In this document: positions 1 through 64,000 of the stretch, piece by piece
How positions within the stretch are numbered: position 1 is the first letter of the stretch
How the letters are laid out: every line of letters begins with the position of its first letter
From: Pseudomonadota bacterium
GTDB lineage: Bacteria > Pseudomonadota > Alphaproteobacteria > Rhodobacterales > Rhodobacteraceae
Assembly: GCA_020161615.1 (NCBI GenBank)
Contig: JAIUPD010000009.1
Location: 166,105-230,104, forward strand
Length of the DNA stretch: 64,000 nt
Direction of reading: 5' to 3'
The notes under the pieces: model-generated
The model's input: the letters and a program-made list of their open reading frames with translations, nothing else
Databases searched by the model: none
Told to the model about the DNA's origin: nothing
Position numbers and translations under genes: made by a program

Positions 1-1876
1 TGGCCGAGATACGCACCGACATCGGCGTGCCTTCCGGCACCACGGCGCGCATCGCGGCGAAGACCTCCAGCGGCCAGCGCATGCGGTTTTCCAGCGAGCC
101 GCCGTATTCGTCTTTCCGCTGGTTCGAGGTCGGCGAGATGAAGGATGACACGAGGTAACCATGCGCCGCGTGCAGCTCGATCATGTCGAAGCCCGCGCGG
201 ACCGCCATTTCGGTGGAGGCCACGAATTCGGCCTTCACCAGATCCATCTCGGCCTTGGTGATCTCGCGCGGGGTCGCATTGCGCTTGGACCAGGGCAGGG
301 CCGAGGCGCTGACCAGATCCCAGTTCCCGCTGCCGAGCGGCAGGTCGATGCCCTCCCAGCCAAGGTTCGTGGAGCCCTTGCGCCCCGAATGGCCGATCTG
401 ACAGCAGATCTTGGCATCCGTCTCGGCATGGACGAAATCGGTCAGGCGCTTCCACGCGGCCTCATGCTCCGGCGCATAGAGGCCGGGGCAGCCGGGGGTG
501 ATGCGCCCCTCGGGCGAAACGCAGGTCATCTCGGTATAGACCAGCCCGGCGCCGCCCTTGGCCCGCTCGCCGTAATGGATCAGGTGCCAGTCGGTCGGGC
601 AGCCGTCGACGGCCTTGTACTGCGCCATGGGCGAGACGACGATGCGGTTCTTCAACGTCATGTCGCGCAGCCGGAAAGGCGCGAACATCGGCGCGCGCAG
701 CGGCGCATCGGGTGCGGCGCCGGCGGTGTTCTGGAACCAGCGCTCGGCACTTTCCAGCCATTCGGGGTCGCGCAGGCGCAGGTTCTCATGGCTGATCCGC
801 TGCGAGCGGGTCAGCAGCGAATAGTTGAACTGCACCGGGTCAAGGTCGAGATAGCGCTCGACTTCCTCGAACCATTCCAGCGAGTTGCGCGCCGCCGATT
901 GCAGGCGCAGCACTTCCAGCCGACGCTCGGCCTGATAGCGCTCGAAAGCCGCTTCCATGGTCGGTTCGGAATGCAGGTAATCGGCCAGCGCGATGGCGGA
1001 ATCGAAGGCCAGACGCGAGCCCGAGCCGATCGAGAAATGCGCCGTGGCCGAGGCATCGCCCAGCAGCACCACATTCTCGTGGTGCCATTTCTCGCAGAGC
1101 ACGCGGGGGAAGTTCATCCAGACGGCCGAGCCGCGCAGATGGTTGGCGTTGGACATCAGGTCATGGCCGCCCAGATGCGCGGCAAAGACCTCGCGGCATT
1201 TCTCGACGATTTCTTCCTTCGTCATGCCCTCGAAGCCGAAATTCTCCCAGGTGTCCTGCGCGCATTCGACGATGAAGGTCGCGGTGTCAGCGTCGAATTG
1301 GTAAACGTGGGCCCAGATCCAGCCGTGCTCGGTCTTTTCGAAGATGAAGGTGAAGGCGTCGTCGAATTTCTGATGCGTGCCCAACCAGATGAACTTGCAG
1401 GCGCGCAGTTCGATGTCCGGCTTGAAGACCTCGGCATATTCCTGGCGGACGCGCGAATTGATGCCATCGGCGCCGACCACGAGGTCGTAATCCTTGCGGT
1501 ATTCCTCGGCCGATTTGAACTCGGTCTCGAAGCGCAGTTCGACCCCCAGCTCACGCGCACGCTGCTGCAGCAGGATCAGCATCTGCTTGCGGCCGATGCC
1601 CGCGAAACCATGCCCGCCCGAGACGGTGCGCACGCCGTCATGCACCACGGCGATATCGTCCCAATAGGCGAAATGCGAGCGGATCGCCTCGGCACTGATG
1701 GGGTCATTCTGCGCCAGGTTGGACAGCGCGTCGTCGGACAGCACCACCCCCCAGCCGAAGGTATCGTTGGCGCGGTTGCGCTCGATCACCACCACCTCAT
1801 GCGCGGGATCGCGCAGCTTCATCGAAATTCCGAAATAAAGGCCGGCGGGACCGCCGCCAAGACAAGCTACACGCAT
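1..1876 (-). CDS. Anthraniloyl-CoA (2-aminobenzoyl-CoA) monooxygenase/reductase, 3' end cut off by window
   Basis: This is a two-domain flavoprotein. The first ~395 residues form a class A FAD monooxygenase: a GxGxxG at residues 7-12, a GADG segment near residue 130 and a GDAS motif near residue 275. From M397 an Old-Yellow-Enzyme barrel begins ([21 protein letters not shown]-like start), with HSGR and a [13 protein letters not shown] segment. This architecture is known from 2-aminobenzoyl-CoA monooxygenase/reductase and salicylyl-CoA 5-hydroxylase. The two cannot be separated by sequence alone. Anthraniloyl-CoA is preferred because kynureninase and tryptophan dioxygenase lie in the same window and share an upstream motif with this gene. 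About 625 codons are visible and the family is usually about 770. The CoA ligase expected for the pathway would lie left of position 1. The gene is divergent from marR. Confidence 0.88.
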
Positions 1877-1994
1877 GGATCGTCCCTCGCTCAACGCGGA
1901 CATGGCGGGGCCGGGCCCCGGCAGAGGACCGGAACGACCCTCCGCTTCGGGACTCAGGAAAGCACCATTCGGGGCACGTTTCAACATTAAAGTT

Positions 1995-2010
1995 TTAAAC
2001 TTGAAACTTT
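1995..2010. promoter_or_regulatory. Putative MarR operator, copy A
   Basis: The 16-mer TTTTAAACTTGAAACT lies between the divergent monooxygenase and marR genes, 118 nt upstream of the monooxygenase start. It contains a near-palindrome of TTTnA/TnAAA form. It matches positions 23162-23177 upstream of kynureninase exactly, in a GC-rich background where AT-rich 16-mers are rare. The role as a MarR site is inferred. Confidence 0.6.
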
Positions 2011-2070
2011 TCCCGTGGCGGCATCCCGCGACCACGACAAGGCTTGATCCGCGCGCGCGCTTGCCTAAAC

Positions 2071-2085
2071 TTTCAGACTTGAAAT
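2071..2085. promoter_or_regulatory. Putative MarR operator, diverged copy B
   Basis: TTTCAGACTTGAAAT matches copy A at 12 of 15 positions and has clean TTTCA/TGAAA arms. It lies 53 nt upstream of the marR ATG, so autoregulation is plausible. Function is inferred from position and similarity only. Confidence 0.5.
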
Positions 2086-2138
2086 AACCGCGCGGAAGCC
2101 CCCTCACCCGCCCCGCGACCCCTGCCCGGAGCTGCCGC

Positions 2139-2615
2139 ATGACCGAGAGCCCTCTGCTGGACGCCACCCCCGAACCGGCCCTGGACCCGCTGAGCAAGCG
2201 CCGCCTCAAGGCCTGGATAAGGCTGCTGAACGTGACACGGCAGGCCGAGAACCAGTTGCGGGAATTCCTGCGGGTGAACCACGACACCACGCTGCCACGC
2301 TTCGACGTGATGGCCGCCCTCTGGCGCCGGCGGGACGGGCTGAGCATGTCGGACCTGAGCCGGGCTTTGCTGGTCTCGAACGGGAACGCTACGGCGGTGG
2401 TCGACCGGCTGGAGCGCGATGGGCTGGTGATCCGCACGCCGGTCGCCAATGACCGGCGCACGGTGCGGGCCACGCTGACCGACGAGGGGATGCGGGTCTT
2501 CGAGGCGATGGCGGCCGCGCATGAGCGCGAGGTGAACGGCCTTTTCGCCGGGCTCGATGCCGCGGATCTGGATGCGCTGCGGGCGATCTTGCAGAAAGCC
2601 AGCGCGCAGGGCTGA
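2139..2615 (+). CDS. MarR-family transcriptional regulator
   Basis: The product is 158 aa with a MarR-type winged helix. The recognition-helix region is [20 protein letters not shown], followed by the wing with the [13 protein letters not shown] signature (residues ~107-119). The family are dimeric, usually ligand-released repressors, and in aromatic-CoA pathways they often bind the CoA thioester. The gene is divergent from the anthraniloyl-CoA monooxygenase, and two copies of an AT-rich motif lie in the shared 262-nt intergenic region. That arrangement fits a local repressor. The downstream ubiD gene is on the same strand 125 nt away and could be co-controlled. Confidence 0.9.
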
Positions 2616-2740
2616 GGGCGGCAGATTTGCCCGCTATCGAAAAGGAAATGTCCGATCGGTAAAGCCCTGGCGCTGGCCCCACCCGGCCGCTTTCGCGTCT
2701 AATCGGCACAGTTGAGATGTCGAACCGGAGCACCCGATCC

Positions 2741-4069
2741 ATGCACAGCCTGCTGAAAACGCTCGAAGCCCGGGGCGAGTTGCGCCGCGTCACCAAGCCC
2801 GTGGACCCGCAGCACCAGCTGGCCGCCGTGACCCGTGCCGTGCAGCGCGCGGGCGGCGAGGCGGTGCTGTTCGAGAGCGTGCAGGGCAGCGCGATGCCTG
2901 TCGTCTCCAACATCTTCGGCAGCCATCAGCGGCTGTGCGACATGATCGGCACCGGCGATCAGACCTTCTGCCAGCGCTGGATCGCCCTGACCGAGGCCTG
3001 CATCGCCGCCGCACCCGGCAGCTTTACCCGCCCCGCGACCGAGGCCGAAGCGAGCGGTTTCGTCAGCGGCAAACTGTCCGATCTGCCGGCGATCACTTGG
3101 CACGGGCGCGACGGCGGCCCCTATTTCACCAGCGCGATCTTCCTCGCCAACGATCCCGAGACGGGGGTAGCGAACCTGTCCTTCCACCGTTCGCAGCAGA
3201 TTTCCGATCAGGAGTTGCGCGTCCGGCTGGGCAGCACCCATGACCTCGCCCGCTATCAGCGCGCCGCCGAGGAAAAGGGCGAGGCGCTGGAAGCGGCGCT
3301 GATCCTGTCCGCCCCGCCCGAGATCTTCCTGTCGGCCTGCGCCTCGCTACCCTATGAGGCGTCGGAACTGGCCATGGCGGCGCAGATCCGGGGCGAGCCG
3401 CTGGCGATGCGGCGCTGCGCGACCATCGACCTGGAGGTGCCCGCCAGCGCCGATATCGTCGTCGAGGGCCGCTTCCTGCCGCATGAACGCCGCCCCGAGG
3501 GGCCCTTCGGCGAATTCATGGGAAATTACGTCGAAATCGGCCCGAACCACGTCTTTGAGGTCACGCATGTCAGCTACCGCAAGGAGGCGGTGCTGCACGG
3601 CCTCCTCTGCGGCTCGCCCGAGGATCTGCGACCCCTGGAGGCGGTAACGGCGGCGCGGGTGTACCGCGCGGTCAGCGCAGCGGTGCCGGGGGTGATCGAC
3701 GTGAGTTGCCGGCCGAATGTGATGATCTCGATCATCAAGATCAAAAAGGCCTACGAGGGCCACGCGCAGCATGTGTTCCTGGCGGCGCTGGCCTCGCATC
3801 TCGATTACAACAAGGTGGTGATCGTGGTGGACGAGGATGTGGACATCCACGACCTCGATGATGTCATGTGGGCCTATCTGACACGGGGCCGGGCGGACAC
3901 GCGGGCGATGATCCTGAACGACATTCCGGGCTTCTACCGCGATCCGAAGAAGGATCACTGGGGGCGGCTGTGCATCGACGCGACGATGCCTTGGGGGCGC
4001 GAGACGGAATTCGCGCGCAAGTCGATCCCCGGTCAGGACGAGATCGACCTCAGGGACTGGCTGGCATGA
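2741..4069 (+). CDS. UbiD-family prenyl-FMN-dependent decarboxylase
   Basis: The product is 442 aa from the chosen start. UbiD enzymes reversibly decarboxylate aromatic or unsaturated acids with prenylated FMN. The hallmark segment RRPEGPFGEFMGNYVE is present near residue 253 and carries the E/R residues used in catalysis and cofactor binding. I place the start at 2741 because the family alignment begins at HSLLKTLEARGEL and a GGAG lies 11 nt upstream; an in-frame ATG at 2717 is possible. The stop overlaps the start of ubiX by 4 nt, so cofactor synthase and apo-enzyme are co-translated. The exact substrate cannot be read. A hydroxybenzoate-type acid is plausible given the surrounding aromatic genes, and the protein is not obviously the ubiquinone enzyme. 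Confidence 0.85.
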   Translation: MHSLLKTLEARGELRRVTKPVDPQHQLAAVTRAVQRAGGEAVLFESVQGSAMPVVSNIFGSHQRLCDMIGTGDQTFCQRWIALTEACIAAAPGSFTRPATEAEASGFVSGKLSDLPAITWHGRDGGPYFTSAIFLANDPETGVANLSFHRSQQISDQELRVRLGSTHDLARYQRAAEEKGEALEAALILSAPPEIFLSACASLPYEASELAMAAQIRGEPLAMRRCATIDLEVPASADIVVEGRFLPHERRPEGPFGEFMGNYVEIGPNHVFEVTHVSYRKEAVLHGLLCGSPEDLRPLEAVTAARVYRAVSAAVPGVIDVSCRPNVMISIIKIKKAYEGHAQHVFLAALASHLDYNKVVIVVDEDVDIHDLDDVMWAYLTRGRADTRAMILNDIPGFYRDPKKDHWGRLCIDATMPWGRETEFARKSIPGQDEIDLRDWLA

Positions 4070-4635
4070 GCCCCGCGCCGGATCGGCTGATCGTCGGCAT
4101 CTCGGGCGCGTCCGGCGTGCGCTACGGCGTGCGGCTGCTGGAAATCCTGCGCGACACGCCGATCGAGACGCATCTGGTGATGACCCCGGCGGCCGAGATC
4201 ACGCTGGCGCACGAGACCGATCTGAAGGTGGCGCAGGTCCACGATCTGGCCGACCGGGTTCACGCGGCGAAGGATATCGCGGCCGGTATCTCCAGCGGGT
4301 CGTTCCGCACGCTGGGGATGGTGGTCGCGCCCTGTTCGGTGCGGTCGATGTCGGAGATCGCGACCGGCGTCACCTCGGGCCTGCTGACGCGGGCCGCGGA
4401 TGTGGTGCTGAAGGAACGGCGGAAGCTGGTGCTGATGGTGCGGGAGACGCCGCTGCATCTGGGGCACCTCAGGACGATGACTCAGCTGGCCGAGATGGGG
4501 GCGATCATCGCCCCGCCGGTGCCCGCCTTCTACAACCGGCCCGGCAGCCTCGATGATATCGTCGATCACAGCCTCGGCCGGGTGCTGGACCTGTTCGGGA
4601 TCGACACGGATCTGGTCCGCCGCTGGAAGGAGTGA
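4066..4635 (+). CDS. ubiX: UbiX-family flavin prenyltransferase
   Basis: The product is 189 aa, the normal length for UbiX/Pad1. It joins dimethylallyl phosphate to FMN to make the prenyl-FMN needed by UbiD enzymes. Visible motifs are GISGASG near the N terminus (flavin/phosphate binding), SSGSFRTLGMVVAPCS in the middle, and RRKLVLMVRETPLH, all typical of the family. It overlaps the upstream ubiD-like stop codon (ATGA), so it most likely serves that enzyme. Whether this is the only ubiX of the cell cannot be judged from the window. Confidence 0.92.
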   Translation: MSPAPDRLIVGISGASGVRYGVRLLEILRDTPIETHLVMTPAAEITLAHETDLKVAQVHDLADRVHAAKDIAAGISSGSFRTLGMVVAPCSVRSMSEIATGVTSGLLTRAADVVLKERRKLVLMVRETPLHLGHLRTMTQLAEMGAIIAPPVPAFYNRPGSLDDIVDHSLGRVLDLFGIDTDLVRRWKE

Positions 4636-4641
4636 CGGGGC

Positions 4642-4657
4642 GTCCCACGCGTGGGAC
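4642..4657. repeat. Perfect 16-bp palindrome after ubiX
   Basis: GTCCCACGCGTGGGAC is a perfect inverted repeat with no spacer, 7 nt after the ubiX stop. A further GTCCCAC half lies near position 4718. It could be the stem of a transcript end or an operator for the next gene. No T-run follows, so a classical terminator is not supported. Confidence 0.55.
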
Positions 4658-4771
4658 AGCCCTCAGCCCCCAGCAATTCCAAGGACTTGGCAGGCCCTAT
4701 TAACCTTTGGGCAAGAGAGTCCCACACCACGGCCCCTTGCCCGGGGGTCCGGTGGCGGCTATCCCCGACCG

Positions 4772-5119
4772 ATGCGCATCCTTGAAAACGTCATCAGCGA
4801 CCGCGGGTCGAAATATGCCGTCTCGGGCGGGCCCTGCCGCAGCGAGGACGAAGCGAAGGCCTTCGTCAAGGAACTCTGCCGCAAGAAGAAATTCGCCAAG
4901 GCCACGCATCATTCCTGGGGCCTTCTGACCGCGGACGGGCCCCTGAAGAACGACGATGGCGAGGCGGGCGCAGGAATGGTCATCCTGCGCATGCTGGAGC
5001 GCGAGGGCGTGACGGATCATATCGTCGTGGTGACGCGCTGGTACGGCGGCAAACATCTGGGCGGCGACCGCTTCCGCCATGTGCAAGACGCGGTGCGAAT
5101 CTATCTGGATGCGCCCTGA
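4772..5119 (+). CDS. YigZ/IMPACT-family protein, single-domain form
   Basis: The product is 115 aa and corresponds to the N-terminal UPF0029/Impact domain. Diagnostic segments are KFAKATHHSWG, KNDDGEAGAG and VVVTRWYGGKHLGGDR. E. coli YigZ is about 200 aa, so this is a short form lacking the C-terminal domain. The biochemical role of bacterial members is not settled. The start ATG at 4772 is the only one that keeps the full conserved domain. Its 3' end overlaps the convergent TIGR02444 gene by 19 nt. Confidence 0.82.
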   Translation: MRILENVISDRGSKYAVSGGPCRSEDEAKAFVKELCRKKKFAKATHHSWGLLTADGPLKNDDGEAGAGMVILRMLEREGVTDHIVVVTRWYGGKHLGGDRFRHVQDAVRIYLDAP

Positions 5120-5592
5120 CCCGGGCCGAAGGCGTCGAGAAGCTGCGCGATCTCGCCCTCGGTCACCGGGGCGCCGCCGAGGAAATAGCGCAGGCCCGGC
5201 AGGGGGTCGGCACCCCGGGCGACGCGCGCCATCAGCCAATCGGCGATGATCCCGGCCTGAACCCGCTCGGCCGCCAGTTCCACCGCTTTCAGCCGGTCGC
5301 GGAACCCTTCGCGCGTCTCGTCCCCCACCCCGGCAACCGGCGCCCGCAAGGCGATGCGCAGCGCCCGGGCCGGGCGCACGGCGGCGGCCCGCCAGGGTTC
5401 GGAGGCGGCGCGCAGCGCCTGAACCTCGGCCGGGGACAGCGGCGCGCCCAGCGCCCGGGCGGCGTAGCACAGGCCCAGAAGGACCATCACGTCGATGCCC
5501 CCCTGATCCTGCAAGCGCAGGCAGAGGGGGGCGATGCCCGGGCGGGCATAGGCGGCGGTGATCGCCGCCCACAGCGCGTTTTCGCCGTTCAT
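5101..5592 (-). CDS. TIGR02444 (DUF2390) family protein of unknown function
   Basis: The product is 163 aa. The opening region, an aromatic/ALW start followed by YARPG then LRLQDQGGIDVMVLL, matches the TIGR02444 pattern of alphaproteobacteria. No catalytic motif or signal peptide is visible. The start codon overlaps the stop of the upstream ABC ATPase gene by 4 nt, so it is the last gene of the first peptide transporter operon. The family is usually not tied to transporters, so this coupling may be incidental. Confidence 0.75.
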   Translation of the reverse strand: MNGENALWAAITAAYARPGIAPLCLRLQDQGGIDVMVLLGLCYAARALGAPLSPAEVQALRAASEPWRAAAVRPARALRIALRAPVAGVGDETREGFRDRLKAVELAAERVQAGIIADWLMARVARGADPLPGLRYFLGGAPVTEGEIAQLLDAFGPGQGASR

Positions 5593-6401
5593 TCCGCGTC
5601 GATGCGGAAGGCGGGCGGCGTGGGACGGGTCACGTCAGGAACCGGAATGGCGTCGATCATGCGGCGGGTAAACTCGTGCTGGGGGTTGGACCAGACCTGC
5701 CGCGCGGGGCCAGTCTCGACAATCTCGCCCTTGTACATCATCGCCACGCGGTCGGCGAAGGTTTCGACCAGCATCAGGTCGTGGCTGATGAACAGGTAGC
5801 TCAGCCCCATGTCGCGCTTCAGTTCCCACAGCAGATTGATGATCTGCGCCTGAATGGAGACGTCCAGCGCCGAGACGGGTTCGTCGCAGATCAGCAGGTC
5901 CGGCTTCATCACGAGCGCCCGGGCGATCCCGATCCTCTGGCGCTGCCCGCCGGAAAACTCGTGGGGGAAGCGGCGACCCCAATCGGTCGGCAGGCCCACG
6001 CGCTCCATCATTTCATGCGCGCGTTTCAGGCGGGTCGATTTCTCGCCGATCTGGTGGATGTCCAGCGGCTCGCGGATCAATTGCTCCACGCGCTTTCGGG
6101 GATTCAGCGAGGAAAACGGGTCCTGGAACACGCATTGGATATGCGGCCGGAAGCGTTTCAGCCGGAAGCGGTCGAGGCCCGCGATGTCATTGCCGTCGTA
6201 TTCGATCACGCCCGAGGAGGGCGCTTGCAGGCCGAGAATGGTGCGGGCGAGCGTGGTCTTGCCGCAGCCGGATTCGCCGACCAGCGCCAGCGTCTCGCCC
6301 CGGTTCAGATGCAGCGAGATGCCGCGCACCGGGTGAATCGTCGTCTTGCCGACGCGGAAGCTGACGTGCAGGTCGTCGATGCGCAGGAGGGGATTGGTCA
6401 T
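5589..6401 (-). CDS. Oligopeptide-type ABC transporter ATPase (DppF/OppF-like), system 1
   Basis: The product is 270 aa starting MTNPLLRIDDLHVSFRVG. It carries Walker A GESGCGKTT, Q-loop VFQDPFSSLNPR, signature FSGGQRQRIGIARAL and Walker B LLICDEPVSALD, then a switch His (ISHDLML). It pairs with the DppD-like ATPase to drive the two permeases. Unlike many DppF proteins it ends soon after the nucleotide-binding domain. It is separated by 1 nt from the upstream dppD stop. A reading frame extends upstream to 6701 but lies inside dppD, and the ATG at 6401 gives the normal family start. Confidence 0.93.
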   Translation of the reverse strand: MTNPLLRIDDLHVSFRVGKTTIHPVRGISLHLNRGETLALVGESGCGKTTLARTILGLQAPSSGVIEYDGNDIAGLDRFRLKRFRPHIQCVFQDPFSSLNPRKRVEQLIREPLDIHQIGEKSTRLKRAHEMMERVGLPTDWGRRFPHEFSGGQRQRIGIARALVMKPDLLICDEPVSALDVSIQAQIINLLWELKRDMGLSYLFISHDLMLVETFADRVAMMYKGEIVETGPARQVWSNPQHEFTRRMIDAIPVPDVTRPTPPAFRIDAE

Positions 6402-6402
6402 G

Positions 6403-7386
6403 TCAGACCCTCGCGTCGGTGACGGGGTGGTGGCAGGCGTAGCCATGCGCGCCCTCGAATGTCGGCTCGGGGAAGCGCGCGCGGCAAAGTTCGCTGGCAT
6501 TGGCGCAGCGGGGGGCGAAGCGACAGCCCGGCATCGGGTCGGCGATGGAAGGGACGGTGCCGGGGATCTCGCGCAACACGCCGCCCTGCGCCGAGGCGCG
6601 CTCAGGGTTCGGCGTCGCGTCCAGCAGGCCGCGCGTATAGGGGTGGCGGGGGTTGAGGAACAGGTCGCGCGTCGGCGCCTCCTCGGCCTTGTTGCCGGCA
6701 TACATGACCATCACCCGGTCGGCGGTATGGGCAACCAGCCCGAGGTTGTGGGTGATAAGGACAATCGCCACCCCGGTATCGCGTTGCAGGCGTTTCAGCA
6801 GCCGCATGATCTGCGCCTGAACGGTCACGTCCAGCGCCGTCGTCGGTTCGTCGGCGATCAGCACATCGGGGTTGCAGGCCAGCGCCATGGCGATGACCAC
6901 GCGCTGCAATTGCCCGCCCGACAGCTTGTGCGGATAGGACCAGGCGAGGGTTTCGGGGTTCGGCAGGTCCACCTTGGTGAGCAGGTCGATGACCCTTGCC
7001 CAGGCCATCTCGCGCGGGAGCTTCTCGTGCTCCTCGATGACCTCAAGCACCTGTTTGCCGACCGGATAAAGCGGGTCGAGCGCGGCCATCGGTTCCTGAA
7101 AGACCATGCCGATTTCGGCCGCGCGGACCTTGCGCATGGCGCGGTTGTCGGTGATCGGCAGTTCGCGGCCCTTGAAGCGGATGGTGCCGCTGAGCTTTTC
7201 CACGGCGTCCGGCAACAGGCCCATGATGGCCAGCGAGGTCATCGACTTGCCGCAGCCGGATTCGCCGACGATGGCCAGCGTCTCACCCGCGTTCACATGG
7301 AACGAAACGCCGCGCAGGATCAGGACGCCGGGCTTCTTGCGGACGCAGATCTGCAGGTTCTCGACCTGAAGGATGGGGTTGGCCAT
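6403..7386 (-). CDS. Oligopeptide-type ABC transporter ATPase (DppD/OppD-like), system 1
   Basis: The product is 327 aa beginning [18 protein letters not shown]. Motifs seen are Walker [11 protein letters not shown]-loop [14 protein letters not shown], signature [15 protein letters not shown] and Walker [14 protein letters not shown]. The C-terminal oligopeptide/dipeptide extension has the cysteine pattern CRFAPRC...C...C, which is known to bind an iron-sulfur cluster in DppD-type proteins. The start overlaps the dppC stop (TGATG). It belongs to the minus-strand operon SBP-racemase-dppB-dppC-dppD-dppF-TIGR02444. Confidence 0.94.
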
Positions 7387-8237
7387 CACTGCCCCCTCTG
7401 GCTGCGGAGCCGCGGGTTGAGGTAATCGTTCAGCCCGTCGCCGACGAGGTTGAGGGCCAGCGCGGTGAGCAGAAGCGCGATGCCGGGGATGGTCATGATG
7501 TACCAAGCGTCGCGCAGGTTGTTCTTGCCCATGCCGATCATCGTGCCCCAGGTGGTGACATTGGGATCGCCGAAGCCGAGGAAGCTGAGCGCGCTTTCCA
7601 TCAGGATCGCGGTGGCGATCATGATGGTGGACATGACGGTGACGCCGGACATGGCATTGGGCAGGATCTGGGTGAAGATGATGCGCCGGTCGCTCATGCC
7701 GACGACGATGCAGCCCTGCACATAGGCCTTCTCGCGCAGGACCATGAACTCGCCGCGCACGAGGCGGGCGATGGCGGGCCAGCTGACCACGGCGAGCGAG
7801 AAGATGATGACCTGAATCGAGGGGCCGAGGACGGCGACGACGACGATGGCCAGCATGAATTGCGGGATGGTCTGGAAGAGTTCGGTCACCCGCATCAGCA
7901 GGTTGTCGATCCAGCCGCCGTAATAGCCGGCGAAGGCGCCGACGAGGATGCCGAAGACCATGGCGACGGTGACCGAGGCGAAACCCACCAGCAGCGAGAT
8001 CTGCGCGCCGTAGAAGAGCCCGGCCAGGATGTTGCGGCCAAGGCCATCGGTGCCCAAGGGCGCGCCGGGGTATTGGCCGGGCCATTGCAGCGGCGGGCCC
8101 ATCATCGTGTCGGGGGGCTGCGGGAAGAAGAAGGGCGCGGTGGCGGCCATGAAGAAGACCGTCGCCAGCAGCAAGAGGCCCAGCAGCATCATCCAGTCGC
8201 GCAGGATGGCGGAGGCAAGGGATTTCACGCGGTCCAT
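7386..8237 (-). CDS. Peptide ABC transporter permease (DppC-like), system 1
   Basis: The product is 283 aa with a hydrophobic N-terminal helix, then the HPLGTD-like element GAPLGTDGLGRN and the C-terminal BPD_transp_1 core. The EAA loop is recognisable around VQGCIVVGMSDRRIIFTQILPN. About six membrane helices are expected. It forms the membrane channel with the DppB-like subunit. Both ends use TGATG overlaps, indicating translational coupling. Confidence 0.93.
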   Translation of the reverse strand: MDRVKSLASAILRDWMMLLGLLLLATVFFMAATAPFFFPQPPDTMMGPPLQWPGQYPGAPLGTDGLGRNILAGLFYGAQISLLVGFASVTVAMVFGILVGAFAGYYGGWIDNLLMRVTELFQTIPQFMLAIVVVAVLGPSIQVIIFSLAVVSWPAIARLVRGEFMVLREKAYVQGCIVVGMSDRRIIFTQILPNAMSGVTVMSTIMIATAILMESALSFLGFGDPNVTTWGTMIGMGKNNLRDAWYIMTIPGIALLLTALALNLVGDGLNDYLNPRLRSQRGQ

Positions 8238-9229
8238 CACTTCAGCTCCACGGTCGGGTTGATGATGGCATAGAGCAGGTCCACGACCAGGTTGGCGACG
8301 ATCACGAAGAACGAGCTGAGGACCAGGATGCTGAGCAGAAGGTTCAGGTCGCGCTGGAACATGGCGTCGAACATCAGCCTGCCAACCCCGGGCCAGGAAA
8401 ACACCGTCTCGGTCAGCACCGCCCCGCCGAGGAAATTGCCCACGTTGGTGCCGACGACCGTGACCAGCGGCAGCACGGCGTTGCGCAAGGCGTGGCGGTA
8501 GGACAGCCGACGCTCGGAAATCCCCTTGGCGCGGGCCACGCGGATGAAGTCGAGGGACAGCACCTCGAGCATCCCGGCCCGCACCAGTCGGATGTAAATG
8601 GCGAGGTAAAAGATGGATTGCGCCAGCGCCGGCAGGATCAAGTGATGGGCGATGTCCACCACCCGGTCCCAGCCGGTGTTGAACGCCAGCACGTTCTCCA
8701 TGCCGGAGGTCGGCGTCCAGCCCAGCGTCACGGCGAAGATCAGGATCATCATCAGACCGATCCAATAGGGCGGTGTGCCATAGAGCAGCAGCGCCACGAA
8801 GGAAATCACCCGATCCGGCCAGCGGTTGGCATAGCGCGCGGCGGTGACTCCGAAAACGATGCCGCCGATGACGGCGATGACGATCGCCGCGCCCATCAGC
8901 ATCAGCGTGGCGGGCATCCGGCTGAAGATCAGGACCGAGACCCGCTCGTTGAACACATAGCTATAGCCGAGGTCCAAGGTCGCCAGCCGCACGAGGAAGG
9001 CCCAGAGCTGGCTGAGCAGCGGCTGGTCCAGCCCGAATTGGGCCCTGAGTTGCGCGATATAGGCAGGATCGGCGGTGCCTGCCTGCCCGGCCAGAGCCTC
9101 GGCCGCGTCGCCGGGGGCGAGTTTCAGCAGGAAGAAGTTGATGATGGCAATGACCAGCATCGCCAGCGCACCATAGGCCACCCGCTTGGCCAGAAAGGCC
9201 CAGGGGAAACGGCGTCGGATCGGTTTCAT
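8237..9229 (-). CDS. Peptide ABC transporter permease (DppB-like), system 1
   Basis: The product is 330 aa. The N-terminal helix is followed by the PGDAAEALAGQAG region and the DQPLLSQLW linker typical of DppB/OppB. The C-terminal core has the EAA-type loop IRVARAKGISERRLSYRHALRNA and the conserved TETVFSWPGVGRL segment. It sits between a racemase-like gene (4-nt overlap) and dppC (3-nt overlap), so the whole set is one transcript. Confidence 0.93.
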   Translation of the reverse strand: MKPIRRRFPWAFLAKRVAYGALAMLVIAIINFFLLKLAPGDAAEALAGQAGTADPAYIAQLRAQFGLDQPLLSQLWAFLVRLATLDLGYSYVFNERVSVLIFSRMPATLMLMGAAIVIAVIGGIVFGVTAARYANRWPDRVISFVALLLYGTPPYWIGLMMILIFAVTLGWTPTSGMENVLAFNTGWDRVVDIAHHLILPALAQSIFYLAIYIRLVRAGMLEVLSLDFIRVARAKGISERRLSYRHALRNAVLPLVTVVGTNVGNFLGGAVLTETVFSWPGVGRLMFDAMFQRDLNLLLSILVLSSFFVIVANLVVDLLYAIINPTVELK

Positions 9230-9966
9230 GCGGGGATTTCCGTGGGACGTGCATCCGGCAGGCGGCCATCGGGCCGGGCCTGCCCGTGATGGATGGCCAG
9301 AAGCCAGTCGTAGAAGCCATAGACCGGCAGGTCCAGCGCTTCGGCCAGCGCCGCCTGATAGGGCGGCAGGTTGGTGCATTCGAGGACCAGCGCCCGGGTA
9401 TCGGGCGCGCGGGCCAGCAGGGCGCGGGCGGCGGCGATCAGTTCATCCGTGGCCCGCTGGGCGTCGATGGGGCGGTCGGGATCGTTGGCGCGCAGCACGT
9501 TCAGCAGATGCGCATCATCGGGCAGCGCGCCGACCGGCAGGTCCGGGTCAACCCCGGCGGCAAGCAGGTGCGCCGGGGTAATCGAGCCTTCCAGCAACCC
9601 CATCACCGCGACCTTGCCGTGCTGGCGCTGCCGGAGCGGGATCTGGAACAGCGCAGAGGCGGTGAAGGGCACCGGGCATCCCCAAGCCAGATTTTCCTGC
9701 TGGAAGACCAGAAGCCCGCAGGAGGTGGTGAGGAGTTCCGCACCCCGCGCCACCAGCCGGTCGCGCGCGGCGCGGAACCCCTGGGCCAGCGCCGGATCCT
9801 GCGGGTCGCCCCGCAGGATCCGGGTGATGCCGGCCCCGCCCACGGTTTCGTACAGGACCCTGCCGCCGAAGGTGCTTGCATTGCCGATGTCGCCGGGCGG
9901 CCGCGCGAAGCGTGTGTCCAGCAACATGACGCCGACAGGCGGCAGATTCTGCACGGGATCGCTCAT
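9226..9966 (-). CDS. Aspartate/glutamate racemase-like protein
   Basis: The product is 246 aa. Two cysteines in the expected contexts (TTSCGLLV near residue 82 and LVLECTNLPP near residue 195) match the two-base cofactor-independent racemases. The N-terminal half has a PPVGVMLLDTRFARPPGDIGN opening typical of the Asp/Glu/hydantoin racemase superfamily. The substrate is unknown. It is locked between the binding-protein gene and dppB by ATGA overlaps on both sides, which strongly suggests that it acts on the compound brought in by this transporter, perhaps converting D- to L-amino acids or racemising hydantoins. Confidence 0.8.
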   Translation of the reverse strand: MSDPVQNLPPVGVMLLDTRFARPPGDIGNASTFGGRVLYETVGGAGITRILRGDPQDPALAQGFRAARDRLVARGAELLTTSCGLLVFQQENLAWGCPVPFTASALFQIPLRQRQHGKVAVMGLLEGSITPAHLLAAGVDPDLPVGALPDDAHLLNVLRANDPDRPIDAQRATDELIAAARALLARAPDTRALVLECTNLPPYQAALAEALDLPVYGFYDWLLAIHHGQARPDGRLPDARPTEIPA

Positions 9967-11579
9967 CCGGTGAAGGCGAGCGAGCCGTAGGGCGCGCGGA
10001 TGCCGTCCGGGCCGGGAACGAAATTCTCGACATTGGCGGCGGCGATGGTGACGTAGATCGGCCGCGCGACCGGCAGGATCGGCAGGTCGGTCATGGCAAG
10101 TTGCTGGAAGCGCACGAAGAGGGCGCGGCGGGCCTCGGGGTCGGGTTCGACCGAGGCGTCTTCGAGGATCTGATCCATCTCGGCGCTTTCATAGCCGGTC
10201 GAGTTGACGAAGGGTGTCCCCTGCGAGGCGGCCTTGGACCACCAGAAGCGCTGCGAGCCGATGGTCGGATCGGCGGTGACAGAGCCCGGATAGAGGGTCA
10301 GGTCGTAATCGTATTCGCCAAAGACCGAGCGGATGAAGGTCGGGATATCGGCGCTGATCAGCTCCAGGTCGACGCCCACGTCGCGGAAGTTCTGTTTCAG
10401 GAACTGGCCCATCCGTTCATAGGTGTCGCCGACCGTCGGCGCGATCAGCCGCAGGCTGAAGCGCATGCCGTCGGCGCCCCGGGCGTAACCGGCGGCATCG
10501 AGCAGTTCATTGGCGCGGGCCGGATCGTAATCGTAGCTTGGCACATCGGCGGTGTAGAAGTTCGGCAGGGTTTCCGGGATCGGGCCGGTCAGCATCTCGG
10601 CCAGACCGTAATAGACCACGCCCAGCATCGCCTCGCGGTTCATCGCGTGCATGAGGGCCTGGCGGACCTCCAGCTTGGCGAGGTGCTCGTTGCGCAGGTT
10701 GGTGTGGATCATGTCGAGCGAGTTGTTCATCTCGGTCCCGCGGGTATCGACCTGGAAATCCGGGCTGTCCATGAAGCGCTGGACCTGGTTGACCGGGATC
10801 GGGCCGTCACCGGCCAGATGCAGCTCGCCCGCATCGAGCGCCGCGGCGCGGGCCGAGGGGTCGGTGATGATGCGGATCACGAGGCGTTCCAGCTTCGGCT
10901 CGCCCTCGCCCCAGTAATTCGGGTTGGCGGTCATGATGATATGCGAGCCGCGCTCCCAGGTCTGGAAGACGAAGGGGCCAGTGCCGACGGGGGCATTGTT
11001 GGCGGGGTTCTGGAGGACATCGGTGCCCTCGTAGACATGCTTCGGCAGCATGGGCGATTCCCAGCCGGCGAGGGCATACATCAGCGCCGGGGCGGGCTGG
11101 CTGAGGCGCAGAATGGCGGTGTGCTCATCGGGCGTTTCAACGGCGGTGACGCTGGCCAGCGTCGAGCGGCCGCGCGGGTGGTGCTGCTTCAGGATCTCCA
11201 TGATCGTGTATTGCACATCGGCCGAGGTGAAGGGCTGGCCGTCATGCCACATCACGCCCTCGCGCAGGGTGAAGGTGATCGACAGGCCGTCCTCGGCCAC
11301 CTCCCAGGCGGTGGCGAGCGCCGGGGTGGGCGAGACGTTGAAATCGTAGTTCAGCAGGCCTTCGAGCATCTTGCCCGAGACGACGGTGACGGGCGAAGCG
11401 GTGTTGAAGGCGGCGCACATGGCGTTGGGTTCGGGCGTCACGCACATGGCCAGGGTGCCCGATTGCTGGGCTTTCAGCGGGCCGAAGGGCAGGACGCTGG
11501 CGGCGAGGCCGGCACCCGTGGCCAGCAGCAGGGCGCGGCGGCTCATGGCGAAGGTCGGGGAGGTCGGTGTCTTGGTCAT
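9963..11579 (-). CDS. Peptide/solute-binding protein of ABC transporter system 1 (SBP_bac_5)
   Basis: The product is 538 aa. The N terminus has a twin-arginine-like signal (SRRALLLATGAGLAASVLPF) with an Ala-rich cleavage region around FGPLKAQ. The periplasmic part shows the SBP_bac_5 marks: LATAWEVAEDGLSITFTLREGVMWHDG and the later GTGPFVF segment. Proteins of this family bind peptides, nickel, opines and other ligands, so 'peptide' is a default label. It is the first gene of the minus-strand operon. Its stop overlaps the racemase start by 4 nt. Confidence 0.92.
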   Translation of the reverse strand: MTKTPTSPTFAMSRRALLLATGAGLAASVLPFGPLKAQQSGTLAMCVTPEPNAMCAAFNTASPVTVVSGKMLEGLLNYDFNVSPTPALATAWEVAEDGLSITFTLREGVMWHDGQPFTSADVQYTIMEILKQHHPRGRSTLASVTAVETPDEHTAILRLSQPAPALMYALAGWESPMLPKHVYEGTDVLQNPANNAPVGTGPFVFQTWERGSHIIMTANPNYWGEGEPKLERLVIRIITDPSARAAALDAGELHLAGDGPIPVNQVQRFMDSPDFQVDTRGTEMNNSLDMIHTNLRNEHLAKLEVRQALMHAMNREAMLGVVYYGLAEMLTGPIPETLPNFYTADVPSYDYDPARANELLDAAGYARGADGMRFSLRLIAPTVGDTYERMGQFLKQNFRDVGVDLELISADIPTFIRSVFGEYDYDLTLYPGSVTADPTIGSQRFWWSKAASQGTPFVNSTGYESAEMDQILEDASVEPDPEARRALFVRFQQLAMTDLPILPVARPIYVTIAAANVENFVPGPDGIRAPYGSLAFTG

Positions 11580-11717
11580 GTCATTTCCCTGTTGCGCGGG
11601 TCGAATGGCCCGGTTGCCCCGGTAGGGCGCCGGGCGAGCTGTCGCTCTGTCTTCGGCGCCGGTGTCGCGGTTCCTTGAGTATTCCGGCGTGCCCCCGTTC
11701 TCGCCAGTAGGGGGGTT

Positions 11718-11734
11718 TCAGATTCCAGTTCTGA
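11718..11734. promoter_or_regulatory. Inverted repeat in the system 1 / ThDP divergent promoter region
   Basis: TCAGA and TCTGA form 5-bp arms with a 7-nt spacer, followed by a T-rich run. The element lies between the divergent SBP gene (11579, minus) and the ThDP-enzyme gene (11850, plus). It may be an operator. Arms are short, so chance is possible. Confidence 0.35.
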
Positions 11735-11849
11735 TTTTTCTGTTATCGGTCATTTCACCGGATTGGCCCGCAATCAGGGGGTGAAGCCCGTTGCAAGTGC
11801 CCGGGCCCGGGTGAAAACCTGTGCGAAATCAACAAACGGGAAACGCGAG

Positions 11850-13490
11850 ATGGATCACCTGACGGGCGCCGGGGCGCTGGCCCTTCTGATCCGCGACTGG
11901 GCGGGGGGTCCGGCCTTCCATGTGCCGGGCGAGGGGATTCTGGAATTGCTGGACGCGCTGGAGGGCGCGGGCGTGCCGCTGATCTCGTGCCGGCACGAGG
12001 CGGGCGCGGCGGTGGCGGCGCAGGCGGTCGGGCAGGTGACCGGGCGGCCGGGGATCTGTCTGGTCGGCCGGGCACCGGGGGCGCTGAACGCGGCGCTGGC
12101 CCTGCACACGGCGCGCACCGACGGGGCGCCGATGATCCTGATTCTGGGCCAGCCCTCGCGCGCAATTGCGGGGCGCGAGCCCTATCTGGCCAACGCGGAT
12201 TTCGCGCAGACCTTCGCGGCGTCGGCCAAATGGGTGGGATCGTGTGACAGCGCGTCTCGACTGGTGGAGATGCTGTCGCGCGCCTGGGCCGAGGCGATGG
12301 GCGGTCGTCACGGGCCGGTGGTCTTGGCCCTGCACGAGGAGGTCTGGCACGAGGAAATCCCCGCCGCCAGTCTGCCCGCCACGCCGCCGATGCCGCCGCG
12401 CCCACAGGCCCCGGGGGAGGAACTGGACCGGCTGGCCGATGCCTTGGCCGCCGCCCAGCGCCCTTTGATCATCGCTGGCGGCACCGGCTGGCGGGTCGAG
12501 GAAACCCGCTGCCTTGCGCAATTCGCCGAGGAAAGCGGCATTCCGGTGGCGACTGCCTATCGCCGCCGCGACCTGATGCCGGCCAGCCATCCGTTGATGG
12601 TGGGGGAACTGGGGATCGGCGCGGACCCGGCGCTGGCGCGGCGGGTGGCCGAGGCCGATTGCCTGCTGGTGCTGGGGATGCGGCTGGGCGAGATCAACAC
12701 CTTCGGCGCCAATGTCTTCGAGGGCTACCGGCTGATCGAGGCCCCGGTGCCCGCGCAGGCCGTTCACCATATCCACCCCGACCCGGCCGAGTTGAACACG
12801 GTCTATCGCACCACGACCGCCCTGCTGGCGCATCCGGGCGATGTGGTGGCGGCGTTGCGGGCCCGGGGGCCGAAGCGGCGCGAGATCGGCGAGTGGCAAC
12901 GCGACCTGCGCGCGGCGCGCGAGGCGTTCACCACCGGCAAGCCCTGCCCCGGGCCGTTGGACCTGAACGCGGTGTTCAAGGCCCTGCGCGCGGCGCTGCC
13001 CCACGACGCCATGCTGACGGTCGGCGCCGGGGCCTATGCCCATTGGCCGCAGCGCTATGTCGCGCATGAGGTCTTCGGCACGCAGCTGGGGCCGAAGAGC
13101 GGTGCCATGGGCTATGGCCTGCCCGCCGCCATCGGCGTGCAGGCGGCGCAGCCCGGGCGGCGGGTGGTGGCGGTGGCGGGCGACGGCTGTTTCCTGATGC
13201 AGGGCGAGGAGCTGGCGACAGCGGCGCTCTATGGCCTGCCGGTCCTGACCATCGTGGTGAATAACAGCCTCTATGGGGCCATCGCCGCCTCGCAAAGCCG
13301 GATGTTCGGGCGGCGCAGCGGCACGGCGCTGGCGCCCGTCGATTTCACCGCGCTGGCGGGGGCGATGGGCGTGAAGGGCTGGAAGGTCACGACGACCGAC
13401 GCCTTCGCCCCGGCCCTGGCAGCGGCACTGGCCGAGGACGGGCCGACCCTCATTGAACTGATCACCGGCGAAGAGGCCCTGAAACCATGA
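11850..13490 (+). CDS. Thiamine-diphosphate-dependent enzyme of the acetolactate synthase type
   Basis: The product is 546 aa with the three-domain fold of the IlvB/benzoylformate decarboxylase superfamily. The ThDP-activating glutamate is in RHEAGAA (E50). The cofactor motif runs from GDG (D445) to NN (N471-N472). Several features argue against biosynthetic acetolactate synthase: the chain is short, there is no IlvN partner, and the neighbour is a catabolic-looking FAD enzyme. It is better called a ThDP-binding lyase/decarboxylase of unknown substrate. The ATG at 11850 begins the conserved N-terminal domain. The stop overlaps the FAD enzyme start by 4 nt. Confidence 0.85.
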   Translation: MDHLTGAGALALLIRDWAGGPAFHVPGEGILELLDALEGAGVPLISCRHEAGAAVAAQAVGQVTGRPGICLVGRAPGALNAALALHTARTDGAPMILILGQPSRAIAGREPYLANADFAQTFAASAKWVGSCDSASRLVEMLSRAWAEAMGGRHGPVVLALHEEVWHEEIPAASLPATPPMPPRPQAPGEELDRLADALAAAQRPLIIAGGTGWRVEETRCLAQFAEESGIPVATAYRRRDLMPASHPLMVGELGIGADPALARRVAEADCLLVLGMRLGEINTFGANVFEGYRLIEAPVPAQAVHHIHPDPAELNTVYRTTTALLAHPGDVVAALRARGPKRREIGEWQRDLRAAREAFTTGKPCPGPLDLNAVFKALRAALPHDAMLTVGAGAYAHWPQRYVAHEVFGTQLGPKSGAMGYGLPAAIGVQAAQPGRRVVAVAGDGCFLMQGEELATAALYGLPVLTIVVNNSLYGAIAASQSRMFGRRSGTALAPVDFTALAGAMGVKGWKVTTTDAFAPALAAALAEDGPTLIELITGEEALKP

Positions 13491-14773
13491 GCGACATCAT
13501 CGTCATCGGCGCCGGGATCGCCGGGCTGACCGCCGCCTATCGGCTGCATAAGGCGGGCCATGCCGTCACCGTGCTGGAGGCGGGCGCGGTGCCGGGCGGG
13601 CGGGTCGGCGACCGCGAGACGCGGGGGATCCGTTACAACGCCGGGGCGCGGCTGGTCTATCCGTTCTCCAAACCCTTCAACCGGATGCTCGATGACTTGG
13701 GCCTGCGGGATGACCTGGTGCCGGTGCGCAAACTCTCGGCCCAATGCCTCGGCGCGGGCGAGGATTGGACCATCGAACTGATGCCGGGACCGGCCAGCCT
13801 GCTGACCCCCGGCCTGTCGCTGGCCGAGCGGCTGCGCTTCATCGCGTTCGGCGCCGGGATGCTGCTGGCGAGGGGGCGGACCGATCCCGACGACGCAGCG
13901 AGCGCGCTGGCGGCGGATGCGATGACCCTGGCCGATTACACAAGGCAGAAGACCGGCGCCAATGTGCTGGCGCGGATGGTCGATCCGGTGTTCCGGGGCA
14001 CGCGGTCCTGGAATGCCGAGGAGATTTCCGGCGCCTTCTTCGCCTCGACCACGCCGCATCTGATCGGGCAGGACATGGTCTATGTCTTCCGGCAGGGCAT
14101 GGCGACCTTGCCCAATGCGCTGGCCCGGGGGCTGGATCTGCGGTGCAACACGCGGGTGGTGGCGGTGACGCAGGCCGGTGACGGCTATGCGGTGGAGACG
14201 GAGAGCGAGACGCTGCGCGCCGACCGGGTGGTGATGGCCGTCGAGGGCTCGCTGGTCGCCGGGCTGATGCCGGATCTGGGGGCCGAGGATCGGGCGTTCT
14301 TCGCCGGCGTGCGGTACAATTCGCTGGGCATCGTGCATTACCGGTTGAAGGGCGATGTGGCGCCGCGAATGAATTTCTTCGCGCGCGACGTGGCGGGCAC
14401 GATCGCCACCTATCAGCAGACGGCCGCCAATCCGACCAAGGGGCAGGCCGCGCAGCTTTACGCGCAGCTCTCGCCCGAGGCGAATGCGCTTGCCAAAGCC
14501 GAAGGGCGCACCGGCGATCTGCATGCGATCATCGAGGAGCGGCTGTTGCAGCTTTATCCGACGCTTCACGCGGATTGCGAGGATCGGGTGGAACAATGGA
14601 TCGAGCGGAAACTGCCGACCTTCTACCCCGGCTATGCCCGCAAGGTGGCCGAGTTCCGGGCGCGGCAGCGGGGCGGGCTGGCCTTCTGCGGCGATTACCT
14701 GGCGCAATCGCTGTTGACCGGGGCGGCGGCCAGTGGCGAACGGGCGGCGGCGCAGATCCTCGCCTCAGTCTGA
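13487..14773 (+). CDS. FAD-dependent amine-oxidase-like / protoporphyrinogen-oxidase-like oxidoreductase
   Basis: The product is 428 aa. The N terminus holds the dinucleotide fold IIVIGAGIAGLTAAYRLHKAGH and an acidic LEAG strand, then the GGR motif (PGGRVG) typical of the flavin monoamine oxidase/PPOX superfamily. The C-terminal FAD-contact strand resembles GGLAFCGDYLAQSLLTGAAASGE. No haem-biosynthesis context is present, so a true HemG/HemY role is unlikely. It is translationally coupled to the ThDP enzyme, so the two probably act in sequence on one metabolite. It overlaps the convergent AraC gene by 9 nt. Confidence 0.8.
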   Translation: MSDIIVIGAGIAGLTAAYRLHKAGHAVTVLEAGAVPGGRVGDRETRGIRYNAGARLVYPFSKPFNRMLDDLGLRDDLVPVRKLSAQCLGAGEDWTIELMPGPASLLTPGLSLAERLRFIAFGAGMLLARGRTDPDDAASALAADAMTLADYTRQKTGANVLARMVDPVFRGTRSWNAEEISGAFFASTTPHLIGQDMVYVFRQGMATLPNALARGLDLRCNTRVVAVTQAGDGYAVETESETLRADRVVMAVEGSLVAGLMPDLGAEDRAFFAGVRYNSLGIVHYRLKGDVAPRMNFFARDVAGTIATYQQTAANPTKGQAAQLYAQLSPEANALAKAEGRTGDLHAIIEERLLQLYPTLHADCEDRVEQWIERKLPTFYPGYARKVAEFRARQRGGLAFCGDYLAQSLLTGAAASGERAAAQILASV

Positions 14774-15859
14774 GGCGTCGCGGCCTTTCACCGGGGCCGC
14801 GGCCTGTTTGGCGCTCGACGGCAGCACGCCGAAATGCAGCTTGAAGGCCGAGGTGAAGCTGGCCTGCCGCTTGTAGCCGGCCGTCTGCGCGATCTCGGCG
14901 ATGGACAGATCGCCCTGTTCCAGCAGGGTCAGGGCGTAATCCATCCGGTACTTCTTGCGGTACTCGAAAATCGTCGTGCCGTAGAAGAATTTGAACCCGG
15001 CCTTCAGCTTGGTGGCATTGGTGCCGAGTTCCTTGGCAAGATTGGTGGCCGAGTAGTTCTTGGAGAAATCCGTCGCCAGCATCTCGCGCGCGCGCTCGAA
15101 CATGGCAAAGTCGCGTTGAGAAAAGCTCTGCGCGCCTTCGTCCGAGCCATCGTCCAGCGCGTCGGCCACCAGACAGATGATCTCGGTCAGCTTGGCCGAG
15201 GCCAGCATCAGATCGCGCGGCCCCTCGAAGGGGATGTCCCACAGCGCCTGCAGCGCCCGGACGAAGGCGCTGTTGATCTTGCGCTCGACCAGCGGGATTT
15301 CCCCGGGCAAGGGCGCGAAGAGGCGTTCGACCGCTTTCGAGTCGAGTCCGAAACTGTCGCGCAGCAGGCTGGGGGAGACGTAGATGCCCAGCAGCCGGTA
15401 GCTGCCCGCCGGAAAACGGACGGTATAGCTGAGGTCGGGCGGGCAGCGCAGCGCCACCATCGTCGCCTCATGCACCGGATGGTCGTTGCCCTGCGCGGGG
15501 GGCGGGCTGCCCTCTTCCACGTCCCAGCTCAGGCGCACCGGGCCTTCGATCTGGAAATGCAGCTCGATCAGACCCTCGTCGCGGACATCCTCATGCCGTT
15601 CGTCCAGGGTGGTGCAATCGGTGATGCCGCAGAAGATCTGGTCGCGGACCGAGAGGAACCGGTAGAAGCCGGTCCCGGCATCGGCCGCCAGATCGACCCG
15701 GGCGGTGAAGAGCGCCTGCGCGCGGTCGGCCAGCGTCTCGTACCGGTCGGGCTGCGCGGCGAGGCTGCGGAACACCCCCGCCAGCGTGCCGCTGTCGTCG
15801 CCGAACTCGCGCCGCCAGAGGCTTTTCACGGCGGAATGACTGTCGCGCTGGCCGGTCAT
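14765..15859 (-). CDS. AraC-family transcriptional regulator
   Basis: The product is 364 aa. The C-terminal third (about residues 265-350) contains two helix-turn-helix units: SATNLAKELGTNATKLKAGF, and LSIAEIAQTAGY followed by the SFTSAFKLHFG signature. The N-terminal ~240 residues are an effector/dimer region, with a cupin-like appearance but no clear motif. It lies convergent to the ThDP/FAD pair and upstream, on the same strand, is the RidA/ALDH pair. Either unit could be its target. The start at 15859 is a plain ATG. Confidence 0.88.
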   Translation of the reverse strand: MTGQRDSHSAVKSLWRREFGDDSGTLAGVFRSLAAQPDRYETLADRAQALFTARVDLAADAGTGFYRFLSVRDQIFCGITDCTTLDERHEDVRDEGLIELHFQIEGPVRLSWDVEEGSPPPAQGNDHPVHEATMVALRCPPDLSYTVRFPAGSYRLLGIYVSPSLLRDSFGLDSKAVERLFAPLPGEIPLVERKINSAFVRALQALWDIPFEGPRDLMLASAKLTEIICLVADALDDGSDEGAQSFSQRDFAMFERAREMLATDFSKNYSATNLAKELGTNATKLKAGFKFFYGTTIFEYRKKYRMDYALTLLEQGDLSIAEIAQTAGYKRQASFTSAFKLHFGVLPSSAKQAAAPVKGRDASD

Positions 15860-15901
15860 GGCGGGCGGATCCCTCCCGTGCTGGCGATGCCGTGGCCGAG
15901 T

Positions 15902-16291
15902 TTACCGGCGCGAGGCCGAGACCTCAATCTCGACCTTGGCGCCCGGGGCGGGAAGCTGGCAAACCAGCAGCGTGTTGGTCGGGCGCACGGCATCGAAGTG
16001 CTTCTTCAGCACCATGGCCACGCCTTTGGCAAAACCGGGCTCGGTGATGTAGACGCGGACGGTCTTCACATCGGCGAGGCTGGCACCGGCCTGCGCCAGC
16101 GCCCTGGCGACCGAGGCCAGCGCATTCTCCAGCTGGGCCTCGACGCTTTCGGGGAAGGTCCCGTCGGCATCGGGGCCGAGGCTGCCCGAGACATGGATCA
16201 CCGGGCCGTCGATCACCGCCTTGGCGAAACCGGCGAAATCCTCGGCGGGCGAGCCGGAAAAGATGCGGTCTTTCATGATAGTGGCGGTCAT
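15902..16291 (-). CDS. RidA-family enamine/imine deaminase-like protein
   Basis: The product is 129 aa, the usual RidA/YjgF length. It shows the SGSLGPDADG and QLENALASVARALAQAGASLADVKTVRVYIT segments and a LVCQLPAPGAKVEIEV C terminus. In canonical RidA an arginine in the RPAR/RPTR-like region binds the substrate carboxylate; here the motif reads VRPTNTLLVC without the second arginine, so it may not be a classical imine deaminase. The start at 16291 is supported by a GAGGAAGG upstream; an internal ATG at 16276 lacks one. It follows the aldehyde dehydrogenase gene after 4 nt. Confidence 0.85.
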   Translation of the reverse strand: MTATIMKDRIFSGSPAEDFAGFAKAVIDGPVIHVSGSLGPDADGTFPESVEAQLENALASVARALAQAGASLADVKTVRVYITEPGFAKGVAMVLKKHFDAVRPTNTLLVCQLPAPGAKVEIEVSASRR

Positions 16292-16295
16292 GGGC

Positions 16296-17690
16296 TCAGC
16301 CTTCCTCGGACTTGCGGATGATCAGCGCCTTCTTGCGCAGGAAGCGGTGGAAACCGCCGTGGCCATAGCGGGTGCCGCCCAGGCCCGAGGCGCCGAAGGC
16401 GGTCTTCTCGGCCCGGTCGCCGACGCCGCCCATCGTGTCGAAATCGTTGATCCAGACGCCGCCCGCGTTGATACGCTCGCCCACGGCGACCGCCTCGTCC
16501 TCGTCGCCGATCACCGTGGCGGAGAGGCCGAAAACCGTGTCATTGGCCAGACGGATCGCCTCCTCCGGTTCATCGAAACGGGCAATGGGGATGATCGGGC
16601 CGAAAGTCTCGGCCTGCATGATCTCCATGTCCTGCGTCACGTCGACCAGCACGGTCGGTTCGCACCAGATCCCGCCGTCCTTCTCGATCAGCTTGCCGCC
16701 GGTCAGGATGCGGGCGCCCTTGGCCACGGCATCGTCAAGCTGCGCCTGCAGGATCTGCGCCTGACGGCGGAAGATGACCGGGCCCAGTTCGCCCGATTGC
16801 AGACCTTCGGTGTTCAGCGTCAGGGCCCGGGTACGGGCCACCACGCGATCCACGAAGGTCGGATAGATGTCGCGCCCGGCATAGACCCGCTCGATCGAAC
16901 AGCAAAGCTGGCCGGAGTTTTCCATCGCGCCGCGCACGACGATCTCGGCGGCCTCGTCGGCATCGGCGCTGTCCAGCACCACCGCCGGGTCGTTGCCGCC
17001 CAGTTCCAGAAACGCCGTCTTGAACTGCGAGGCGGCGCGTTCATGCACCTTGCGGCCGGTGGGGACCGAGCCGGTGAAGACCACCATGTCGGTGACGTCG
17101 ATCACCCAGCCGCCAGTCTCGCCGTCGCCCGCCACGTAATCCAGGACGTCGCGCAGATGCTCGACCTCGGCCACGGCGGCCATGAACGGCGCGATGAAGC
17201 GCGGCGTCACCTCGGAGGGTTTCGCCAGAACGGCCGAGCCTGCCAGAAGCGCGGTGATCGCGTCGATCATCGACAGGATCAGCGGATAGTTCCAGGGCGA
17301 GATGATGCCGACCAGTTGCTGCGGGACGTATTGCTGGCGGAAGCGGAGCGTGCCGTCGCCCGAGGCACCGGTCGCGGCCGCCAGCGCGGCCTCGGCGGTC
17401 GCGACGCGCATGCGGGTGATGCCTTTCAGCCCCTCGACCTCGGCCACCGACATGGCGTGACGGCCGGTATCGACCGAAAGCGCGTCGACGATGGCGTCGT
17501 AATGGCGGTCAACGGCGTCGCACAGCGCCAGCATGGCGGCCTTGCGCCCCTCGAGCCCGATCTCTGTCCATTTCTGCTGGCCTGCGCGCAGACGGCTGGC
17601 CTTGGCCTGGAGGGCGGGCAGGTCCAGGGCCTCGATCCTGGTGTCGACGATCCCGGTCCGGGGGTTCGTCACGTCGATTGCACGGCTCAT
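16296..17690 (-). CDS. NAD(P)-dependent aldehyde dehydrogenase
   Basis: The product is 464 aa. It has the proton-relay PWNYPL region, a VFTGSVPTGRKV nucleotide-binding loop, the catalytic glutamate in FLELGGNDP, and the nucleophile C263 in NSGQLCCS (C264 follows). The C-terminal FGPIIP motif is present. It would oxidise an aldehyde to an acid; the substrate is not readable. The operon with RidA suggests an aldehyde produced from an amine or unstable imine, which is inference. A 141-nt upstream gap holds its promoter. Confidence 0.92.
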   Translation of the reverse strand: MSRAIDVTNPRTGIVDTRIEALDLPALQAKASRLRAGQQKWTEIGLEGRKAAMLALCDAVDRHYDAIVDALSVDTGRHAMSVAEVEGLKGITRMRVATAEAALAAATGASGDGTLRFRQQYVPQQLVGIISPWNYPLILSMIDAITALLAGSAVLAKPSEVTPRFIAPFMAAVAEVEHLRDVLDYVAGDGETGGWVIDVTDMVVFTGSVPTGRKVHERAASQFKTAFLELGGNDPAVVLDSADADEAAEIVVRGAMENSGQLCCSIERVYAGRDIYPTFVDRVVARTRALTLNTEGLQSGELGPVIFRRQAQILQAQLDDAVAKGARILTGGKLIEKDGGIWCEPTVLVDVTQDMEIMQAETFGPIIPIARFDEPEEAIRLANDTVFGLSATVIGDEDEAVAVGERINAGGVWINDFDTMGGVGDRAEKTAFGASGLGGTRYGHGGFHRFLRKKALIIRKSEEG

Positions 17691-17831
17691 CGGGGCAGCT
17701 CTCCGTCATGGGTTTTCAGCGCGTTAGCCGCAGCATGAGGGCAGCGGCGGGCGGCGGAAAGACGGGGGCGGGGCGATGCTTCCGATATCGAAAAACATTC
17801 GCCGGAAATCCGCAGGCCGGGGTGGGGGACC

Positions 17832-18539
17832 TCAGCCCTTGCGCCATTCCATGAGGTGGAAATAGGGACAATCGTGATAGCGCCGGGCGCGGTCGGGGTC
17901 GCCGCCCCGGGGCGCGGGTTCGTCGAAATGCACCAGCCGCAGCCCCTGGGCGAGGAAAGCCTGCATGTAGCGGTGCATCGGCCGGTGCCAGTTCACGATC
18001 TCGATCCCGCGCCAGCCCACGCGGTCGGCGCGGGTCGAGAGGTAGTCGCGGATCTGCATGCGTCTTTCGCCCGCGGCATCCTCGACCCAGCCGCCGGCGG
18101 TGGTGAAGGGGTTGAGATTGGCCACCAGCAACGCGCCGCCGGGTTCAAGAACGCGGGCCATCTCGGCAATCGCGCTGTCGATATCGGCGATGTCGATCAG
18201 GGTCAGGTAGCTGACGACCAGACCGAAGCTGGCATCGGCGAAGGGCAGTGCTTCGGCCCTGGCTGGCTCGTAGCGACCTTGCGGGTCGCGGGCGCGGGCC
18301 CGGGCCAGCAGGCTGGGCGTGGGGTCGATTCCGGTCGCCTCGATCCCCTCGGCCCGCAGCATCCGGCAGAAGCGCCCTTCGCCGCAGCCCACGTCCAGCG
18401 CGGTCCGTGCGCCGCTGAGCCGGGCGCGGTCCAGCATCGGCGCATCGAGGATATGCTGGCGCGAGTAATCCCCCGTCTCGCCCATATCGGCGATCCAGGC
18501 GGCGGCCGAGGCTTCCCAGCCGGTCGTATCTTCGGTCAT
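17832..18539 (-). CDS. Class I SAM-dependent methyltransferase
   Basis: The product is 235 aa. Motif I is ALDVGCGEGRFCRML, with the acidic residue of motif II in ATGIDPTPSLL. The post-motif ADASFGLVVSYLTLIDIADI region is typical of Methyltransf_11. The protein has the size of small-molecule O- or N-methyltransferases; the acceptor is unknown. It is the last gene of the run hyuA-hyuB-gntR-mt, 65 nt after the gntR stop. Confidence 0.85.
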   Translation of the reverse strand: MTEDTTGWEASAAAWIADMGETGDYSRQHILDAPMLDRARLSGARTALDVGCGEGRFCRMLRAEGIEATGIDPTPSLLARARARDPQGRYEPARAEALPFADASFGLVVSYLTLIDIADIDSAIAEMARVLEPGGALLVANLNPFTTAGGWVEDAAGERRMQIRDYLSTRADRVGWRGIEIVNWHRPMHRYMQAFLAQGLRLVHFDEPAPRGGDPDRARRYHDCPYFHLMEWRKG

Positions 18540-18604
18540 GGTCGGGCCCTCCCCTTTTTGCGGAGGCGGCGGTCTATCGCCAATCGCGCGCGGCCGCCAG
18601 AGGG

Positions 18605-19267
18605 TCAGGCCGCGCCCGCAACCGCCGCATAGGCCGCCTGCGCCCGGCCCAGCGTATCGAGGTAGCGCGCGGCAGCCCCTTCGCGGTCGCCCCGGGCCAG
18701 CGCCGCGACCACGGCGACATGATCCTCGGCCACGGCGGCGCGGTTCGCGGCTTCGGCCAGGGTCACGCTGCGATAGGCCTGCAAGCGGTCGTTGCAATGG
18801 TCGGCGATCTCGGTGAGGAAGCGGTTCGGGCAGAGGTCGAACAGCGCGCGGCGAAAGGCCGTGTTGGCGGCGATGAAATCGCGGGGCGCATCGGCGCGGA
18901 TCGCGGCCTTCTCGGCCTCGGAGGCGGCGGTCAGCGCGGTCACGTCCGGCCGGTCGGGGATCTGGCGCAGGATATCGGCCTCGACCAGCAGCCTTGTGTG
19001 GAACATATGCGCGACCTCCCCGGGGCTGAGCAGCGGCAGGCAATAGCCGCGCCCGCGTTCGGTCAGGATGCCATTGCCGACGAGGCGGAACAGAGCCTCG
19101 CGGATCGGCGTGCGCGAGGTTTCCAACTGCACCGCCAACACCGGTTCGGTGATCAGGTCATCGGGCCCGTAATCGCCCGAGCGGATCGAGTCCAGCACCC
19201 AGTCAAAGACCTGATCGCTGAGCCGCTCGCGGCGCAGGACGCGGGGTTTGTCTTGGGTCGGGGGCAT
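18605..19267 (-). CDS. GntR-family (FCD-type) transcriptional regulator of the hyu-1 cluster
   Basis: The product is 220 aa from the ATG at 19267. The N-terminal winged helix contains LSDQVFDWVLDSIRSGDYGPDDLITEPVLAVQLETSRTPIREAL, the standard GntR pattern. An all-helical FCD ligand domain follows. A TTG at 19324 would extend it by 19 residues and cannot be excluded. It is co-directional with hyuA-hyuB directly upstream, so it most likely controls this amidohydrolase unit in response to its substrate. No TGATCnnnGATCA motif is present at the hyuA promoter, so it is probably distinct from the 61-kb GntR regulon. Confidence 0.87.
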   Translation of the reverse strand: MPPTQDKPRVLRRERLSDQVFDWVLDSIRSGDYGPDDLITEPVLAVQLETSRTPIREALFRLVGNGILTERGRGYCLPLLSPGEVAHMFHTRLLVEADILRQIPDRPDVTALTAASEAEKAAIRADAPRDFIAANTAFRRALFDLCPNRFLTEIADHCNDRLQAYRSVTLAEAANRAAVAEDHVAVVAALARGDREGAAARYLDTLGRAQAAYAAVAGAA

Positions 19268-19330
19268 GGCGCGTCCAGTCGGGGATCGGGGGCGCAGGAT
19301 AGAGGGCGGGCGGGGGCGCGACAATTCCCC

Positions 19331-20965
19331 TCAGCCCGGTTCGAGGCCCGACCGCCGGTCGCGCGCGCGGGCCTCGGGGTCGCGCCCGGCCGGATCGCCG
19401 AAACCGGCGCCGCCCGGAACCTCGAACCGCAGCCTTTCGCCGGGACCGACGATCTGGAAGCCCTTCGGCTGCAGCGTGGCGCCCGAGGCGAGGCCCAGCG
19501 CGCCCATCGCCCCGGGGGTGCCGCCCTGACGGCCCTGCGCCTGTACCGTGGTGCGGTCGAACATGGCGAAGAGCGCGACCGGACTGCCATCGCGGGTGGC
19601 GAGTTCGATGCTCTGCCCGTAGCCGCCGCGAAAGGTGCCATCGCCCGCCGATCCCGGGCGCAGTTCCTTTTTCCACAGCACGATGGGCGCGTGGCTTTCG
19701 ACAACCTCCACCGGCATGGCGCGCACGCCCGAGGGAAAGGCGGTGGTGGACAGCCCATCCGCCATCGGCCGCGCCCCGCCGCCGCCCGCGTTGAAGAACA
19801 GCGTCTCCCAGGCCGGGCCCTGCCAGTCGCCGGGGAAATGCCGGGCGACTTCCGGCCCGCCGCGCAGCTGGATGCCCCAGAGGCCCGCGGAACCCTCGGC
19901 CGGGACGCGGTCGGGCAGAATATGCGCCAGGCAGCCCAGCACGGCCTCGGGCAGGAACTGGCCGATGATGTGGCGGGCGCTGACCGGGTTGGGGCGGGTG
20001 ACGTTGAGGATCGAACCCTCAGGCGCCACGACGCGGACGGTCGACAGCGAGCCGCTGTTGTTGGGGACCGCGGCGCCGATGATGCAGCGCGCCCCGAACG
20101 AAGCATAGGCGTTGGTGTAATTGTAGACGAGGTTGATCCCCTTGGGGTGCGAGGGGCTGGTGCCGGCGAAATCGAGCAGCACCTCATCCTCGCCGATGGT
20201 CAGCGTGCAGGTGATGGTGATCGGCGTGCCGAAAGCGTCCAGGGTGATGGTATTGGTGGCCGAGGTTTTCGGCAGTTTGCGGATCTCCTCGATCATGGCG
20301 GCGCGGGAACGGGCGAGGATCTCGGCGCCGACCTCCTCCAGATCCTCCAGCCCCAGCTGCGCCACGGCGTCCACAAGAACCTGTGCGCTGGCCTCGTTGG
20401 CGGCGACGTAGGAGAGGATGTCGGCCTCCACCTCATCCGGCGTGCGGACATTGGCGCGGATCATCGCCATCAGGTCGTCATTCACCACGCCCTTCTTCAT
20501 CAGCTTCATCACCGGAATCGCCAGCCCCTCCTCAAAGACCGAGGCGCCGTCCGGCCCCTGCCCCCGCCCGCCGATGTCGAGCTGGTGGCAGGTGCAGGCG
20601 AAAAAGCCGATGACCTGCCCATCCTTGAAGACCGGTGAGGTGACGGTGATGTCGTGGACATGCCCCGAGGCAATCCAGGGGTCGTTGGTGATCAGGTGAT
20701 CGCCTTCTTCCAGCGTATCGGCGGGATGCACGGCCAGCATCTGTGGCACGGCGGCGACGGTCGAGTTGACGTGGCCGGGGGTGCCGGTCTGGGCCTGGGC
20801 CAGCATGTTGCCCGAGCGGTCGAAGAGTGCGGCGCTCAGGTCGCCCGAATCGCGCACGACCGGCGAGAAGGCGGTGCGCATCAGGGTGCGGGCCTGTTCC
20901 TCGACAATGGCGATGAGGTTGGACCAGATCACCTGAAAGCGGATTTCGTCCTGTGCGGGGTTCAT
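19331..20965 (-). CDS. Hydantoinase B / oxoprolinase family subunit, set 1
   Basis: The product is 544 aa. Typical HyuB features are RTAFSPVVRDSGDLSAALFD, the HVNSTVAAVPQ metal-site region, the DHLITNDPWIASGHVHDITV segment with conserved Asp/His residues, and a C-terminal GGAGFGDP. The family works with HyuA to open cyclic amides such as hydantoins, 5-oxoproline and N-methylhydantoin with ATP, and also includes aromatic-ketone carboxylases. The substrate is unknown here. One nt separates it from the hyuA stop. Confidence 0.9.
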   Translation of the reverse strand: MNPAQDEIRFQVIWSNLIAIVEEQARTLMRTAFSPVVRDSGDLSAALFDRSGNMLAQAQTGTPGHVNSTVAAVPQMLAVHPADTLEEGDHLITNDPWIASGHVHDITVTSPVFKDGQVIGFFACTCHQLDIGGRGQGPDGASVFEEGLAIPVMKLMKKGVVNDDLMAMIRANVRTPDEVEADILSYVAANEASAQVLVDAVAQLGLEDLEEVGAEILARSRAAMIEEIRKLPKTSATNTITLDAFGTPITITCTLTIGEDEVLLDFAGTSPSHPKGINLVYNYTNAYASFGARCIIGAAVPNNSGSLSTVRVVAPEGSILNVTRPNPVSARHIIGQFLPEAVLGCLAHILPDRVPAEGSAGLWGIQLRGGPEVARHFPGDWQGPAWETLFFNAGGGGARPMADGLSTTAFPSGVRAMPVEVVESHAPIVLWKKELRPGSAGDGTFRGGYGQSIELATRDGSPVALFAMFDRTTVQAQGRQGGTPGAMGALGLASGATLQPKGFQIVGPGERLRFEVPGGAGFGDPAGRDPEARARDRRSGLEPG

Positions 20966-20966
20966 G

Positions 20967-23039
20967 TCAGCCCTCCTGCCCGGTGTAGGTCAGCAGCACG
21001 TGGCCGCCGGAGATGGTGCGCGCGTCGAAACCGCGCGGGACGTGAATCGTGGTGCCCTTGTCCTTGATCAGCGCGGGGCCGTGCAGCGGCTGCGGCCCGA
21101 GGTCGGCGCGCAGGATCTGGCGGGCGGGGGTCATGGCGCCGGTTGTCAGGTCGTAAAGCGGCGCGGTGTCGGGCAGGGAACGCTCCAGCCGGTCGGTGAC
21201 GGCGGGGGTGGGGGCGGTGCCTTCGGCGGCGACGCGCAGGCTGAGGGCGACGATCTCGACCGGGATGCGGTCCAGCGCGCGTTTGTAGAGGGCGGCATAA
21301 TGGCGTTGGAACAGGGCCTGCAGACGAGGGGCGTCCTGATCGGTGAGGTCCGTATCCTCGACCGGGATCTGCAGCGTCTGGCCTTGCCCCTTGTAGCGCA
21401 GGAACAGCGTGCGTTGCGCCACCTGCCCTGCCCCGGGGGCGGCGGCTTCGACAAAGGCCGCAGCCTCGGCCGCCATCTCGGCATAAAGGCGGTTATAGAG
21501 CGTGGCGTCGAAGCGGCCGAGCGGCATGGCCAGGCTGCGCGAGAGTTCATAGACCGCCTGCGCCTGCAGGAAACCGATGGCCGAGCCGATGCCCGCGCCC
21601 AGCGGCACGATCACCCTTGTGGCGCCCAGCTTGCGGGCGATGCGGGCGGCGTGGATGCCGCCACCGCCGCCGAAGGCGATGATCGGCCGGGGGCGCAGGT
21701 CGACGCCCTTTTCGCGCGCGTGTTCGCGGGCGGCGCCGGCCATCTGCTCCTCCACCACCTCGGCCAGCGCGGCGGCGGCGCCCAGCGGGTCGAGGCCGAG
21801 GGGCTGGCCCACCCCCGCCTCCAGCGCCTGCGTGGCGAGCGTCGGGTCGATCTCGATCCCCGAGCCGTCGAAATCCCCCGGCGACAGGCGGCCGAGCTGC
21901 AGGTTGGCATCGGTCACGGCGGGATGCGTGCCACCCCGGGCATAGCAGGCCGGGCCGGGGTCCGAGCCCGCGCTCTCGGGCCCGACCTGCAACCGGCGCT
22001 GGCCGTCGACGCGGGCCAGCGAACCGCCGCCCGCGCCGATCTCCACCAGATCAATGACCGGGATGCGGGCGGGTAGGCCGCTGCCCTGCCGGTGCATATG
22101 CTCGCGCGCCATCTCGAAGGACGGGCTGCGGCGGGGCATGCCCTTGTCGATCAGGCAGACCTTGGCCGTGGTGCCGCCCATATCGAAGGCAAGGATCGCC
22201 TCCTCGCCCAACTCGCGGGCCAGTTGGGCGGCAAAGACCGCGCCGCCCGCCGGACCCGATTCCACCAGCCGGATCGGGAAGCGGCGGGCGAGGTCCAGCG
22301 TGCAGAGCCCGCCGTTCGACAGGAACATGAAAACCGGCGCGGTCAGGCCCAGCGCCGCCAGCCCGCTTTCCAGCCGGTCAAGATAGGTCGCGACCTGCGG
22401 CTGGACGAAGGCATTGGCGGCGGTGGTGGAAAAGCGGGCGTATTCGCCGATCTCTGGCGAGACCTCGGACGAGAGGCTGAAAAGGACGCCCGGCAGCAGC
22501 GGTTGCAGCACCTCCAGCGCGCGGCGTTCATGGGCGGGGTTCACGTGGGCATGCAGGAAGCAAAGCGCGACGCTTTCGATCCGCTCGTCGCGCAGCGTCC
22601 GGGCGAGGGCGTGCAGCGCGGCCTCGTCGAGGGGCAGCAGGACCTCGCCATCGGCGGCCAGACGTTCGGGCACGCCATAGCGCCACCAGCGGGGGATCAG
22701 CGGCTCGGGCTTGACGATGGTGATGTCGTATTGGTCGAAACGCCCCTCGTCCCCCATGGCAAGCACATCGCGGAAGCCCTGCGTCGTGACCAGCGCGGTG
22801 CGGGCGCCTTGCCGCGAGATGATGGCGTTCGTCGCCAGCGTGGTGCCGTGGACGATGCCGGTCACGGCGGTGGGGTCGATGCCAGCCTCGCGCAGGATCT
22901 GTTGCACGCCGTCGAGAATCGCGCGCTCGGGCGCATGGGGCGTGGTCGGCAGTTTCAGCGTGCCGAGGCCCTGCGGCGTGGCGAGGGCGAAATCGGTGAA
23001 GGTGCCGCCCACGTCGATACCGATGCGGATGTCGCTCAT
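20967..23039 (-). CDS. Hydantoinase A / oxoprolinase family subunit, set 1
   Basis: The product is 690 aa. The phosphate-1-like motif IGIDVGGTFTDFAL begins at residue 6, with HGTTLATNAII and the ATPase-fold AFDMGGTTAKVCLID further on; this is the ASKHA nucleotide fold of HyuA proteins. Together with HyuB it should form an ATP-dependent ring-opening amidohydrolase. The order A then B is the common one, unlike set 2 at 49-53 kb. The gene is divergent from kynureninase, with a shared 187-nt intergenic region that carries a putative MarR site. Confidence 0.92.
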   Translation of the reverse strand: MSDIRIGIDVGGTFTDFALATPQGLGTLKLPTTPHAPERAILDGVQQILREAGIDPTAVTGIVHGTTLATNAIISRQGARTALVTTQGFRDVLAMGDEGRFDQYDITIVKPEPLIPRWWRYGVPERLAADGEVLLPLDEAALHALARTLRDERIESVALCFLHAHVNPAHERRALEVLQPLLPGVLFSLSSEVSPEIGEYARFSTTAANAFVQPQVATYLDRLESGLAALGLTAPVFMFLSNGGLCTLDLARRFPIRLVESGPAGGAVFAAQLARELGEEAILAFDMGGTTAKVCLIDKGMPRRSPSFEMAREHMHRQGSGLPARIPVIDLVEIGAGGGSLARVDGQRRLQVGPESAGSDPGPACYARGGTHPAVTDANLQLGRLSPGDFDGSGIEIDPTLATQALEAGVGQPLGLDPLGAAAALAEVVEEQMAGAAREHAREKGVDLRPRPIIAFGGGGGIHAARIARKLGATRVIVPLGAGIGSAIGFLQAQAVYELSRSLAMPLGRFDATLYNRLYAEMAAEAAAFVEAAAPGAGQVAQRTLFLRYKGQGQTLQIPVEDTDLTDQDAPRLQALFQRHYAALYKRALDRIPVEIVALSLRVAAEGTAPTPAVTDRLERSLPDTAPLYDLTTGAMTPARQILRADLGPQPLHGPALIKDKGTTIHVPRGFDARTISGGHVLLTYTGQEG

Positions 23040-23071
23040 TCTTGCCGTTCCTTCGCTGGTTGAGCTTGCGT

Positions 23072-23095
23072 ATTACTCATTATTCATTATTCATT
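23072..23095. repeat. Short AT-rich CATTATT tandem repeat
   Basis: Two CATTATT units and a partial third (23078-23095) lie just upstream of hyuA, within an AT-rich patch that stands out in this GC-rich region. It may be part of the hyuA promoter. It is too short to be called a functional satellite. Confidence 0.4.
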
Positions 23096-23161
23096 GTTGC
23101 GTCAGGGATGCCAGACCATCCCCCTGTCTGTCAATCGCCGATCCGCCTGGAACCGCCATTA

Positions 23162-23177
23162 TTTTAAACTTGAAACT
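23162..23177. promoter_or_regulatory. Putative MarR operator, copy C at the kynU/hyuA promoter
   Basis: TTTTAAACTTGAAACT is identical over 16 nt to positions 1995-2010. It lies 49 nt upstream of the kynureninase GTG start, a typical place for a repressor site over a promoter. It might also act on the divergent hyuA gene. Confidence 0.6.
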
Positions 23178-23226
23178 ATGCCGGGGAGGGTCTAGCCTCC
23201 CCCGAAACGCGTCAGAGGATTGTCCC

Positions 23227-24423
23227 GTGCCGACTGATTTCTCCGCCACCCGCGCCCTGTTCGACCTGCCCGAGGGGGTGATCTATCTGGACGGCAATTC
23301 GCTGGGGCCGCTGCCCCGTGCGGTCCCCGCCCGGTTGCAGAAAGCCGTCGTGGACGAATGGGGCCAGATGCTGATCACCGGCTGGAACAAGGCCGGATGG
23401 ATGGATCTGCCGACCCGGCTGGGCGACCGGATCGCCCGGCTGATCGGGGCCGAGCCCGGGCATGTGGTGCTGGGCGATACGCTGTCGATCAAGGTCTATC
23501 AGGCGCTGGCCTCGTCGCTGGAGATGAACCCCAAGCGGCGGGTGATCCTGTCCGATACCGGGAATTTCCCCTCGGACCTGTACATGGCCGAGGGGCTGTG
23601 CCGGACGCTGGGACCCGATTACACGCTGAAGACGGTCGCGCCGGAAGAGGTGCTGGACGCCATCGACGACAGCGTTGCGGTCCTGATGATTACCGAGGTC
23701 GATTACCGCACCGGGCGGCGGCATGACATGGCGGCACTGACCGCCAAGGCCCATGCGGCCGGCGCGCTGGCGGTCTGGGATCTGGCGCATTCGGCCGGGG
23801 CGACGGATGTGAAAGTGGCCGAGGGCGGGGCCGATTTCGCGGTCGGCTGCACCTATAAATACCTCAATTCCGGCCCCGGCGGCCCGGCCTTCATCTATGT
23901 CGCCCCCCGCCATGCCGAGGTCGCGCGCCCGGCCCTGTCTGGCTGGCTGGGGCACGAGGCGCCTTTTGCCTTCGACCTGAACTATCGCCCCGGCGCCGGG
24001 ATCGAACGGATGCGCGTCGGCACGCCGCCGGTCCTGCAGATGGTGGCGCTGGACGCCGCGCTCGATGTCTGGGAGGGGGTCGAGATCGCCGATCTGCGCG
24101 CCCGCTCGATCGAGCTGTGCGAAGCGTTCATCCAGGGGGTCGAAGTCGCCTGCCCGGGTCTGGAACTGGCCACACCCCGCGATCCGGCGCTGCGCGGCAG
24201 TCAGGTGAGTTTCCGCCACCCTGAGGGCTATGCCGTGATGCAGGCGCTGATCGCCCGCGGTGTCATCGGCGATTTCCGGGCGCCCGACATCCTGCGCTTC
24301 GGCTTCACGCCGCTTTACATCGGCCTGGAGGAGGTCGAAGGTGCGGTGAGGATCCTGGCCGAGATCCTGGCGACCAACGCCTGGGACCGACCCGAGTTCA
24401 AGACCCGTGCGAAGGTGACATGA
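23227..24423 (+). CDS. kynU: Kynureninase
   Basis: The product is 398 aa. It is a fold-type I PLP enzyme that splits L-kynurenine into anthranilate and L-alanine. Visible signatures are LFDLPEGVIYLDGNSLGPLP at the N terminus, VWDLAHSAGA for the cofactor aspartate, and the lysine K211 in CTYKYLNSGPGG. The start is GTG at 23227, preceded by AGAGGA at 8 nt. The stop overlaps the GNAT start (ATGA). With kynA downstream and anthraniloyl-CoA monooxygenase at the left end, the anthranilate pathway can be traced. An upstream 16-mer shared with the monooxygenase promoter suggests joint control. Confidence 0.96.
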   Translation: MPTDFSATRALFDLPEGVIYLDGNSLGPLPRAVPARLQKAVVDEWGQMLITGWNKAGWMDLPTRLGDRIARLIGAEPGHVVLGDTLSIKVYQALASSLEMNPKRRVILSDTGNFPSDLYMAEGLCRTLGPDYTLKTVAPEEVLDAIDDSVAVLMITEVDYRTGRRHDMAALTAKAHAAGALAVWDLAHSAGATDVKVAEGGADFAVGCTYKYLNSGPGGPAFIYVAPRHAEVARPALSGWLGHEAPFAFDLNYRPGAGIERMRVGTPPVLQMVALDAALDVWEGVEIADLRARSIELCEAFIQGVEVACPGLELATPRDPALRGSQVSFRHPEGYAVMQALIARGVIGDFRAPDILRFGFTPLYIGLEEVEGAVRILAEILATNAWDRPEFKTRAKVT

Positions 24424-24902
24424 TCCGCATCCGCTCCTACCGGCCCAGCGACCGCGAGGCGTGTTTCCACGTCTTCCGCCGCGCTGTGCATGAGGGGGCG
24501 GTTCGCTACGATCAGGCGATGCGCGACGGCTGGGCGCCGCGCGCCACGCCCGACCTGACCACGCGCGACAAGTTGCTGGATCAGGAATGCTGGGTCAGCG
24601 AGGTCAACGGCACGCTGACGGGTTTCATGTCGCTGATGCCGGACGGGCATCTGGACACGGCCTTCGTTCTGCCCGAGGTCATGGGCCAGGGCCATGCCGC
24701 AGCGCTCTATGATCGGCTGCTGGCGCGGGCTCAGGCGCTGGGGCTGGCGCGGCTGACCGTCCATGCCAACGCGTATTCCAGCCGGTTCCTGGGCCGGCGC
24801 GGCTGGCAGGTCGAGCGGGTGGAGCCGATGAGCCTGCCCAATGGCGCGCCGTTCGAGCGGTTCCATATGGCGCTGGACCTGACCGAGGGGGCGGCGGCAT
24901 GA
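24420..24902 (+). CDS. GNAT-family N-acetyltransferase
   Basis: The product is 160 aa. The acetyl-CoA-binding region reads FVLPEVMGQGHAAALYDRLLARAQALG, close to the Q/RxxGxG/A loop, followed by LTVHANAYSSRFLGRRGW. The substrate is unknown. It sits inside the kyn operon with 4-nt overlap to kynU, so it may acetylate a kynurenine-pathway intermediate or act in detoxification; this is inference. GNAT genes are sometimes present between kynU and kynA in related bacteria by general expectation only. Confidence 0.82.
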   Translation: MIRIRSYRPSDREACFHVFRRAVHEGAVRYDQAMRDGWAPRATPDLTTRDKLLDQECWVSEVNGTLTGFMSLMPDGHLDTAFVLPEVMGQGHAAALYDRLLARAQALGLARLTVHANAYSSRFLGRRGWQVERVEPMSLPNGAPFERFHMALDLTEGAAA

Positions 24903-25045
24903 GGGCGCGGGGCGACCTGCCGCCGGTCTGCCGCGCGGCGGGCTGGATTTCGATCTGGCGGCGGCTGGCCATGGTCGGGGCGCGGGATGCGGGGCGGACG
25001 GGCTGAGATCCGCCTTTCCCTTCCCGAACCGACCCGGAGTCCAAA

Positions 25046-25882
25046 ATGACCGATGCCTACGATCCCGCGCGCGAGGGCGCGCAAATGGCCTTTGACGGCC
25101 GCATGTCCTATACCGATTACCTCGGCCTCGACGCGATCCTGAGCGCGCAGCACCCACGATCCGACGCGCATGACGAGATGCTGTTCATCATCCAGCACCA
25201 GACCAGCGAGCTGTGGATGCGGCTGGCCCTGCACGAGATCGGCGCGGCGCGGGCGGTGCTGGCCGAGGGGCAGACGCGCCCCGCCTTCAAGATGCTGAGC
25301 CGCGTGGCGCGGATCTTCGAGCAGCTGAACAGCGCCTGGGACGTGCTCAGGACCATGACCCCCAGCGAATACACCACGTTTCGCGGCGCGCTGGGCGAAA
25401 GCTCGGGCTTTCAATCCTGGCAATACCGGCTGATCGAATACAGCGTCGGCAACCGCAACACTGCGCTTCTGAAGCCGCATGCCCATCGCCCGGACCTGAC
25501 CGCCGCGCTGGAGGCCGAACTGGCCAAGCCCTCGCTATACGACGTGGCGGTGCGGGCGCTGGCCCAGGCGGGATTCGCGATTCCCGCCGAGGTGCTGGAG
25601 CGCGACCTGCGGCGGCCCTGGCAGCTGTCCGAGCCGGTGCAGGAGGCCTGGCGCGCGGTCTACGCCGAGCCGCACCGCTATTGGGAACTCTACGAACTGG
25701 CCGAGAAACTGGTTGATTTCGAGGATTATTTCCGCCGCTGGCGCTTTAACCACGTCACCACGGTGGAGCGGGTGATCGGCTTCAAGCGCGGCACCGGCGG
25801 CACCGGCGGCGTGACCTATCTGCGCCGCATGCTGGAGGTGCAGCTCTTCCCTGAACTCTGGGCTTTGCGCACCAGCCTGTGA
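25046..25882 (+). CDS. kynA: Tryptophan 2,3-dioxygenase
   Basis: The product is 278 aa, normal for bacterial TDO. It is a haem enzyme that opens the indole ring to give N-formylkynurenine. Family landmarks are [32 protein letters not shown] (haem/substrate side), [13 protein letters not shown], and the haem-ligand region [30 protein letters not shown]. The start ATG at 25046 has a GGAG upstream (25036-25039). A strong hairpin follows the stop. The formamidase for the next step is not in this operon. Confidence 0.96.
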
Positions 25883-25887
25883 TCGCC

Positions 25888-25912
25888 GGGCCGGTCCGGC
25901 GCGGACCGGCCC
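25888..25912 (+). terminator. GC-rich hairpin after kynA
   Basis: GGGCCGGTCCG (25888-25898) and CGGACCGGCCC (25902-25912) are perfect 11-bp arms around a GCG loop, starting 6 nt after the kynA stop. There is no U-tract, so it may be a Rho-assisted or stem-only stop. Confidence 0.6.
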
Positions 25913-26280
25913 CGTTCACGTGTCAGTCAGACACTAGGAAACCGGTAGCCGGGATCGGTATTTTCCCTGCGATCTGAAAGGATTGCAGGGATTGCGGCGG
26001 ATTGCCCGAGCTATGCTGCGGTTGCAACACAAGCCTTTCTCTTGGGGCCCGATTTGTGCTAGAAGCGGGCAAGTTCAATCGCTTTTGGCCCGTTTTCATT
26101 GATAAACAGCGTCTTGTACGAATCCTCCTGTGCGGGCCCCCGATATTCCCCATGCGCCACGGGCGCGGGTCGCGGGATCTGTGCTGCGGCCGGGTTGTTT
26201 GCGCCTTGCCAAGGGGGCGCCAGCCCGTCTATGCGCTCGCACCCGGGGCGGCCCCCCTTCCGAAAAGCTGAGATCGTGAC
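25913..26280. other. Gene-free stretch upstream of the polysaccharide export genes
   Basis: About 370 nt without a supportable gene. It must hold the promoter of the wzb-wzc pair. It is less GC-rich than the flanks, especially around 26030-26130. I see no clear consensus promoter and no convincing operator. The short frames present lack family similarity. Confidence 0.5.
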
Positions 26281-26742
26281 ATGAAGGTCAATCACATCCT
26301 GGTGGTCTGCGTCGGCAATATCTGCCGCTCGCCCGTCGGCGAACGGCTGCTGGCCCGGAGCCTGGCCGAGAGCGGCCTTGACACCGTGGTGAGTTCGGCC
26401 GGCATCGGCGCGCTGGTCGGCCATGCCGCCGACGAGACCGCGGCCGAGGTCGCCGCCGAACGTGGACTCAGCCTGGACGGCCATTCCGCGCGCCAGTTCA
26501 CCCGCGAGCTGGGGCAGCAGGCCGACCTGATCCTGGTGATGGAGCCGGGCCACCGGCACGAGATCACCCGCCGTGCCCCGGACCTGTCGGGCCGCGTCAT
26601 GCAGTTCGACCATTGGATCGGCGGCAAGGGCATCCCCGACCCCTATCGTCACCCGCGCGCTTTCCACGAAACCGTGTATGATCTCATTGCCAAGGCCGCC
26701 GACGGGTGGTCGAGCAAGCTGGCACCGCGAAAGGGTCGGTAG
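26281..26742 (+). CDS. wzb: Low-molecular-weight protein tyrosine phosphatase (Wzb-like)
   Basis: The product is 153 aa. The P-loop CVGNICRS begins at the nucleophile C10 with R16. The general-acid loop DPYRHP is near residue 120. These proteins remove phosphate from the tyrosine tail of Wzc-type kinases and so control capsule/exopolysaccharide chain length. The wzc gene starts 2 nt after its stop codon, so kinase and phosphatase are co-expressed. Confidence 0.92.
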   Translation: MKVNHILVVCVGNICRSPVGERLLARSLAESGLDTVVSSAGIGALVGHAADETAAEVAAERGLSLDGHSARQFTRELGQQADLILVMEPGHRHEITRRAPDLSGRVMQFDHWIGGKGIPDPYRHPRAFHETVYDLIAKAADGWSSKLAPRKGR

Positions 26743-26743
26743 A

Positions 26744-28981
26744 ATGCTGGAAGACCAGAATGCCAGCGCTCGCCGGAGCCAGGGCACCGCACCGCCGGCG
26801 CAGGACAACCGCTCGTCCCGGGACGAAAGCGAAATCGATATCGTCGAAATCCTGTTCAAGGTCTGGAAGGGCAAATTCCAGGTGATGCTGGCGATGGGCA
26901 TCGCGCTGGTGCTGTCCTTCGTGATCCTCCTGAACACCCAGCCGATCTATCAGGCCGACGCGCTCCTGCAGCTGGAAGAGAACAGCAACGCCTTGGCGCT
27001 GCCCAGCGAGATGAGCGACCTGCTGGGCGCGAACGACCCGCGCAGCGTCACCGAGATCGAGATCATCCGCTCGCGGCTGGTGGTCGGCCAGGCGGTGGCC
27101 AGCCTGAACCTGGACTGGCGCGTCGAACCGGCGCTGGCGCCCGGCTTCGGCACGATGCTGGCCCGCTACAATGTGCCCCTGATCGGGGCCTTTCTGCCCG
27201 AGCGCTTCGCCCGCCCGGGCGAAGGCCTGACCCTGCAGCAGCTGACCGTCCCGCCGTCGTGGCTGGACACGCCCCTTGAGTTGACGGTGGGCGAAGCCGG
27301 GACCTTCACCCTGGCCACCCCGGATGGCGAGACCCGCGAGGGCCGCGTCGGCGAGCCGCTCGCCCTGCCCGATATCGGCTTCTTCCTGACCGTGGGCGAC
27401 ATCGACGCGCCGGCGGGCCGGGCCTATACGCTGATGCAGGTCAATGAAAGCGCCGCGATCACCTCGCTTCGCAACCGCCTCAGCGTCAGCGAGCGGGGCC
27501 GCAGTTCGGGTATCCTGGACCTGCGGATCACCGGCCCTGATTCCAACGAAAACGTGCGCGCGCTGAATGCGGTGCTCAACGCCTATCGCGGCCAGAATGT
27601 CTCGCGCAGCGCGGCGCAGGCCGAGGGCAGCCTCGATTTCATCCGCCAGCAGATCCCGCAGGCCGAACAGACGCTGCGCGACGCCGAGGATGCGCTGAAT
27701 GCCTTCCGCCAGCAGCAAGTCTCGGTCGATCTGACGCTGGAAACCCAGACGCTGCTGACCTCGGTCACCAATATCGAAGGGCAGATCGCGGAGCTGCGCC
27801 AGCGTGAGGACGAGCTGTCGCAACGCTACACGCCCTCGCATCCCACCTACCGGCTGCTGATCGAAGAGCGCACGCGGCTGGAGGCCCGGCTGGCAGAGCT
27901 GCGTTCGCAGGTGGGCGAACTGCCCGAGACCCAGCGCCAGATCGTCAACCTGACCCGCGACGTGGAACTGGCGCAGCGGCTTTACACCGAGTTGCTGACC
28001 CGCGCGCAACAGGTCGAGGTGCTGCGCGCCAGCACCATCGGCAATGTGCGCATCGTCGACACCGCCGCCGCCACGCTCAACCCGATCTCGCCCCGCCGCG
28101 TGCAAGTGCTGATGATCGGCCTGATGCTGGGTCTGATCGCCGGGCTGGGCTTCGTGATCGTGCGTGACGCGCTGCGCAAGGGGATCCAGGATGCCTCGGA
28201 GATCGAGCAGCTGGGGCTGCCGATGTTCGCCACCATCAATTACAGCGCGCAAACCGACACGCTGGGCAAGCGCAAGGATCAGCAACCGATCCTTGCCCTG
28301 GAACGGCCGGACGACCTGGCGATCGAGGCCTTCCGCTCGCTGCGCACCAGCCTGCATTTCGGCATGCTCGATGCTCAATCCCCGACGCTGGCCGTTACCT
28401 CGGCGCATCCCGCGGCAGGCAAGAGCTTCGTGGCAACCAACCTGGCGATCGTCGCCGCGCAAGCGGGACAGCGCGTCTGCCTGATCGACGCCGACATGCG
28501 CCGCGGGCAACTACGCCGCTTTTTCAACCTGCCCCGCAACCAGCCGGGCCTGGCCGAGATCCTGTCCGGTGCGCGCAAGGTCGAAGATGTCATTCTGGTG
28601 GGGCCGGTGCCCGATTTCTACATCATCCCCACCGGGAAATACCCGCCGAATCCCTCCGAACTGCTGCTGCGCGCGCAGATGCGCGAGTTGCTGGACTGGT
28701 GCAGCGAGAACTTCGACCTGACGATCCTGGACTGCCCGCCGACGCTGGCCGTGACCGATCCGGTCATCGTCTCGCGCGAGGCCGGGGCGACGCTGTTCAT
28801 CGCCCGCCACGACCTGACCCATCCCAAAGAGATCGACGCCTCGATGAAGATCTATGCCGCGGCCGGGATGCGCTTCAACGGCGCCGTGCTGAACGGGTTC
28901 GACCCGCGGAAGGCGCGCAGCAGCAGTCGCTACGGCTATGCCTATGGCTATCGCTACGATTACAAGCAGCGGACCGATTGA
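26744..28981 (+). CDS. wzc: Polysaccharide co-polymerase with tyrosine kinase domain (Wzc-like)
   Basis: The product is 745 aa. A Wzz-type N-terminal region includes a membrane helix near residues 45-65 and a second at about 450-475, flanking a periplasmic coiled-coil segment (QIPQAEQTLRDAEDALNAF...). The cytoplasmic BY-kinase part has Walker A HPAAGKS (K560), Walker A' LIDADMRRG and Walker B LTILDCPP. The tail ends in a tyrosine cluster YGYAYGYRYDYK (six Tyr alternating with other residues). It would act with Wza in export. The ATG at 26744 follows wzb directly. Confidence 0.93.
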   Translation: MLEDQNASARRSQGTAPPAQDNRSSRDESEIDIVEILFKVWKGKFQVMLAMGIALVLSFVILLNTQPIYQADALLQLEENSNALALPSEMSDLLGANDPRSVTEIEIIRSRLVVGQAVASLNLDWRVEPALAPGFGTMLARYNVPLIGAFLPERFARPGEGLTLQQLTVPPSWLDTPLELTVGEAGTFTLATPDGETREGRVGEPLALPDIGFFLTVGDIDAPAGRAYTLMQVNESAAITSLRNRLSVSERGRSSGILDLRITGPDSNENVRALNAVLNAYRGQNVSRSAAQAEGSLDFIRQQIPQAEQTLRDAEDALNAFRQQQVSVDLTLETQTLLTSVTNIEGQIAELRQREDELSQRYTPSHPTYRLLIEERTRLEARLAELRSQVGELPETQRQIVNLTRDVELAQRLYTELLTRAQQVEVLRASTIGNVRIVDTAAATLNPISPRRVQVLMIGLMLGLIAGLGFVIVRDALRKGIQDASEIEQLGLPMFATINYSAQTDTLGKRKDQQPILALERPDDLAIEAFRSLRTSLHFGMLDAQSPTLAVTSAHPAAGKSFVATNLAIVAAQAGQRVCLIDADMRRGQLRRFFNLPRNQPGLAEILSGARKVEDVILVGPVPDFYIIPTGKYPPNPSELLLRAQMRELLDWCSENFDLTILDCPPTLAVTDPVIVSREAGATLFIARHDLTHPKEIDASMKIYAAAGMRFNGAVLNGFDPRKARSSSRYGYAYGYRYDYKQRTD

Positions 28982-29222
28982 GGGGGCGCTGCGCGGCCCC
29001 TGCGGTGGCGGTGCCCTGTCGTCGCCGGGCGCGCCCGGCTCTATACTGCCCCGGTGCGTCAGTCAGCGGCCCTTGTGGCGTGTTCCCGCGCTTTCGCGCT
29101 ACCGGGCGTGCCGCAGCCAGCGCGGCGGCAAACCCGGTCTGGACCTTGTTGTGCCGACTTTGATACAGACGCCGCGACTTTGCCGCGCGACCTACCCTTC
29201 TTGATCCTCGAAAGTTCTTTCC

Positions 29223-30236
29223 GTGACGAATCTCGACATGAAGGCTGCGGCCAACAATGAGCCCCCTGTCCCGCGGATCATCAGCGAGGCGCCGCTTATC
29301 TTTTCCCTGAACCATTCGCTGGCGCTGATCGACCGCTCGTTCGGGATCGACCGGATCATCGCCGATAGCGGGGATGAATTCGTCGATTCCTATTACCGGC
29401 AGTCGCTGCCGGGCTATTCACGGCTCTACAACCCCTGGCAATGCATGCATCTGCCGCTGCACGACGGCACGCTGAGCGAAAGCGAGGCGTTTTTCGCCCA
29501 GGCGTCCGAGGTCGCGCGGCATCTGCACGACCGTCCCGGCCAGCGGGTGCTGGAGCTGGGGTGCGGGCTGGGGGCCAATTCGCTGCATCTGGCGGGACGG
29601 CTCCCGCATGTGTCGTTCGTCGGCACCGATCTGATGGACCAGCATGTCCAGCGCGCCAGTGCCAAGGGCCGCGCCCTGCCGAATCTGAGCTTCCGGCAGG
29701 CCAGCTTCGAGGATCTGCCCGAGGAACTGGGCCAGTTCGACGCGATCTTCGGCATCGAGACGCTGTGCTATGCCAATGATCCCGGCCCGGTGGCCCGGCT
29801 GATCGCCCGGCATCTGCGCCCGGGCGGGCATGTGATCCTGTTCGATGCCCATCGCAAGCCTGGATTCGAGGGGTTCCCCACGGATCTGGTCACTGCGACC
29901 AAGCTTTACGAGATCACCACCGCCGTGGCCCGCGGCTTTCATGACGAGGGGCGCTGGCAGCAGGCCTTTGCGGCGGCCGGGCTGGAGGTAACGGCGGCCG
30001 AGGATGTCACCGAACAGACGCTGGCGGGCCTGACGCAATTGCACAGCCGGGCCACGAAAGCCTTTACCCAGCGCAAGTGGCGCCTCGCGCTGAAGGTGAT
30101 GCCGCGCTATTTCGCCCGCAATGCGGTGGCCGGGCTGGTCGGCTATCACGTCTGCTTCGGCGACCGGACTGCGCCCGATATCAGGCTCGGCCCGATCACC
30201 TATCAGAAGATCGTCGCCCGCAAGCCTGCCGCCTGA
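29223..30236 (+). CDS. SAM-dependent methyltransferase (class I, sterol-methyltransferase-like type)
   Basis: The product is 337 aa from a GTG start. Motif I is RVLELGCGLGANSLHLAGR, motif II follows with a FVGTDLMD acidic strand, and FDAIFGIETLCYANDP is the usual motif IV-like part. The ~90 residues before the fold and ~80 after it are unusual but fit sugar or lipid methyltransferases. The GTG at 23-nt distance to an alternative ATG at 29238 leaves the exact start open; neither has a good ribosome site. It lies next to the polysaccharide genes, so a role in glycan decoration is possible but not shown. Confidence 0.8.
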   Translation: MTNLDMKAAANNEPPVPRIISEAPLIFSLNHSLALIDRSFGIDRIIADSGDEFVDSYYRQSLPGYSRLYNPWQCMHLPLHDGTLSESEAFFAQASEVARHLHDRPGQRVLELGCGLGANSLHLAGRLPHVSFVGTDLMDQHVQRASAKGRALPNLSFRQASFEDLPEELGQFDAIFGIETLCYANDPGPVARLIARHLRPGGHVILFDAHRKPGFEGFPTDLVTATKLYEITTAVARGFHDEGRWQQAFAAAGLEVTAAEDVTEQTLAGLTQLHSRATKAFTQRKWRLALKVMPRYFARNAVAGLVGYHVCFGDRTAPDIRLGPITYQKIVARKPAA

Positions 30237-30260
30237 CGGCGCCAGGGCGGTGCAAGTCGG

Positions 30261-31394
30261 TCATTCGGCCGCGGGCAGGCCCTTGGAGCCGTCGCGCCGC
30301 CCCACGACGGGGGCATTTCGCAAGCCGTTGACGGCAAAGCGCATGCCGGCCAGATAGAGCGCGAAATAGAGCACGAAGAAGATGGCCAGCGCCGCCATGG
30401 CCTCGGCCGGTCGGTCGTGCAGCAGGAACCCGGCAAGCGCAGGTGCCGCGATCAGCGGCAGCATCACCGCCGTGGCCACGGGATTGGCGATGCTGCGACG
30501 GCTGCGGCCGAAAGCCGCAATCTCGAGGCTGCGCAGCACCAGATGGTGGAAATGCAGCCGGTCCGGCGCCGACAAGGGCGACTTGCGCTGATAGCGACGG
30601 ACGATCGCGAGGGTCAGGTCAGCCAACGGCCAGAACAGGGCCAGCAGCATCGCGAAGGGGGTCACATCCGCGTGCCGGCCGGCCAGCAGGATCCCCATCC
30701 AGGCCAGAAGAAAGCCCACGGTATAGGCCCCGGCATCGCCGAAGAAGATGGTGCCGAAGGGAAAGTTGAACAGCAGGAAGCCCAGCACCGCCGCCGCCAG
30801 AACCGAGGCGATGACGGCGACCTCCATGTCGTTGACTGACAGGGCCGTGCCCAGCAGGCTCAGCGCGCCGATCAGGGCGGCCGATCCCGCCAGGCCATTC
30901 AGCCCGTCGATCAGGTTGAAGGCATGGGCGACGGCTGCGGCCGCCACCACCGAGATCACGATCGCGAGCGGCGACCAGGCCAGAAGCAGGTCCAGAACCG
31001 GCACGCCCGTGTGGGAGATCCAGGTCCCGCTGAACCAGACGACCAAGGCCGAAGACGCCAGCGCCGCCGCCAGCCGACCGGCCGGAGCGACGGGAAAGCC
31101 GAGGTCCTCGGCCGCGCCGGAAAGGAACAGCGGCACCGCAGCGGTCAGCAGCAGGACCCAGAGCGATTCCCAGCCCGGCAGCGCCAGCAATGCGGCCGCC
31201 ACGACGGCGACGAAGACCGCGATGCCGCCCAGGCGCGGGGTGGGGGTGGAATGGGCGGCCTGGACGGCGCCGAGGTCGCCCACGCGCATCAGCCGCGACC
31301 AGGTGCTGCGGGTCTTGATCACGAGGACGGCGCAAACGGCCGCCGCGACCAGCAGGGCCGCCACTGCCTCGCCATCGACGAAAGGAGTAAACAT
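30261..31394 (-). CDS. MraY/WecA-like undecaprenyl-phosphate sugar-1-phosphate transferase
   Basis: The product is 377 aa with about ten hydrophobic segments. The glycosyltransferase-4 family marks are present: an early STPTPRLGGIAV region, NLIDGLNGLAGS, FFGDAGAYTVGF (the DDxxD-like/FGD site) and a PDRLHFHHL histidine-rich loop. Such enzymes attach the first sugar phosphate to the lipid carrier. It is most likely the initiating transferase of an exopolysaccharide/O-antigen route. It lies convergent to the methyltransferase gene with 24 nt between. Confidence 0.88.
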   Translation of the reverse strand: MFTPFVDGEAVAALLVAAAVCAVLVIKTRSTWSRLMRVGDLGAVQAAHSTPTPRLGGIAVFVAVVAAALLALPGWESLWVLLLTAAVPLFLSGAAEDLGFPVAPAGRLAAALASSALVVWFSGTWISHTGVPVLDLLLAWSPLAIVISVVAAAAVAHAFNLIDGLNGLAGSAALIGALSLLGTALSVNDMEVAVIASVLAAAVLGFLLFNFPFGTIFFGDAGAYTVGFLLAWMGILLAGRHADVTPFAMLLALFWPLADLTLAIVRRYQRKSPLSAPDRLHFHHLVLRSLEIAAFGRSRRSIANPVATAVMLPLIAAPALAGFLLHDRPAEAMAALAIFFVLYFALYLAGMRFAVNGLRNAPVVGRRDGSKGLPAAE

Positions 31395-31783
31395 GAGAAA
31401 AATACCTCAAAGAATAGCCGGATGAACCGGGGCGTGCCCGCAGGGAGAATTCCTGCATTCCGTTGTCGGTCAGAGGGGATCTTGTGCCTGGATCAACAGT
31501 CTCGCAATCATACCCCTGTCACGCTTGTGGGCGTCTCCTCGACGCGGCGCCAGGTGTCCGAAGGTCAAACAACACCGACCCGAACGCCACTTGAACGGCG
31601 CAAACTATAGTTGAATTCGCAGAATCCCTCAATCCTGTTACGGCAGTTGTGAACGCCCTTCGCGCCGCCCGGGGCCGATTGCGCGCCGTTCCGCCGAGGC
31701 CGGTATCCATCGCCCTGAACCGCCACGAGAAACGGCGCCCCGGGGGGCGCCGTTCCTGCTGACCGGGGCCTCGGCGCCCGGGC
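31395..31783. other. Gene-free stretch between the WecA-like and wza-like genes
   Basis: About 390 nt. It holds a hairpin ending wza (31731-31754) and presumably the promoter for the minus-strand WecA-like gene near 31395-31500. No supportable gene or operator was seen. The upstream sequence near the WecA-like start is A/T-rich (minus: TTGAGGTATTTTTCTC). Confidence 0.5.
31731..31754 (-). terminator. Hairpin ending the wza-like transcript
   Basis: AACGGCGCCCC (31731-31741) pairs with GGGGCGCCGTT (31744-31754). It lies 30 nt after the wza stop on the minus strand and is followed there by TTTCTC, a weak U-tract. An intrinsic terminator is plausible. Confidence 0.7.
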
Positions 31784-32896
31784 TTATTCCGTCTGGAGGT
31801 CCTGCGCCAGGTTCAGGGCCTGGGCGCTGGGCAGCAGCCGGCTGATCGTGTCGTTCCAGCGCTGCAGCGGCGAGCGCAGGACATAGACCACATCGCCCGG
31901 CTCCAGCACGAAACGGGTGCCGAGCAGCAGGCCTGCGGGATTCGACACGTCCAGCTGGAAGACCCGGGTCCAGACGCGCGTGACGCCGCCTTCCAGCGCC
32001 TGCTGACGGCGGAACACCAGCACACCGCGGGCATCGGCCCGGCCTTGCTGCAGGCCACCGCGCCGGGTCACCGCCTGGGTCAGCGTGATGGGTTCGACCG
32101 ACAGGTCCATGACATCCGGCCGGGCGATCTCGCCCAGCAGATAGGCTTCCTCGGCCCGGCGGCGCGGCACGCTGACGATATCGCCGTTGCGCAGCACCGG
32201 GTTGTTCTGGCGCATGCCGGCGGACAGGAAGCCCTGCACATCGACCGTATGCACCCGACCCGAACGCTGCACCGAGACCGCGCGCAGGTCGGCGTCGTCG
32301 GTGAAGCCGCCGGCGGCGTTCACCGCCTCGATCAGCGTCAGCGGCACCGCGGTGAGGGGCTGGCGGTTCGGATCGCGCACTTCGCCCGAGACGACGATGG
32401 CCTGGGCGTTGTAATCGGCGATGCGGACATCGACCTGCGGGTCGGGAATGAACTCGCGCAGGCGCTGGGTGATGTCGCTGCGGATCTGGTCGACCGGGCG
32501 CCCGGCGGCCTGGACCTGGCCGATATAGGGATAGTTGAAAGTGCCGTCGGCGCCGACCTGGAAGCCGCTTTCCGAGGCGCTGCGCGATTCACCGGCCGGA
32601 AGCGTCAGTTCCGGGTGGTTGAACACGATCACCGAGAGGATGTCGCCCGCGCCGACCATATAGGTCCAGTTGCGCCCGGTCGGCAGGTCGGTGCCCGCGA
32701 AGCCGCGCACGGGGCGGGTGAAGCCGTCGATGTTGGTCACGTCCAGCACGATGACCTCGATATCCGGACCCAGCGAGCGCTGCGCCTGTTCGGTCACCGG
32801 AAAGCGGACGTAGCCGTCGGAACAGGCCGCCAACGTCAGGGCCAGCGCCAGGGCGCCGACGCCCTTCGAAACGGCCCGATGGACCCTGCTCAGCAT
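31784..32896 (-). CDS. wza: Polysaccharide export outer-membrane lipoprotein (Wza-like)
   Basis: The product is about 370 aa. A lipoprotein signal ends in ALTLAAC, giving a Cys at residue 25 from the chosen start. Then comes Poly_export: the VGAGDILSVIVFNHPEL segment and SLBB-like domains (VVSGEVRDPNRQPL; AYLLGEIARPDV). It would form the outer-membrane exit pore for a capsule or exopolysaccharide, with Wzc. ATG at 32896 gives a normal signal length; an ATG at 32941 would add 15 residues. It is transcribed away from wzb/wzc, which is not the classic wza-wzb-wzc order. Confidence 0.92.
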   Translation of the reverse strand: MLSRVHRAVSKGVGALALALTLAACSDGYVRFPVTEQAQRSLGPDIEVIVLDVTNIDGFTRPVRGFAGTDLPTGRNWTYMVGAGDILSVIVFNHPELTLPAGESRSASESGFQVGADGTFNYPYIGQVQAAGRPVDQIRSDITQRLREFIPDPQVDVRIADYNAQAIVVSGEVRDPNRQPLTAVPLTLIEAVNAAGGFTDDADLRAVSVQRSGRVHTVDVQGFLSAGMRQNNPVLRNGDIVSVPRRRAEEAYLLGEIARPDVMDLSVEPITLTQAVTRRGGLQQGRADARGVLVFRRQQALEGGVTRVWTRVFQLDVSNPAGLLLGTRFVLEPGDVVYVLRSPLQRWNDTISRLLPSAQALNLAQDLQTE

Positions 32897-33200
32897 ACTC
32901 GTACCCCGGTCCACTGGTCCCATCTCGTGCGTCGTCATCATCTTCTCACAATTCCAATGGCGCGCGATGCTTCCGTATCAATGTCACAGCCATCCATACC
33001 GCGCAAATCTTCACGTCACCTAGCATGGTGATTCCCGAACTCAACCGATTTTGCTCACCAAGTGTGACGGTGGCGCCACACCTTCGGACCGAAAACAAGG
33101 CGTGGCCCGTTCGTTTCCGGATAGCGCAGCCGCGCCCCCGGATCGAGACGAAATCGCCCCGGGGGTGACCGATCCGCGCAACTTTGCCGATAGGGCGGTG

Positions 33201-34190
33201 TCAGGCCGTCGCCACGGCGTCGAGCGCGTGACAGGCGGCCTGCCCGATTGGAGTCGGCCGGGGCAGCGGCACCTCGCGCTTGCAGCGGTCATGGACCAGC
33301 GGGCAGCGGGGGTGGAAGGCGCAGCCGGGCGGCGGCGAGATCGGGTTCGGAATCTCGCCCTCGACCGCGCGGCGGCGACGGCCCGACAGCGCCAGATCCG
33401 GCACCGCATCCAGCAGCATCCGCGTATAGGGATGCTGCGGCTCGGTGAAGAGCTTCTTGGCCTGCGCGATCTCGACCAGACGGCCGAGGTAGAGCACGCC
33501 GATCCGGGTGGACATGTGCCGCACGACCGAAAGGTCGTGGCTGATAAGCAGATAGGTCAGCCCGAATTCATCCTGCAGATCGCGCATCAGGTTCAGGATC
33601 TGCGCCTGTACGGACACGTCCAGCGCCGAGGTCGGCTCGTCGCAGACGATGAATTCGGGTTTCGAGGACAGGGCCCGCGCGATAGCGATGCGCTGGCGCT
33701 GCCCCCCGCTGAATTCGTGCGGGAACTTGGTCACGTCATTGGCAGAGAGGCCCACCACCTCCAAGAGCCGTGCGGCCTCCTTGCGGGCGTCGGTCGGGTT
33801 CATCAAGCCGAAGGTGCGGATCGGCTCGGCGATGATCTCGCCCACCCGCCAGCGGGGGTTGAGACTGGCGAAAGGGTCCTGAAAGATCATCTGGAAGCGG
33901 CGGCGCAGGCTGCGGGGGATGCCCGCGGCGGTGTCGATCGTCTGCCCGGCGAAGGTGATCGTGCCCGCGGAGGGCGGCAGCAGGCCCACGACCATCTTGG
34001 CGATGGTCGATTTGCCGGACCCGCTTTCGCCGACCAGCGCGAAGGTCTCGCCCTTGGCGATCTCGAAGCTCACATCGGCATTGGCGGTGAGGAATTGCTT
34101 CTCGTCCCGCTCGATCACCCGGTTCAGCCAGGGTTTGGACACGTCGAAGCGGCGGGTCAGGCCCTCGATCTTCAGCAGGGGCTCAGCCAT
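33201..34190 (-). CDS. Oligopeptide ABC transporter ATPase (DppF/OppF-like), system 2
   Basis: The product is 329 aa starting MAEPLLKIEGLTRRFDVSK. Motifs are Walker A GESGSGKST, Q-loop MIFQDPFASLNPRW, signature FSGGQRQRIAIARAL and Walker B FIVCDEPTSALD. The C-terminal extension keeps the cysteine-rich pattern of oligopeptide ATPases (GCAFHPRCPLVHDRC). It overlaps dppD by 8 nt. A longer frame to 34322 is present but lies inside dppD. Confidence 0.93.
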   Translation of the reverse strand: MAEPLLKIEGLTRRFDVSKPWLNRVIERDEKQFLTANADVSFEIAKGETFALVGESGSGKSTIAKMVVGLLPPSAGTITFAGQTIDTAAGIPRSLRRRFQMIFQDPFASLNPRWRVGEIIAEPIRTFGLMNPTDARKEAARLLEVVGLSANDVTKFPHEFSGGQRQRIAIARALSSKPEFIVCDEPTSALDVSVQAQILNLMRDLQDEFGLTYLLISHDLSVVRHMSTRIGVLYLGRLVEIAQAKKLFTEPQHPYTRMLLDAVPDLALSGRRRRAVEGEIPNPISPPPGCAFHPRCPLVHDRCKREVPLPRPTPIGQAACHALDAVATA

Positions 34191-35178
34191 GGGGCACCTC
34201 CGATGCTTTGGCGGTGTCGTGCAGCCAGCAGGCCACCCGGCGGCCCCCGTCCAGCGCCAGAAGCTCGGGCCGTTCGGTGAAACAGGGGGCGAAGGCGCGT
34301 TCGCAGCGGGGGTTGAAGGCACAGCCCTGCGGAATGGCGTTGAGACGCGGCATGGCGCCGGGGATCTGCACCAGCCGGTCGCTTTCCTGGGTCAGCGTCG
34401 GGATCGAGCCCATGAGGCCGCGGGTATAGGGATGCAGCGCCTCGGTGATGACCTCGCGCACCGGCCCGATCTCGGCCACGCGCCCGGCATAGAGCACGGC
34501 CACGCGGTCGGCGGTCTCGGCGATGACGCCCATGTCGTGGGTGATCAACATGACCGCAGCGCCGCGTTCGGCGCAGATGTCCTTCAGCACCTCGATGATC
34601 TGCGACTGCACGGACACATCCAGCGCCGTCGTCGGCTCATCGGCGATAACCAGCTCAGGCTCGGCGCAAAGGGCCAGCGCGATCACCACCCGCTGCCGCA
34701 TCCCGCCCGAGAAATGATGCGGGTAATCGTCGATCCGGCGGGCGGCGGCGGGAATGCCCACGCGGTCCAGCAGCGCCACGGCGCGCTTGCGGGCCTCGGC
34801 TTCCGAACAATCGATATGGGTGCGGATCGTCTCGATCAGCTGCTGCGCCACCGTATAGAGCGGGTTGAGCGAGGTCAGCGGGTCCTGGAACACCATGCCG
34901 ATCCGCTTGCCGCGGATCTTGCGCAGGGCCTCGGGGCGGAGGTTGTCGATCCTCTCGCCCTTGAGCCGGATCTCGCCGGCGGCGATGCGGCCCGGGGGCT
35001 CGATCAGGCCGATGATCGCGGCACCGGTGATGGATTTGCCGGCACCGGATTCACCGACCATGCCCAGCACCTCGCCGGGCATGATGTCGAAGCTCACGCG
35101 GTCCAGCGCGCGCAGGGTGCCGCGGCGGGTGGGGAATTCCACCACCAGGTCGCGGACGGACAGAAGGGGGTCAGCCAT
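34183..35178 (-). CDS. Oligopeptide ABC transporter ATPase (DppD/OppD-like), system 2
   Basis: The product is 331 aa. It carries Walker A GESGAGKSI, Q-loop MVFQDPLTSLNPLY, signature FSGGMRQRVVIALAL, Walker [13 protein letters not shown], and the C-terminal CAFNPRCERAFAPC cysteine pattern. It starts with an ATG at 35178, 11 nt after the stop of dppC. It is the fourth gene of the minus-strand SBP-dppB-dppC-dppD-dppF operon. Confidence 0.94.
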   Translation of the reverse strand: MADPLLSVRDLVVEFPTRRGTLRALDRVSFDIMPGEVLGMVGESGAGKSITGAAIIGLIEPPGRIAAGEIRLKGERIDNLRPEALRKIRGKRIGMVFQDPLTSLNPLYTVAQQLIETIRTHIDCSEAEARKRAVALLDRVGIPAAARRIDDYPHHFSGGMRQRVVIALALCAEPELVIADEPTTALDVSVQSQIIEVLKDICAERGAAVMLITHDMGVIAETADRVAVLYAGRVAEIGPVREVITEALHPYTRGLMGSIPTLTQESDRLVQIPGAMPRLNAIPQGCAFNPRCERAFAPCFTERPELLALDGGRRVACWLHDTAKASEVPHG

Positions 35179-35189
35179 GGCGGGCTCCC

Positions 35190-36119
35190 TTAACGAAGAC
35201 GGGGGTTCAGCGCGTCGCGCAGCCAGTCACCAAGCAGGTTCACGGACAGCGCCAGCGCCAGAAGGGTGAGGGACGGGAAAAGCAGGATCCACCACTCGCC
35301 CGAAATAAGGAAGCCCTGACCGATGCGGATCAGCGTCCCGAGGCTGGGCTGGGTCGGCGGCACACCGACGCCGAGGAACGAAAGCGTCGCCTCGGCGATG
35401 ATGGCCAGCGCCAGGCTGATCGTGGCGATGACCAGTACCGGCCCCATCACGTTTGGCAGGATGTGGCGGAACATGATCTTGGCGGGATGCGCGCCGATCA
35501 CCCGGGCGGCCTGGACGTATTCCTTGTTCTTCTCGACCATCGTCGCACCGCGCACGACGCGGGCGAATTGCACCCAGTCCGACAGGCCGATGGCCACGAT
35601 CAGCACCCAGATCGCCAACTGGTCGCGCAGATTGTCGGGGATGAAGCCCCGGGCGATGCCGAAGATCAACAGCGCGATCAGGATCGCCGGGAAAGCCAGC
35701 TGCACGTCGGCGACGCGCATCAGCGCGCCATCGACCCAGCCGCCGCGCCAGCCGGCGTAGAGCCCGACGGAGATACCCAGGACCATGGCGAAAAGCACCG
35801 CCATGGCGCCGACGAAGAGCGAGGTGCGAGTGCCGTACATGATGGTGGACAGCATGTCCCGGCCCTGGTTGTCGGCGCCCATCAGGAAGGTCTCGCCGGT
35901 GAAGGCGTTGGGCTCCATCGGCGGGGTGAAGCCGTTCATCAGGTTCAGGCCGGCCGGATTGTAGGGGTTCATCGGCGCAAGCCAGGGTGCGAAGACGGCG
36001 CAGAAGATGATGGTCAGCGCCACCAGCGTGGCGACGATGGCCACGGGTGCCGTGCGGAAGGCATAGGCAAGATCGCTGTCCCAGAGGCGATAGAGGCGGC
36101 CGGGGGTTTTCGAGGTCAT
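35190..36119 (-). CDS. Peptide ABC transporter permease (DppC-like), system 2
   Basis: The product is 309 aa. An N-terminal helix (about residues 27-49) is followed by the MGADNQGRDMLS segment and then five more helices with the EAA loop YVQAARVIGAHPAKIMFRHILPNVMG. The C terminus has TLSFLGVGVPPTQPSLG, typical of the DppC group. It overlaps no neighbour; 13 nt separate it from dppB. Confidence 0.93.
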   Translation of the reverse strand: MTSKTPGRLYRLWDSDLAYAFRTAPVAIVATLVALTIIFCAVFAPWLAPMNPYNPAGLNLMNGFTPPMEPNAFTGETFLMGADNQGRDMLSTIMYGTRTSLFVGAMAVLFAMVLGISVGLYAGWRGGWVDGALMRVADVQLAFPAILIALLIFGIARGFIPDNLRDQLAIWVLIVAIGLSDWVQFARVVRGATMVEKNKEYVQAARVIGAHPAKIMFRHILPNVMGPVLVIATISLALAIIAEATLSFLGVGVPPTQPSLGTLIRIGQGFLISGEWWILLFPSLTLLALALSVNLLGDWLRDALNPRLR

Positions 36120-36132
36120 GGCGGGGCTCCCG

Positions 36133-37119
36133 TCAATGGGCCTTGCCGGCGCGGTCCACGCGCAGGCGGGGGTCGACGGCGTAATAGAGAAGGTCGACGA
36201 TCAGGTTGATCACCACGAAGATCAGCGCGATCATCATCAGATAGGCGGCCATCACCGGCACATCGACGAAACGCACCGAATTGATGAACAGCGCGCCGAC
36301 GCCAGGCCAGTTGAACACCGTCTCGGTGATGATCGAGAAGGCGATGATCGAGCCCAATTGCAGGCCGGTGATGGTGATCACCGGCACCAGCGTGTTCTTC
36401 AGCGCATGGCCGAAGTTCACCGCGCGGGCGGAAAGGCCCCGGGCGCGGGCGAACTTGATGTAATCGGTGCGCAGGACTTCCAGCATCTCGGCCCGGACCA
36501 GGCGCATGATGAGTGTCATCTGATAGAGGCCCAGCGTCACGGCGGGCAGGATCAGCGCCAGGCGGCCGGAATGGGTGAGAAAGCCGGTGGACCACCAATC
36601 GCCCAGCGCCACCACCTCGCCCCGCCCGTTCGAGGGCAGCCAGCGCAGTTCGACCGCGAAGACCCAGATCAGCAGCACGCCGATCAGGAAGGTCGGCAGC
36701 GAGACGCCGATCAGCGAGGCGGTCATGATGACATTCGACAGGACGCCCCGGCGCCGCAGCGCGGTATAGACCCCCAGGGCCAGGCCGACGACGAAGGCCA
36801 GCAGTCCCGAGACCAGCGCCAGTTCGATGGTGGCGGGCAGGCGTTGCAGGATCAGCTCGGTCACCGGCATCTGCAAGCGGTACGAGATCCCGAATTCGCC
36901 TTGCAGGGCGTTCCCCAGAAAGCGGCCGAATTGCAGGATGATCGGGTCGTTCAACCCGAGACTGTCGCGCAGCGCCTGGCGGTCGGCGATCGAGGCCTCT
37001 TGCCCGACCATCGAATTGATCGGGTCACCGACGAAGCGAAACAGCGTGAAGGAAACCGCGGCGACGGCAATCATGACGATGACCGATTGCAGCAGGCGGC
37101 GGAGGATGAAGGCAATCAT
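36133..37119 (-). CDS. Peptide ABC transporter permease (DppB-like), system 2
   Basis: The product is 328 aa. It shows the classical DppB start MIAFILRRLLQSVIVMIAV, the RFLGNALQGEFGISYR region and the EAA loop YIKFARARGLSARAVNFGHALKNTLVP. About six membrane helices are expected. It is the second gene after the binding protein, 105 nt downstream of its stop. Confidence 0.93.
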   Translation of the reverse strand: MIAFILRRLLQSVIVMIAVAAVSFTLFRFVGDPINSMVGQEASIADRQALRDSLGLNDPIILQFGRFLGNALQGEFGISYRLQMPVTELILQRLPATIELALVSGLLAFVVGLALGVYTALRRRGVLSNVIMTASLIGVSLPTFLIGVLLIWVFAVELRWLPSNGRGEVVALGDWWSTGFLTHSGRLALILPAVTLGLYQMTLIMRLVRAEMLEVLRTDYIKFARARGLSARAVNFGHALKNTLVPVITITGLQLGSIIAFSIITETVFNWPGVGALFINSVRFVDVPVMAAYLMMIALIFVVINLIVDLLYYAVDPRLRVDRAGKAH

Positions 37120-37224
37120 GGGCGGGTCCCGGCATGGGGCGAGCGCGGGGAAATCAGCATGGCTGATGTCCGGGGCCGAAGCGGCGCCCGGGCAGGATTG
37201 GCCCGGGCGCCGCGACCGAAAGGA

Positions 37225-38802
37225 TCAGTCGATCGTGACGGTCCAGAGGGTCGGCGAGTTTTCGGGGTGAACGTCGATGTTCAGGCCTTCGCGCACGGCA
37301 TAGGCCAGCAGCTGGTTATGCACGTTCAGGAAGACGCGATCTTCCATCACCTGTTCCCAGATCTGCGCGATGACGGCGTTGCGTTCGTCCAGATCGGTCA
37401 TCGTGGCGATCGATTCGATCATCGCATCGACTTCCGGGTTCGAATACTGGCCGCCGTTATAGGCGCCGTAGGACCCTTCGCGGGTGTGAACCAGGAAGTT
37501 GAAGACATAGGCCGAATCGAAGGTCGGCACGCCCCAGCCCAGCAGATAGAAATCGGTTTCCAGATTTTCGATCAGCGGGAAATGCAGCGAGCGCGATTGC
37601 GAGTTCAGCGAGACGTTGATGCCGATGCGGCCCAGCATGCCGACGGTCGCCTGGCAGATCGCCTCGTCGTTCAGGTAGCGGTCGTTCGGGCAATCGAGCT
37701 GCACCGAGAACCCGTCCGGGTAGACCGAACGCACCAGTTCGGCGGCCCGTTCGTAATCCGGCGCGCCATAGGCGTTCATCTCTTCCGTCCAGCCGTTGAC
37801 GAAGGGCGGCAGCGGCGCGGCCGAGGGCTGCGACTGACCGCGCATCACCACCTGGCGGATCGCGTCGCGGTCCAGGGCCAGCGCCATGGCTTCGCGGATC
37901 TCGGGATGCGAGAAGGGGTTGTCCGCCACATTGGTCGACCGCAGGGTCGGCGAAGTCGCGTTATAGGCGAAGAAGATGTTGCGGTTCTCGGGGCCGGTGG
38001 TGATCTCGATCCCGTCGGTCTGTTCCAGACGGGCGATGTCCTGCACCGGCACGTCCTGGACGAAATCGACCTCGCCCGACAGAAGTGCGGCGATACGGGT
38101 CGCGGCTTCGGGGATCGGTTGGTAGATCACCTCGGTCACCTGCGGCGCATCGCCGTAATACCCGTCGAAGACCGAGAGCACGGTGCGCACTTCGGGATCG
38201 CGCGAGACCAGCTGATAGGGGCCGGTGCCGTTGGTGTTGCGAACCGCGAAATTCTCCTCGCCGGCGGCATAGTTCTGGGGGGCGACGACGTCATTCGCCT
38301 CGGCCCAGGTCTTGTCGACGATGAAGAAGTTGGTGAGGTTGTTCGGATAGAGGGGCGACGGGCCGCTCATCTGCACATGCACGGTGTACTCGTCCACCGC
38401 CTCGGCGCCGACGACATCGGCGTGGATGGCGCGGAAGCCCGAGCTTTCGTGCAGCACGCGCTCATACGAGAACACGACGTCTTCGGCGGTGAAGGCCGAG
38501 CCGTCGTGGAAGGTCACGCCTTCGCGCAGGTGCAGCACCCAGATCGTCGGGTCCTCGGGGTGGATTTCCCAGCTGGTGGCCAGATCGGGCGTCAGCGAGC
38601 CATCGACGGCACGCGACACCAGGGTGCCGTAGACATGGCGCAGCAGCGCCAGGGTCGGCCCTTCGTTCTGGCTGTGCGGATCGAGGGTCAGCGCATCGGC
38701 GACGCGGGCCCAGCGGACGGTTTCGGCCTGTGCGGCCCCGGCGGCCAGGGCCAGCGCGGCAGCCGAAGCCGAAAGGCTCAGTGCGCGAGCGAGCTTGGTC
38801 AT
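37225..38802 (-). CDS. Peptide/solute-binding protein of ABC transporter system 2
   Basis: The product is 525 aa from ATG 38802, chosen because AAGGAGA sits 8-9 nt upstream; a longer frame to 38844 lacks it. The signal peptide is a Sec type (KLARALSLSASAAALALAAGAAQA) with an AQA cleavage site. SBP_bac_5 marks are TVRWARVADALTLDPHS, LATSWEIHPEDPTIWVLHLREGVTFHDGSAF and NGTGPYQLVS. The ligand is unknown. The genes after it form one operon on the minus strand. Confidence 0.93.
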   Translation of the reverse strand: MTKLARALSLSASAAALALAAGAAQAETVRWARVADALTLDPHSQNEGPTLALLRHVYGTLVSRAVDGSLTPDLATSWEIHPEDPTIWVLHLREGVTFHDGSAFTAEDVVFSYERVLHESSGFRAIHADVVGAEAVDEYTVHVQMSGPSPLYPNNLTNFFIVDKTWAEANDVVAPQNYAAGEENFAVRNTNGTGPYQLVSRDPEVRTVLSVFDGYYGDAPQVTEVIYQPIPEAATRIAALLSGEVDFVQDVPVQDIARLEQTDGIEITTGPENRNIFFAYNATSPTLRSTNVADNPFSHPEIREAMALALDRDAIRQVVMRGQSQPSAAPLPPFVNGWTEEMNAYGAPDYERAAELVRSVYPDGFSVQLDCPNDRYLNDEAICQATVGMLGRIGINVSLNSQSRSLHFPLIENLETDFYLLGWGVPTFDSAYVFNFLVHTREGSYGAYNGGQYSNPEVDAMIESIATMTDLDERNAVIAQIWEQVMEDRVFLNVHNQLLAYAVREGLNIDVHPENSPTLWTVTID

Positions 38803-39284
38803 GGTCGTCTCCTTGATGGTGAAGTGTCTGCGACTTTCAGACAATCAGGGGAAGAGACACAGATTTTATCAACGAGTCAATTCTGCTGCACCGCCCCGCA
38901 GCCGCTTTTGTCGGCACATGCCGCAACGGCAGCGCCGCCGTTCGGAAACTGCCCCGGGGCGGCTGCGGGGTTTCAGAACGCCCGCACCCGGAACATCCTG
39001 AAAACGCTGCGTTTATTTTCGGCTCCTCAAGTTTCGATTATTGCGCAGGTGCAGCATCCGCGGCGTCAGACAAAGGCGCCCTTTCTGTCGCCCGCCGCGC
39101 GATTGGCAAATGACGCCCGGTGCTTCGGTGATCGCCTCTGCGGAGAACGGCGACGCGGATTTTGCCGCTGCCTTCCGGATTCCCGGTTTACCAGGGACCG
39201 GCGTCTTCTATAGATCGCATCCTTGCCTCATCCGGTCTAGAAAGTCGGCCCGACGGAGAACCCGCGGGGAAAGGACGTGCTGCG
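38803..39284. other. Divergent promoter region between ABC system 2 and tetR
   Basis: About 480 nt without a gene I can support. It holds an inverted repeat close to the binding-protein start and must contain promoters for both directions. Stretches near 38850-38880 and 39005-39040 are AT-rich for this DNA. No RNA gene or terminator was recognised. Confidence 0.5.
38825..38843. promoter_or_regulatory. Inverted repeat near the start of ABC system 2
   Basis: TGTCTG and CAGACA form 6-bp arms around a 7-nt spacer, 22 nt upstream of the system 2 binding-protein ATG. Spacing matches many operators. No matching copy was found elsewhere, so its ligand and protein are unknown. Confidence 0.45.
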
Positions 39285-39911
39285 ATGCCCTCATCCAATC
39301 CGCCCAGACGGCGCACCCAGGCCGAGCGGCGCGAACGCTCGCTGGGTGCGATCCTCGACGTCGCGACCGAGATTTTGGCGCGCGAGGGCTATGCGAATTT
39401 CAGTTCGAGCCGCGTCGCCGCGCAGGCGGGTCTGTCGCGGGGGGCGCTGGAGCATTACTTTCCCCGGCGGCTGGAGCTGGTTGCCGCGACCTGCCAGCAC
39501 GCGATGGATCAGGCCGTGGACGAGACCCGCCGCTTTGCCGCAGGGCCCGAGCGGCAGGAAGATCCGGTCAGTACTTTCCTGGCGGCCTCGGAACAATTCT
39601 TCTTCAACCCCGCCTATGCCGCGCAGATCGAGATCCTGATCGCCGTGCGGGCCGATCCCGAACTGGCGCGGCTGGTCTTCCCGATCATCGCCGATGCGCG
39701 GCGCAAGCTTGACGAGATCTGGACGCAGATCCTGACCGAAAGCGGCCATAGCCGCGAGGCCGCGCGGCGCTTCATCGAACTGTCGCTGCACCTGATGCGG
39801 GGCATGTTCATGGTCGATACCTGGCTGCCCTATGACCTGGACCGTCAGCGCGTGATCGAGGATTGGCGCCGCATCGCGCCCGCCGCGCTGAACGCCGCAC
39901 TGACCGGGTGA
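39285..39911 (+). CDS. TetR-family transcriptional regulator
   Basis: The product is 208 aa from ATG 39285, which has an AAGGA 10 nt before it. The N-terminal HTH is RTQAERRERSLGAILDVATEILAREGYANFSSSRVAAQAGLSRGALEHYFPRRLEL, a standard TetR pattern. The C-terminal ligand domain is not informative. It is co-directional with the TRAP operon (252 nt downstream) and divergent from ABC system 2. An inverted repeat just after its stop could be its target. Confidence 0.9.
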   Translation: MPSSNPPRRRTQAERRERSLGAILDVATEILAREGYANFSSSRVAAQAGLSRGALEHYFPRRLELVAATCQHAMDQAVDETRRFAAGPERQEDPVSTFLAASEQFFFNPAYAAQIEILIAVRADPELARLVFPIIADARRKLDEIWTQILTESGHSREAARRFIELSLHLMRGMFMVDTWLPYDLDRQRVIEDWRRIAPAALNAALTG

Positions 39912-39915
39912 CGCA

Positions 39916-39943
39916 AACTTACCAGCAGGACTCCTTGTAAGTT
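39916..39943. promoter_or_regulatory. Inverted repeat upstream of the TRAP/O-demethylase operon
   Basis: AACTTAC (39916-39922) and GTAAGTT (39937-39943) have centres 21 nt apart. Inside lies a smaller AGGA-C-TCCT repeat. Two-turn spacing fits a dimeric repressor such as TetR. It could also be the stem of the tetR transcript end. Confidence 0.5.
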
Positions 39944-40163
39944 GCAATGGGGGCAGGAAGCCGTTAGGTTTCCTGTCAGGGAGGCGTTCGCCAGCGAATC
40001 GCAGCAGGGGATCCGGCAGGGATTCCACCCCGCCGTGGAAACCGGCGGGCGGCGGCAAGGGCTGGCTCCGCGACATGACACCGTTTTGTCCCGTCCGGTC
40101 CTCCGGGCGCAGGGCGCAGCATTGCCGCGGTCCGTCGCGGCGCCATGAGAGGGAGGAATTGCA

Positions 40164-41171
40164 ATGCGTATCAAGACATTGAAACAGGGCGTGGCGGCTG
40201 TCGCGCTGGGGATGATGGCCGGGGCCGCCGCGGCGCAGGAGGTCAACCTGCGCATGATCAGCGGCTGGGACGACCGGTTCGACGGCACCGTCGCCATCGC
40301 CACGGCCTTCGGCGCCTGCGTGGCCGAGCAATCGGCAGGACGAATCGCCGTCACCCAATCGGGGCCTGAGGTGATTCCGCCGAACCAGCAGTTCGACCCG
40401 GTGTCGCGCGGGATTTTCGACCTTGGCTTCACCACGCCGATCTATTTCCTCGGTACGACCGGCGTGCCCTCGGCCTTCTTCGCCCTGCCCCCGGACAGCG
40501 AACTGTGGCGCGAGCGCGGCTATTGGGCCTTCGCCGATGAGGAAATGCAGCGCTTCGGTCAGCGGCTGGTGGCCTTCACCGCCGGGACCGGCGACAGCGA
40601 TTTCTATCAGATCGTCATGCGTCAGCCCGTGGTCGAGGGCGACAGGCCGCTCGACGGGCTGAAGATCCGCGGCAACAACTATTACGCGCCGCTGGTGGTA
40701 CCGCTGGGCGGATCGCTGGTCAATGTCCCGGGCGGCGAGATCTATTCAGCGCTGGAGCGCGGCGTGGTCGACGGCGCAGCCTATCCGATTGCCGGGATGC
40801 AGCGGCTGGGCATAAATGAGGTCACGGGCTACATGCTGCGGCCGCGCTTCGGCAATTCGCCCTTCCTGATCACCATGAACGAGGCGCGGTTCGACGGGCT
40901 TTCGGCCGAGGATCAGCAGGTGATCCTGGAGTGCGGGCATCGGATCGAAGGCAGCAGCACCGCCGAACTCTCGCGCCTGTCCGAGGAAACCATCGCCGCG
41001 CTTCTGGAACTGGGCATGCAGGAGACCGCGCTGCCCGAGGCCATCGCGGCCCGGGTCAACGCCGATCTGGCCGCGGGCTCGTGGCAGACGGCGCTAGATG
41101 GCAACGCGCAATCGGCCGAGCGGGTCGAGGCATTGCGCGCCATGGCCCGTCAGCACGGCGACGCCGAGTAA
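40164..41171 (+). CDS. dctP: TRAP transporter substrate-binding protein (DctP family)
   Basis: The product is 335 aa. A Sec signal of about 22 residues ends VALGMMAGAAAAQ. The DctP fold is seen in the segments LKIRGNNYYAPLVVPLGGSLVNVPGGEIYSALERGVVDGA and the TGYMLRPRFGNSPFLITMN region. A GGGAGGAA ribosome site precedes the ATG. The ligand of TRAP proteins is usually a carboxylate; with the LigM-like gene downstream, a methoxylated aromatic acid is an attractive guess. Confidence 0.93.
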   Translation: MRIKTLKQGVAAVALGMMAGAAAAQEVNLRMISGWDDRFDGTVAIATAFGACVAEQSAGRIAVTQSGPEVIPPNQQFDPVSRGIFDLGFTTPIYFLGTTGVPSAFFALPPDSELWRERGYWAFADEEMQRFGQRLVAFTAGTGDSDFYQIVMRQPVVEGDRPLDGLKIRGNNYYAPLVVPLGGSLVNVPGGEIYSALERGVVDGAAYPIAGMQRLGINEVTGYMLRPRFGNSPFLITMNEARFDGLSAEDQQVILECGHRIEGSSTAELSRLSEETIAALLELGMQETALPEAIAARVNADLAAGSWQTALDGNAQSAERVEALRAMARQHGDAE

Positions 41172-41235
41172 CCGCCCAAAGGCCCGGCCCCCCGACCAGA
41201 CGGTCACGGGCCGGGCCCCCAACCGGACAACAGAC

Positions 41236-41778
41236 ATGACGATTCCCGCCCGACTGGGCCGTCTGCACGACGGTCTGACCGATGCCGGCTTCCTGATCGG
41301 CACGCTTGGCCTGTTCCTCATGGTGACGATCTATTGCGCCGAGGTCGTCGCCCGCTATTTCCTCGGCCGTCCGCTGGATTGGGCGAATGACACGTTTGCC
41401 AATATCCTCTGCGTCTCGCTTTTCGCGATGGTCCCGCATGCGACCCGCGCCATGGCGCATATCGAGATCAATCTCATCCCCGAACTGATTCCCGCGACCC
41501 GACGGCCGCTGGCCAGGCTGGGCGCGCTGGCGGGGACGGTGATCTGCGGCTTCGTCGCCTGGATGGCCTGGTCCGAGAACCTTCGCCAATACGCGATGGG
41601 CATCCTGACCGAGCAGAACCACCCGGTGCCGGTCTGGTGGATGTCCTCCTGGATCACCTGGGCCTTTGCCGGATCCGCCCTCTATTTCCTGCGCGCGCTG
41701 ATCGGGCATCCGTCACTCCACCCCGTGTCCTTCGTGCGCCCGGGCGATGTGACGCCCCCTGCCGGCGGGAGCGTCTGA
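41236..41778 (+). CDS. dctQ: TRAP transporter small permease (DctQ family)
   Basis: The product is 180 aa with four predicted membrane helices, e.g. LIGTLGLFLMVTIYCAEVVARYF and LCVSLFAMVPHA. The R(Y/F)xxxxPxxW(A/T)NE-like region reads RYFLGRPLDWANDTFAN. The ATG at 41236 is 62 nt after dctP; the open frame extends further upstream but carries no family sequence. It forms the membrane domain with DctM. Confidence 0.9.
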   Translation: MTIPARLGRLHDGLTDAGFLIGTLGLFLMVTIYCAEVVARYFLGRPLDWANDTFANILCVSLFAMVPHATRAMAHIEINLIPELIPATRRPLARLGALAGTVICGFVAWMAWSENLRQYAMGILTEQNHPVPVWWMSSWITWAFAGSALYFLRALIGHPSLHPVSFVRPGDVTPPAGGSV

Positions 41779-41781
41779 GCC

Positions 41782-43089
41782 ATGCTGGACTGGTATATCC
41801 CCCTCTCCATCGGCCTGGTGGCGCTGGTGGCGCTGTTCATGACCGGCATGCCGATCTTCCTGGGCTTCCTGGTGGTGATCGTCTCGGGCGTGTTCTGGCT
41901 GATGGGACCGGCCGGTTTCGGCATGGTCATCAACTCGATGTACGACACCGGCACCACGGCGTCCCTGGGCACGATCCCGCTGTTCATCCTGCTGGGCGAG
42001 ATCCTGTTCCGCTCGGGCTGCGTGCAGGTATTGATGGACAGCATCGACAAGCTCGTGGGCCGGATGCGCGGGCGGCAATATGTGCTGTCCATCTCGCTTT
42101 CGACGGTGTTGGGCGCGCTCTCGGGTTCGGCCATGGCGGTCGGCGCGATGATGGGCCGTTCGCTGCTGCCGGTGATGCAGGCCAAGGGCTACGACACCAA
42201 ATTGTCGATCGGCACGATCCTTGGCGGGTCGTGTCTGGCCCCGGTGATCCCGCCCAGCCTGCTGGCCATCATCATCGGCACGCTGGCCAATGTGTCGATA
42301 TCCTCGCTGCTGCTGGGCGGCGTCGGGCCGGGCCTGTTCCTGGCCGTGCTCTTCGTCGCGGCCTGCCTGATCCGGGTGAAGATGAACCCGGCGCTGGCCC
42401 CGGACGAGGAACCCGTCACCATCACCGCGCGTGAAAAGCTCAGGGCGCTGGCCGGCCTTCTGCCCTTCACGCTGATCATCTTCATGGTCATCGGCCTGAT
42501 CATGCTGGGTATCGCCACGCCCTCGGAATCCGCGGCGACCGGCGTTCTGGGCGGCATCGTCACCGCCGCCTGGTATCGCAAGCTGAGCCTGCGCATGCTG
42601 TTCGACAGTTTTGCGGAAGCGGCGAAGCTGGCCTCGGTCATCCTGCTGATCCTGGTCAGCGCGGTGATGTTCACGCAGCTTCTGGCCTTTACCGGTGCCA
42701 TCGGCGGGCTGACCCGGCTGGTCACGGCGCTGGAGGTCAACGCCTGGGTCATGCTGTTCCTGCTGATGCTGCTGCCCTTCGTGCTGTGCATGTTCATCGA
42801 CCAGCTGGGCCTCATGCTGATCCTGATCCCGATCTACGTGCCGATCCTGGGCGTCTATGATTTCGACCCGGTGTGGTTCTGGGTGCTGTTCCTGATCAAC
42901 ATCACCCTGGGCGCCATCACGCCGCCCTTCGGCTACGTCATGTTCGCGCTGAAGGCCGCCGCGCCGCAGGTCGCCATGCGCGACATCTTCCGCGCCTCGT
43001 GGCTGTTCGTCGGCCTCACGCTGATCGGAATGCTGGTGATGGTGGTGGTCCCCGGGATCGTCACCTTCCTGCCGGACCAGTTCCGCTGA
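41782..43089 (+). CDS. dctM: TRAP transporter large permease (DctM family)
   Basis: The product is 435 aa with about 12 hydrophobic helices. The DctM/TRAP signature GGSCLAPVIPPSLLAIIIGTLANVS is present, as is IATPSESAATGVLGGI near the middle and LGAITPPFGYVMFALK near the C terminus. The ATG lies 3 nt after the dctQ stop. The three genes form a complete sodium-driven tripartite transporter. Confidence 0.95.
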   Translation: MLDWYIPLSIGLVALVALFMTGMPIFLGFLVVIVSGVFWLMGPAGFGMVINSMYDTGTTASLGTIPLFILLGEILFRSGCVQVLMDSIDKLVGRMRGRQYVLSISLSTVLGALSGSAMAVGAMMGRSLLPVMQAKGYDTKLSIGTILGGSCLAPVIPPSLLAIIIGTLANVSISSLLLGGVGPGLFLAVLFVAACLIRVKMNPALAPDEEPVTITAREKLRALAGLLPFTLIIFMVIGLIMLGIATPSESAATGVLGGIVTAAWYRKLSLRMLFDSFAEAAKLASVILLILVSAVMFTQLLAFTGAIGGLTRLVTALEVNAWVMLFLLMLLPFVLCMFIDQLGLMLILIPIYVPILGVYDFDPVWFWVLFLINITLGAITPPFGYVMFALKAAAPQVAMRDIFRASWLFVGLTLIGMLVMVVVPGIVTFLPDQFR

Positions 43090-43119
43090 ACCCCCTTCAA
43101 AACCAAGGAGAAGACCCTC

Positions 43120-44517
43120 ATGAAATCGCTTCAGGACCTGATGGATTCCAAGCCGGATTTCGTCGATTACCTCTATAACGACACGATTTCGCAATATCAC
43201 AAGTCGCGCACCGGGCTCTTCGCCACGCTGATCGCGCCGGAATATACCAACTGGAAGGACGAACAGCGCGCCTGGCGCGAAAGCGCGGTGCTGTTCGACC
43301 AGTCGCACCATATGCCGGTGCTGACGGTGAAGGGGCCGGATGCGAAGAAGTTGCTGGAATACCTGTCGCCCTGCACTTTCTCGAACCTCGCCACCAACCG
43401 CGGCAAGCAGTACATCGCTTATACCGAGCGCGGCCATCACGTCGGCGATTGCGTGCTGCATTATTACGGCGAGAAGGACGGGTTCGAACTGATCTCGGGC
43501 ATGCCGGTGCTGAACTGGATCCGCTTCCATGGCGAGACCGGCGGCTATGACGTGGAGATCGGCTTCGAGCCGACGACGCCTTACACCAAGGACGGCAAGC
43601 GCCAGAAATACCGCTTCGAGCTGGAGGGGCCGAACGCCCGCGCGATCCTCGATGAGGTCTGCGAAGGGGGCTTCCCCGAAATCAAGTTCTTCCACACCGA
43701 TTACGTCACCATCGCCGGGTGCCGCGTGCATGTGCTGCGGCACGGCATGGCGGGCCACGCGGGGGCCGAGATCAGCGGGCCCTATGCCGACATGGACCGC
43801 GTGCGGGACGCGATCCTGGAAGCGGGCGAGAAATACGGCATCCTGCGCTCGGGCACCCGTACCTATTACTCGACGCCCCTGGAAAACGCCTGGATCCCCT
43901 ATCCGCTGCCTGGCATCTATACCGGCGAGGAAAACCGCGCCTATCGCGAATGGCTACCCGCCGACAGTTGGGAGGCCAACATGCAGCTCGGCGGCAGCCT
44001 CTATTCCAAGAATATCGAGGATTATTACTGGACGCCCTCGGCCTTGGGCTACGAGAAGCTGGTGAAGTTCGACCATGATTTCATCGGCAGGGAGGCCATC
44101 GCCGAAGGGCTGAAAGGGCCCAGGCGCGTCAAGCGGGTGCTGGAATGGAACCGCGAGGATGTGATGCGCGTCCTGCGCTCGCAATTCGAGGACGGGCCGC
44201 TTTACAAATCCATCGAGATGCCGACCGCCTATTGGGGCTGGCCGCAGGCGGACGAGATCATGACCCGGGACGGCACCCGCGTCGGCATGTCGCAATATTG
44301 CGGCTACAACATCAACGAGCGGACCATGCTGTCGCTCTGCGGCATCGACGAGGAACAGGCCACGCCCGGCACCGAGGTGCTACTGACCTGGGGCGAGGTG
44401 AACGGAGGCTCGCGCAAGCCGCATGTCGAGCGGCATGAGCAGACGCAGATCCGCGCCCGGGTCTGCGAGGCGCCCTATTCCAAGGTTGCCCAGGAAAAAC
44501 TGCGCGCCGTCATCTGA
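43120..44517 (+). CDS. LigM/GcvT-type tetrahydrofolate-dependent O-demethylase-like protein
   Basis: The product is 465 aa. It resembles LigM (vanillate/3-O-methylgallate O-demethylase) across its whole length: the WRESAVLFDQSHHM segment, GKQYIAYTERGHHVGDCVLHYY, LRHGMAGHAGAEISGPY, a WIPYPLPGIYTGEENRAYREWLPADSWEAN stretch and a FDHDFIGREAI motif. Such enzymes transfer the methyl group of a methoxylated aromatic to tetrahydrofolate. This is the most specific label; the substrate remains unproven, since GcvT/DmdA relatives also use other methyl donors. A perfect AAGGAGAA precedes the start, 30 nt after dctM. Confidence 0.83.
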   Translation: MKSLQDLMDSKPDFVDYLYNDTISQYHKSRTGLFATLIAPEYTNWKDEQRAWRESAVLFDQSHHMPVLTVKGPDAKKLLEYLSPCTFSNLATNRGKQYIAYTERGHHVGDCVLHYYGEKDGFELISGMPVLNWIRFHGETGGYDVEIGFEPTTPYTKDGKRQKYRFELEGPNARAILDEVCEGGFPEIKFFHTDYVTIAGCRVHVLRHGMAGHAGAEISGPYADMDRVRDAILEAGEKYGILRSGTRTYYSTPLENAWIPYPLPGIYTGEENRAYREWLPADSWEANMQLGGSLYSKNIEDYYWTPSALGYEKLVKFDHDFIGREAIAEGLKGPRRVKRVLEWNREDVMRVLRSQFEDGPLYKSIEMPTAYWGWPQADEIMTRDGTRVGMSQYCGYNINERTMLSLCGIDEEQATPGTEVLLTWGEVNGGSRKPHVERHEQTQIRARVCEAPYSKVAQEKLRAVI

Positions 44518-44530
44518 GAAGGCAAAGGAC

Positions 44531-44558
44531 GCGCCCCTGCCGGCAACGGCGGGGGCGT
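44531..44558. terminator. Bidirectional hairpin between convergent genes
   Basis: GCGCCCCTGCCG (44531-44542) pairs with CGGCGGGGGCGT (44547-44558) around a GCAA loop, allowing two wobble pairs. It lies between the end of the LigM-like gene and the stop of the MBL gene. No long U-tract is seen on either strand. Confidence 0.5.
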
Positions 44559-45535
44559 CATACCGACAGGATCAGGCCATCCTCGGCGATGTCGATGCGC
44601 CCGGTGAAGCTGGCGGCGATCCGGGCCTTGTACTGGTCGAAGATATCCGCCGCGACCTCGGACTGGCCGTAATAGACCTGCGACATGGCCCGCGCCGCCG
44701 GCATCGCGCGCAAGGGCGCCAGATGCGTCGCCACCACATGGCGCGCCTGCATCTTCTGCGCGCTTTCGCCCAGCCAACTGGGCGTCGTATGGGGATGGGT
44801 GTGTTCGCCCGCGGCCGCGGCCAGCGTGGTCGACCGCGCCAGCTTGCCCCCCGTGACCATGCCGCCATCCGGCTTGGCGCATTCGTTGACGACAATATCC
44901 GCCCCGCGCGCCAGTTCCTGCAAGGCCGGGGTCGGATGGCAATCGCCCGTCACCACGACCGAGCCATGCGCGCAGTCGATGCGATAGGCCAGGCTCTGCA
45001 CCCCGAACTTCTGGAAATGCGGCACCTCGACGGCGGTGACGCGGTAGGCATCGGTTTCCACGATCAACCCGGCCCCATGGTCGCTGACGGTGAAGGGCGG
45101 CTCGGCCCGGGGACGGCCGGGCATGTCCTCGGGCCAGGTCGCGGCCAGGTTCCGGGCAAATTCCACATCGGTGTAATGGCCGTCGAACACCATCGCCCGG
45201 GCCATCCGGCTGGTCCCCGCAGGTCCGCGCACCGGCAGGTCGGCCTGCCGGCTGGCCACCCAGCTGGAGACGATGAAATAGCCGAAACTGGCGATGTGAT
45301 CGAAATGCAGATGGGTCAGGAACAGCGCATCCACATCCACCGGGTTGATCCCGGCGCGGATCAGGTTCTCCATCACCAGCCGCCCGCAGTCGAATTGCAG
45401 GACCTGCCCGTCGACCAGCACCGCCGCCGAAGCGCCGCCGCGGTCGGGGTCGCACAAGGCCGAGCCCGAGCCGGTGATGACCACATGCAGCCCGTGGGCA
45501 AGATCCCGGCCGTCGTGAACAAGGGTCTGAAGCAT
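44558..45535 (-). CDS. Metallo-beta-lactamase-fold hydrolase
   Basis: The product is 325 aa from ATG 45535, preceded by AGGAA at about 7 nt. The metal motif THLHFDH and later GDCHPTP, with a further ATHLAP histidine, are those of the MBL superfamily (RNase Z/arylsulfatase-like branch). There is no signal peptide. The reaction is unknown; ester, lactone or sulfate cleavage are all possible. It follows the orphan binding protein gene by 65 nt on the same strand and may be part of the TGATC regulon. Confidence 0.82.
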   Translation of the reverse strand: MLQTLVHDGRDLAHGLHVVITGSGSALCDPDRGGASAAVLVDGQVLQFDCGRLVMENLIRAGINPVDVDALFLTHLHFDHIASFGYFIVSSWVASRQADLPVRGPAGTSRMARAMVFDGHYTDVEFARNLAATWPEDMPGRPRAEPPFTVSDHGAGLIVETDAYRVTAVEVPHFQKFGVQSLAYRIDCAHGSVVVTGDCHPTPALQELARGADIVVNECAKPDGGMVTGGKLARSTTLAAAAGEHTHPHTTPSWLGESAQKMQARHVVATHLAPLRAMPAARAMSQVYYGQSEVAADIFDQYKARIAASFTGRIDIAEDGLILSV

Positions 45536-45600
45536 GGCCGTTTCCTGCGTCTCTGAAGGGAAAAGGGGCGGACGCACGGCGCGCCCGCCCCTGGCTTCGA

Positions 45601-47100
45601 TCAGTTCAGCGTGGCGCCGCGCAATTGCAGGAAGCCGTCGCCGGTCTGGAACACCCCGGTCAGATCCGCGCGCATGACGTAGAGCGGGGCCTGGTGATAC
45701 AGATAGATCACCGGAATGTCGGTCGCGGCGACCCCGGCGGCCTCGATGAACAAGGCGCGGCGGTCTTCGGGATCGGTGGCCGAGCGGGTGCGATCCAGCA
45801 GATCGTCCATCTCGGCGCTGGCATAGCGGCCGACGTTGCGCCCGCCGGTGGAATGCAGAACCTGATAGATCAGCGTGTCCATGTCATTGGCGTATTGCGG
45901 GCCGATGGGTCCCCAGGCTTCGAAATTGCCCTCGTTGGTCAATTGCAGTGTGGTGGCGAAATCGACGACATCGAGGCGCGTGTCGAACCCGGCTTCGTTG
46001 GACATGGCCTGGATCATCTCGCCCACGCGCACCGCAAGCGGGCGGTTCGGCACCAGAATGGTGAAGGGCACGGGCAGGGTGACGCCGGCTTCCTCCAGCA
46101 GCGCGCGCGCCGCCTCGGGGTCGCGGGCGGGCATCGGATGCCCGGTGTCGTAGAACACGGTGCCGGGCGCCGCGAACTGGTTCGCCGCGATATACTGGCC
46201 GGCGAAGGCCACATCGACAATCGCCTGCCGGTCGAGGCTCAGCTCGAAGGCGCGGCGCACGCGCGGGTCCTGCATCGGGCCGGGGCGGTTGAGGTTGAAC
46301 ATCAGCGCCTGGTTGTTGGGCGAGAGGTTCTGCATGATGGTGTATTGCGCCGGATCGGCGACCGAGCCCGCATTCGACGGATCCAGCTTCTCGATCAGGT
46401 CGACATCGCCCGATTGCAGGTTGGCCAGGCGCACGGAATCGTCAGGGATGATACGGAAAACGATGCTGTCGAAAGCATAATCCGCGGCGAAGCGATAGTC
46501 GGGATCGCGTTCCAGCGTGATGCTGTCCTGCGCCACGCGGTTAACAAAGCGATAGGGTCCGATGCAGACCGGCTCGCGCCCGATATCGGCGCCCATCGCC
46601 GCGACCTGCGCGGGCGAGAAGATCACGCCGGTCGGACCGGCCAGCTTGCTCAGCAGCTGGGCCGCGGGCTCCGCCACGGTGATGAGGACGGTATAGGGAT
46701 CGACGACCGAAACATCGGTGATCGAGCTGATGTCATTGGCCCGCTGCGACCCGGGCGCGCGGGCACGGTTGATCCCGGCCTGCACCGCCTGGGCGTTGAA
46801 AGGGGTGCCATCCTGGAAATTCTGCCCCTCGACCAGATGCAGGGTCAGTTCGGTGCCGCTGTCCGACCATTCCCAGCTTTCGACCAGACCGGGAAGGATG
46901 TTGAGGTCGGTGTCCGTGGACAGCAGCCGCTCGCACATCGTGTAGAGGACGGTCACCGCGGTCTGTGCCGCGGTGGTCACCGGGTCCAGCGCGTCGGGAT
47001 CGTCGGCCAGGGCAATGCGCAGCGTCTGGGCCCCGGCCGTGCCTGCCATGAGTGCGCCCGCCAGCGCCAGCGCGCTGGCACCAAGTCTGGAGAATCGCAT
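45601..47100 (-). CDS. Peptide/solute-binding protein (SBP_bac_5), orphan, proposed partner of the 53-60 kb permeases
   Basis: The product is 499 aa. The signal peptide is FSRLGASALALAGALMAGTAGAQ. SBP_bac_5 marks are LRIALADDPDALDPVTTAAQTAV, LLSTDTDLNILPGLVESWEWSDSGTELTLHLVEGQNFQDGTPF and GREPVCIGPYRFVN. No permease or ATPase genes follow it. Its promoter carries TGATCTTTGATCA (47118-47130), the same palindrome as the permease operon at 60.27 kb. I infer that it is the missing receptor of that transporter. Confidence 0.9.
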   Translation of the reverse strand: MRFSRLGASALALAGALMAGTAGAQTLRIALADDPDALDPVTTAAQTAVTVLYTMCERLLSTDTDLNILPGLVESWEWSDSGTELTLHLVEGQNFQDGTPFNAQAVQAGINRARAPGSQRANDISSITDVSVVDPYTVLITVAEPAAQLLSKLAGPTGVIFSPAQVAAMGADIGREPVCIGPYRFVNRVAQDSITLERDPDYRFAADYAFDSIVFRIIPDDSVRLANLQSGDVDLIEKLDPSNAGSVADPAQYTIMQNLSPNNQALMFNLNRPGPMQDPRVRRAFELSLDRQAIVDVAFAGQYIAANQFAAPGTVFYDTGHPMPARDPEAARALLEEAGVTLPVPFTILVPNRPLAVRVGEMIQAMSNEAGFDTRLDVVDFATTLQLTNEGNFEAWGPIGPQYANDMDTLIYQVLHSTGGRNVGRYASAEMDDLLDRTRSATDPEDRRALFIEAAGVAATDIPVIYLYHQAPLYVMRADLTGVFQTGDGFLQLRGATLN

Positions 47101-47117
47101 GAAGTACCCCTCTCTGT

Positions 47118-47130
47118 TGATCTTTGATCA
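47118..47130. promoter_or_regulatory. TGATC palindrome 1 (proposed GntR operator)
   Basis: TGATCTTTGATCA is a perfect 5-3-5 palindrome 17 nt upstream of the SBP start (minus) and 110 nt from the divergent hydrolase start. On the minus strand an AGATAT hexamer lies directly upstream of it, so it would block a promoter. Identical core at 53051 and 60328. Confidence 0.65.
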
Positions 47131-47240
47131 CATATCTGAGACACTGAGGGATGCCGGGCGCCCCTGTCAACATGGAAGATGGGGACCGCTCCCATTTCGC
47201 GATTTCTGCCCGCAACGCAGGCATTTCCCGAGGAACGATG

Positions 47241-48089
47241 ATGGCAATCGAGACACTTTCGCCCGCGCCGCAGGTCAACGCCGAGGCGCAGGCCTATTCC
47301 GACGAATGCCTGCGCCGGGCGGCGCTGGCGGTGGAGAGGGGCGACTGCCGCTATCTGCCCGATATCACCTATGGACCAGACCCCCTGCAACGCCTTGATA
47401 TCTGGGCACCGAAACCGGCGGGCGCCCCTGCGGGCCTGCCGGTCCTGGTGTTCTTCCATGGCGGCAATTTCACCCATGGCTACAAGGAATGGTGCGCCTT
47501 CATGGCACCCGCCATCACCGCCTTCCCGGCGCTGCTGGTTGCTGCGGGCTACCGTCACGCGCCGGGGACGTCCTATCGCGCCATCATCGGCGACGGGCTG
47601 GCAGCGCTGAAACTGGTCTCCGACCGAATCGCCGAATGGGGCGGCGATCCTCGGCGGGTCTGGCTGGGCGGACATTCGGCCGGGGCGCAGATGGTTTGCG
47701 AGATCGCCCTGGACCATGAGCGCCGCGCCGCTGCCGGGCTGGGGGACGAGGCCTTTCGCGGGGTTTTTCCGATCAGCGGCAATTACCGGCGCAGCCTCAG
47801 CGCTCTTGAAACCGACCCGGCGCTGCGACAGCCCGAGGGCACGCCGGACAGCCCGCTGGACCGCGCGGGCGCGGCGCGGCATCCCTTCCTGCTGGCCTGG
47901 GGCGGCGAAGAGAAGCCCTATGTACACGAAGGCGGGCAGGCAATGGCCGAGGCGATGGAGGCCGCGGGCGCCGATGTGTCCCGGCTGGTCATTCCCGGCC
48001 AGGACCATTTCCAGGTACATCTGTCCTGCACCGCACCCGGAGGTGCCTGGCTGGCCGCGGTGCAGGCGGCGATGTCCGGGGCGCCGTAG
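47241..48089 (+). CDS. Alpha/beta hydrolase (esterase/carboxylesterase-type), paralogue 1
   Basis: The product is 282 aa. The oxyanion motif is FFHGGNFTHGYKEW and the nucleophile elbow is GGHSAGAQM. Late GQDHFQVH may supply the catalytic histidine. I choose ATG 47241 rather than 47238 because GAGGAA then lies 5 nt away. It is clearly similar to the 60.37-kb hydrolase: both read HGG..THG.KEWC.FMAP. Both lie divergent to a transporter gene and near the same palindrome. The substrate is unknown. Confidence 0.85.
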   Translation: MAIETLSPAPQVNAEAQAYSDECLRRAALAVERGDCRYLPDITYGPDPLQRLDIWAPKPAGAPAGLPVLVFFHGGNFTHGYKEWCAFMAPAITAFPALLVAAGYRHAPGTSYRAIIGDGLAALKLVSDRIAEWGGDPRRVWLGGHSAGAQMVCEIALDHERRAAAGLGDEAFRGVFPISGNYRRSLSALETDPALRQPEGTPDSPLDRAGAARHPFLLAWGGEEKPYVHEGGQAMAEAMEAAGADVSRLVIPGQDHFQVHLSCTAPGGAWLAAVQAAMSGAP

Positions 48090-48103
48090 CGCCCCGTCTC
48101 CCC

Positions 48104-48136
48104 GCGGTCAGTCAGCGGTCAGTCAGCGGTCAGCAG
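48104..48136. repeat. Three tandem copies of an 11-nt unit
   Basis: GCGGTCAGTCA occurs at 48104-48114 and 48115-48125, and a variant GCGGTCAGCAG at 48126-48136. It spans the stop of the minus-strand hydrolase gene and adds extra stop codons there. It may be a replication-slip product. Confidence 0.7.
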
Positions 48137-48949
48137 CCGGACCATCGGATGCGCCGGATCGGCCAGCCCATCCAGCACGTCGAAATGGTGGCGGTCGGGC
48201 TCGGCCCAGGCCGCCGTCCGGGCGCCGAGGCCGGTCCAGACATTCGCCAGAAGCGCGTTCTGGCGGCGGAATTCCTCGCGCTCGCCGCCGCCGACCCAGG
48301 CCATCATCCGCACCGGCTTGACGGGACGCAGCAGGGCCGGGCTTTCGGCAAGGGCCTCGGCCTCGTCGATCTGCAGGGTCTCGTTCAGGCGCGATTGCAT
48401 GAGCGGGCGCAGGTCGAACAGGCCCGAGATCGGCAGGCAGATCGACACCCGCGCGATGACCTCGGCGGGCAGGGGCGTGCCCTCGCTGAGCATGCGCGCG
48501 GTCAGATGGCCGCCCGCCGAATGGCCGGTGATGGCGATCGGGCCCGGCACCTCGGTCGCGGCGGCGGTGATCGCGGCGCCGATCTGGCGGACGATCCCGG
48601 CAATGCGCACCTGCGGGCAAAGGTCATACGAAGGCATCGCCACGGCATAGCCATGCTGCACGGCGCCTTGCGCGAAATGCGACCAATAGCTGTTGTCGAG
48701 GGACATCCAGTAGCCGCCGTGGATGAACACAACCAGGCCCCGCGGCGCGCCGATGGGCAGGAACAGGTCATAGCGGTGGCGTTCGCCGGGGCCATAGCTC
48801 TGCCCCAGCCGGGCGCGGCCCGCCGACTGCATGGTCTGCCGGTAATCGGCGGCGGATTTGACCCAGGCCTCGGGCCAGCGGTCGCCCCGGGCAATATGGA
48901 TGCCGTTGCTGTAGGCGTCGGTGAAATCGCTGACGTGGTGAAAAATCAT
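48119..48949 (-). CDS. Alpha/beta hydrolase, arylformamidase-like
   Basis: The product is 276 aa. The pattern FIHGGYWMSLDNSYWSHFAQGAVQHGYAVAMPSYDLCPQVRIAGIVRQI followed by ITGHSAGGHLTARML is that of the eukaryote-type kynurenine formamidase/esterase family. It could in principle supply the KynB step absent from the kyn operon, but it is the third gene of hyuB-hyuA-hydrolase (4-nt overlap), so cleavage of the HyuAB product or substrate is more likely. A longer frame to 49012 lies inside hyuA. Confidence 0.82.
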   Translation of the reverse strand: MIFHHVSDFTDAYSNGIHIARGDRWPEAWVKSAADYRQTMQSAGRARLGQSYGPGERHRYDLFLPIGAPRGLVVFIHGGYWMSLDNSYWSHFAQGAVQHGYAVAMPSYDLCPQVRIAGIVRQIGAAITAAATEVPGPIAITGHSAGGHLTARMLSEGTPLPAEVIARVSICLPISGLFDLRPLMQSRLNETLQIDEAEALAESPALLRPVKPVRMMAWVGGGEREEFRRQNALLANVWTGLGARTAAWAEPDRHHFDVLDGLADPAHPMVRLLTAD

Positions 48950-51039
48950 GCCTGGCCTTCCTTGCGGCTGATGCGGTGCAACAGCAGGTTTCCGTCCGCT
49001 TCGACATGGCATTGCCAGCCGGGGAGAATCCAGACCGTCGTGTCATCCTGTTCGACGATCAGCGGCCCTTCCAGCCGGTCGCCGGGGGCAAGGCTGTCGC
49101 GGCGACGGAAAAGCGCCTCGTGCCATTCCCCGCGCGAGAAGACGCGGCGGTGACGGCGCGCACCGGGGGCGGGCGGACTGGCCTGCAGGGCGGCGTCGGT
49201 GAGTGCCGGTTCCGGTAGCGAAACCGAGAGGCGGATGGTCGAGACGCGGACCCGCTCGTCCCGGCTGGAAAAGCCGTAAAGCCGTTCGTGCTCGCGGTGG
49301 AAGAGGTCGAGCAGCGCCGCGCCGTCGAGTGTTTCCCGCAGCGCTTCGGGAACAAAGATCTCCAGCGCATGCGCCTGATCGGGGAAGCGCATTTCCGCCA
49401 TCAGCCGGAAGGCCAGCGGCCGGGCTTCGGCGCCCGGCGTCTCGCCCCGGATCCAGCCTGTGCCCTCGGCGGCCAGCGCGGCGACGGCCTCGGCCACGGC
49501 CTCGAACCCCGCGCCATCGGGCAGAAGCGTCGCCGAGAGCGAGCGGCCGTAATCACGGCGGATGTCGGCCAGCGCGGCGCCCAGCGCACAAAGCGTGCCG
49601 GGGGTGCGCGGGATGATCACGCGATCAAGGCCCGCCTCCTCGGCCAGCATGCAGGCATGGGTTGCACCGGCGCCGCCGAACGCCACCAGCGAGAAGTCGC
49701 GCTGATCGAGCCCGCGCTGCGCCAGCAGCTTCAGCATCTCGACCGACATCATCGCCGTCGCCACCTGCAGGGCCGCATCCGCCGCCCGCTGCGCCCGGTC
49801 TTCGCCGGGCGGCAGGCCCAGCGTGTCGCCCAGCGCGGCCAGCGCAGCGGCCGAGGGCGCGGGATGCAGGGGCATCCGGCCACCGAGGAAGCTGTCGGCC
49901 GCAAGGATCCCGCTGGTCAGGTAGCAATCGGTGATGGTGGGCACCTGCGCGCCACGGCCATAGCAGACCGGCCCCGGGTCCGATCCGGCGCTTTCCGGCC
50001 CGATCTTCAGCACCTTCTGGGCGTCTACCGTCAGAAGCGACCCGCCGCCCGCGCCGATGGCGGTGACGGCGATGACCGGCAGGATGATCGGGAACTCGCC
50101 GATCCGGGCCTCGTTCGTGTATTCCGGCTGGCCGTCCACCACCACGGCCATGTCGGTCGAGGTGCCGCCCATGTCCAGCGTCACCAGCCGCCCGCGCAAC
50201 CGCACCGGGCTTTCGAGCACCGCGGCCGTCACCCCCGTCGAGGGGCCGGACAGCGCCGCGTCGATGGGCCGGGCGCGGGCCGAGGCCAGCGAGACGGAGC
50301 CGCCGTTGTTCGTGGTGATGAACACCGGCATGGTCAGGCCCAGCCCGGCCAGCCGGTCGGTCAGCCGGTCGAAATACCCCTCCATCAGGGGCTGCACATA
50401 GGCGTTGAGCGCGGCCAGCATTCCGCGTTCGTATTCGCGGATCTCGGGCCAGAGTTTCGCGCTTTCGCTGATCGGCAGGTCGGGCAGGCGGCTGCGGATG
50501 GCCCCGGCGACCTCGGCTTCCAGAGCGGGATGGCGATAGGAATTGACCAGCATCAGCGCCACCGCATCGACCCCGGCCGCCGACAGCGACGCGGCAAGGG
50601 CATCGAGCGCGGCCGCGTCGGGCCGCCGGTCGATCACCCCCTCGGCCGTTACCCGAGCGTCGATCTCGAACACGCGCTGACGCGGGATCAGCGGCACCTC
50701 GCGTTTCAGCGTGAAATCGAAGGCCGAGGCCATGCGCGAGCGCGCGATCTCCAGCACGTCGCCATTGCCGCGCGACACGACCAGCGCCAGCCGGGCGCCG
50801 CGGCGCTGCAGGATGGTGTTCAGCCCCAGCGTGGTGCCGTGCATGATGCGGCTGACCTGCGCGGGCGCGATGCCGGCGCGATCCATCAGGCCGCGCAGCC
50901 CCTCTTCGACCGCGCGGGAGGGATCCGAGGGGACGCTGGGCTGCTTGAAGGCCACGCGGCGGCCATCGGCCTCGCGGATCGCCACCAGGTCGTTGAACGT
51001 GCCGCCCACGTCGATGCCGATACGCCAGCCTCCGCTCAT
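48946..51039 (-). CDS. Hydantoinase A / oxoprolinase family subunit, set 2
   Basis: The product is 697 aa. The ASKHA features WRIGIDVGGTFNDLVAI, HGTTLGLNTILQRRGAR and LVTLDMGGTSTDMAVV are plain, as is the GGGS and GPESAGSDPGPVCYGRG part. It overlaps hyuB by 4 nt and the downstream hydrolase by 4 nt. The pair could be an ATP-driven amidohydrolase for a lactam, hydantoin or related cyclic amide. Other family members are carboxylases, so the label stays general. Confidence 0.9.
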   Translation of the reverse strand: MSGGWRIGIDVGGTFNDLVAIREADGRRVAFKQPSVPSDPSRAVEEGLRGLMDRAGIAPAQVSRIMHGTTLGLNTILQRRGARLALVVSRGNGDVLEIARSRMASAFDFTLKREVPLIPRQRVFEIDARVTAEGVIDRRPDAAALDALAASLSAAGVDAVALMLVNSYRHPALEAEVAGAIRSRLPDLPISESAKLWPEIREYERGMLAALNAYVQPLMEGYFDRLTDRLAGLGLTMPVFITTNNGGSVSLASARARPIDAALSGPSTGVTAAVLESPVRLRGRLVTLDMGGTSTDMAVVVDGQPEYTNEARIGEFPIILPVIAVTAIGAGGGSLLTVDAQKVLKIGPESAGSDPGPVCYGRGAQVPTITDCYLTSGILAADSFLGGRMPLHPAPSAAALAALGDTLGLPPGEDRAQRAADAALQVATAMMSVEMLKLLAQRGLDQRDFSLVAFGGAGATHACMLAEEAGLDRVIIPRTPGTLCALGAALADIRRDYGRSLSATLLPDGAGFEAVAEAVAALAAEGTGWIRGETPGAEARPLAFRLMAEMRFPDQAHALEIFVPEALRETLDGAALLDLFHREHERLYGFSSRDERVRVSTIRLSVSLPEPALTDAALQASPPAPGARRHRRVFSRGEWHEALFRRRDSLAPGDRLEGPLIVEQDDTTVWILPGWQCHVEADGNLLLHRISRKEGQA

Positions 51040-53027
51040 GCCGCCACCTCCCGTTCCAATTGCTCGATTGCCTGCGCGAAGGCGTCGCGGGTCTGGGCCG
51101 GCTCCTCGATCCGGGGCAGGCCGCCGTCTTTCAGCGCGGGCAGGACGGATTCATAAAGAGCCTGCCGTTTGCGGCTGCGGATACGCGGCGTGAAGGGCGC
51201 CAGCGCCGCGATCAGGCGGCGCACCAGATCGTCGGGAAAGGCCTCGTCCCAAGAGCGCCGGAAGGGCCCGGCGTCAAGCGTCGGCACCGTGTCGCGGGGC
51301 TGGCATCGCAGGGCAGAGGTCGCCGCTTCGTCCACCTCCTCGCCCTGGATGACCACGCCGTAATCGTCCCGCGCCGAGGGGACCGAGACAAAGCCGCAAA
51401 GCACATCCTGCAACACCGCCTCCGCCGGACGGGTAAAGGGATCGCCGAAGCCGCCGCCGCCCGGGGTCATGAAGGTGATCGTGTCGCCCTTGGCCAGCGG
51501 CAGGTAGTCCAGCCGGCTGACCTCGCGCTCGTCGGGGCGCCCCATGTTGACCACCACCCGGCAGCGTGCGGCAGGGCGCCCGCCAGCGCCGCCCCAGGGC
51601 GTGAAGCGGAAGCGCTCCAGCCCGCGGGCCATCACCGCCAGATCGTCGCGCAGCATGCGGATCCGGTAGATCAGCCCGCAGCCGCCGCGCCAGCGCCCGG
51701 GTCCGGCGGAATCGCACCGCAGGCCGTAATGTTCAACCAGCACGGGCGCCTCGTCCTCGGTCCGTTCGATGGGCGAGTTGCGGGTGTTGGACAGACCGGC
51801 CTCGCGCCCGTCGATCCCGTCCGATCCCTGCCGCGAGCCCGAGCCGCAGACCAGCGACTGAATGACCATCGGCCGCGTCTCGCCCGTGACCGGATCGGGC
51901 GACACAAGCACCACCGGCAGGACGGTGCCGCCGCCCGCGACCGGCACCAGCCCCGGATCGGCCTGGTGCAGCGCGCCCGAAACCGCATCCAGCAGCCGCA
52001 TGACGGTCGCATGGCGCACCCCGCAAGCGGCGGGATAGACCGGGTTGAGGATGCTGCCCTCGGGCGCCGCGGCGCTGACCCGGTTCAGGAGGCCGTGGTT
52101 GTTCGGCGCGGTCCGGTCGCGGCTGGTGACCAGATGCAGCAGGCGCAGCGCCAGATAGGGGCTGCGCAAATTGGCGGTCGGCAGGTTGAAGGCCGATTGC
52201 ACCTGCGGGTCCGTGCCCGCGAAATCCAGATGGATATGACCGTCGCGCTTGGTCAGCGCGCAGCACAGCCGCACCGGCACGTTGGAATTGAAATCGTGGT
52301 CCAGATAGTCCCAGAACTCGAACCGGCCGTCCGGGATCGTGTCCAGCACCGTGCGGGCCTTCTCGGCGGCATAGTCGGCGATCTGGGTCTGGAACTGCAG
52401 CAGCGCCGCGACGCCATGTGCGCGGGCCACCGATTCGATGCGCTTCTGGCCCACCTCCAGCGCCGCCAGCATGGCGTTCAGGTCGCCCATGTTGGTCTTG
52501 GGCGCGCGGGAATTCAGCCGGTAGATAGCGAGCAGCGTCTCATCCGGGACGCCCCCGCGGACCAGCAGGACGGGCGGGATCTGCAGCCCTTCCTCATAGA
52601 CTTCGGCGAAGCGGGGCGAGATCGAACTGGGCACGCCGCCACCGATGTCCGAGGTATGCGCCATGGTCCAGCCATAGGCGACGAGCTGACCATCGACGAA
52701 GAAGGGCCGGACCAGCTGCAGGTCGGGCAGATGCGTTGACAGCCCGCCATTGGCATAGGGCAGGTTCGACAGGATGACATCGCCGGGCGATAGGGGCCCG
52801 ATGGCCTGGAGCGTCGGGTTGAGGTCCAGATCGACGAAGGCCGCAAGCCCCAGCGCCGCCGGATAGGCAAAGGCCTTGCCGTCGAGCCCGGCAATGGCGG
52901 TGCCGAAATCCGAGACCTCCTTGACATAGATCGAGCGGGCGCTGCGTTGCAGGGTCAGGCCCATTTCCTCGGCGGCGGCGACGCTCTTGTGGCGCAGGAT
53001 CTCGAAATCGGTGGTGTTCAGGCGCAT
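51036..53027 (-). CDS. Hydantoinase B / oxoprolinase family subunit, set 2
   Basis: The product is 663 aa, about 120 residues longer than the set 1 protein. It keeps SARSIYVKEVSDFGTAIAG, a GDVILSNLPYANGGLSTHLPD metal-site-like segment, the NPVYPAACGVRHATVMRLLDA region and GGGGFGDPFTRP near the C terminus. The extra C-terminal ~110 residues have no recognisable motif. ATG 53027 is preferred; a TTG 30 nt upstream would run into the palindrome. In this set B precedes A, the reverse of set 1. Confidence 0.88.
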   Translation of the reverse strand: MRLNTTDFEILRHKSVAAAEEMGLTLQRSARSIYVKEVSDFGTAIAGLDGKAFAYPAALGLAAFVDLDLNPTLQAIGPLSPGDVILSNLPYANGGLSTHLPDLQLVRPFFVDGQLVAYGWTMAHTSDIGGGVPSSISPRFAEVYEEGLQIPPVLLVRGGVPDETLLAIYRLNSRAPKTNMGDLNAMLAALEVGQKRIESVARAHGVAALLQFQTQIADYAAEKARTVLDTIPDGRFEFWDYLDHDFNSNVPVRLCCALTKRDGHIHLDFAGTDPQVQSAFNLPTANLRSPYLALRLLHLVTSRDRTAPNNHGLLNRVSAAAPEGSILNPVYPAACGVRHATVMRLLDAVSGALHQADPGLVPVAGGGTVLPVVLVSPDPVTGETRPMVIQSLVCGSGSRQGSDGIDGREAGLSNTRNSPIERTEDEAPVLVEHYGLRCDSAGPGRWRGGCGLIYRIRMLRDDLAVMARGLERFRFTPWGGAGGRPAARCRVVVNMGRPDEREVSRLDYLPLAKGDTITFMTPGGGGFGDPFTRPAEAVLQDVLCGFVSVPSARDDYGVVIQGEEVDEAATSALRCQPRDTVPTLDAGPFRRSWDEAFPDDLVRRLIAALAPFTPRIRSRKRQALYESVLPALKDGGLPRIEEPAQTRDAFAQAIEQLEREVAA

Positions 53028-53050
53028 GCGGAACTCCGTTGGTTGTCTTG

Positions 53051-53063
53051 TGATCAAAGATCA
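53051..53063. promoter_or_regulatory. TGATC palindrome 2 (proposed GntR operator)
   Basis: TGATCAAAGATCA, 23 nt upstream of hyuB and 74 nt from the divergent DMT gene. On the minus strand a TTGACA (53073-53078) lies 9 nt upstream of it, so the palindrome covers the spacer and -10 of a possible hyuB promoter. Inferred repressor site. Confidence 0.65.
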
Positions 53064-53137
53064 TCTATCTAATGTCAAGAGGTATGGTCGGGTCTCCGCG
53101 CCGCACCCGGGTTCGTCCAGCGAGAGGGTGAAAAAAG

Positions 53138-53986
53138 GTGCACGGCCGCTACCCTTCTGCCGCGATCCTCATGACCTTGAACGCGTTTATCTATTCGGTG
53201 ATGGCGGCGATCATCAAATCGGTGGCCGGGGACGTCCCGCTGTTCCTGATCATGTTCGTTTCGGTCGCGACACAGTTCGTGTTCCTCAGCGCCTCGGCCT
53301 TCCGGCGGATTCCGCCGCTGATCCGCTCGCATCCGCGCCGCCGGGCGCATCTGTTCCGGGCGGGGGTGCTGATCGTCAGCATGTTCTCGGGCTTCTGGGC
53401 GGTGTCGGTGCTGCCGCTGGCGGTCTCGACCTCGATCAGTTTCTCCAAGGCGCTGTTCGTCACCGTCATGGGCGGGCTGATCCTGAAAGAGATCGTCGGA
53501 CTGCAGCGCTGGCTGGCGGTGCTGATCGGCTTTTCCGGCATCCTGATCCTGTCCGCGCAGGGCAGCGCCGATGGCACCACGACCCTGGGCGTCACGCTGG
53601 GCGTCCTCTCGGCCGCGACTGCGGCGCTTGGCGCGATCTGGACGCGGCGGCTGTCGCAGCTCGACAGCGGCGAGACGCTGCTGCTGTTCCAGACCTTCAC
53701 CGGGACGCTGGTGCTGGCGCCCCTGGCCATCGCCACCTGGAGCCCGCCATCGCTGGCCGATCTGGGGGCGCTGGTGGGCATGGGCATGCTCAGCGTGATC
53801 GGCAATCTGAGCATGATCGCGGCGCTGCGTCAGGGCGAGGCCTCGGCGCTGGCGCCCATCGATTTCACGCGGGCATTGTTCGCCGGGCTGCTGGGCTGGC
53901 TGGTGTTCAGCGAGGTGCCGACCGCGCAATCCTGGATCGGCATGGCGGTGATCCTGTTCGGCACCTTGCTGTCGATGCGGCGGTGA
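53138..53986 (+). CDS. EamA/DMT-superfamily transporter
   Basis: The product is 282 aa with ten hydrophobic helices in two EamA repeats (e.g. AILMTLNAFIYSVMAAIIKSVAG and FSGFWAVSVLPLAVSTSISFSKALFVTVMGGLILKE). The start is GTG at 53138 with a GAGAGGG 9 nt upstream. These transporters usually export metabolites. It is divergent from hyuB across the palindrome and may relieve a toxic intermediate of the same pathway; this is inference. Confidence 0.88.
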   Translation: MHGRYPSAAILMTLNAFIYSVMAAIIKSVAGDVPLFLIMFVSVATQFVFLSASAFRRIPPLIRSHPRRRAHLFRAGVLIVSMFSGFWAVSVLPLAVSTSISFSKALFVTVMGGLILKEIVGLQRWLAVLIGFSGILILSAQGSADGTTTLGVTLGVLSAATAALGAIWTRRLSQLDSGETLLLFQTFTGTLVLAPLAIATWSPPSLADLGALVGMGMLSVIGNLSMIAALRQGEASALAPIDFTRALFAGLLGWLVFSEVPTAQSWIGMAVILFGTLLSMRR

Positions 53987-53993
53987 CAGCGGG

Positions 53994-55811
53994 TCAGGCC
54001 CGCATCACCAGATGGTCCTCGCCCACCGCCTCGTAGCGGCGCCGGGGCGGCACGTAGCCCGCCGGATGGAGCGGCGTGCGCAGCTCGTCGGTGGACAGCG
54101 CCCGCCGGACGTGGCGCAGCGCCGGATCGGGGACAGGCACCGCGTCGATGAGCTTGCGGGTATAGGGATGCTGCGGGTCGCCGAAGATGGCGGCGCGCGG
54201 CCCGATCTCGACAATCTCGCCCATGTACATCACCGCGACACGGTGGCTGATCCGCTCGACCACCGACATGTCGTGGCTGATGAACAGATAGGCCAGGCCC
54301 AGGCTGGCCTGAAGCTCCATCATCAAATTGACCACCTGCGCCTTGACCGAGACATCGAGGGCCGAGACCGCCTCATCGGCGATGATCACCTTGGGATTCA
54401 GGGCGAGCGCCCGGGCAATGCAGATCCTTTGCCGCTGTCCGCCCGAGAATTCGTGCGGGAAACGGCCCATCACCTCGGGCGACAGGCCCACCCGCCGCAG
54501 CAGTTCCGCCACCCGCGCCCGTCGCTCACCGGCATTGCCGACGCCATGCGCCACCAAGGGCTCGGCGATGGCGCTGCCGACGGTCAGGCGCGGGTTGAGG
54601 CTGGCGAAAGGGTCCTGGAACACCATCTGCGCGCTGGCCCTGAGGCGCCGCAGCCCCTCGCGCCCCAGGGACAGGACATCCTGCCCGTCCAGCGCGATGG
54701 CGCCGTCGGTCGGCTGGGTCAGGCGCAGGATGCTGCGGCCGGTGGTGGACTTGCCGCAACCCGATTCCCCGACCAACGCCAATGTCTCCCCCTGCCTGAG
54801 CGAGAAGGTGACCTTTTCGACCGCGTGCACCGCAAAGCGCGAGCGACGCAGGAACCCGCCCGAGGCGGTGCCGAAGCGCGTCGTCAGATCCGTGACCTTC
54901 AGTACCGGGGGCAGGTCGTGGCGCACGGTATCCTGCGCCGGGACGGTCGGCAGGGGCTGGCCGCTGTCGGGGTCGATGATCGGAAAGGGCGTGGGCAGGG
55001 CCTTGTCCCGCATCGAGCCCAGCACCGGCACCGCCGCCAGCAGGGCGCGGGTATAGGGCCGCGCCGGGCGGTGGAAGATCTGCGCCGTGGGGCCGCTTTC
55101 AACCACGTCGCCGCGGTACATCACCACGGTCCGGTCGGCCATCTGCGCGACGACACCCATGTCATGGGTGATGAAGAGGACCGACATCCCCTCTTCATCC
55201 TGAAGGGTCTTGATCAGTTCCAGAACCTGCCCCTGCACCGTCACATCCAGCGCGGTCGTGGGCTCGTCCGCGATCAGCAGCCGGGGGCGCGAGGCCAGCG
55301 CCATGGCGATCATCATCCGCTGCCGCATCCCGCCCGAGAGTTGGTGCGGATACTGGTCCAGACGGCTGCGGGCCGAGGGGATTCGGACCTTTTCCAGAAG
55401 CTCCAGCGCGCGGGCCTGCTGCGCCGCAGGCGACAGCGCCGGATCCTGCCGCAGGATCGCCTCGCCGATCTGGTCGCGCACGGTGAAGACCGGGTTGAGC
55501 GAGGTCATCGGCTCCTGAAAGATCATGGCGATGTCGCGGCCGCGCACCTGCCGCATCTGATCGGGGGTCAGCGTCGTCAGCTCGCGCCCGTCGAAGCGGA
55601 TGGAGCCCGTGACGCGCGCGTTGTCGCGCGGCAGCAGACCCATCACCGACAGCGAGGTCACGCTCTTGCCCGAGCCGGACTCGCCGACGATCGCCAGCGT
55701 CTCGCGCGGGGCGATGTCGAAGCTGACGTTGCGGATCACCTCGGTCCAGCCGGATTCGCCGCGGAACGCGGTGGTCAGGTCCCTGACCGACAGGACGGGG
55801 GTGTCGGTCAT
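53994..55811 (-). CDS. Dual ATPase of an oligopeptide/glutathione-type ABC transporter (GsiA-like fusion)
   Basis: The product is 605 aa with two complete nucleotide-binding domains. Domain 1: Walker A GESGSGKSV, signature LSGGMRQRMMIAMAL, Walker [13 protein letters not shown]. Domain 2: Walker [10 protein letters not shown], signature FSGGQRQRICIARAL, Walker B VIIADEAVSALD (an Ala replaces the usual Pro). A linker of about 60 residues joins them. It replaces separate DppD and DppF, as in GsiA. It is the last gene of the minus-strand operon that begins with the dppB-like gene at 60197. Confidence 0.93.
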   Translation of the reverse strand: MTDTPVLSVRDLTTAFRGESGWTEVIRNVSFDIAPRETLAIVGESGSGKSVTSLSVMGLLPRDNARVTGSIRFDGRELTTLTPDQMRQVRGRDIAMIFQEPMTSLNPVFTVRDQIGEAILRQDPALSPAAQQARALELLEKVRIPSARSRLDQYPHQLSGGMRQRMMIAMALASRPRLLIADEPTTALDVTVQGQVLELIKTLQDEEGMSVLFITHDMGVVAQMADRTVVMYRGDVVESGPTAQIFHRPARPYTRALLAAVPVLGSMRDKALPTPFPIIDPDSGQPLPTVPAQDTVRHDLPPVLKVTDLTTRFGTASGGFLRRSRFAVHAVEKVTFSLRQGETLALVGESGCGKSTTGRSILRLTQPTDGAIALDGQDVLSLGREGLRRLRASAQMVFQDPFASLNPRLTVGSAIAEPLVAHGVGNAGERRARVAELLRRVGLSPEVMGRFPHEFSGGQRQRICIARALALNPKVIIADEAVSALDVSVKAQVVNLMMELQASLGLAYLFISHDMSVVERISHRVAVMYMGEIVEIGPRAAIFGDPQHPYTRKLIDAVPVPDPALRHVRRALSTDELRTPLHPAGYVPPRRRYEAVGEDHLVMRA

Positions 55812-56953
55812 GCCGTGGCCCTCCGCCGGGCTTCGGCCAGCAATGGGGCAATGACGCTGCGCCCCAGCGCGCGGGCGCGCGGGATGGACCAGCCGGTCAC
55901 CGGATCGGGGCGTTCGCTCACGTCCTTGAAGGTCTGTTCCAGCAGGATGGACAGCGCCTGTGGGAAGCGCTCGCCGATCCAGTTCCAGCCCATCGACAGG
56001 TCGGCCTGGGCCGGGCAGCCGCCAGGATAGGCCCGCCCCGGGATCAGATCGGGATTGGCGGCGGCCCAGGTGGCCTCGAACAGGTCGAAAGGCCGCCGCC
56101 TGTCCGCCGTCCACGAGGGGACATTCTCGGACGGCCAGATGAAGAGGAAGGGAAGCTCGTTGTCGGCGTGGCAATCGAGGCTGACATCCACGCCCGACGC
56201 CTCCATCGCCGCGCGCACCGCGGCCACCTCGGCCGCCGGGGCGGCGCTGTTCCATTCGCGGTTCAGGTTGACCCCGGCCGGGGTGGCGCGGGTCTGGCCT
56301 GCCGTCCAGCCGTCGGGGTTCACGTTCGGCACGATATGCAGCGTCGCCGCGGCCAGCAGCGCGCGGCTGTCGGCGTCGGGCAGGGCAAGCCTCTCGGCCA
56401 GACCGTCGAGGAAATAGGCGCCCTGCGTCTCGCTGGGGTGCTGGCGGGCGATGACCCAGAACTGCAAGGGTCCCTCGCCCAGACGGAAGCGGTCGATGGT
56501 CCGCCCCTGCCCCGACTGCCCCAAGACATCGTGCCGCGCGCCGGGCAGGGAAGCCAGCCGGTCACGCTGGGCAGCCTCGTGCGCGGGCCAGACGGGCGGG
56601 AACTTGGCGTAGAATACCCGTTCCTGCCGGGGGGTGTGCCAGAAGCTGAAGGCGCGGCCGTCAAAGGCATGATCCAGCCGGAACCAATCGATGCCGTCAT
56701 AGCTGGCCACCGGCCCCGCGCCGTTCCATTGATGGGAATCCCCGTTGCGATTGGGCAGGCGGCCCCTGAGCGAATCAGAGGCATTCTCGATCACGAAGCG
56801 GCGGAAGAGGTTGGCCGGGCCCGTCGCCTCGAAGCAGTACCAGCACAGGAAGGGCGTGCCCTCGTCGGCCGGCAGCGACAGGCGGATGCCGCCGGAGTCC
56901 GTGGCGTCCAGAACGCGGATCCGTCCCGAAGGAAGAGCGGCATCGATCTGCAT
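55808..56953 (-). CDS. M14-family metallocarboxypeptidase (cytosolic carboxypeptidase-like)
   Basis: The product is 381 aa. An N-terminal beta domain (FLCWYCFEATGPANLFRRFVIENASD) is like that of cytosolic carboxypeptidases, followed by the Zn site ARQHPSETQG (HxxE) and DCHAD for the second histidine. NVNPDGW, GVNLNREW and ILLEQTFK (probable catalytic Glu) complete it. There is no signal peptide, so it works in the cytoplasm, trimming a peptide- or amide-like compound after import. It overlaps the ATPase gene by 4 nt. Confidence 0.88.
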   Translation of the reverse strand: MQIDAALPSGRIRVLDATDSGGIRLSLPADEGTPFLCWYCFEATGPANLFRRFVIENASDSLRGRLPNRNGDSHQWNGAGPVASYDGIDWFRLDHAFDGRAFSFWHTPRQERVFYAKFPPVWPAHEAAQRDRLASLPGARHDVLGQSGQGRTIDRFRLGEGPLQFWVIARQHPSETQGAYFLDGLAERLALPDADSRALLAAATLHIVPNVNPDGWTAGQTRATPAGVNLNREWNSAAPAAEVAAVRAAMEASGVDVSLDCHADNELPFLFIWPSENVPSWTADRRRPFDLFEATWAAANPDLIPGRAYPGGCPAQADLSMGWNWIGERFPQALSILLEQTFKDVSERPDPVTGWSIPRARALGRSVIAPLLAEARRRATA

Positions 56954-56957
56954 GGGC

Positions 56958-58025
56958 TTATCCGTTCAGGTTGTAGTGCATGATCCGGCCGTGCCGCCCG
57001 TGGCGGTCGCGTTCCAGATCGTAGACATCGCCCTCCAGCTCGACCCGCTGCGCCAGGATCGCCGCCAGGTCGCGGCGGTCCTGATCGGTCAGCGTCAGGC
57101 CGAACAGGCGGCGGTGCGCTTCCAGATGGCCGCCGTGGCGGACGCCGACGATGATCGCCGTGACCTCGGGCCGGTCCAGCATCGCGCCCATCGCCACATC
57201 GGCAACATTGACGCCGTGACGGTCGGCGATGCGGCGCAGGGTCTTGAGGATCTCCTGGAACAGGTCCCAGCCGCCCATGTCGTCGATGATCAGCTTGTAT
57301 TTGGTCAGCGAGCGGTTTTCGAGCCGCGTCGCCTCGCCCGGGTCAGCGACGCCCAGCCATTTGTCGCTGAGGAACCCGCCCGCGACCGTGCCGTAACACA
57401 GCAGCTTCGCCCCGGCCTTTTGCAGCAGGGGCACCAGCTTGTGCGCCGGGCGGTTGTCGAGGATCGAATACTGCACCTGCGTGGTGGCCAGCGGATAGCC
57501 GGCGTCCAGCAGTTGCTGCGTGCAGGCGGCGTTGAAATTCGTGGTGCCCAGCAGGGTGATCCGGCCTTCCTTCTGGAAGTCGGTCAGCCAGCCCGCGACC
57601 TCGACATAGCGCTCGACCGCGGTATTCCACCAGTGGAACTGCACCAGATCCAGCGCGTCCAGCCCCAGCCGCGCGCGCGAGCGGTCGATGGTGGCCTGCA
57701 GATCGGCGCGGGAGATGCTGTCCAGCACGGCCAGATCGGGGACGCATTTGGTATGCACCCGGATCGGCGCCAGCAGGTCGGCGCGTCCCTCGGCGATCAT
57801 CTTGCGGCGGAAATCGCCGATCATCTGTTCGACACCCGTATAGATGTCGGCGCAATCGAAGGTGACGATGCCGCTTTCGACGTAATCCCGCATCTCGGCG
57901 ATGGCCCGGTCGCGGTCGACGGCGCCATGTCCGCCGGCCAGATGCCAGCCACCCTTCAGGACCCGGCTGATCCGGTAGCCGGGGGCGATGTCGGTCATGT
58001 CGACCGGGATTGATGCGAGGGTCAT
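56958..58025 (-). CDS. Aldo/keto reductase family oxidoreductase
   Basis: The product is 355 aa. The tetrad is visible: Asp in FDCADIYTG with Tyr shortly after, Lys in VHTKCVPD and His in LVQFHWW. The C-terminal phosphate-binding region AIIVGVRHGGHLEA is present. It would use NAD(P)H on an aldehyde or ketone. ATG 58025 is chosen because the longer frame reads into the previous gene. It overlaps the TIGR04076 gene by 4 nt. Confidence 0.88.
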   Translation of the reverse strand: MTLASIPVDMTDIAPGYRISRVLKGGWHLAGGHGAVDRDRAIAEMRDYVESGIVTFDCADIYTGVEQMIGDFRRKMIAEGRADLLAPIRVHTKCVPDLAVLDSISRADLQATIDRSRARLGLDALDLVQFHWWNTAVERYVEVAGWLTDFQKEGRITLLGTTNFNAACTQQLLDAGYPLATTQVQYSILDNRPAHKLVPLLQKAGAKLLCYGTVAGGFLSDKWLGVADPGEATRLENRSLTKYKLIIDDMGGWDLFQEILKTLRRIADRHGVNVADVAMGAMLDRPEVTAIIVGVRHGGHLEAHRRLFGLTLTDQDRRDLAAILAQRVELEGDVYDLERDRHGRHGRIMHYNLNG

Positions 58026-58384
58026 GCGTTGCCTTCCTGGCCGTCCATCGGCACTTTCGTTGTCTCTGCGTGGTCGAACCGGCGCCGGGCGGTCCGGGTG
58101 ATGCGGAAGCGGGTCGGACAATGGGGATCGGGATTGCCGATCTCCGCATCGGTGGTCATCCAGTCGGCGGGATGGGTGTCGCGCTGCTTGGCGGCCAGAA
58201 GCGGCAACAGGGCCGCCAGCGAGTAGATCGAGAACCCCTGTCCCGGCGGCAGATGCAGCATCTCGCCGCGCAGCTCGAAGTAATCCCCTTCCCGGGCGCC
58301 GCTGTAGATCTTGCCGGGGCCGCTGCGGACCACCTCGACCTTCAGGTCCCAGAGTTCGAATTCGGTTTCCGCCACGGTGGTCAT
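58022..58384 (-). CDS. TIGR04076-family protein of unknown function
   Basis: The product is 120 aa. The KVEVVRSGPGKIYSGAREGDYFELRGE start, LPPGQGFSIYSLAALLPLLAAKQR and a WM...DPHCPTRFRI end match the small TIGR04076 pattern. No function is known for the family. Here it is bound by 4-nt overlaps to a permease and an aldo/keto reductase, which gives it an unusual, informative context. Confidence 0.8.
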   Translation of the reverse strand: MTTVAETEFELWDLKVEVVRSGPGKIYSGAREGDYFELRGEMLHLPPGQGFSIYSLAALLPLLAAKQRDTHPADWMTTDAEIGNPDPHCPTRFRITRTARRRFDHAETTKVPMDGQEGNA

Positions 58385-59246
58385 CCTTTCACTTCGAGTG
58401 CGTCCTGAAGCCCGTCGCCCAGCAGGTTGAAGCCCAGCACGGTGAGGAAGATCGCCAGCCCCGGCCAGATCGCGATCCAGGGCGCCAACGACAGCGAGGA
58501 CCGCGCCGAGTTCAGCATCGAGCCCCAGCTCGCATCCGGCGGTTGCTGGCCGAGGCCGAGGAAGGCCAGCGCGGCCTCGGCGATGATGGCGGTGGCGATG
58601 GCCAGCGTGGCCTGCACCACCAGCTGCGGGGTGATGTTGATGAAGATATGCCGCAGCAGGATCGACAGCGTGCCGGTGCCGATGGAATGCGCCGCCTCGA
58701 TATATTCCTCGACCTTGACGACCAGCACCTGCCCGCGGGCGATCCGGGCAAAGACCGGGGCGGTGGAGACGCCGATGGCGATCATCGCGTTCATCAGGCT
58801 GGGGCCGAGGAAGGCCGCAAGCGCAATCGCCAGGATCAGGAAGGGGATCGCGAGGAAGGCGTCGACGACGCGCATGATCACGGCATCCGTCGCACCGCCC
58901 AGATAGCCCGACACCATGCCGACGGGCACGCCGATGGCAAAGGCGATCGCCACCGAGACGAATCCCGCCAGCATCGAGGCCCGCGCGCCATAGATCACGC
59001 GCGACAGCACGTCGCGGCCCAGCTCGTCCGTGCCGAACCAATGGGCCGCGCTTGGCGCCTGGCGGACGGCGGTCCAGCTGGTCTGGTTGGGATCGAAGGG
59101 CGCAATCAGCGGGGCGAGGATCGCCAGAAGGGCGAAGGCCGCGACGATGAGCGCGCCGATCAGCGCCAGACGGTTGCGCAGAAAGCGCCGCAGGATGCGC
59201 GAGTTCAGCAGGCCGCCCCGCGGCCCTGCCAGGATCTGACCGGTGA

Positions 59247-59250
<4 letters not shown>
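58381..59250 (-). CDS. Peptide ABC transporter permease (DppC-like), system 3
   Basis: The product is 289 aa. It shows the N-terminal helix ALIGALIVAAFALLAILAPLIAPF, the WFGTDELGRDVLSRVIYGAR segment and EAA loop YIEAAHSIGTGTLSILLRHIFINI. The C terminus has ALAFLGLGQQPPDASWG. It is coupled to dppB by a 4-nt overlap. There is no binding-protein gene in this operon. Confidence 0.93.
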
Positions 59251-60197
<947 letters not shown>

Positions 60198-60266
60198 CCA
60201 CCCCTCCTGCGCCCGTCAGCCGCCCCGGTCTCGCCGCCAGGCAAGACCTTGCGTCGATCATTGATT

Positions 60267-60279
60267 TGATCTGTGATCA
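60267..60279. promoter_or_regulatory. TGATC palindrome 3 (variant)
   Basis: TGATCTGTGATCA has both TGATC/GATCA arms intact and a different 3-nt centre. It lies 69 nt upstream of the dppB-like start (minus strand). Its start is 61 nt from palindrome 4, so two dimers could co-operate across the intergenic region. Confidence 0.6.
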
Positions 60280-60327
60280 AAAGTACCATGGCAATCGGGC
60301 CCGAGCCTGTCAATGCTTTAAGATATG

Positions 60328-60340
60328 TGATCTTTGATCA
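60328..60340. promoter_or_regulatory. TGATC palindrome 4
   Basis: TGATCTTTGATCA, 24 nt upstream of the hydrolase ATG at 60365. An AGATATG lies just before it, as at palindrome 1. It is identical in core to 47118 and the reverse complement of 53051. Confidence 0.65.
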
Positions 60341-60364
60341 TAGTTCTGAAAATGAAGGATGCCG

Positions 60365-61198
60365 ATGATTTCTGCCGATATTGCGCCTCAGACCCCGATC
60401 AACCCGGCCGCCGATGCCTATGCGCTGACCTGCCTGGAGCGGTCTGCCTCCATTTTCCGCATCCCGGACATCGCTTTCGGGCCCCGGCCGGCGCAGCGGC
60501 TGGACCTTTATCTGCCCGAGGCCGGCGACAGACCCGGGGGCGCCCCGGTCTTTCTGTTCTGGCACGGCGGCGGCTATACCCATGGCCACAAGGAATGGTG
60601 TGGCTTCATGGCCCCGCCGCTGCTGGCGGCGGGGGCGATCTTCGTGTCGGCCAATTACCGGCTCTTCGACGAAGCCAGCAACGCCGAGGTGCATGACGAC
60701 GCCCGCGCCGCCTTGCGCTGGGTGCTGGAGAATATCGCCGACTACGGGGGCGATCCCTCGCGGCTGGTCATCGGCGGGCATTCTGCGGGCGCCAACATCG
60801 CCGCCCGTGTCGCGCTGGACGCCCCGGCCCGGCGCGCGGCCGGGATCCCCGACGAGGCGATCCGCGCCGTGATGGCGATGAGCGGCTCCTACCTCGCGCG
60901 CCGGGGGGACACCCATCCCGATCCGGCCCGGCGCCCCGCCCCGGGCGTGCCGGACGCGGTAGCAGAATTCACCGGGCCCAGCAGTGCCGCCTTCACCCTC
61001 GCCTGGGGCAGCGACGAGCGGGCGCCCTTCCCCCAGGCCGGGGCCGATTTCGCCCGGATCCTGCGCGAGCGGGGGCAGCCGGTGACCGAGATGATCTTTG
61101 CGGGCGACGATCATTTCTCGGTCCATCTGGCCACCGGTTCGGCGCGGAACCGCTATGTGCAGGCCGTGCTGCAGGCGCTGGACCTTGCGCCGATATAA
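60365..61198 (+). CDS. Alpha/beta hydrolase (esterase/carboxylesterase-type), paralogue 2
   Basis: The product is 277 aa. Oxyanion motif FWHGGGYTHGHKEW, elbow GGHSAGANI and late GDDHFSVH. It resembles the 47.24-kb hydrolase, sharing the KEWC.FMAP stretch. ATG 60365 is preferred to 60359 because GAAGG would then be 6 nt away rather than abutting. It is divergent from the permease operon. Confidence 0.85.
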   Translation: MISADIAPQTPINPAADAYALTCLERSASIFRIPDIAFGPRPAQRLDLYLPEAGDRPGGAPVFLFWHGGGYTHGHKEWCGFMAPPLLAAGAIFVSANYRLFDEASNAEVHDDARAALRWVLENIADYGGDPSRLVIGGHSAGANIAARVALDAPARRAAGIPDEAIRAVMAMSGSYLARRGDTHPDPARRPAPGVPDAVAEFTGPSSAAFTLAWGSDERAPFPQAGADFARILRERGQPVTEMIFAGDDHFSVHLATGSARNRYVQAVLQALDLAPI

Positions 61199-61257
61199 CC
61201 GATGGTGCGCCTGCGCCGTCTCCCGTAAAACCATCCTGTCCTGCGCCGGAGCTGACC

Positions 61258-61965
61258 GTGACCAAAGACGTTTCCGACACCCATTCGCCCATCGGCGAAG
61301 TCCATATGATCAAGGCCGAGACCATGCAGAGCCGGGTGCATGCGCAGCTGCGCGACCTGCTGATGCTGGGGCGCTTCCAGCCCGGCCAGGCGCTGAAGAT
61401 CTTCGAGCTGGCCCAGGCCTTCGGCACCTCGATCCAGCCGGTGCGCGAAAGCATCCGCCAGCTGGTGACGGAGCGCGCGCTGGAGGCGATGCCGAACCGC
61501 AGCGCCCGGGTGCCGCATCTGACGGTCGAGCGGCTGCGCGACCTCAAGCGGGTGCGGATGGCGCTGGAGGGGCTTGCGGCGGAATTGGCGGCGGAGCGGA
61601 TCACTGCGGACGAGGTCATGGCGCTTCGGTCTTATTGCGCGGCCGAGGCGGCGGCGGACGATTCCGGTGATGTGGAGGCGAGCGTACAGCAGAACATGCG
61701 GTTTCATTTCACGCTCTACCGCGCGGCAGGCTCGCCGACGCTGATGCCGCTGATCGAGAGTCTTTGGCTGCAGATCGGCCCCTGGGTTCGCCAGAGTGCC
61801 GAGAGTTTCGACGGGGCTGAGGGGCGGGGCACGATGATGCACCGGCTGGCGATCGAGGCGCTGGAGAAGGGCGATGCAGCCGGTGTCCGGCGGGCGATCG
61901 AGGACGACATCACCCGCACCTTCGACCTGGTGATGGCGAGCACGGGCGCGGCTGCGGCGACGTGA
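61258..61965 (+). CDS. GntR-family (FCD-type) regulator, proposed master regulator of the TGATC regulon
   Basis: The product is 235 aa from a GTG start with CGGAG 7 nt before it. The winged helix contains SRVHAQLRDLLMLGRFQPGQALKIFELAQAFGTSIQPVRESIRQLV. A helical FCD domain follows, with FHFTLYRAAGSPTLMPLIESLW giving metal/ligand histidines. It is directly downstream of hydrolase 2. FCD regulators bind short palindromes similar in layout to TGATCnnnGATCA. The link to the motif is inferred from proximity. Confidence 0.88.
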   Translation: MTKDVSDTHSPIGEVHMIKAETMQSRVHAQLRDLLMLGRFQPGQALKIFELAQAFGTSIQPVRESIRQLVTERALEAMPNRSARVPHLTVERLRDLKRVRMALEGLAAELAAERITADEVMALRSYCAAEAAADDSGDVEASVQQNMRFHFTLYRAAGSPTLMPLIESLWLQIGPWVRQSAESFDGAEGRGTMMHRLAIEALEKGDAAGVRRAIEDDITRTFDLVMASTGAAAAT

Positions 61966-61994
61966 GCGGCGGTTCTCCGGGGTCGTGACCGAAA

Positions 61995-62021
61995 GAAAGC
62001 CCGGCTTGGGGTGGGGCTTTC
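61995..62021 (+). terminator. Hairpin after the GntR gene
   Basis: GAAAGCCC (61995-62002) pairs with GGGCTTTC (62014-62021) around an 11-nt loop, 30 nt after the gntR stop. It is followed by GTCTTCGT, a weak U-tract. Plausible terminator. Confidence 0.5.
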
Positions 62022-62104
62022 GTCTTCGTGGGGTGAGGCCGGGGGTTTCTGATCGACGGCTTGCGGTCGGGGGCGGCCGGTTCGGTCCTGGTGTTGCAAA
62101 CGCA

Positions 62105-62127
62105 AACGCCGCCCTGGGGGCGGCGTT
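62105..62127 (-). terminator. rRNA operon terminator hairpin
   Basis: AACGCCGCCC (62105-62114) pairs with GGGCGGCGTT (62118-62127), with a 3-nt loop. It is 26 nt beyond the tRNA 3' end on the minus strand, and the transcript continues TGCGTTTGC. It most likely ends the rrn operon. Confidence 0.7.
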
Positions 62128-62153
62128 CAAGCGTTTGGAAACGCGGGTAGATT

Positions 62154-62230
<77 letters not shown>

Positions 62231-62294
62231 GCAGGGTTGTCTGTTCGGTGTTGTTAGGTATCGGAGGTAGAGAGAGGTTTCTGTTTCTCGTCAG

Positions 62295-62410
62295 GTCTGG
62301 CGGTGACCTACTCTCCCACGTCTTGAGACGCAGTACCATTGGCGTGACGGCCCTTATCGGCCGAGTTCGAGAAGGGATCGGGAGTTTAGCCGTCGCTATG
62401 ACCACCAGAC
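62295..62410 (-). rRNA. rrf: 5S ribosomal RNA
   Basis: On the minus strand the 5' end GTCTGGTGGTCATAGC and the 3' end CACCGCCAGAC pair to form the terminal stem. The central TCCCGATCCCTTCTCGAAC and GTGGGAGAGTAGG stretches are typical of 5S. Length about 116 nt; ends may be off by a few nt. Confidence 0.93.
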
Positions 62411-62496
62411 CGGAGGAGAAACAGAACATCGGCTTGGGCTTTTGCCCAGCTGTCGTTTGTCGGTGCTTTTTGATTTTCAGGAACAGTCTTGCTGTT

Positions 62497-64000
<1,504 letters not shown>

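What the first reader, a model, noticed from the sequence alone, without database searches (positions are those of the whole stretch)
45601..61965. A possible undescribed import-and-hydrolysis regulon defined by a TGATC palindrome and a GntR protein
Seen: the 13-bp palindrome TGATCTTTGATCA (or its complement) at 47118, 53051 and 60328, and a variant at 60267. These lie in only three intergenic regions, each at the start of genes on both sides. The genes are a peptide-type binding protein, two paralogous alpha/beta hydrolases, hyuB-hyuA-arylformamidase-like hydrolase, a DMT exporter, and an operon of two permeases, a TIGR04076 protein, an aldo/keto reductase, an M14 carboxypeptidase and a dual ATPase. 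A GntR/FCD gene closes the block. Known: HyuAB and M14 enzymes cut cyclic amides and C-terminal residues. Inferred: one compound, possibly a cyclic or modified peptide or lactam, is imported and opened stepwise.
Basis: partly seen in the sequence, partly recalled or inferred. Interest (0 to 1): 0.82.

Follow-up and report, generated by a model that had tools for sequence, protein, structure and literature searches.

The report
GntR regulon around a peptide-type importer
A small block of bacterial genes for importing and cutting up an unknown peptide-like compound appears to be switched as a unit by one neighbouring regulator protein, because the same short DNA address is kept in front of these genes, and of related gene sets with similar regulators, in other bacteria.

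Summary
TGATCnnnGATCA lies at 47118, 53051, 60267 and 60328, in three divergent intergenic regions. The genome has 14 copies; the other ten lie inside called genes.

Comparison makes a regulon likely. Paracoccus sp. S-4012 keeps exact sites at abh1|SBP, at DMT|hyuB and before abh2, though its dppB|gntR region has only a two-mismatch site. The pattern, defined in the window, recurs within one mismatch upstream of gntR in 10 of 11 plasmid clusters whose GntR is about 42-46% identical; shuffles average 0.13. Those clusters carry gntR, TIGR04076 and an aldo/keto reductase beside a Liv-type importer. Regulator, operator, reductase and TIGR04076 protein are thus the steadier parts, with exceptions; importer and hydrolases vary.

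The substrate is not identified; a cyclic or modified peptide or lactam remains plausible inference. GntR binding was not tested, and the operator does not fit the published FadR-subfamily consensus. No paper describing the regulon was found in the searches made.

The parts
44558..45577 (-).
   Evidence: Pfam Lactamase_B_2/Lactamase_B; HLHFDH motif; 73% ortholog beside dppDF in Paracoccus sp. S-4012
45601..47100 (-). SBP family 5 (peptide-type) binding protein
   Evidence: Pfam SBP_bac_5 3.5e-75
47118..47130 (.). predicted GntR operator, exact TGATCTTTGATCA, SBP|abh1
   Evidence: exact site at the same junction in G394
47151..48089 (+). alpha/beta hydrolase abh1 (start codon uncertain)
   Evidence: Pfam Abhydrolase_3; GHSAG motif; 51% ortholog in L015
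48119..49012 (-). HaHSL-type esterase / arylformamidase-like hydrolase
   Evidence: NCBIfam NF058665 355 bits, cut-off 320; PDB 2pbl, 4e11
48946..51039 (-). hyuA-type ATP-dependent amidohydrolase subunit
   Evidence: Pfam Hydantoinase_A; below caprolactamase cut-off
51036..53027 (-). hyuB-type subunit
   Evidence: Pfam Hydantoinase_B 1.2e-133 (run on the frame to 53057, start taken at 53027)
53051..53063 (.). predicted GntR operator, exact TGATCAAAGATCA, hyuB|DMT
   Evidence: exact site at the same junction in G394
53138..53986 (+). DMT/EamA transporter
   Evidence: Pfam EamA
53994..55811 (-). fused dppD-dppF ATPase
   Evidence: ABC_tran (2 stretches) and oligo_HPY (2 stretches) on the frame 53994-56255; start taken at 55811
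55808..56953 (-). M14 cytosolic-type carboxypeptidase
   Evidence: Pfam; PDB 4a37 6e-62 alignment; HPSE and LDCHAD motifs
56958..58121 (-). aldo/keto reductase
   Evidence: Pfam Aldo_ket_red; PDB DepB alignment
58022..58381 (-). TIGR04076 family protein, function unknown
   Evidence: NCBIfam TIGR04076 50.9 bits, cut-off 33
58381..59250 (-). dppC permease
   Evidence: Pfam BPD_transp_1, OppC_N
59247..60197 (-). dppB permease
   Evidence: Pfam BPD_transp_1
60267..60279 (.). predicted GntR operator (TGATCTGTGATCA), dppB side
60328..60340 (.). predicted GntR operator, exact TGATCTTTGATCA, abh2-gntR side
   Evidence: exact site 19 bp before the abh2 ortholog in G394
60359..61198 (+). alpha/beta hydrolase abh2
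   Evidence: Pfam Abhydrolase_3; GHSAG
61258..61965 (+). GntR/FCD regulator
   Evidence: Pfam GntR and FCD; tree position

Best explanation
This is a local catabolic regulon of an FCD-type GntR protein. The GntR dimer binds TGATC-TKT-GATCA dyads that lie about 17-70 bp before the start codons of SBP-MBL, hyuBA-HSL, dppBC-TIGR04076-AKR-M14-dppDF and abh2-gntR, and so probably represses these units, itself included, until an inducer is present. The Dpp-type importer brings in a peptide-like amide or conjugate; M14, HyuAB, MBL and the esterase-type hydrolases cut or open it; AKR and the TIGR04076 protein act on a product that this regulator lineage senses. Shown: gene families, operator positions, recurrence of the operator with related GntR proteins, and the frequent company of gntR, TIGR04076 and AKR in relatives. 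Inferred: binding, repression, the inducer, the order of steps, the operon limits and the substrate class.
For: In this genome the palindrome is found between genes only in the block. Paracoccus sp. S-4012 has exact sites at DMT|hyuB, at abh1|SBP and 19 bp before abh2. In 17 chosen regions of six Dpp-clade clusters (2946 bp, window included) there are 9 exact and 13 within one mismatch, against means of 0.005 and 0.145 in 200 shuffles; the other 59 half-sites made of the same letters score at most 1, and only gap 3 gives exact sites (gaps 1 and 8 give 2 and 3 one-mismatch sites). A second set not used to define the pattern: 10 of 11 Liv-type clusters have it within one mismatch upstream of gntR; shuffles mean 0.13, max 2; best other half-site or gap 1. 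GntR homologs outside both groups: 8 of 41, Fisher p 2.5e-5 against the Liv set. In G769, of another family, a one-mismatch site lies between gntR and TIGR04076. GntR tree: Dpp clade 98/95, Liv clade 99/98.
Against: No binding or expression data. The operator lacks the GT-N3-AC core of published FadR-subfamily motifs. In the Dpp clade only 1 of 6 has a site within one mismatch in the 320 bp directly before gntR; in the window gntR follows abh2. In Paracoccus the dppB|gntR region has only a two-mismatch site. In G356 and G260 the exact site lies next to a second, different GntR. G358 has only a one-mismatch site; L083 none within 3 mismatches in the region scanned. G229, with M14, AKR, TIGR04076 and hyuBA but no Dpp-clade GntR, is not a clean negative: it has one one-mismatch site before its own 43% GntR. 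The promoter scans gave one weak match, 9 of 12, 0.3 expected, reading towards dppB across the 60328 site, and none at the other two regions. How the Dpp and Liv GntR clades join is unresolved. AKR is missing in 1 and TIGR04076 in 2 of 6 Dpp-clade loci.
Confidence: 0.7

Rival explanations
1. The palindrome is the operator of a different regulator encoded elsewhere, and the local GntR controls something else.
For: In G356 and G260 the exact site is adjacent to a second GntR of 31-35% identity. The A/T-spacer motif occurs in 172 of 394 family genomes, whereas this GntR (E at most 1e-50) is in 4 of 394. GntR homologs outside the two groups carry it in 8 of 41 upstream regions.
Against: The motif recurs with related GntR proteins in other genera and families and sits before gntR in 10 of 11 Liv-type clusters. 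In the window block GntR is the only regulator found among the proteins scanned; Paracoccus also has a LysR gene beside abh2.
Confidence: 0.14
2. The motif is real but only part of the block is co-regulated for one purpose; hydrolases such as hyuAB and abh were recruited for a different substrate and share the regulator by chance of insertion.
For: Gene content varies: no AKR/TIGR04076 hit in Paracoccus; no M14, hyu or abh hit in 36 kb around the G260 cluster; in G356 AKR and M14 are separated from the site-bearing SBP-dpp operon by about 24 kb.
Against: The hyuB, SBP/abh1 and abh2 junctions keep exact sites in two genera.
Confidence: 0.25
3. Chance: an AT-rich palindrome in AT-rich intergenic DNA.
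For: Intergenic DNA here is visibly AT-richer, and TGATCWWWGATCA occurs 0-7 times per genome in the family.
Against: Shuffles of the same regions give 0.005 exact sites on average against 9 observed; the other half-sites listed give none exact.
Confidence: 0.01
4. The real operator is a direct repeat of TGAT in 7-base steps, not a dyad.
For: Five of ten Liv-type regions checked have three TGAT at 7-base steps, and in 9 of 11 Liv-type sites the fifth base of the left half is not C.
Against: In the Dpp clade 9 of 12 listed sites are exact dyads, also with TAT and TTC centres.
Confidence: 0.15

Closest known systems
FCD (FadR-subfamily) GntR regulons, e.g. E. coli McbR (PDB 4p9f), Agrobacterium Atu1419
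   Same: Domain architecture; short palindrome at promoters of catabolic genes; autoregulation likely here, as shown for Atu1419 (passages of PMC7797058).
   Different: Operator TGATCTKTGATCA lacks the GT-N3-AC core given for the subfamily (passages of PMC4494728) and differs from the ATGTATACAT of Atu1419.
Caprolactam catabolic cluster of Pseudomonas jessenii (CapAB)
   Same: HyuAB-type ATP-dependent amide-opening enzyme (abstract of PMC6061476).
   Different: Scores 402.6 and 219.5 against cut-offs of 1000. The omega-aminotransferase named in that abstract is not among the families found in the block; a peptide-type importer and M14 are present.
gntR-TIGR04076-AKR with Liv-type importer on plasmids of Hyphomicrobiales and Rhodobacterales
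   Same: Related regulator, operator, TIGR04076 protein and reductase.
   Different: Liv-type instead of Dpp-type importer (annotation in 9, tblastn in the 2 unannotated records); M14 gave no hit above the script's threshold in those 11 loci, and no hydantoinase is annotated between gntR and the importer genes. No paper on this module turned up either.
Gsi/Dpp peptide importers
   Same: SBP, two permeases, fused ATPase; best NCBIfam hits include GsiA/GsiB.
   Different: Below the GsiA, GsiB, GsiC and GsiD cut-offs; among the models listed the ATPase passes such ones as PRK11308 and NikD/NikE, each matched twice; ligand unknown.

Membership tests
FCD-type (FadR subfamily) GntR regulator | N-terminal GntR wHTH and C-terminal FCD domain | tested here: met
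   PF00392 5.8e-14 and PF07729 5.1e-24, both above cut-off
FCD-type (FadR subfamily) GntR regulator | operator with TKGT/ACMA boxes, GT and AC usually 3 nt apart | tested here: not met
   consensus TGAT[C/g/t]T[T/G]TGATCAnA compared with the passage of PMC4494728; the same paper names exceptions such as NanR and BioR
GntR regulon of this block | regulator binds the palindrome | not testable with these tools
   only comparative evidence
Caprolactamase CapAB | NCBIfam equivalog cut-offs | tested here: not met
   402.6 and 219.5 bits against 1000
Hydantoinase/oxoprolinase HyuA/HyuB superfamily | Hydantoinase_A/B domains | tested here: met
M14 cytosolic-type carboxypeptidase | M14_N and M14 domains with zinc ligands | tested here: met
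   (HPSE and LDCHAD motifs; ligand roles recalled)
TIGR04076 | score above curated cut-off | tested here: met
   50.9 against 33 bits; window copy lacks two Cys seen in the 16 relatives aligned
GsiABCD glutathione importer | NCBIfam equivalog cut-offs | tested here: not met
   GsiA 788.8 against 1077, GsiB 164.7 against 594; GsiC 283.1 against 463, GsiD 284.8 against 484

The most novel reading that the evidence does not exclude
A previously undescribed GntR operator class (TGATCTKTGATCA) marks a mobile sensing-and-processing cassette, gntR-TIGR04076-aldo/keto reductase, that is plugged into different importers (Liv or Dpp) and hydrolase sets across two alphaproteobacterial orders, all feeding one undiscovered natural compound or its conjugates, with TIGR04076 as a new enzyme or carrier of that pathway.
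Probability: 0.28. Interest if true: 0.65.

Novelty: new member of a known kind. Interest (0 to 1): 0.46.

Why it matters
It turns a loose group of orphan hydrolases into a defined, testable regulon with a predicted operator and regulator, and ties the uncharacterised TIGR04076 family to an aldo/keto reductase and an importer in a number of genomes. The operator gives a handle to collect further members, and a GntR-based screen would find the inducer and so the substrate.

Tried and rejected
Substrate from structure: a single-sequence model of the TIGR04076 protein had mean pLDDT 61 and the fold search gave nothing (best E 0.39); rejected as uninformative. Caprolactam and glutathione as substrates: equivalog cut-offs not met, which lowers but does not exclude related compounds. 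Tryptophan/kynurenine theme: tryptophan dioxygenase-like and class V aminotransferase hits near the G356 cluster and kynU in Sagittula raised it, but the G356 dioxygenase hit is partial (124 against 390.7 bits) and the aminotransferases matched no NCBIfam model at 1e-30; not adopted. Promoter scans: see evidence against. Paper searches: TIGR04076 (1 paper, one passage read, a microcompartment cluster); five palindrome strings (1 plant paper, listing only); GntR with hydantoinase and related terms, 5 of 6 (0); GntR/FCD/TGATC/operator/palindrome, 4 of 5 (3; passages of two read); hydantoinase clusters, 4 of 6 (14, 12 listed; one abstract and outline read); GntR regulons in Rhodobacterales, 4 of 5 (85, 12 listed). 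None seen describes this regulon; RegPrecise itself could not be searched.

Selection to be told: of 134 plasmid records with a GntR match at 1e-25 I fetched 15 with that query, by hand and mostly top-ranked; 11 had TIGR04076 and AKR hits and 4 did not. The 'Liv set' is defined by those two hits, not by the motif, but I had looked at 7 of the 11 before the formal test; they include near relatives (L081/L139, L140/L141). The 17 regions of the Dpp set were picked after sites had been seen, one (G394 9200-9500) is not purely intergenic, and its 13 hits within one mismatch include two that overlap an exact site; one search lists 12 because one of these was cut off. Five duplicate rows were dropped before the count. 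The L028 paralog does not appear in the output and is not in the counts. In one search I labelled G915 as Dpp group, but its importer was not established (no Liv transporter hit at 1e-20 in 30 kb) and it groups with the Liv side (93/88).
Full report
Observation. The sites fall in three divergent intergenic regions: SBP|abh1, hyuB|DMT and dppB|abh2, the last with two sites. From the coordinates the gaps between site and start codon are about 17 bp for SBP, 23 for hyuB, 18-24 for abh2 and 69 for dppB. In the whole genome of 4.87 Mb the pattern TGATCnnnGATCA occurs 14 times. A codon-periodicity gene call puts all ten sites outside the block wholly inside genes and none of the four block sites; an earlier test by open frames alone was weaker, since stray frames also touch block sites. 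With an A/T spacer and one mismatch allowed there are 11 places, of which 7 outside the block, all in called genes; the most operator-like of these, on contig C14, is inside a gene with transposase-like rve and HTH_21 domains. Clustering P is 1.2e-7, with block limits taken from the finding. Among intergenic DNA of this genome the signal is thus private to the block.

Anatomy. Pfam and NCBIfam confirm the gene list. The dual ATPase is a fusion of the dppD and dppF types; its longest frame, 53994-56255, overlaps the M14 gene, so its start was taken near 55811. Motifs found by script: GHSAG in all three alpha/beta hydrolases, HPSE and LDCHAD in M14, HLHFDH in the MBL protein; in the reductase I read the D, Y, K and H expected of the family off the alignment (residue roles recalled). 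The MBL-fold hydrolase at 44558-45577 belongs to the block: it starts 23 bp after SBP on the same strand, and its 73% ortholog follows dppDF in Paracoccus.

Same block elsewhere. A pattern-based scan of species genomes with the M14 protein gave seven loci: Paracoccus sp. S-4012 (68%), five Parvularculaceae M14 genes of 34-38% without other block genes in the stretches held, and one partial match. The Paracoccus genome has nine exact palindromes; three lie on the block's contig, at DMT|hyuB, at abh1|SBP and 19 bp before abh2, where the other neighbour is a LysR gene instead of dppB. Its dppB|gntR region has only a two-mismatch site. It has SBP, abh1, HSL, hyuBA, DMT, abh2, dppBC, dppDF, M14, MBL and gntR, but no TIGR04076 or reductase hit. 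In the window's family M14 was found in 5 of 394 genomes (E at most 0.001) and GntR (E at most 1e-50) in 4 of 394; GntR at E 1e-45 was found in 1 of 18 genomes of the window's genus, 2 of 292 of the order sample and 2 of 125 of the genus of the Paracoccus strain, the second of these falling outside the clade. The block is thus rare and patchy, which suggests horizontal transfer (inference).

Regulator and operator together. In G260 an exact site lies before SBP-dppBC-dppDF-TIGR04076-AKR, with the gntR ortholog (54%) at the far end; in G356 an exact site lies before an SBP-dpp operon on the contig that carries gntR (59%), AKR and M14; in both, another GntR also lies next to the site. G358 has a one-mismatch site between abh1 and SBP; G769, of another family, has one between gntR and TIGR04076. 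Directly before gntR, within 320 bp, only G769 of the six Dpp-clade members has a site within one mismatch. G229 carries M14, AKR, TIGR04076 and hyuBA without a GntR of this clade; it has no exact site in the 36 kb read and no A/T-spacer site in its genome, but it does have a one-mismatch site, with a GTC centre, before its own 43% GntR, so it is a partial control only.

Second test. GntR homologs of about 42-46% identity on plasmids of Rhizobium, Allorhizobium, Neorhizobium, Phyllobacterium, Mesorhizobium, Acuticoccus, Thioclava, Alloyangia and Paroceanicella lie in a different cluster: gntR, TIGR04076, AKR and a binding protein opposite livGFHM, with a second reductase in 9 of 11 (the two unannotated records by tblastn). 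The pattern defined in the window is present within one mismatch in front of gntR in 10 of these 11 (L083 lacks it), against a mean of 0.13 in dinucleotide shuffles, and no other half-site of the same letters or other gap reaches more than 1. Only one of the ten is exact in the 13-mer (L084). GntR homologs outside both groups have it within one mismatch in 8 of 41, so the wider subfamily partly shares the operator. The combined consensus is TGAT[C/g/t]T[T/G]TGATCAnA. In five of ten Liv-type regions three TGAT follow at 7-base steps, so a direct-repeat reading is not excluded there. The GntR tree gives a Dpp clade (98/95) and a Liv clade (99/98); how they join is unresolved.

How it works. Most likely the GntR dimer represses the transcription units from dyads close to the gene starts and releases them when it binds a pathway compound, as FCD regulators do (Atu1419 as an example, passages of PMC7797058). 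The Dpp importer and the battery of amide and ester hydrolases fit import and stepwise opening of a peptide-like compound. What the relatives add is a likely centre of the pathway: the reductase (5 of 6 Dpp-clade loci) and the TIGR04076 protein (4 of 6) tend to stay with the regulator, and both stay in the Liv-type clusters, although that set was chosen by their presence. My model is that the regulator senses a compound near the reductase step, and that each lineage adds its own way in. This is inference; the substrate is not identified, and Paracoccus, without those two genes at the locus, is an exception that the model must explain.

Known or not. The parts are of known families. The operator is unlike the FadR-subfamily consensus in a comparative study (passages of PMC4494728), which itself lists exceptions. 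One paper of the library mentions TIGR04076, in a microcompartment cluster, and no paper found describes this regulon. I therefore call it a new member of a known kind, with an unusual operator.

Noticed in passing
35190-38844: A second Dpp/Opp-type importer (SBP family 5 and two permeases) lies upstream of the block; no exact TGATC palindrome is near it.
   Followed up: no
40164-44517: TRAP transporter genes (DctP, DctM) followed by a GcvT-domain protein, a separate possible catabolic unit.
   Followed up: no
58022-58381: The window's TIGR04076 protein lacks two Cys present in the 16 relatives aligned (YSG where most have YCG, GNPDPHC where most have ACPDPNC).
   Followed up: partly
L144 8890 and L143 8931: GntR homologs beside 3-keto-5-aminohexanoate cleavage and hydroxyacyl-CoA dehydrogenase genes (Cereibacter sphaeroides plasmid pB, Sagittula) carry a related site TGATCTGTGATCT.
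   Followed up: partly
family genomes G370, G176, G247, G388: These genomes hold 5-7 exact TGATCWWWGATCA sites and no hit to this GntR at E 1e-50, hinting at other regulators with the same operator.
   Followed up: no
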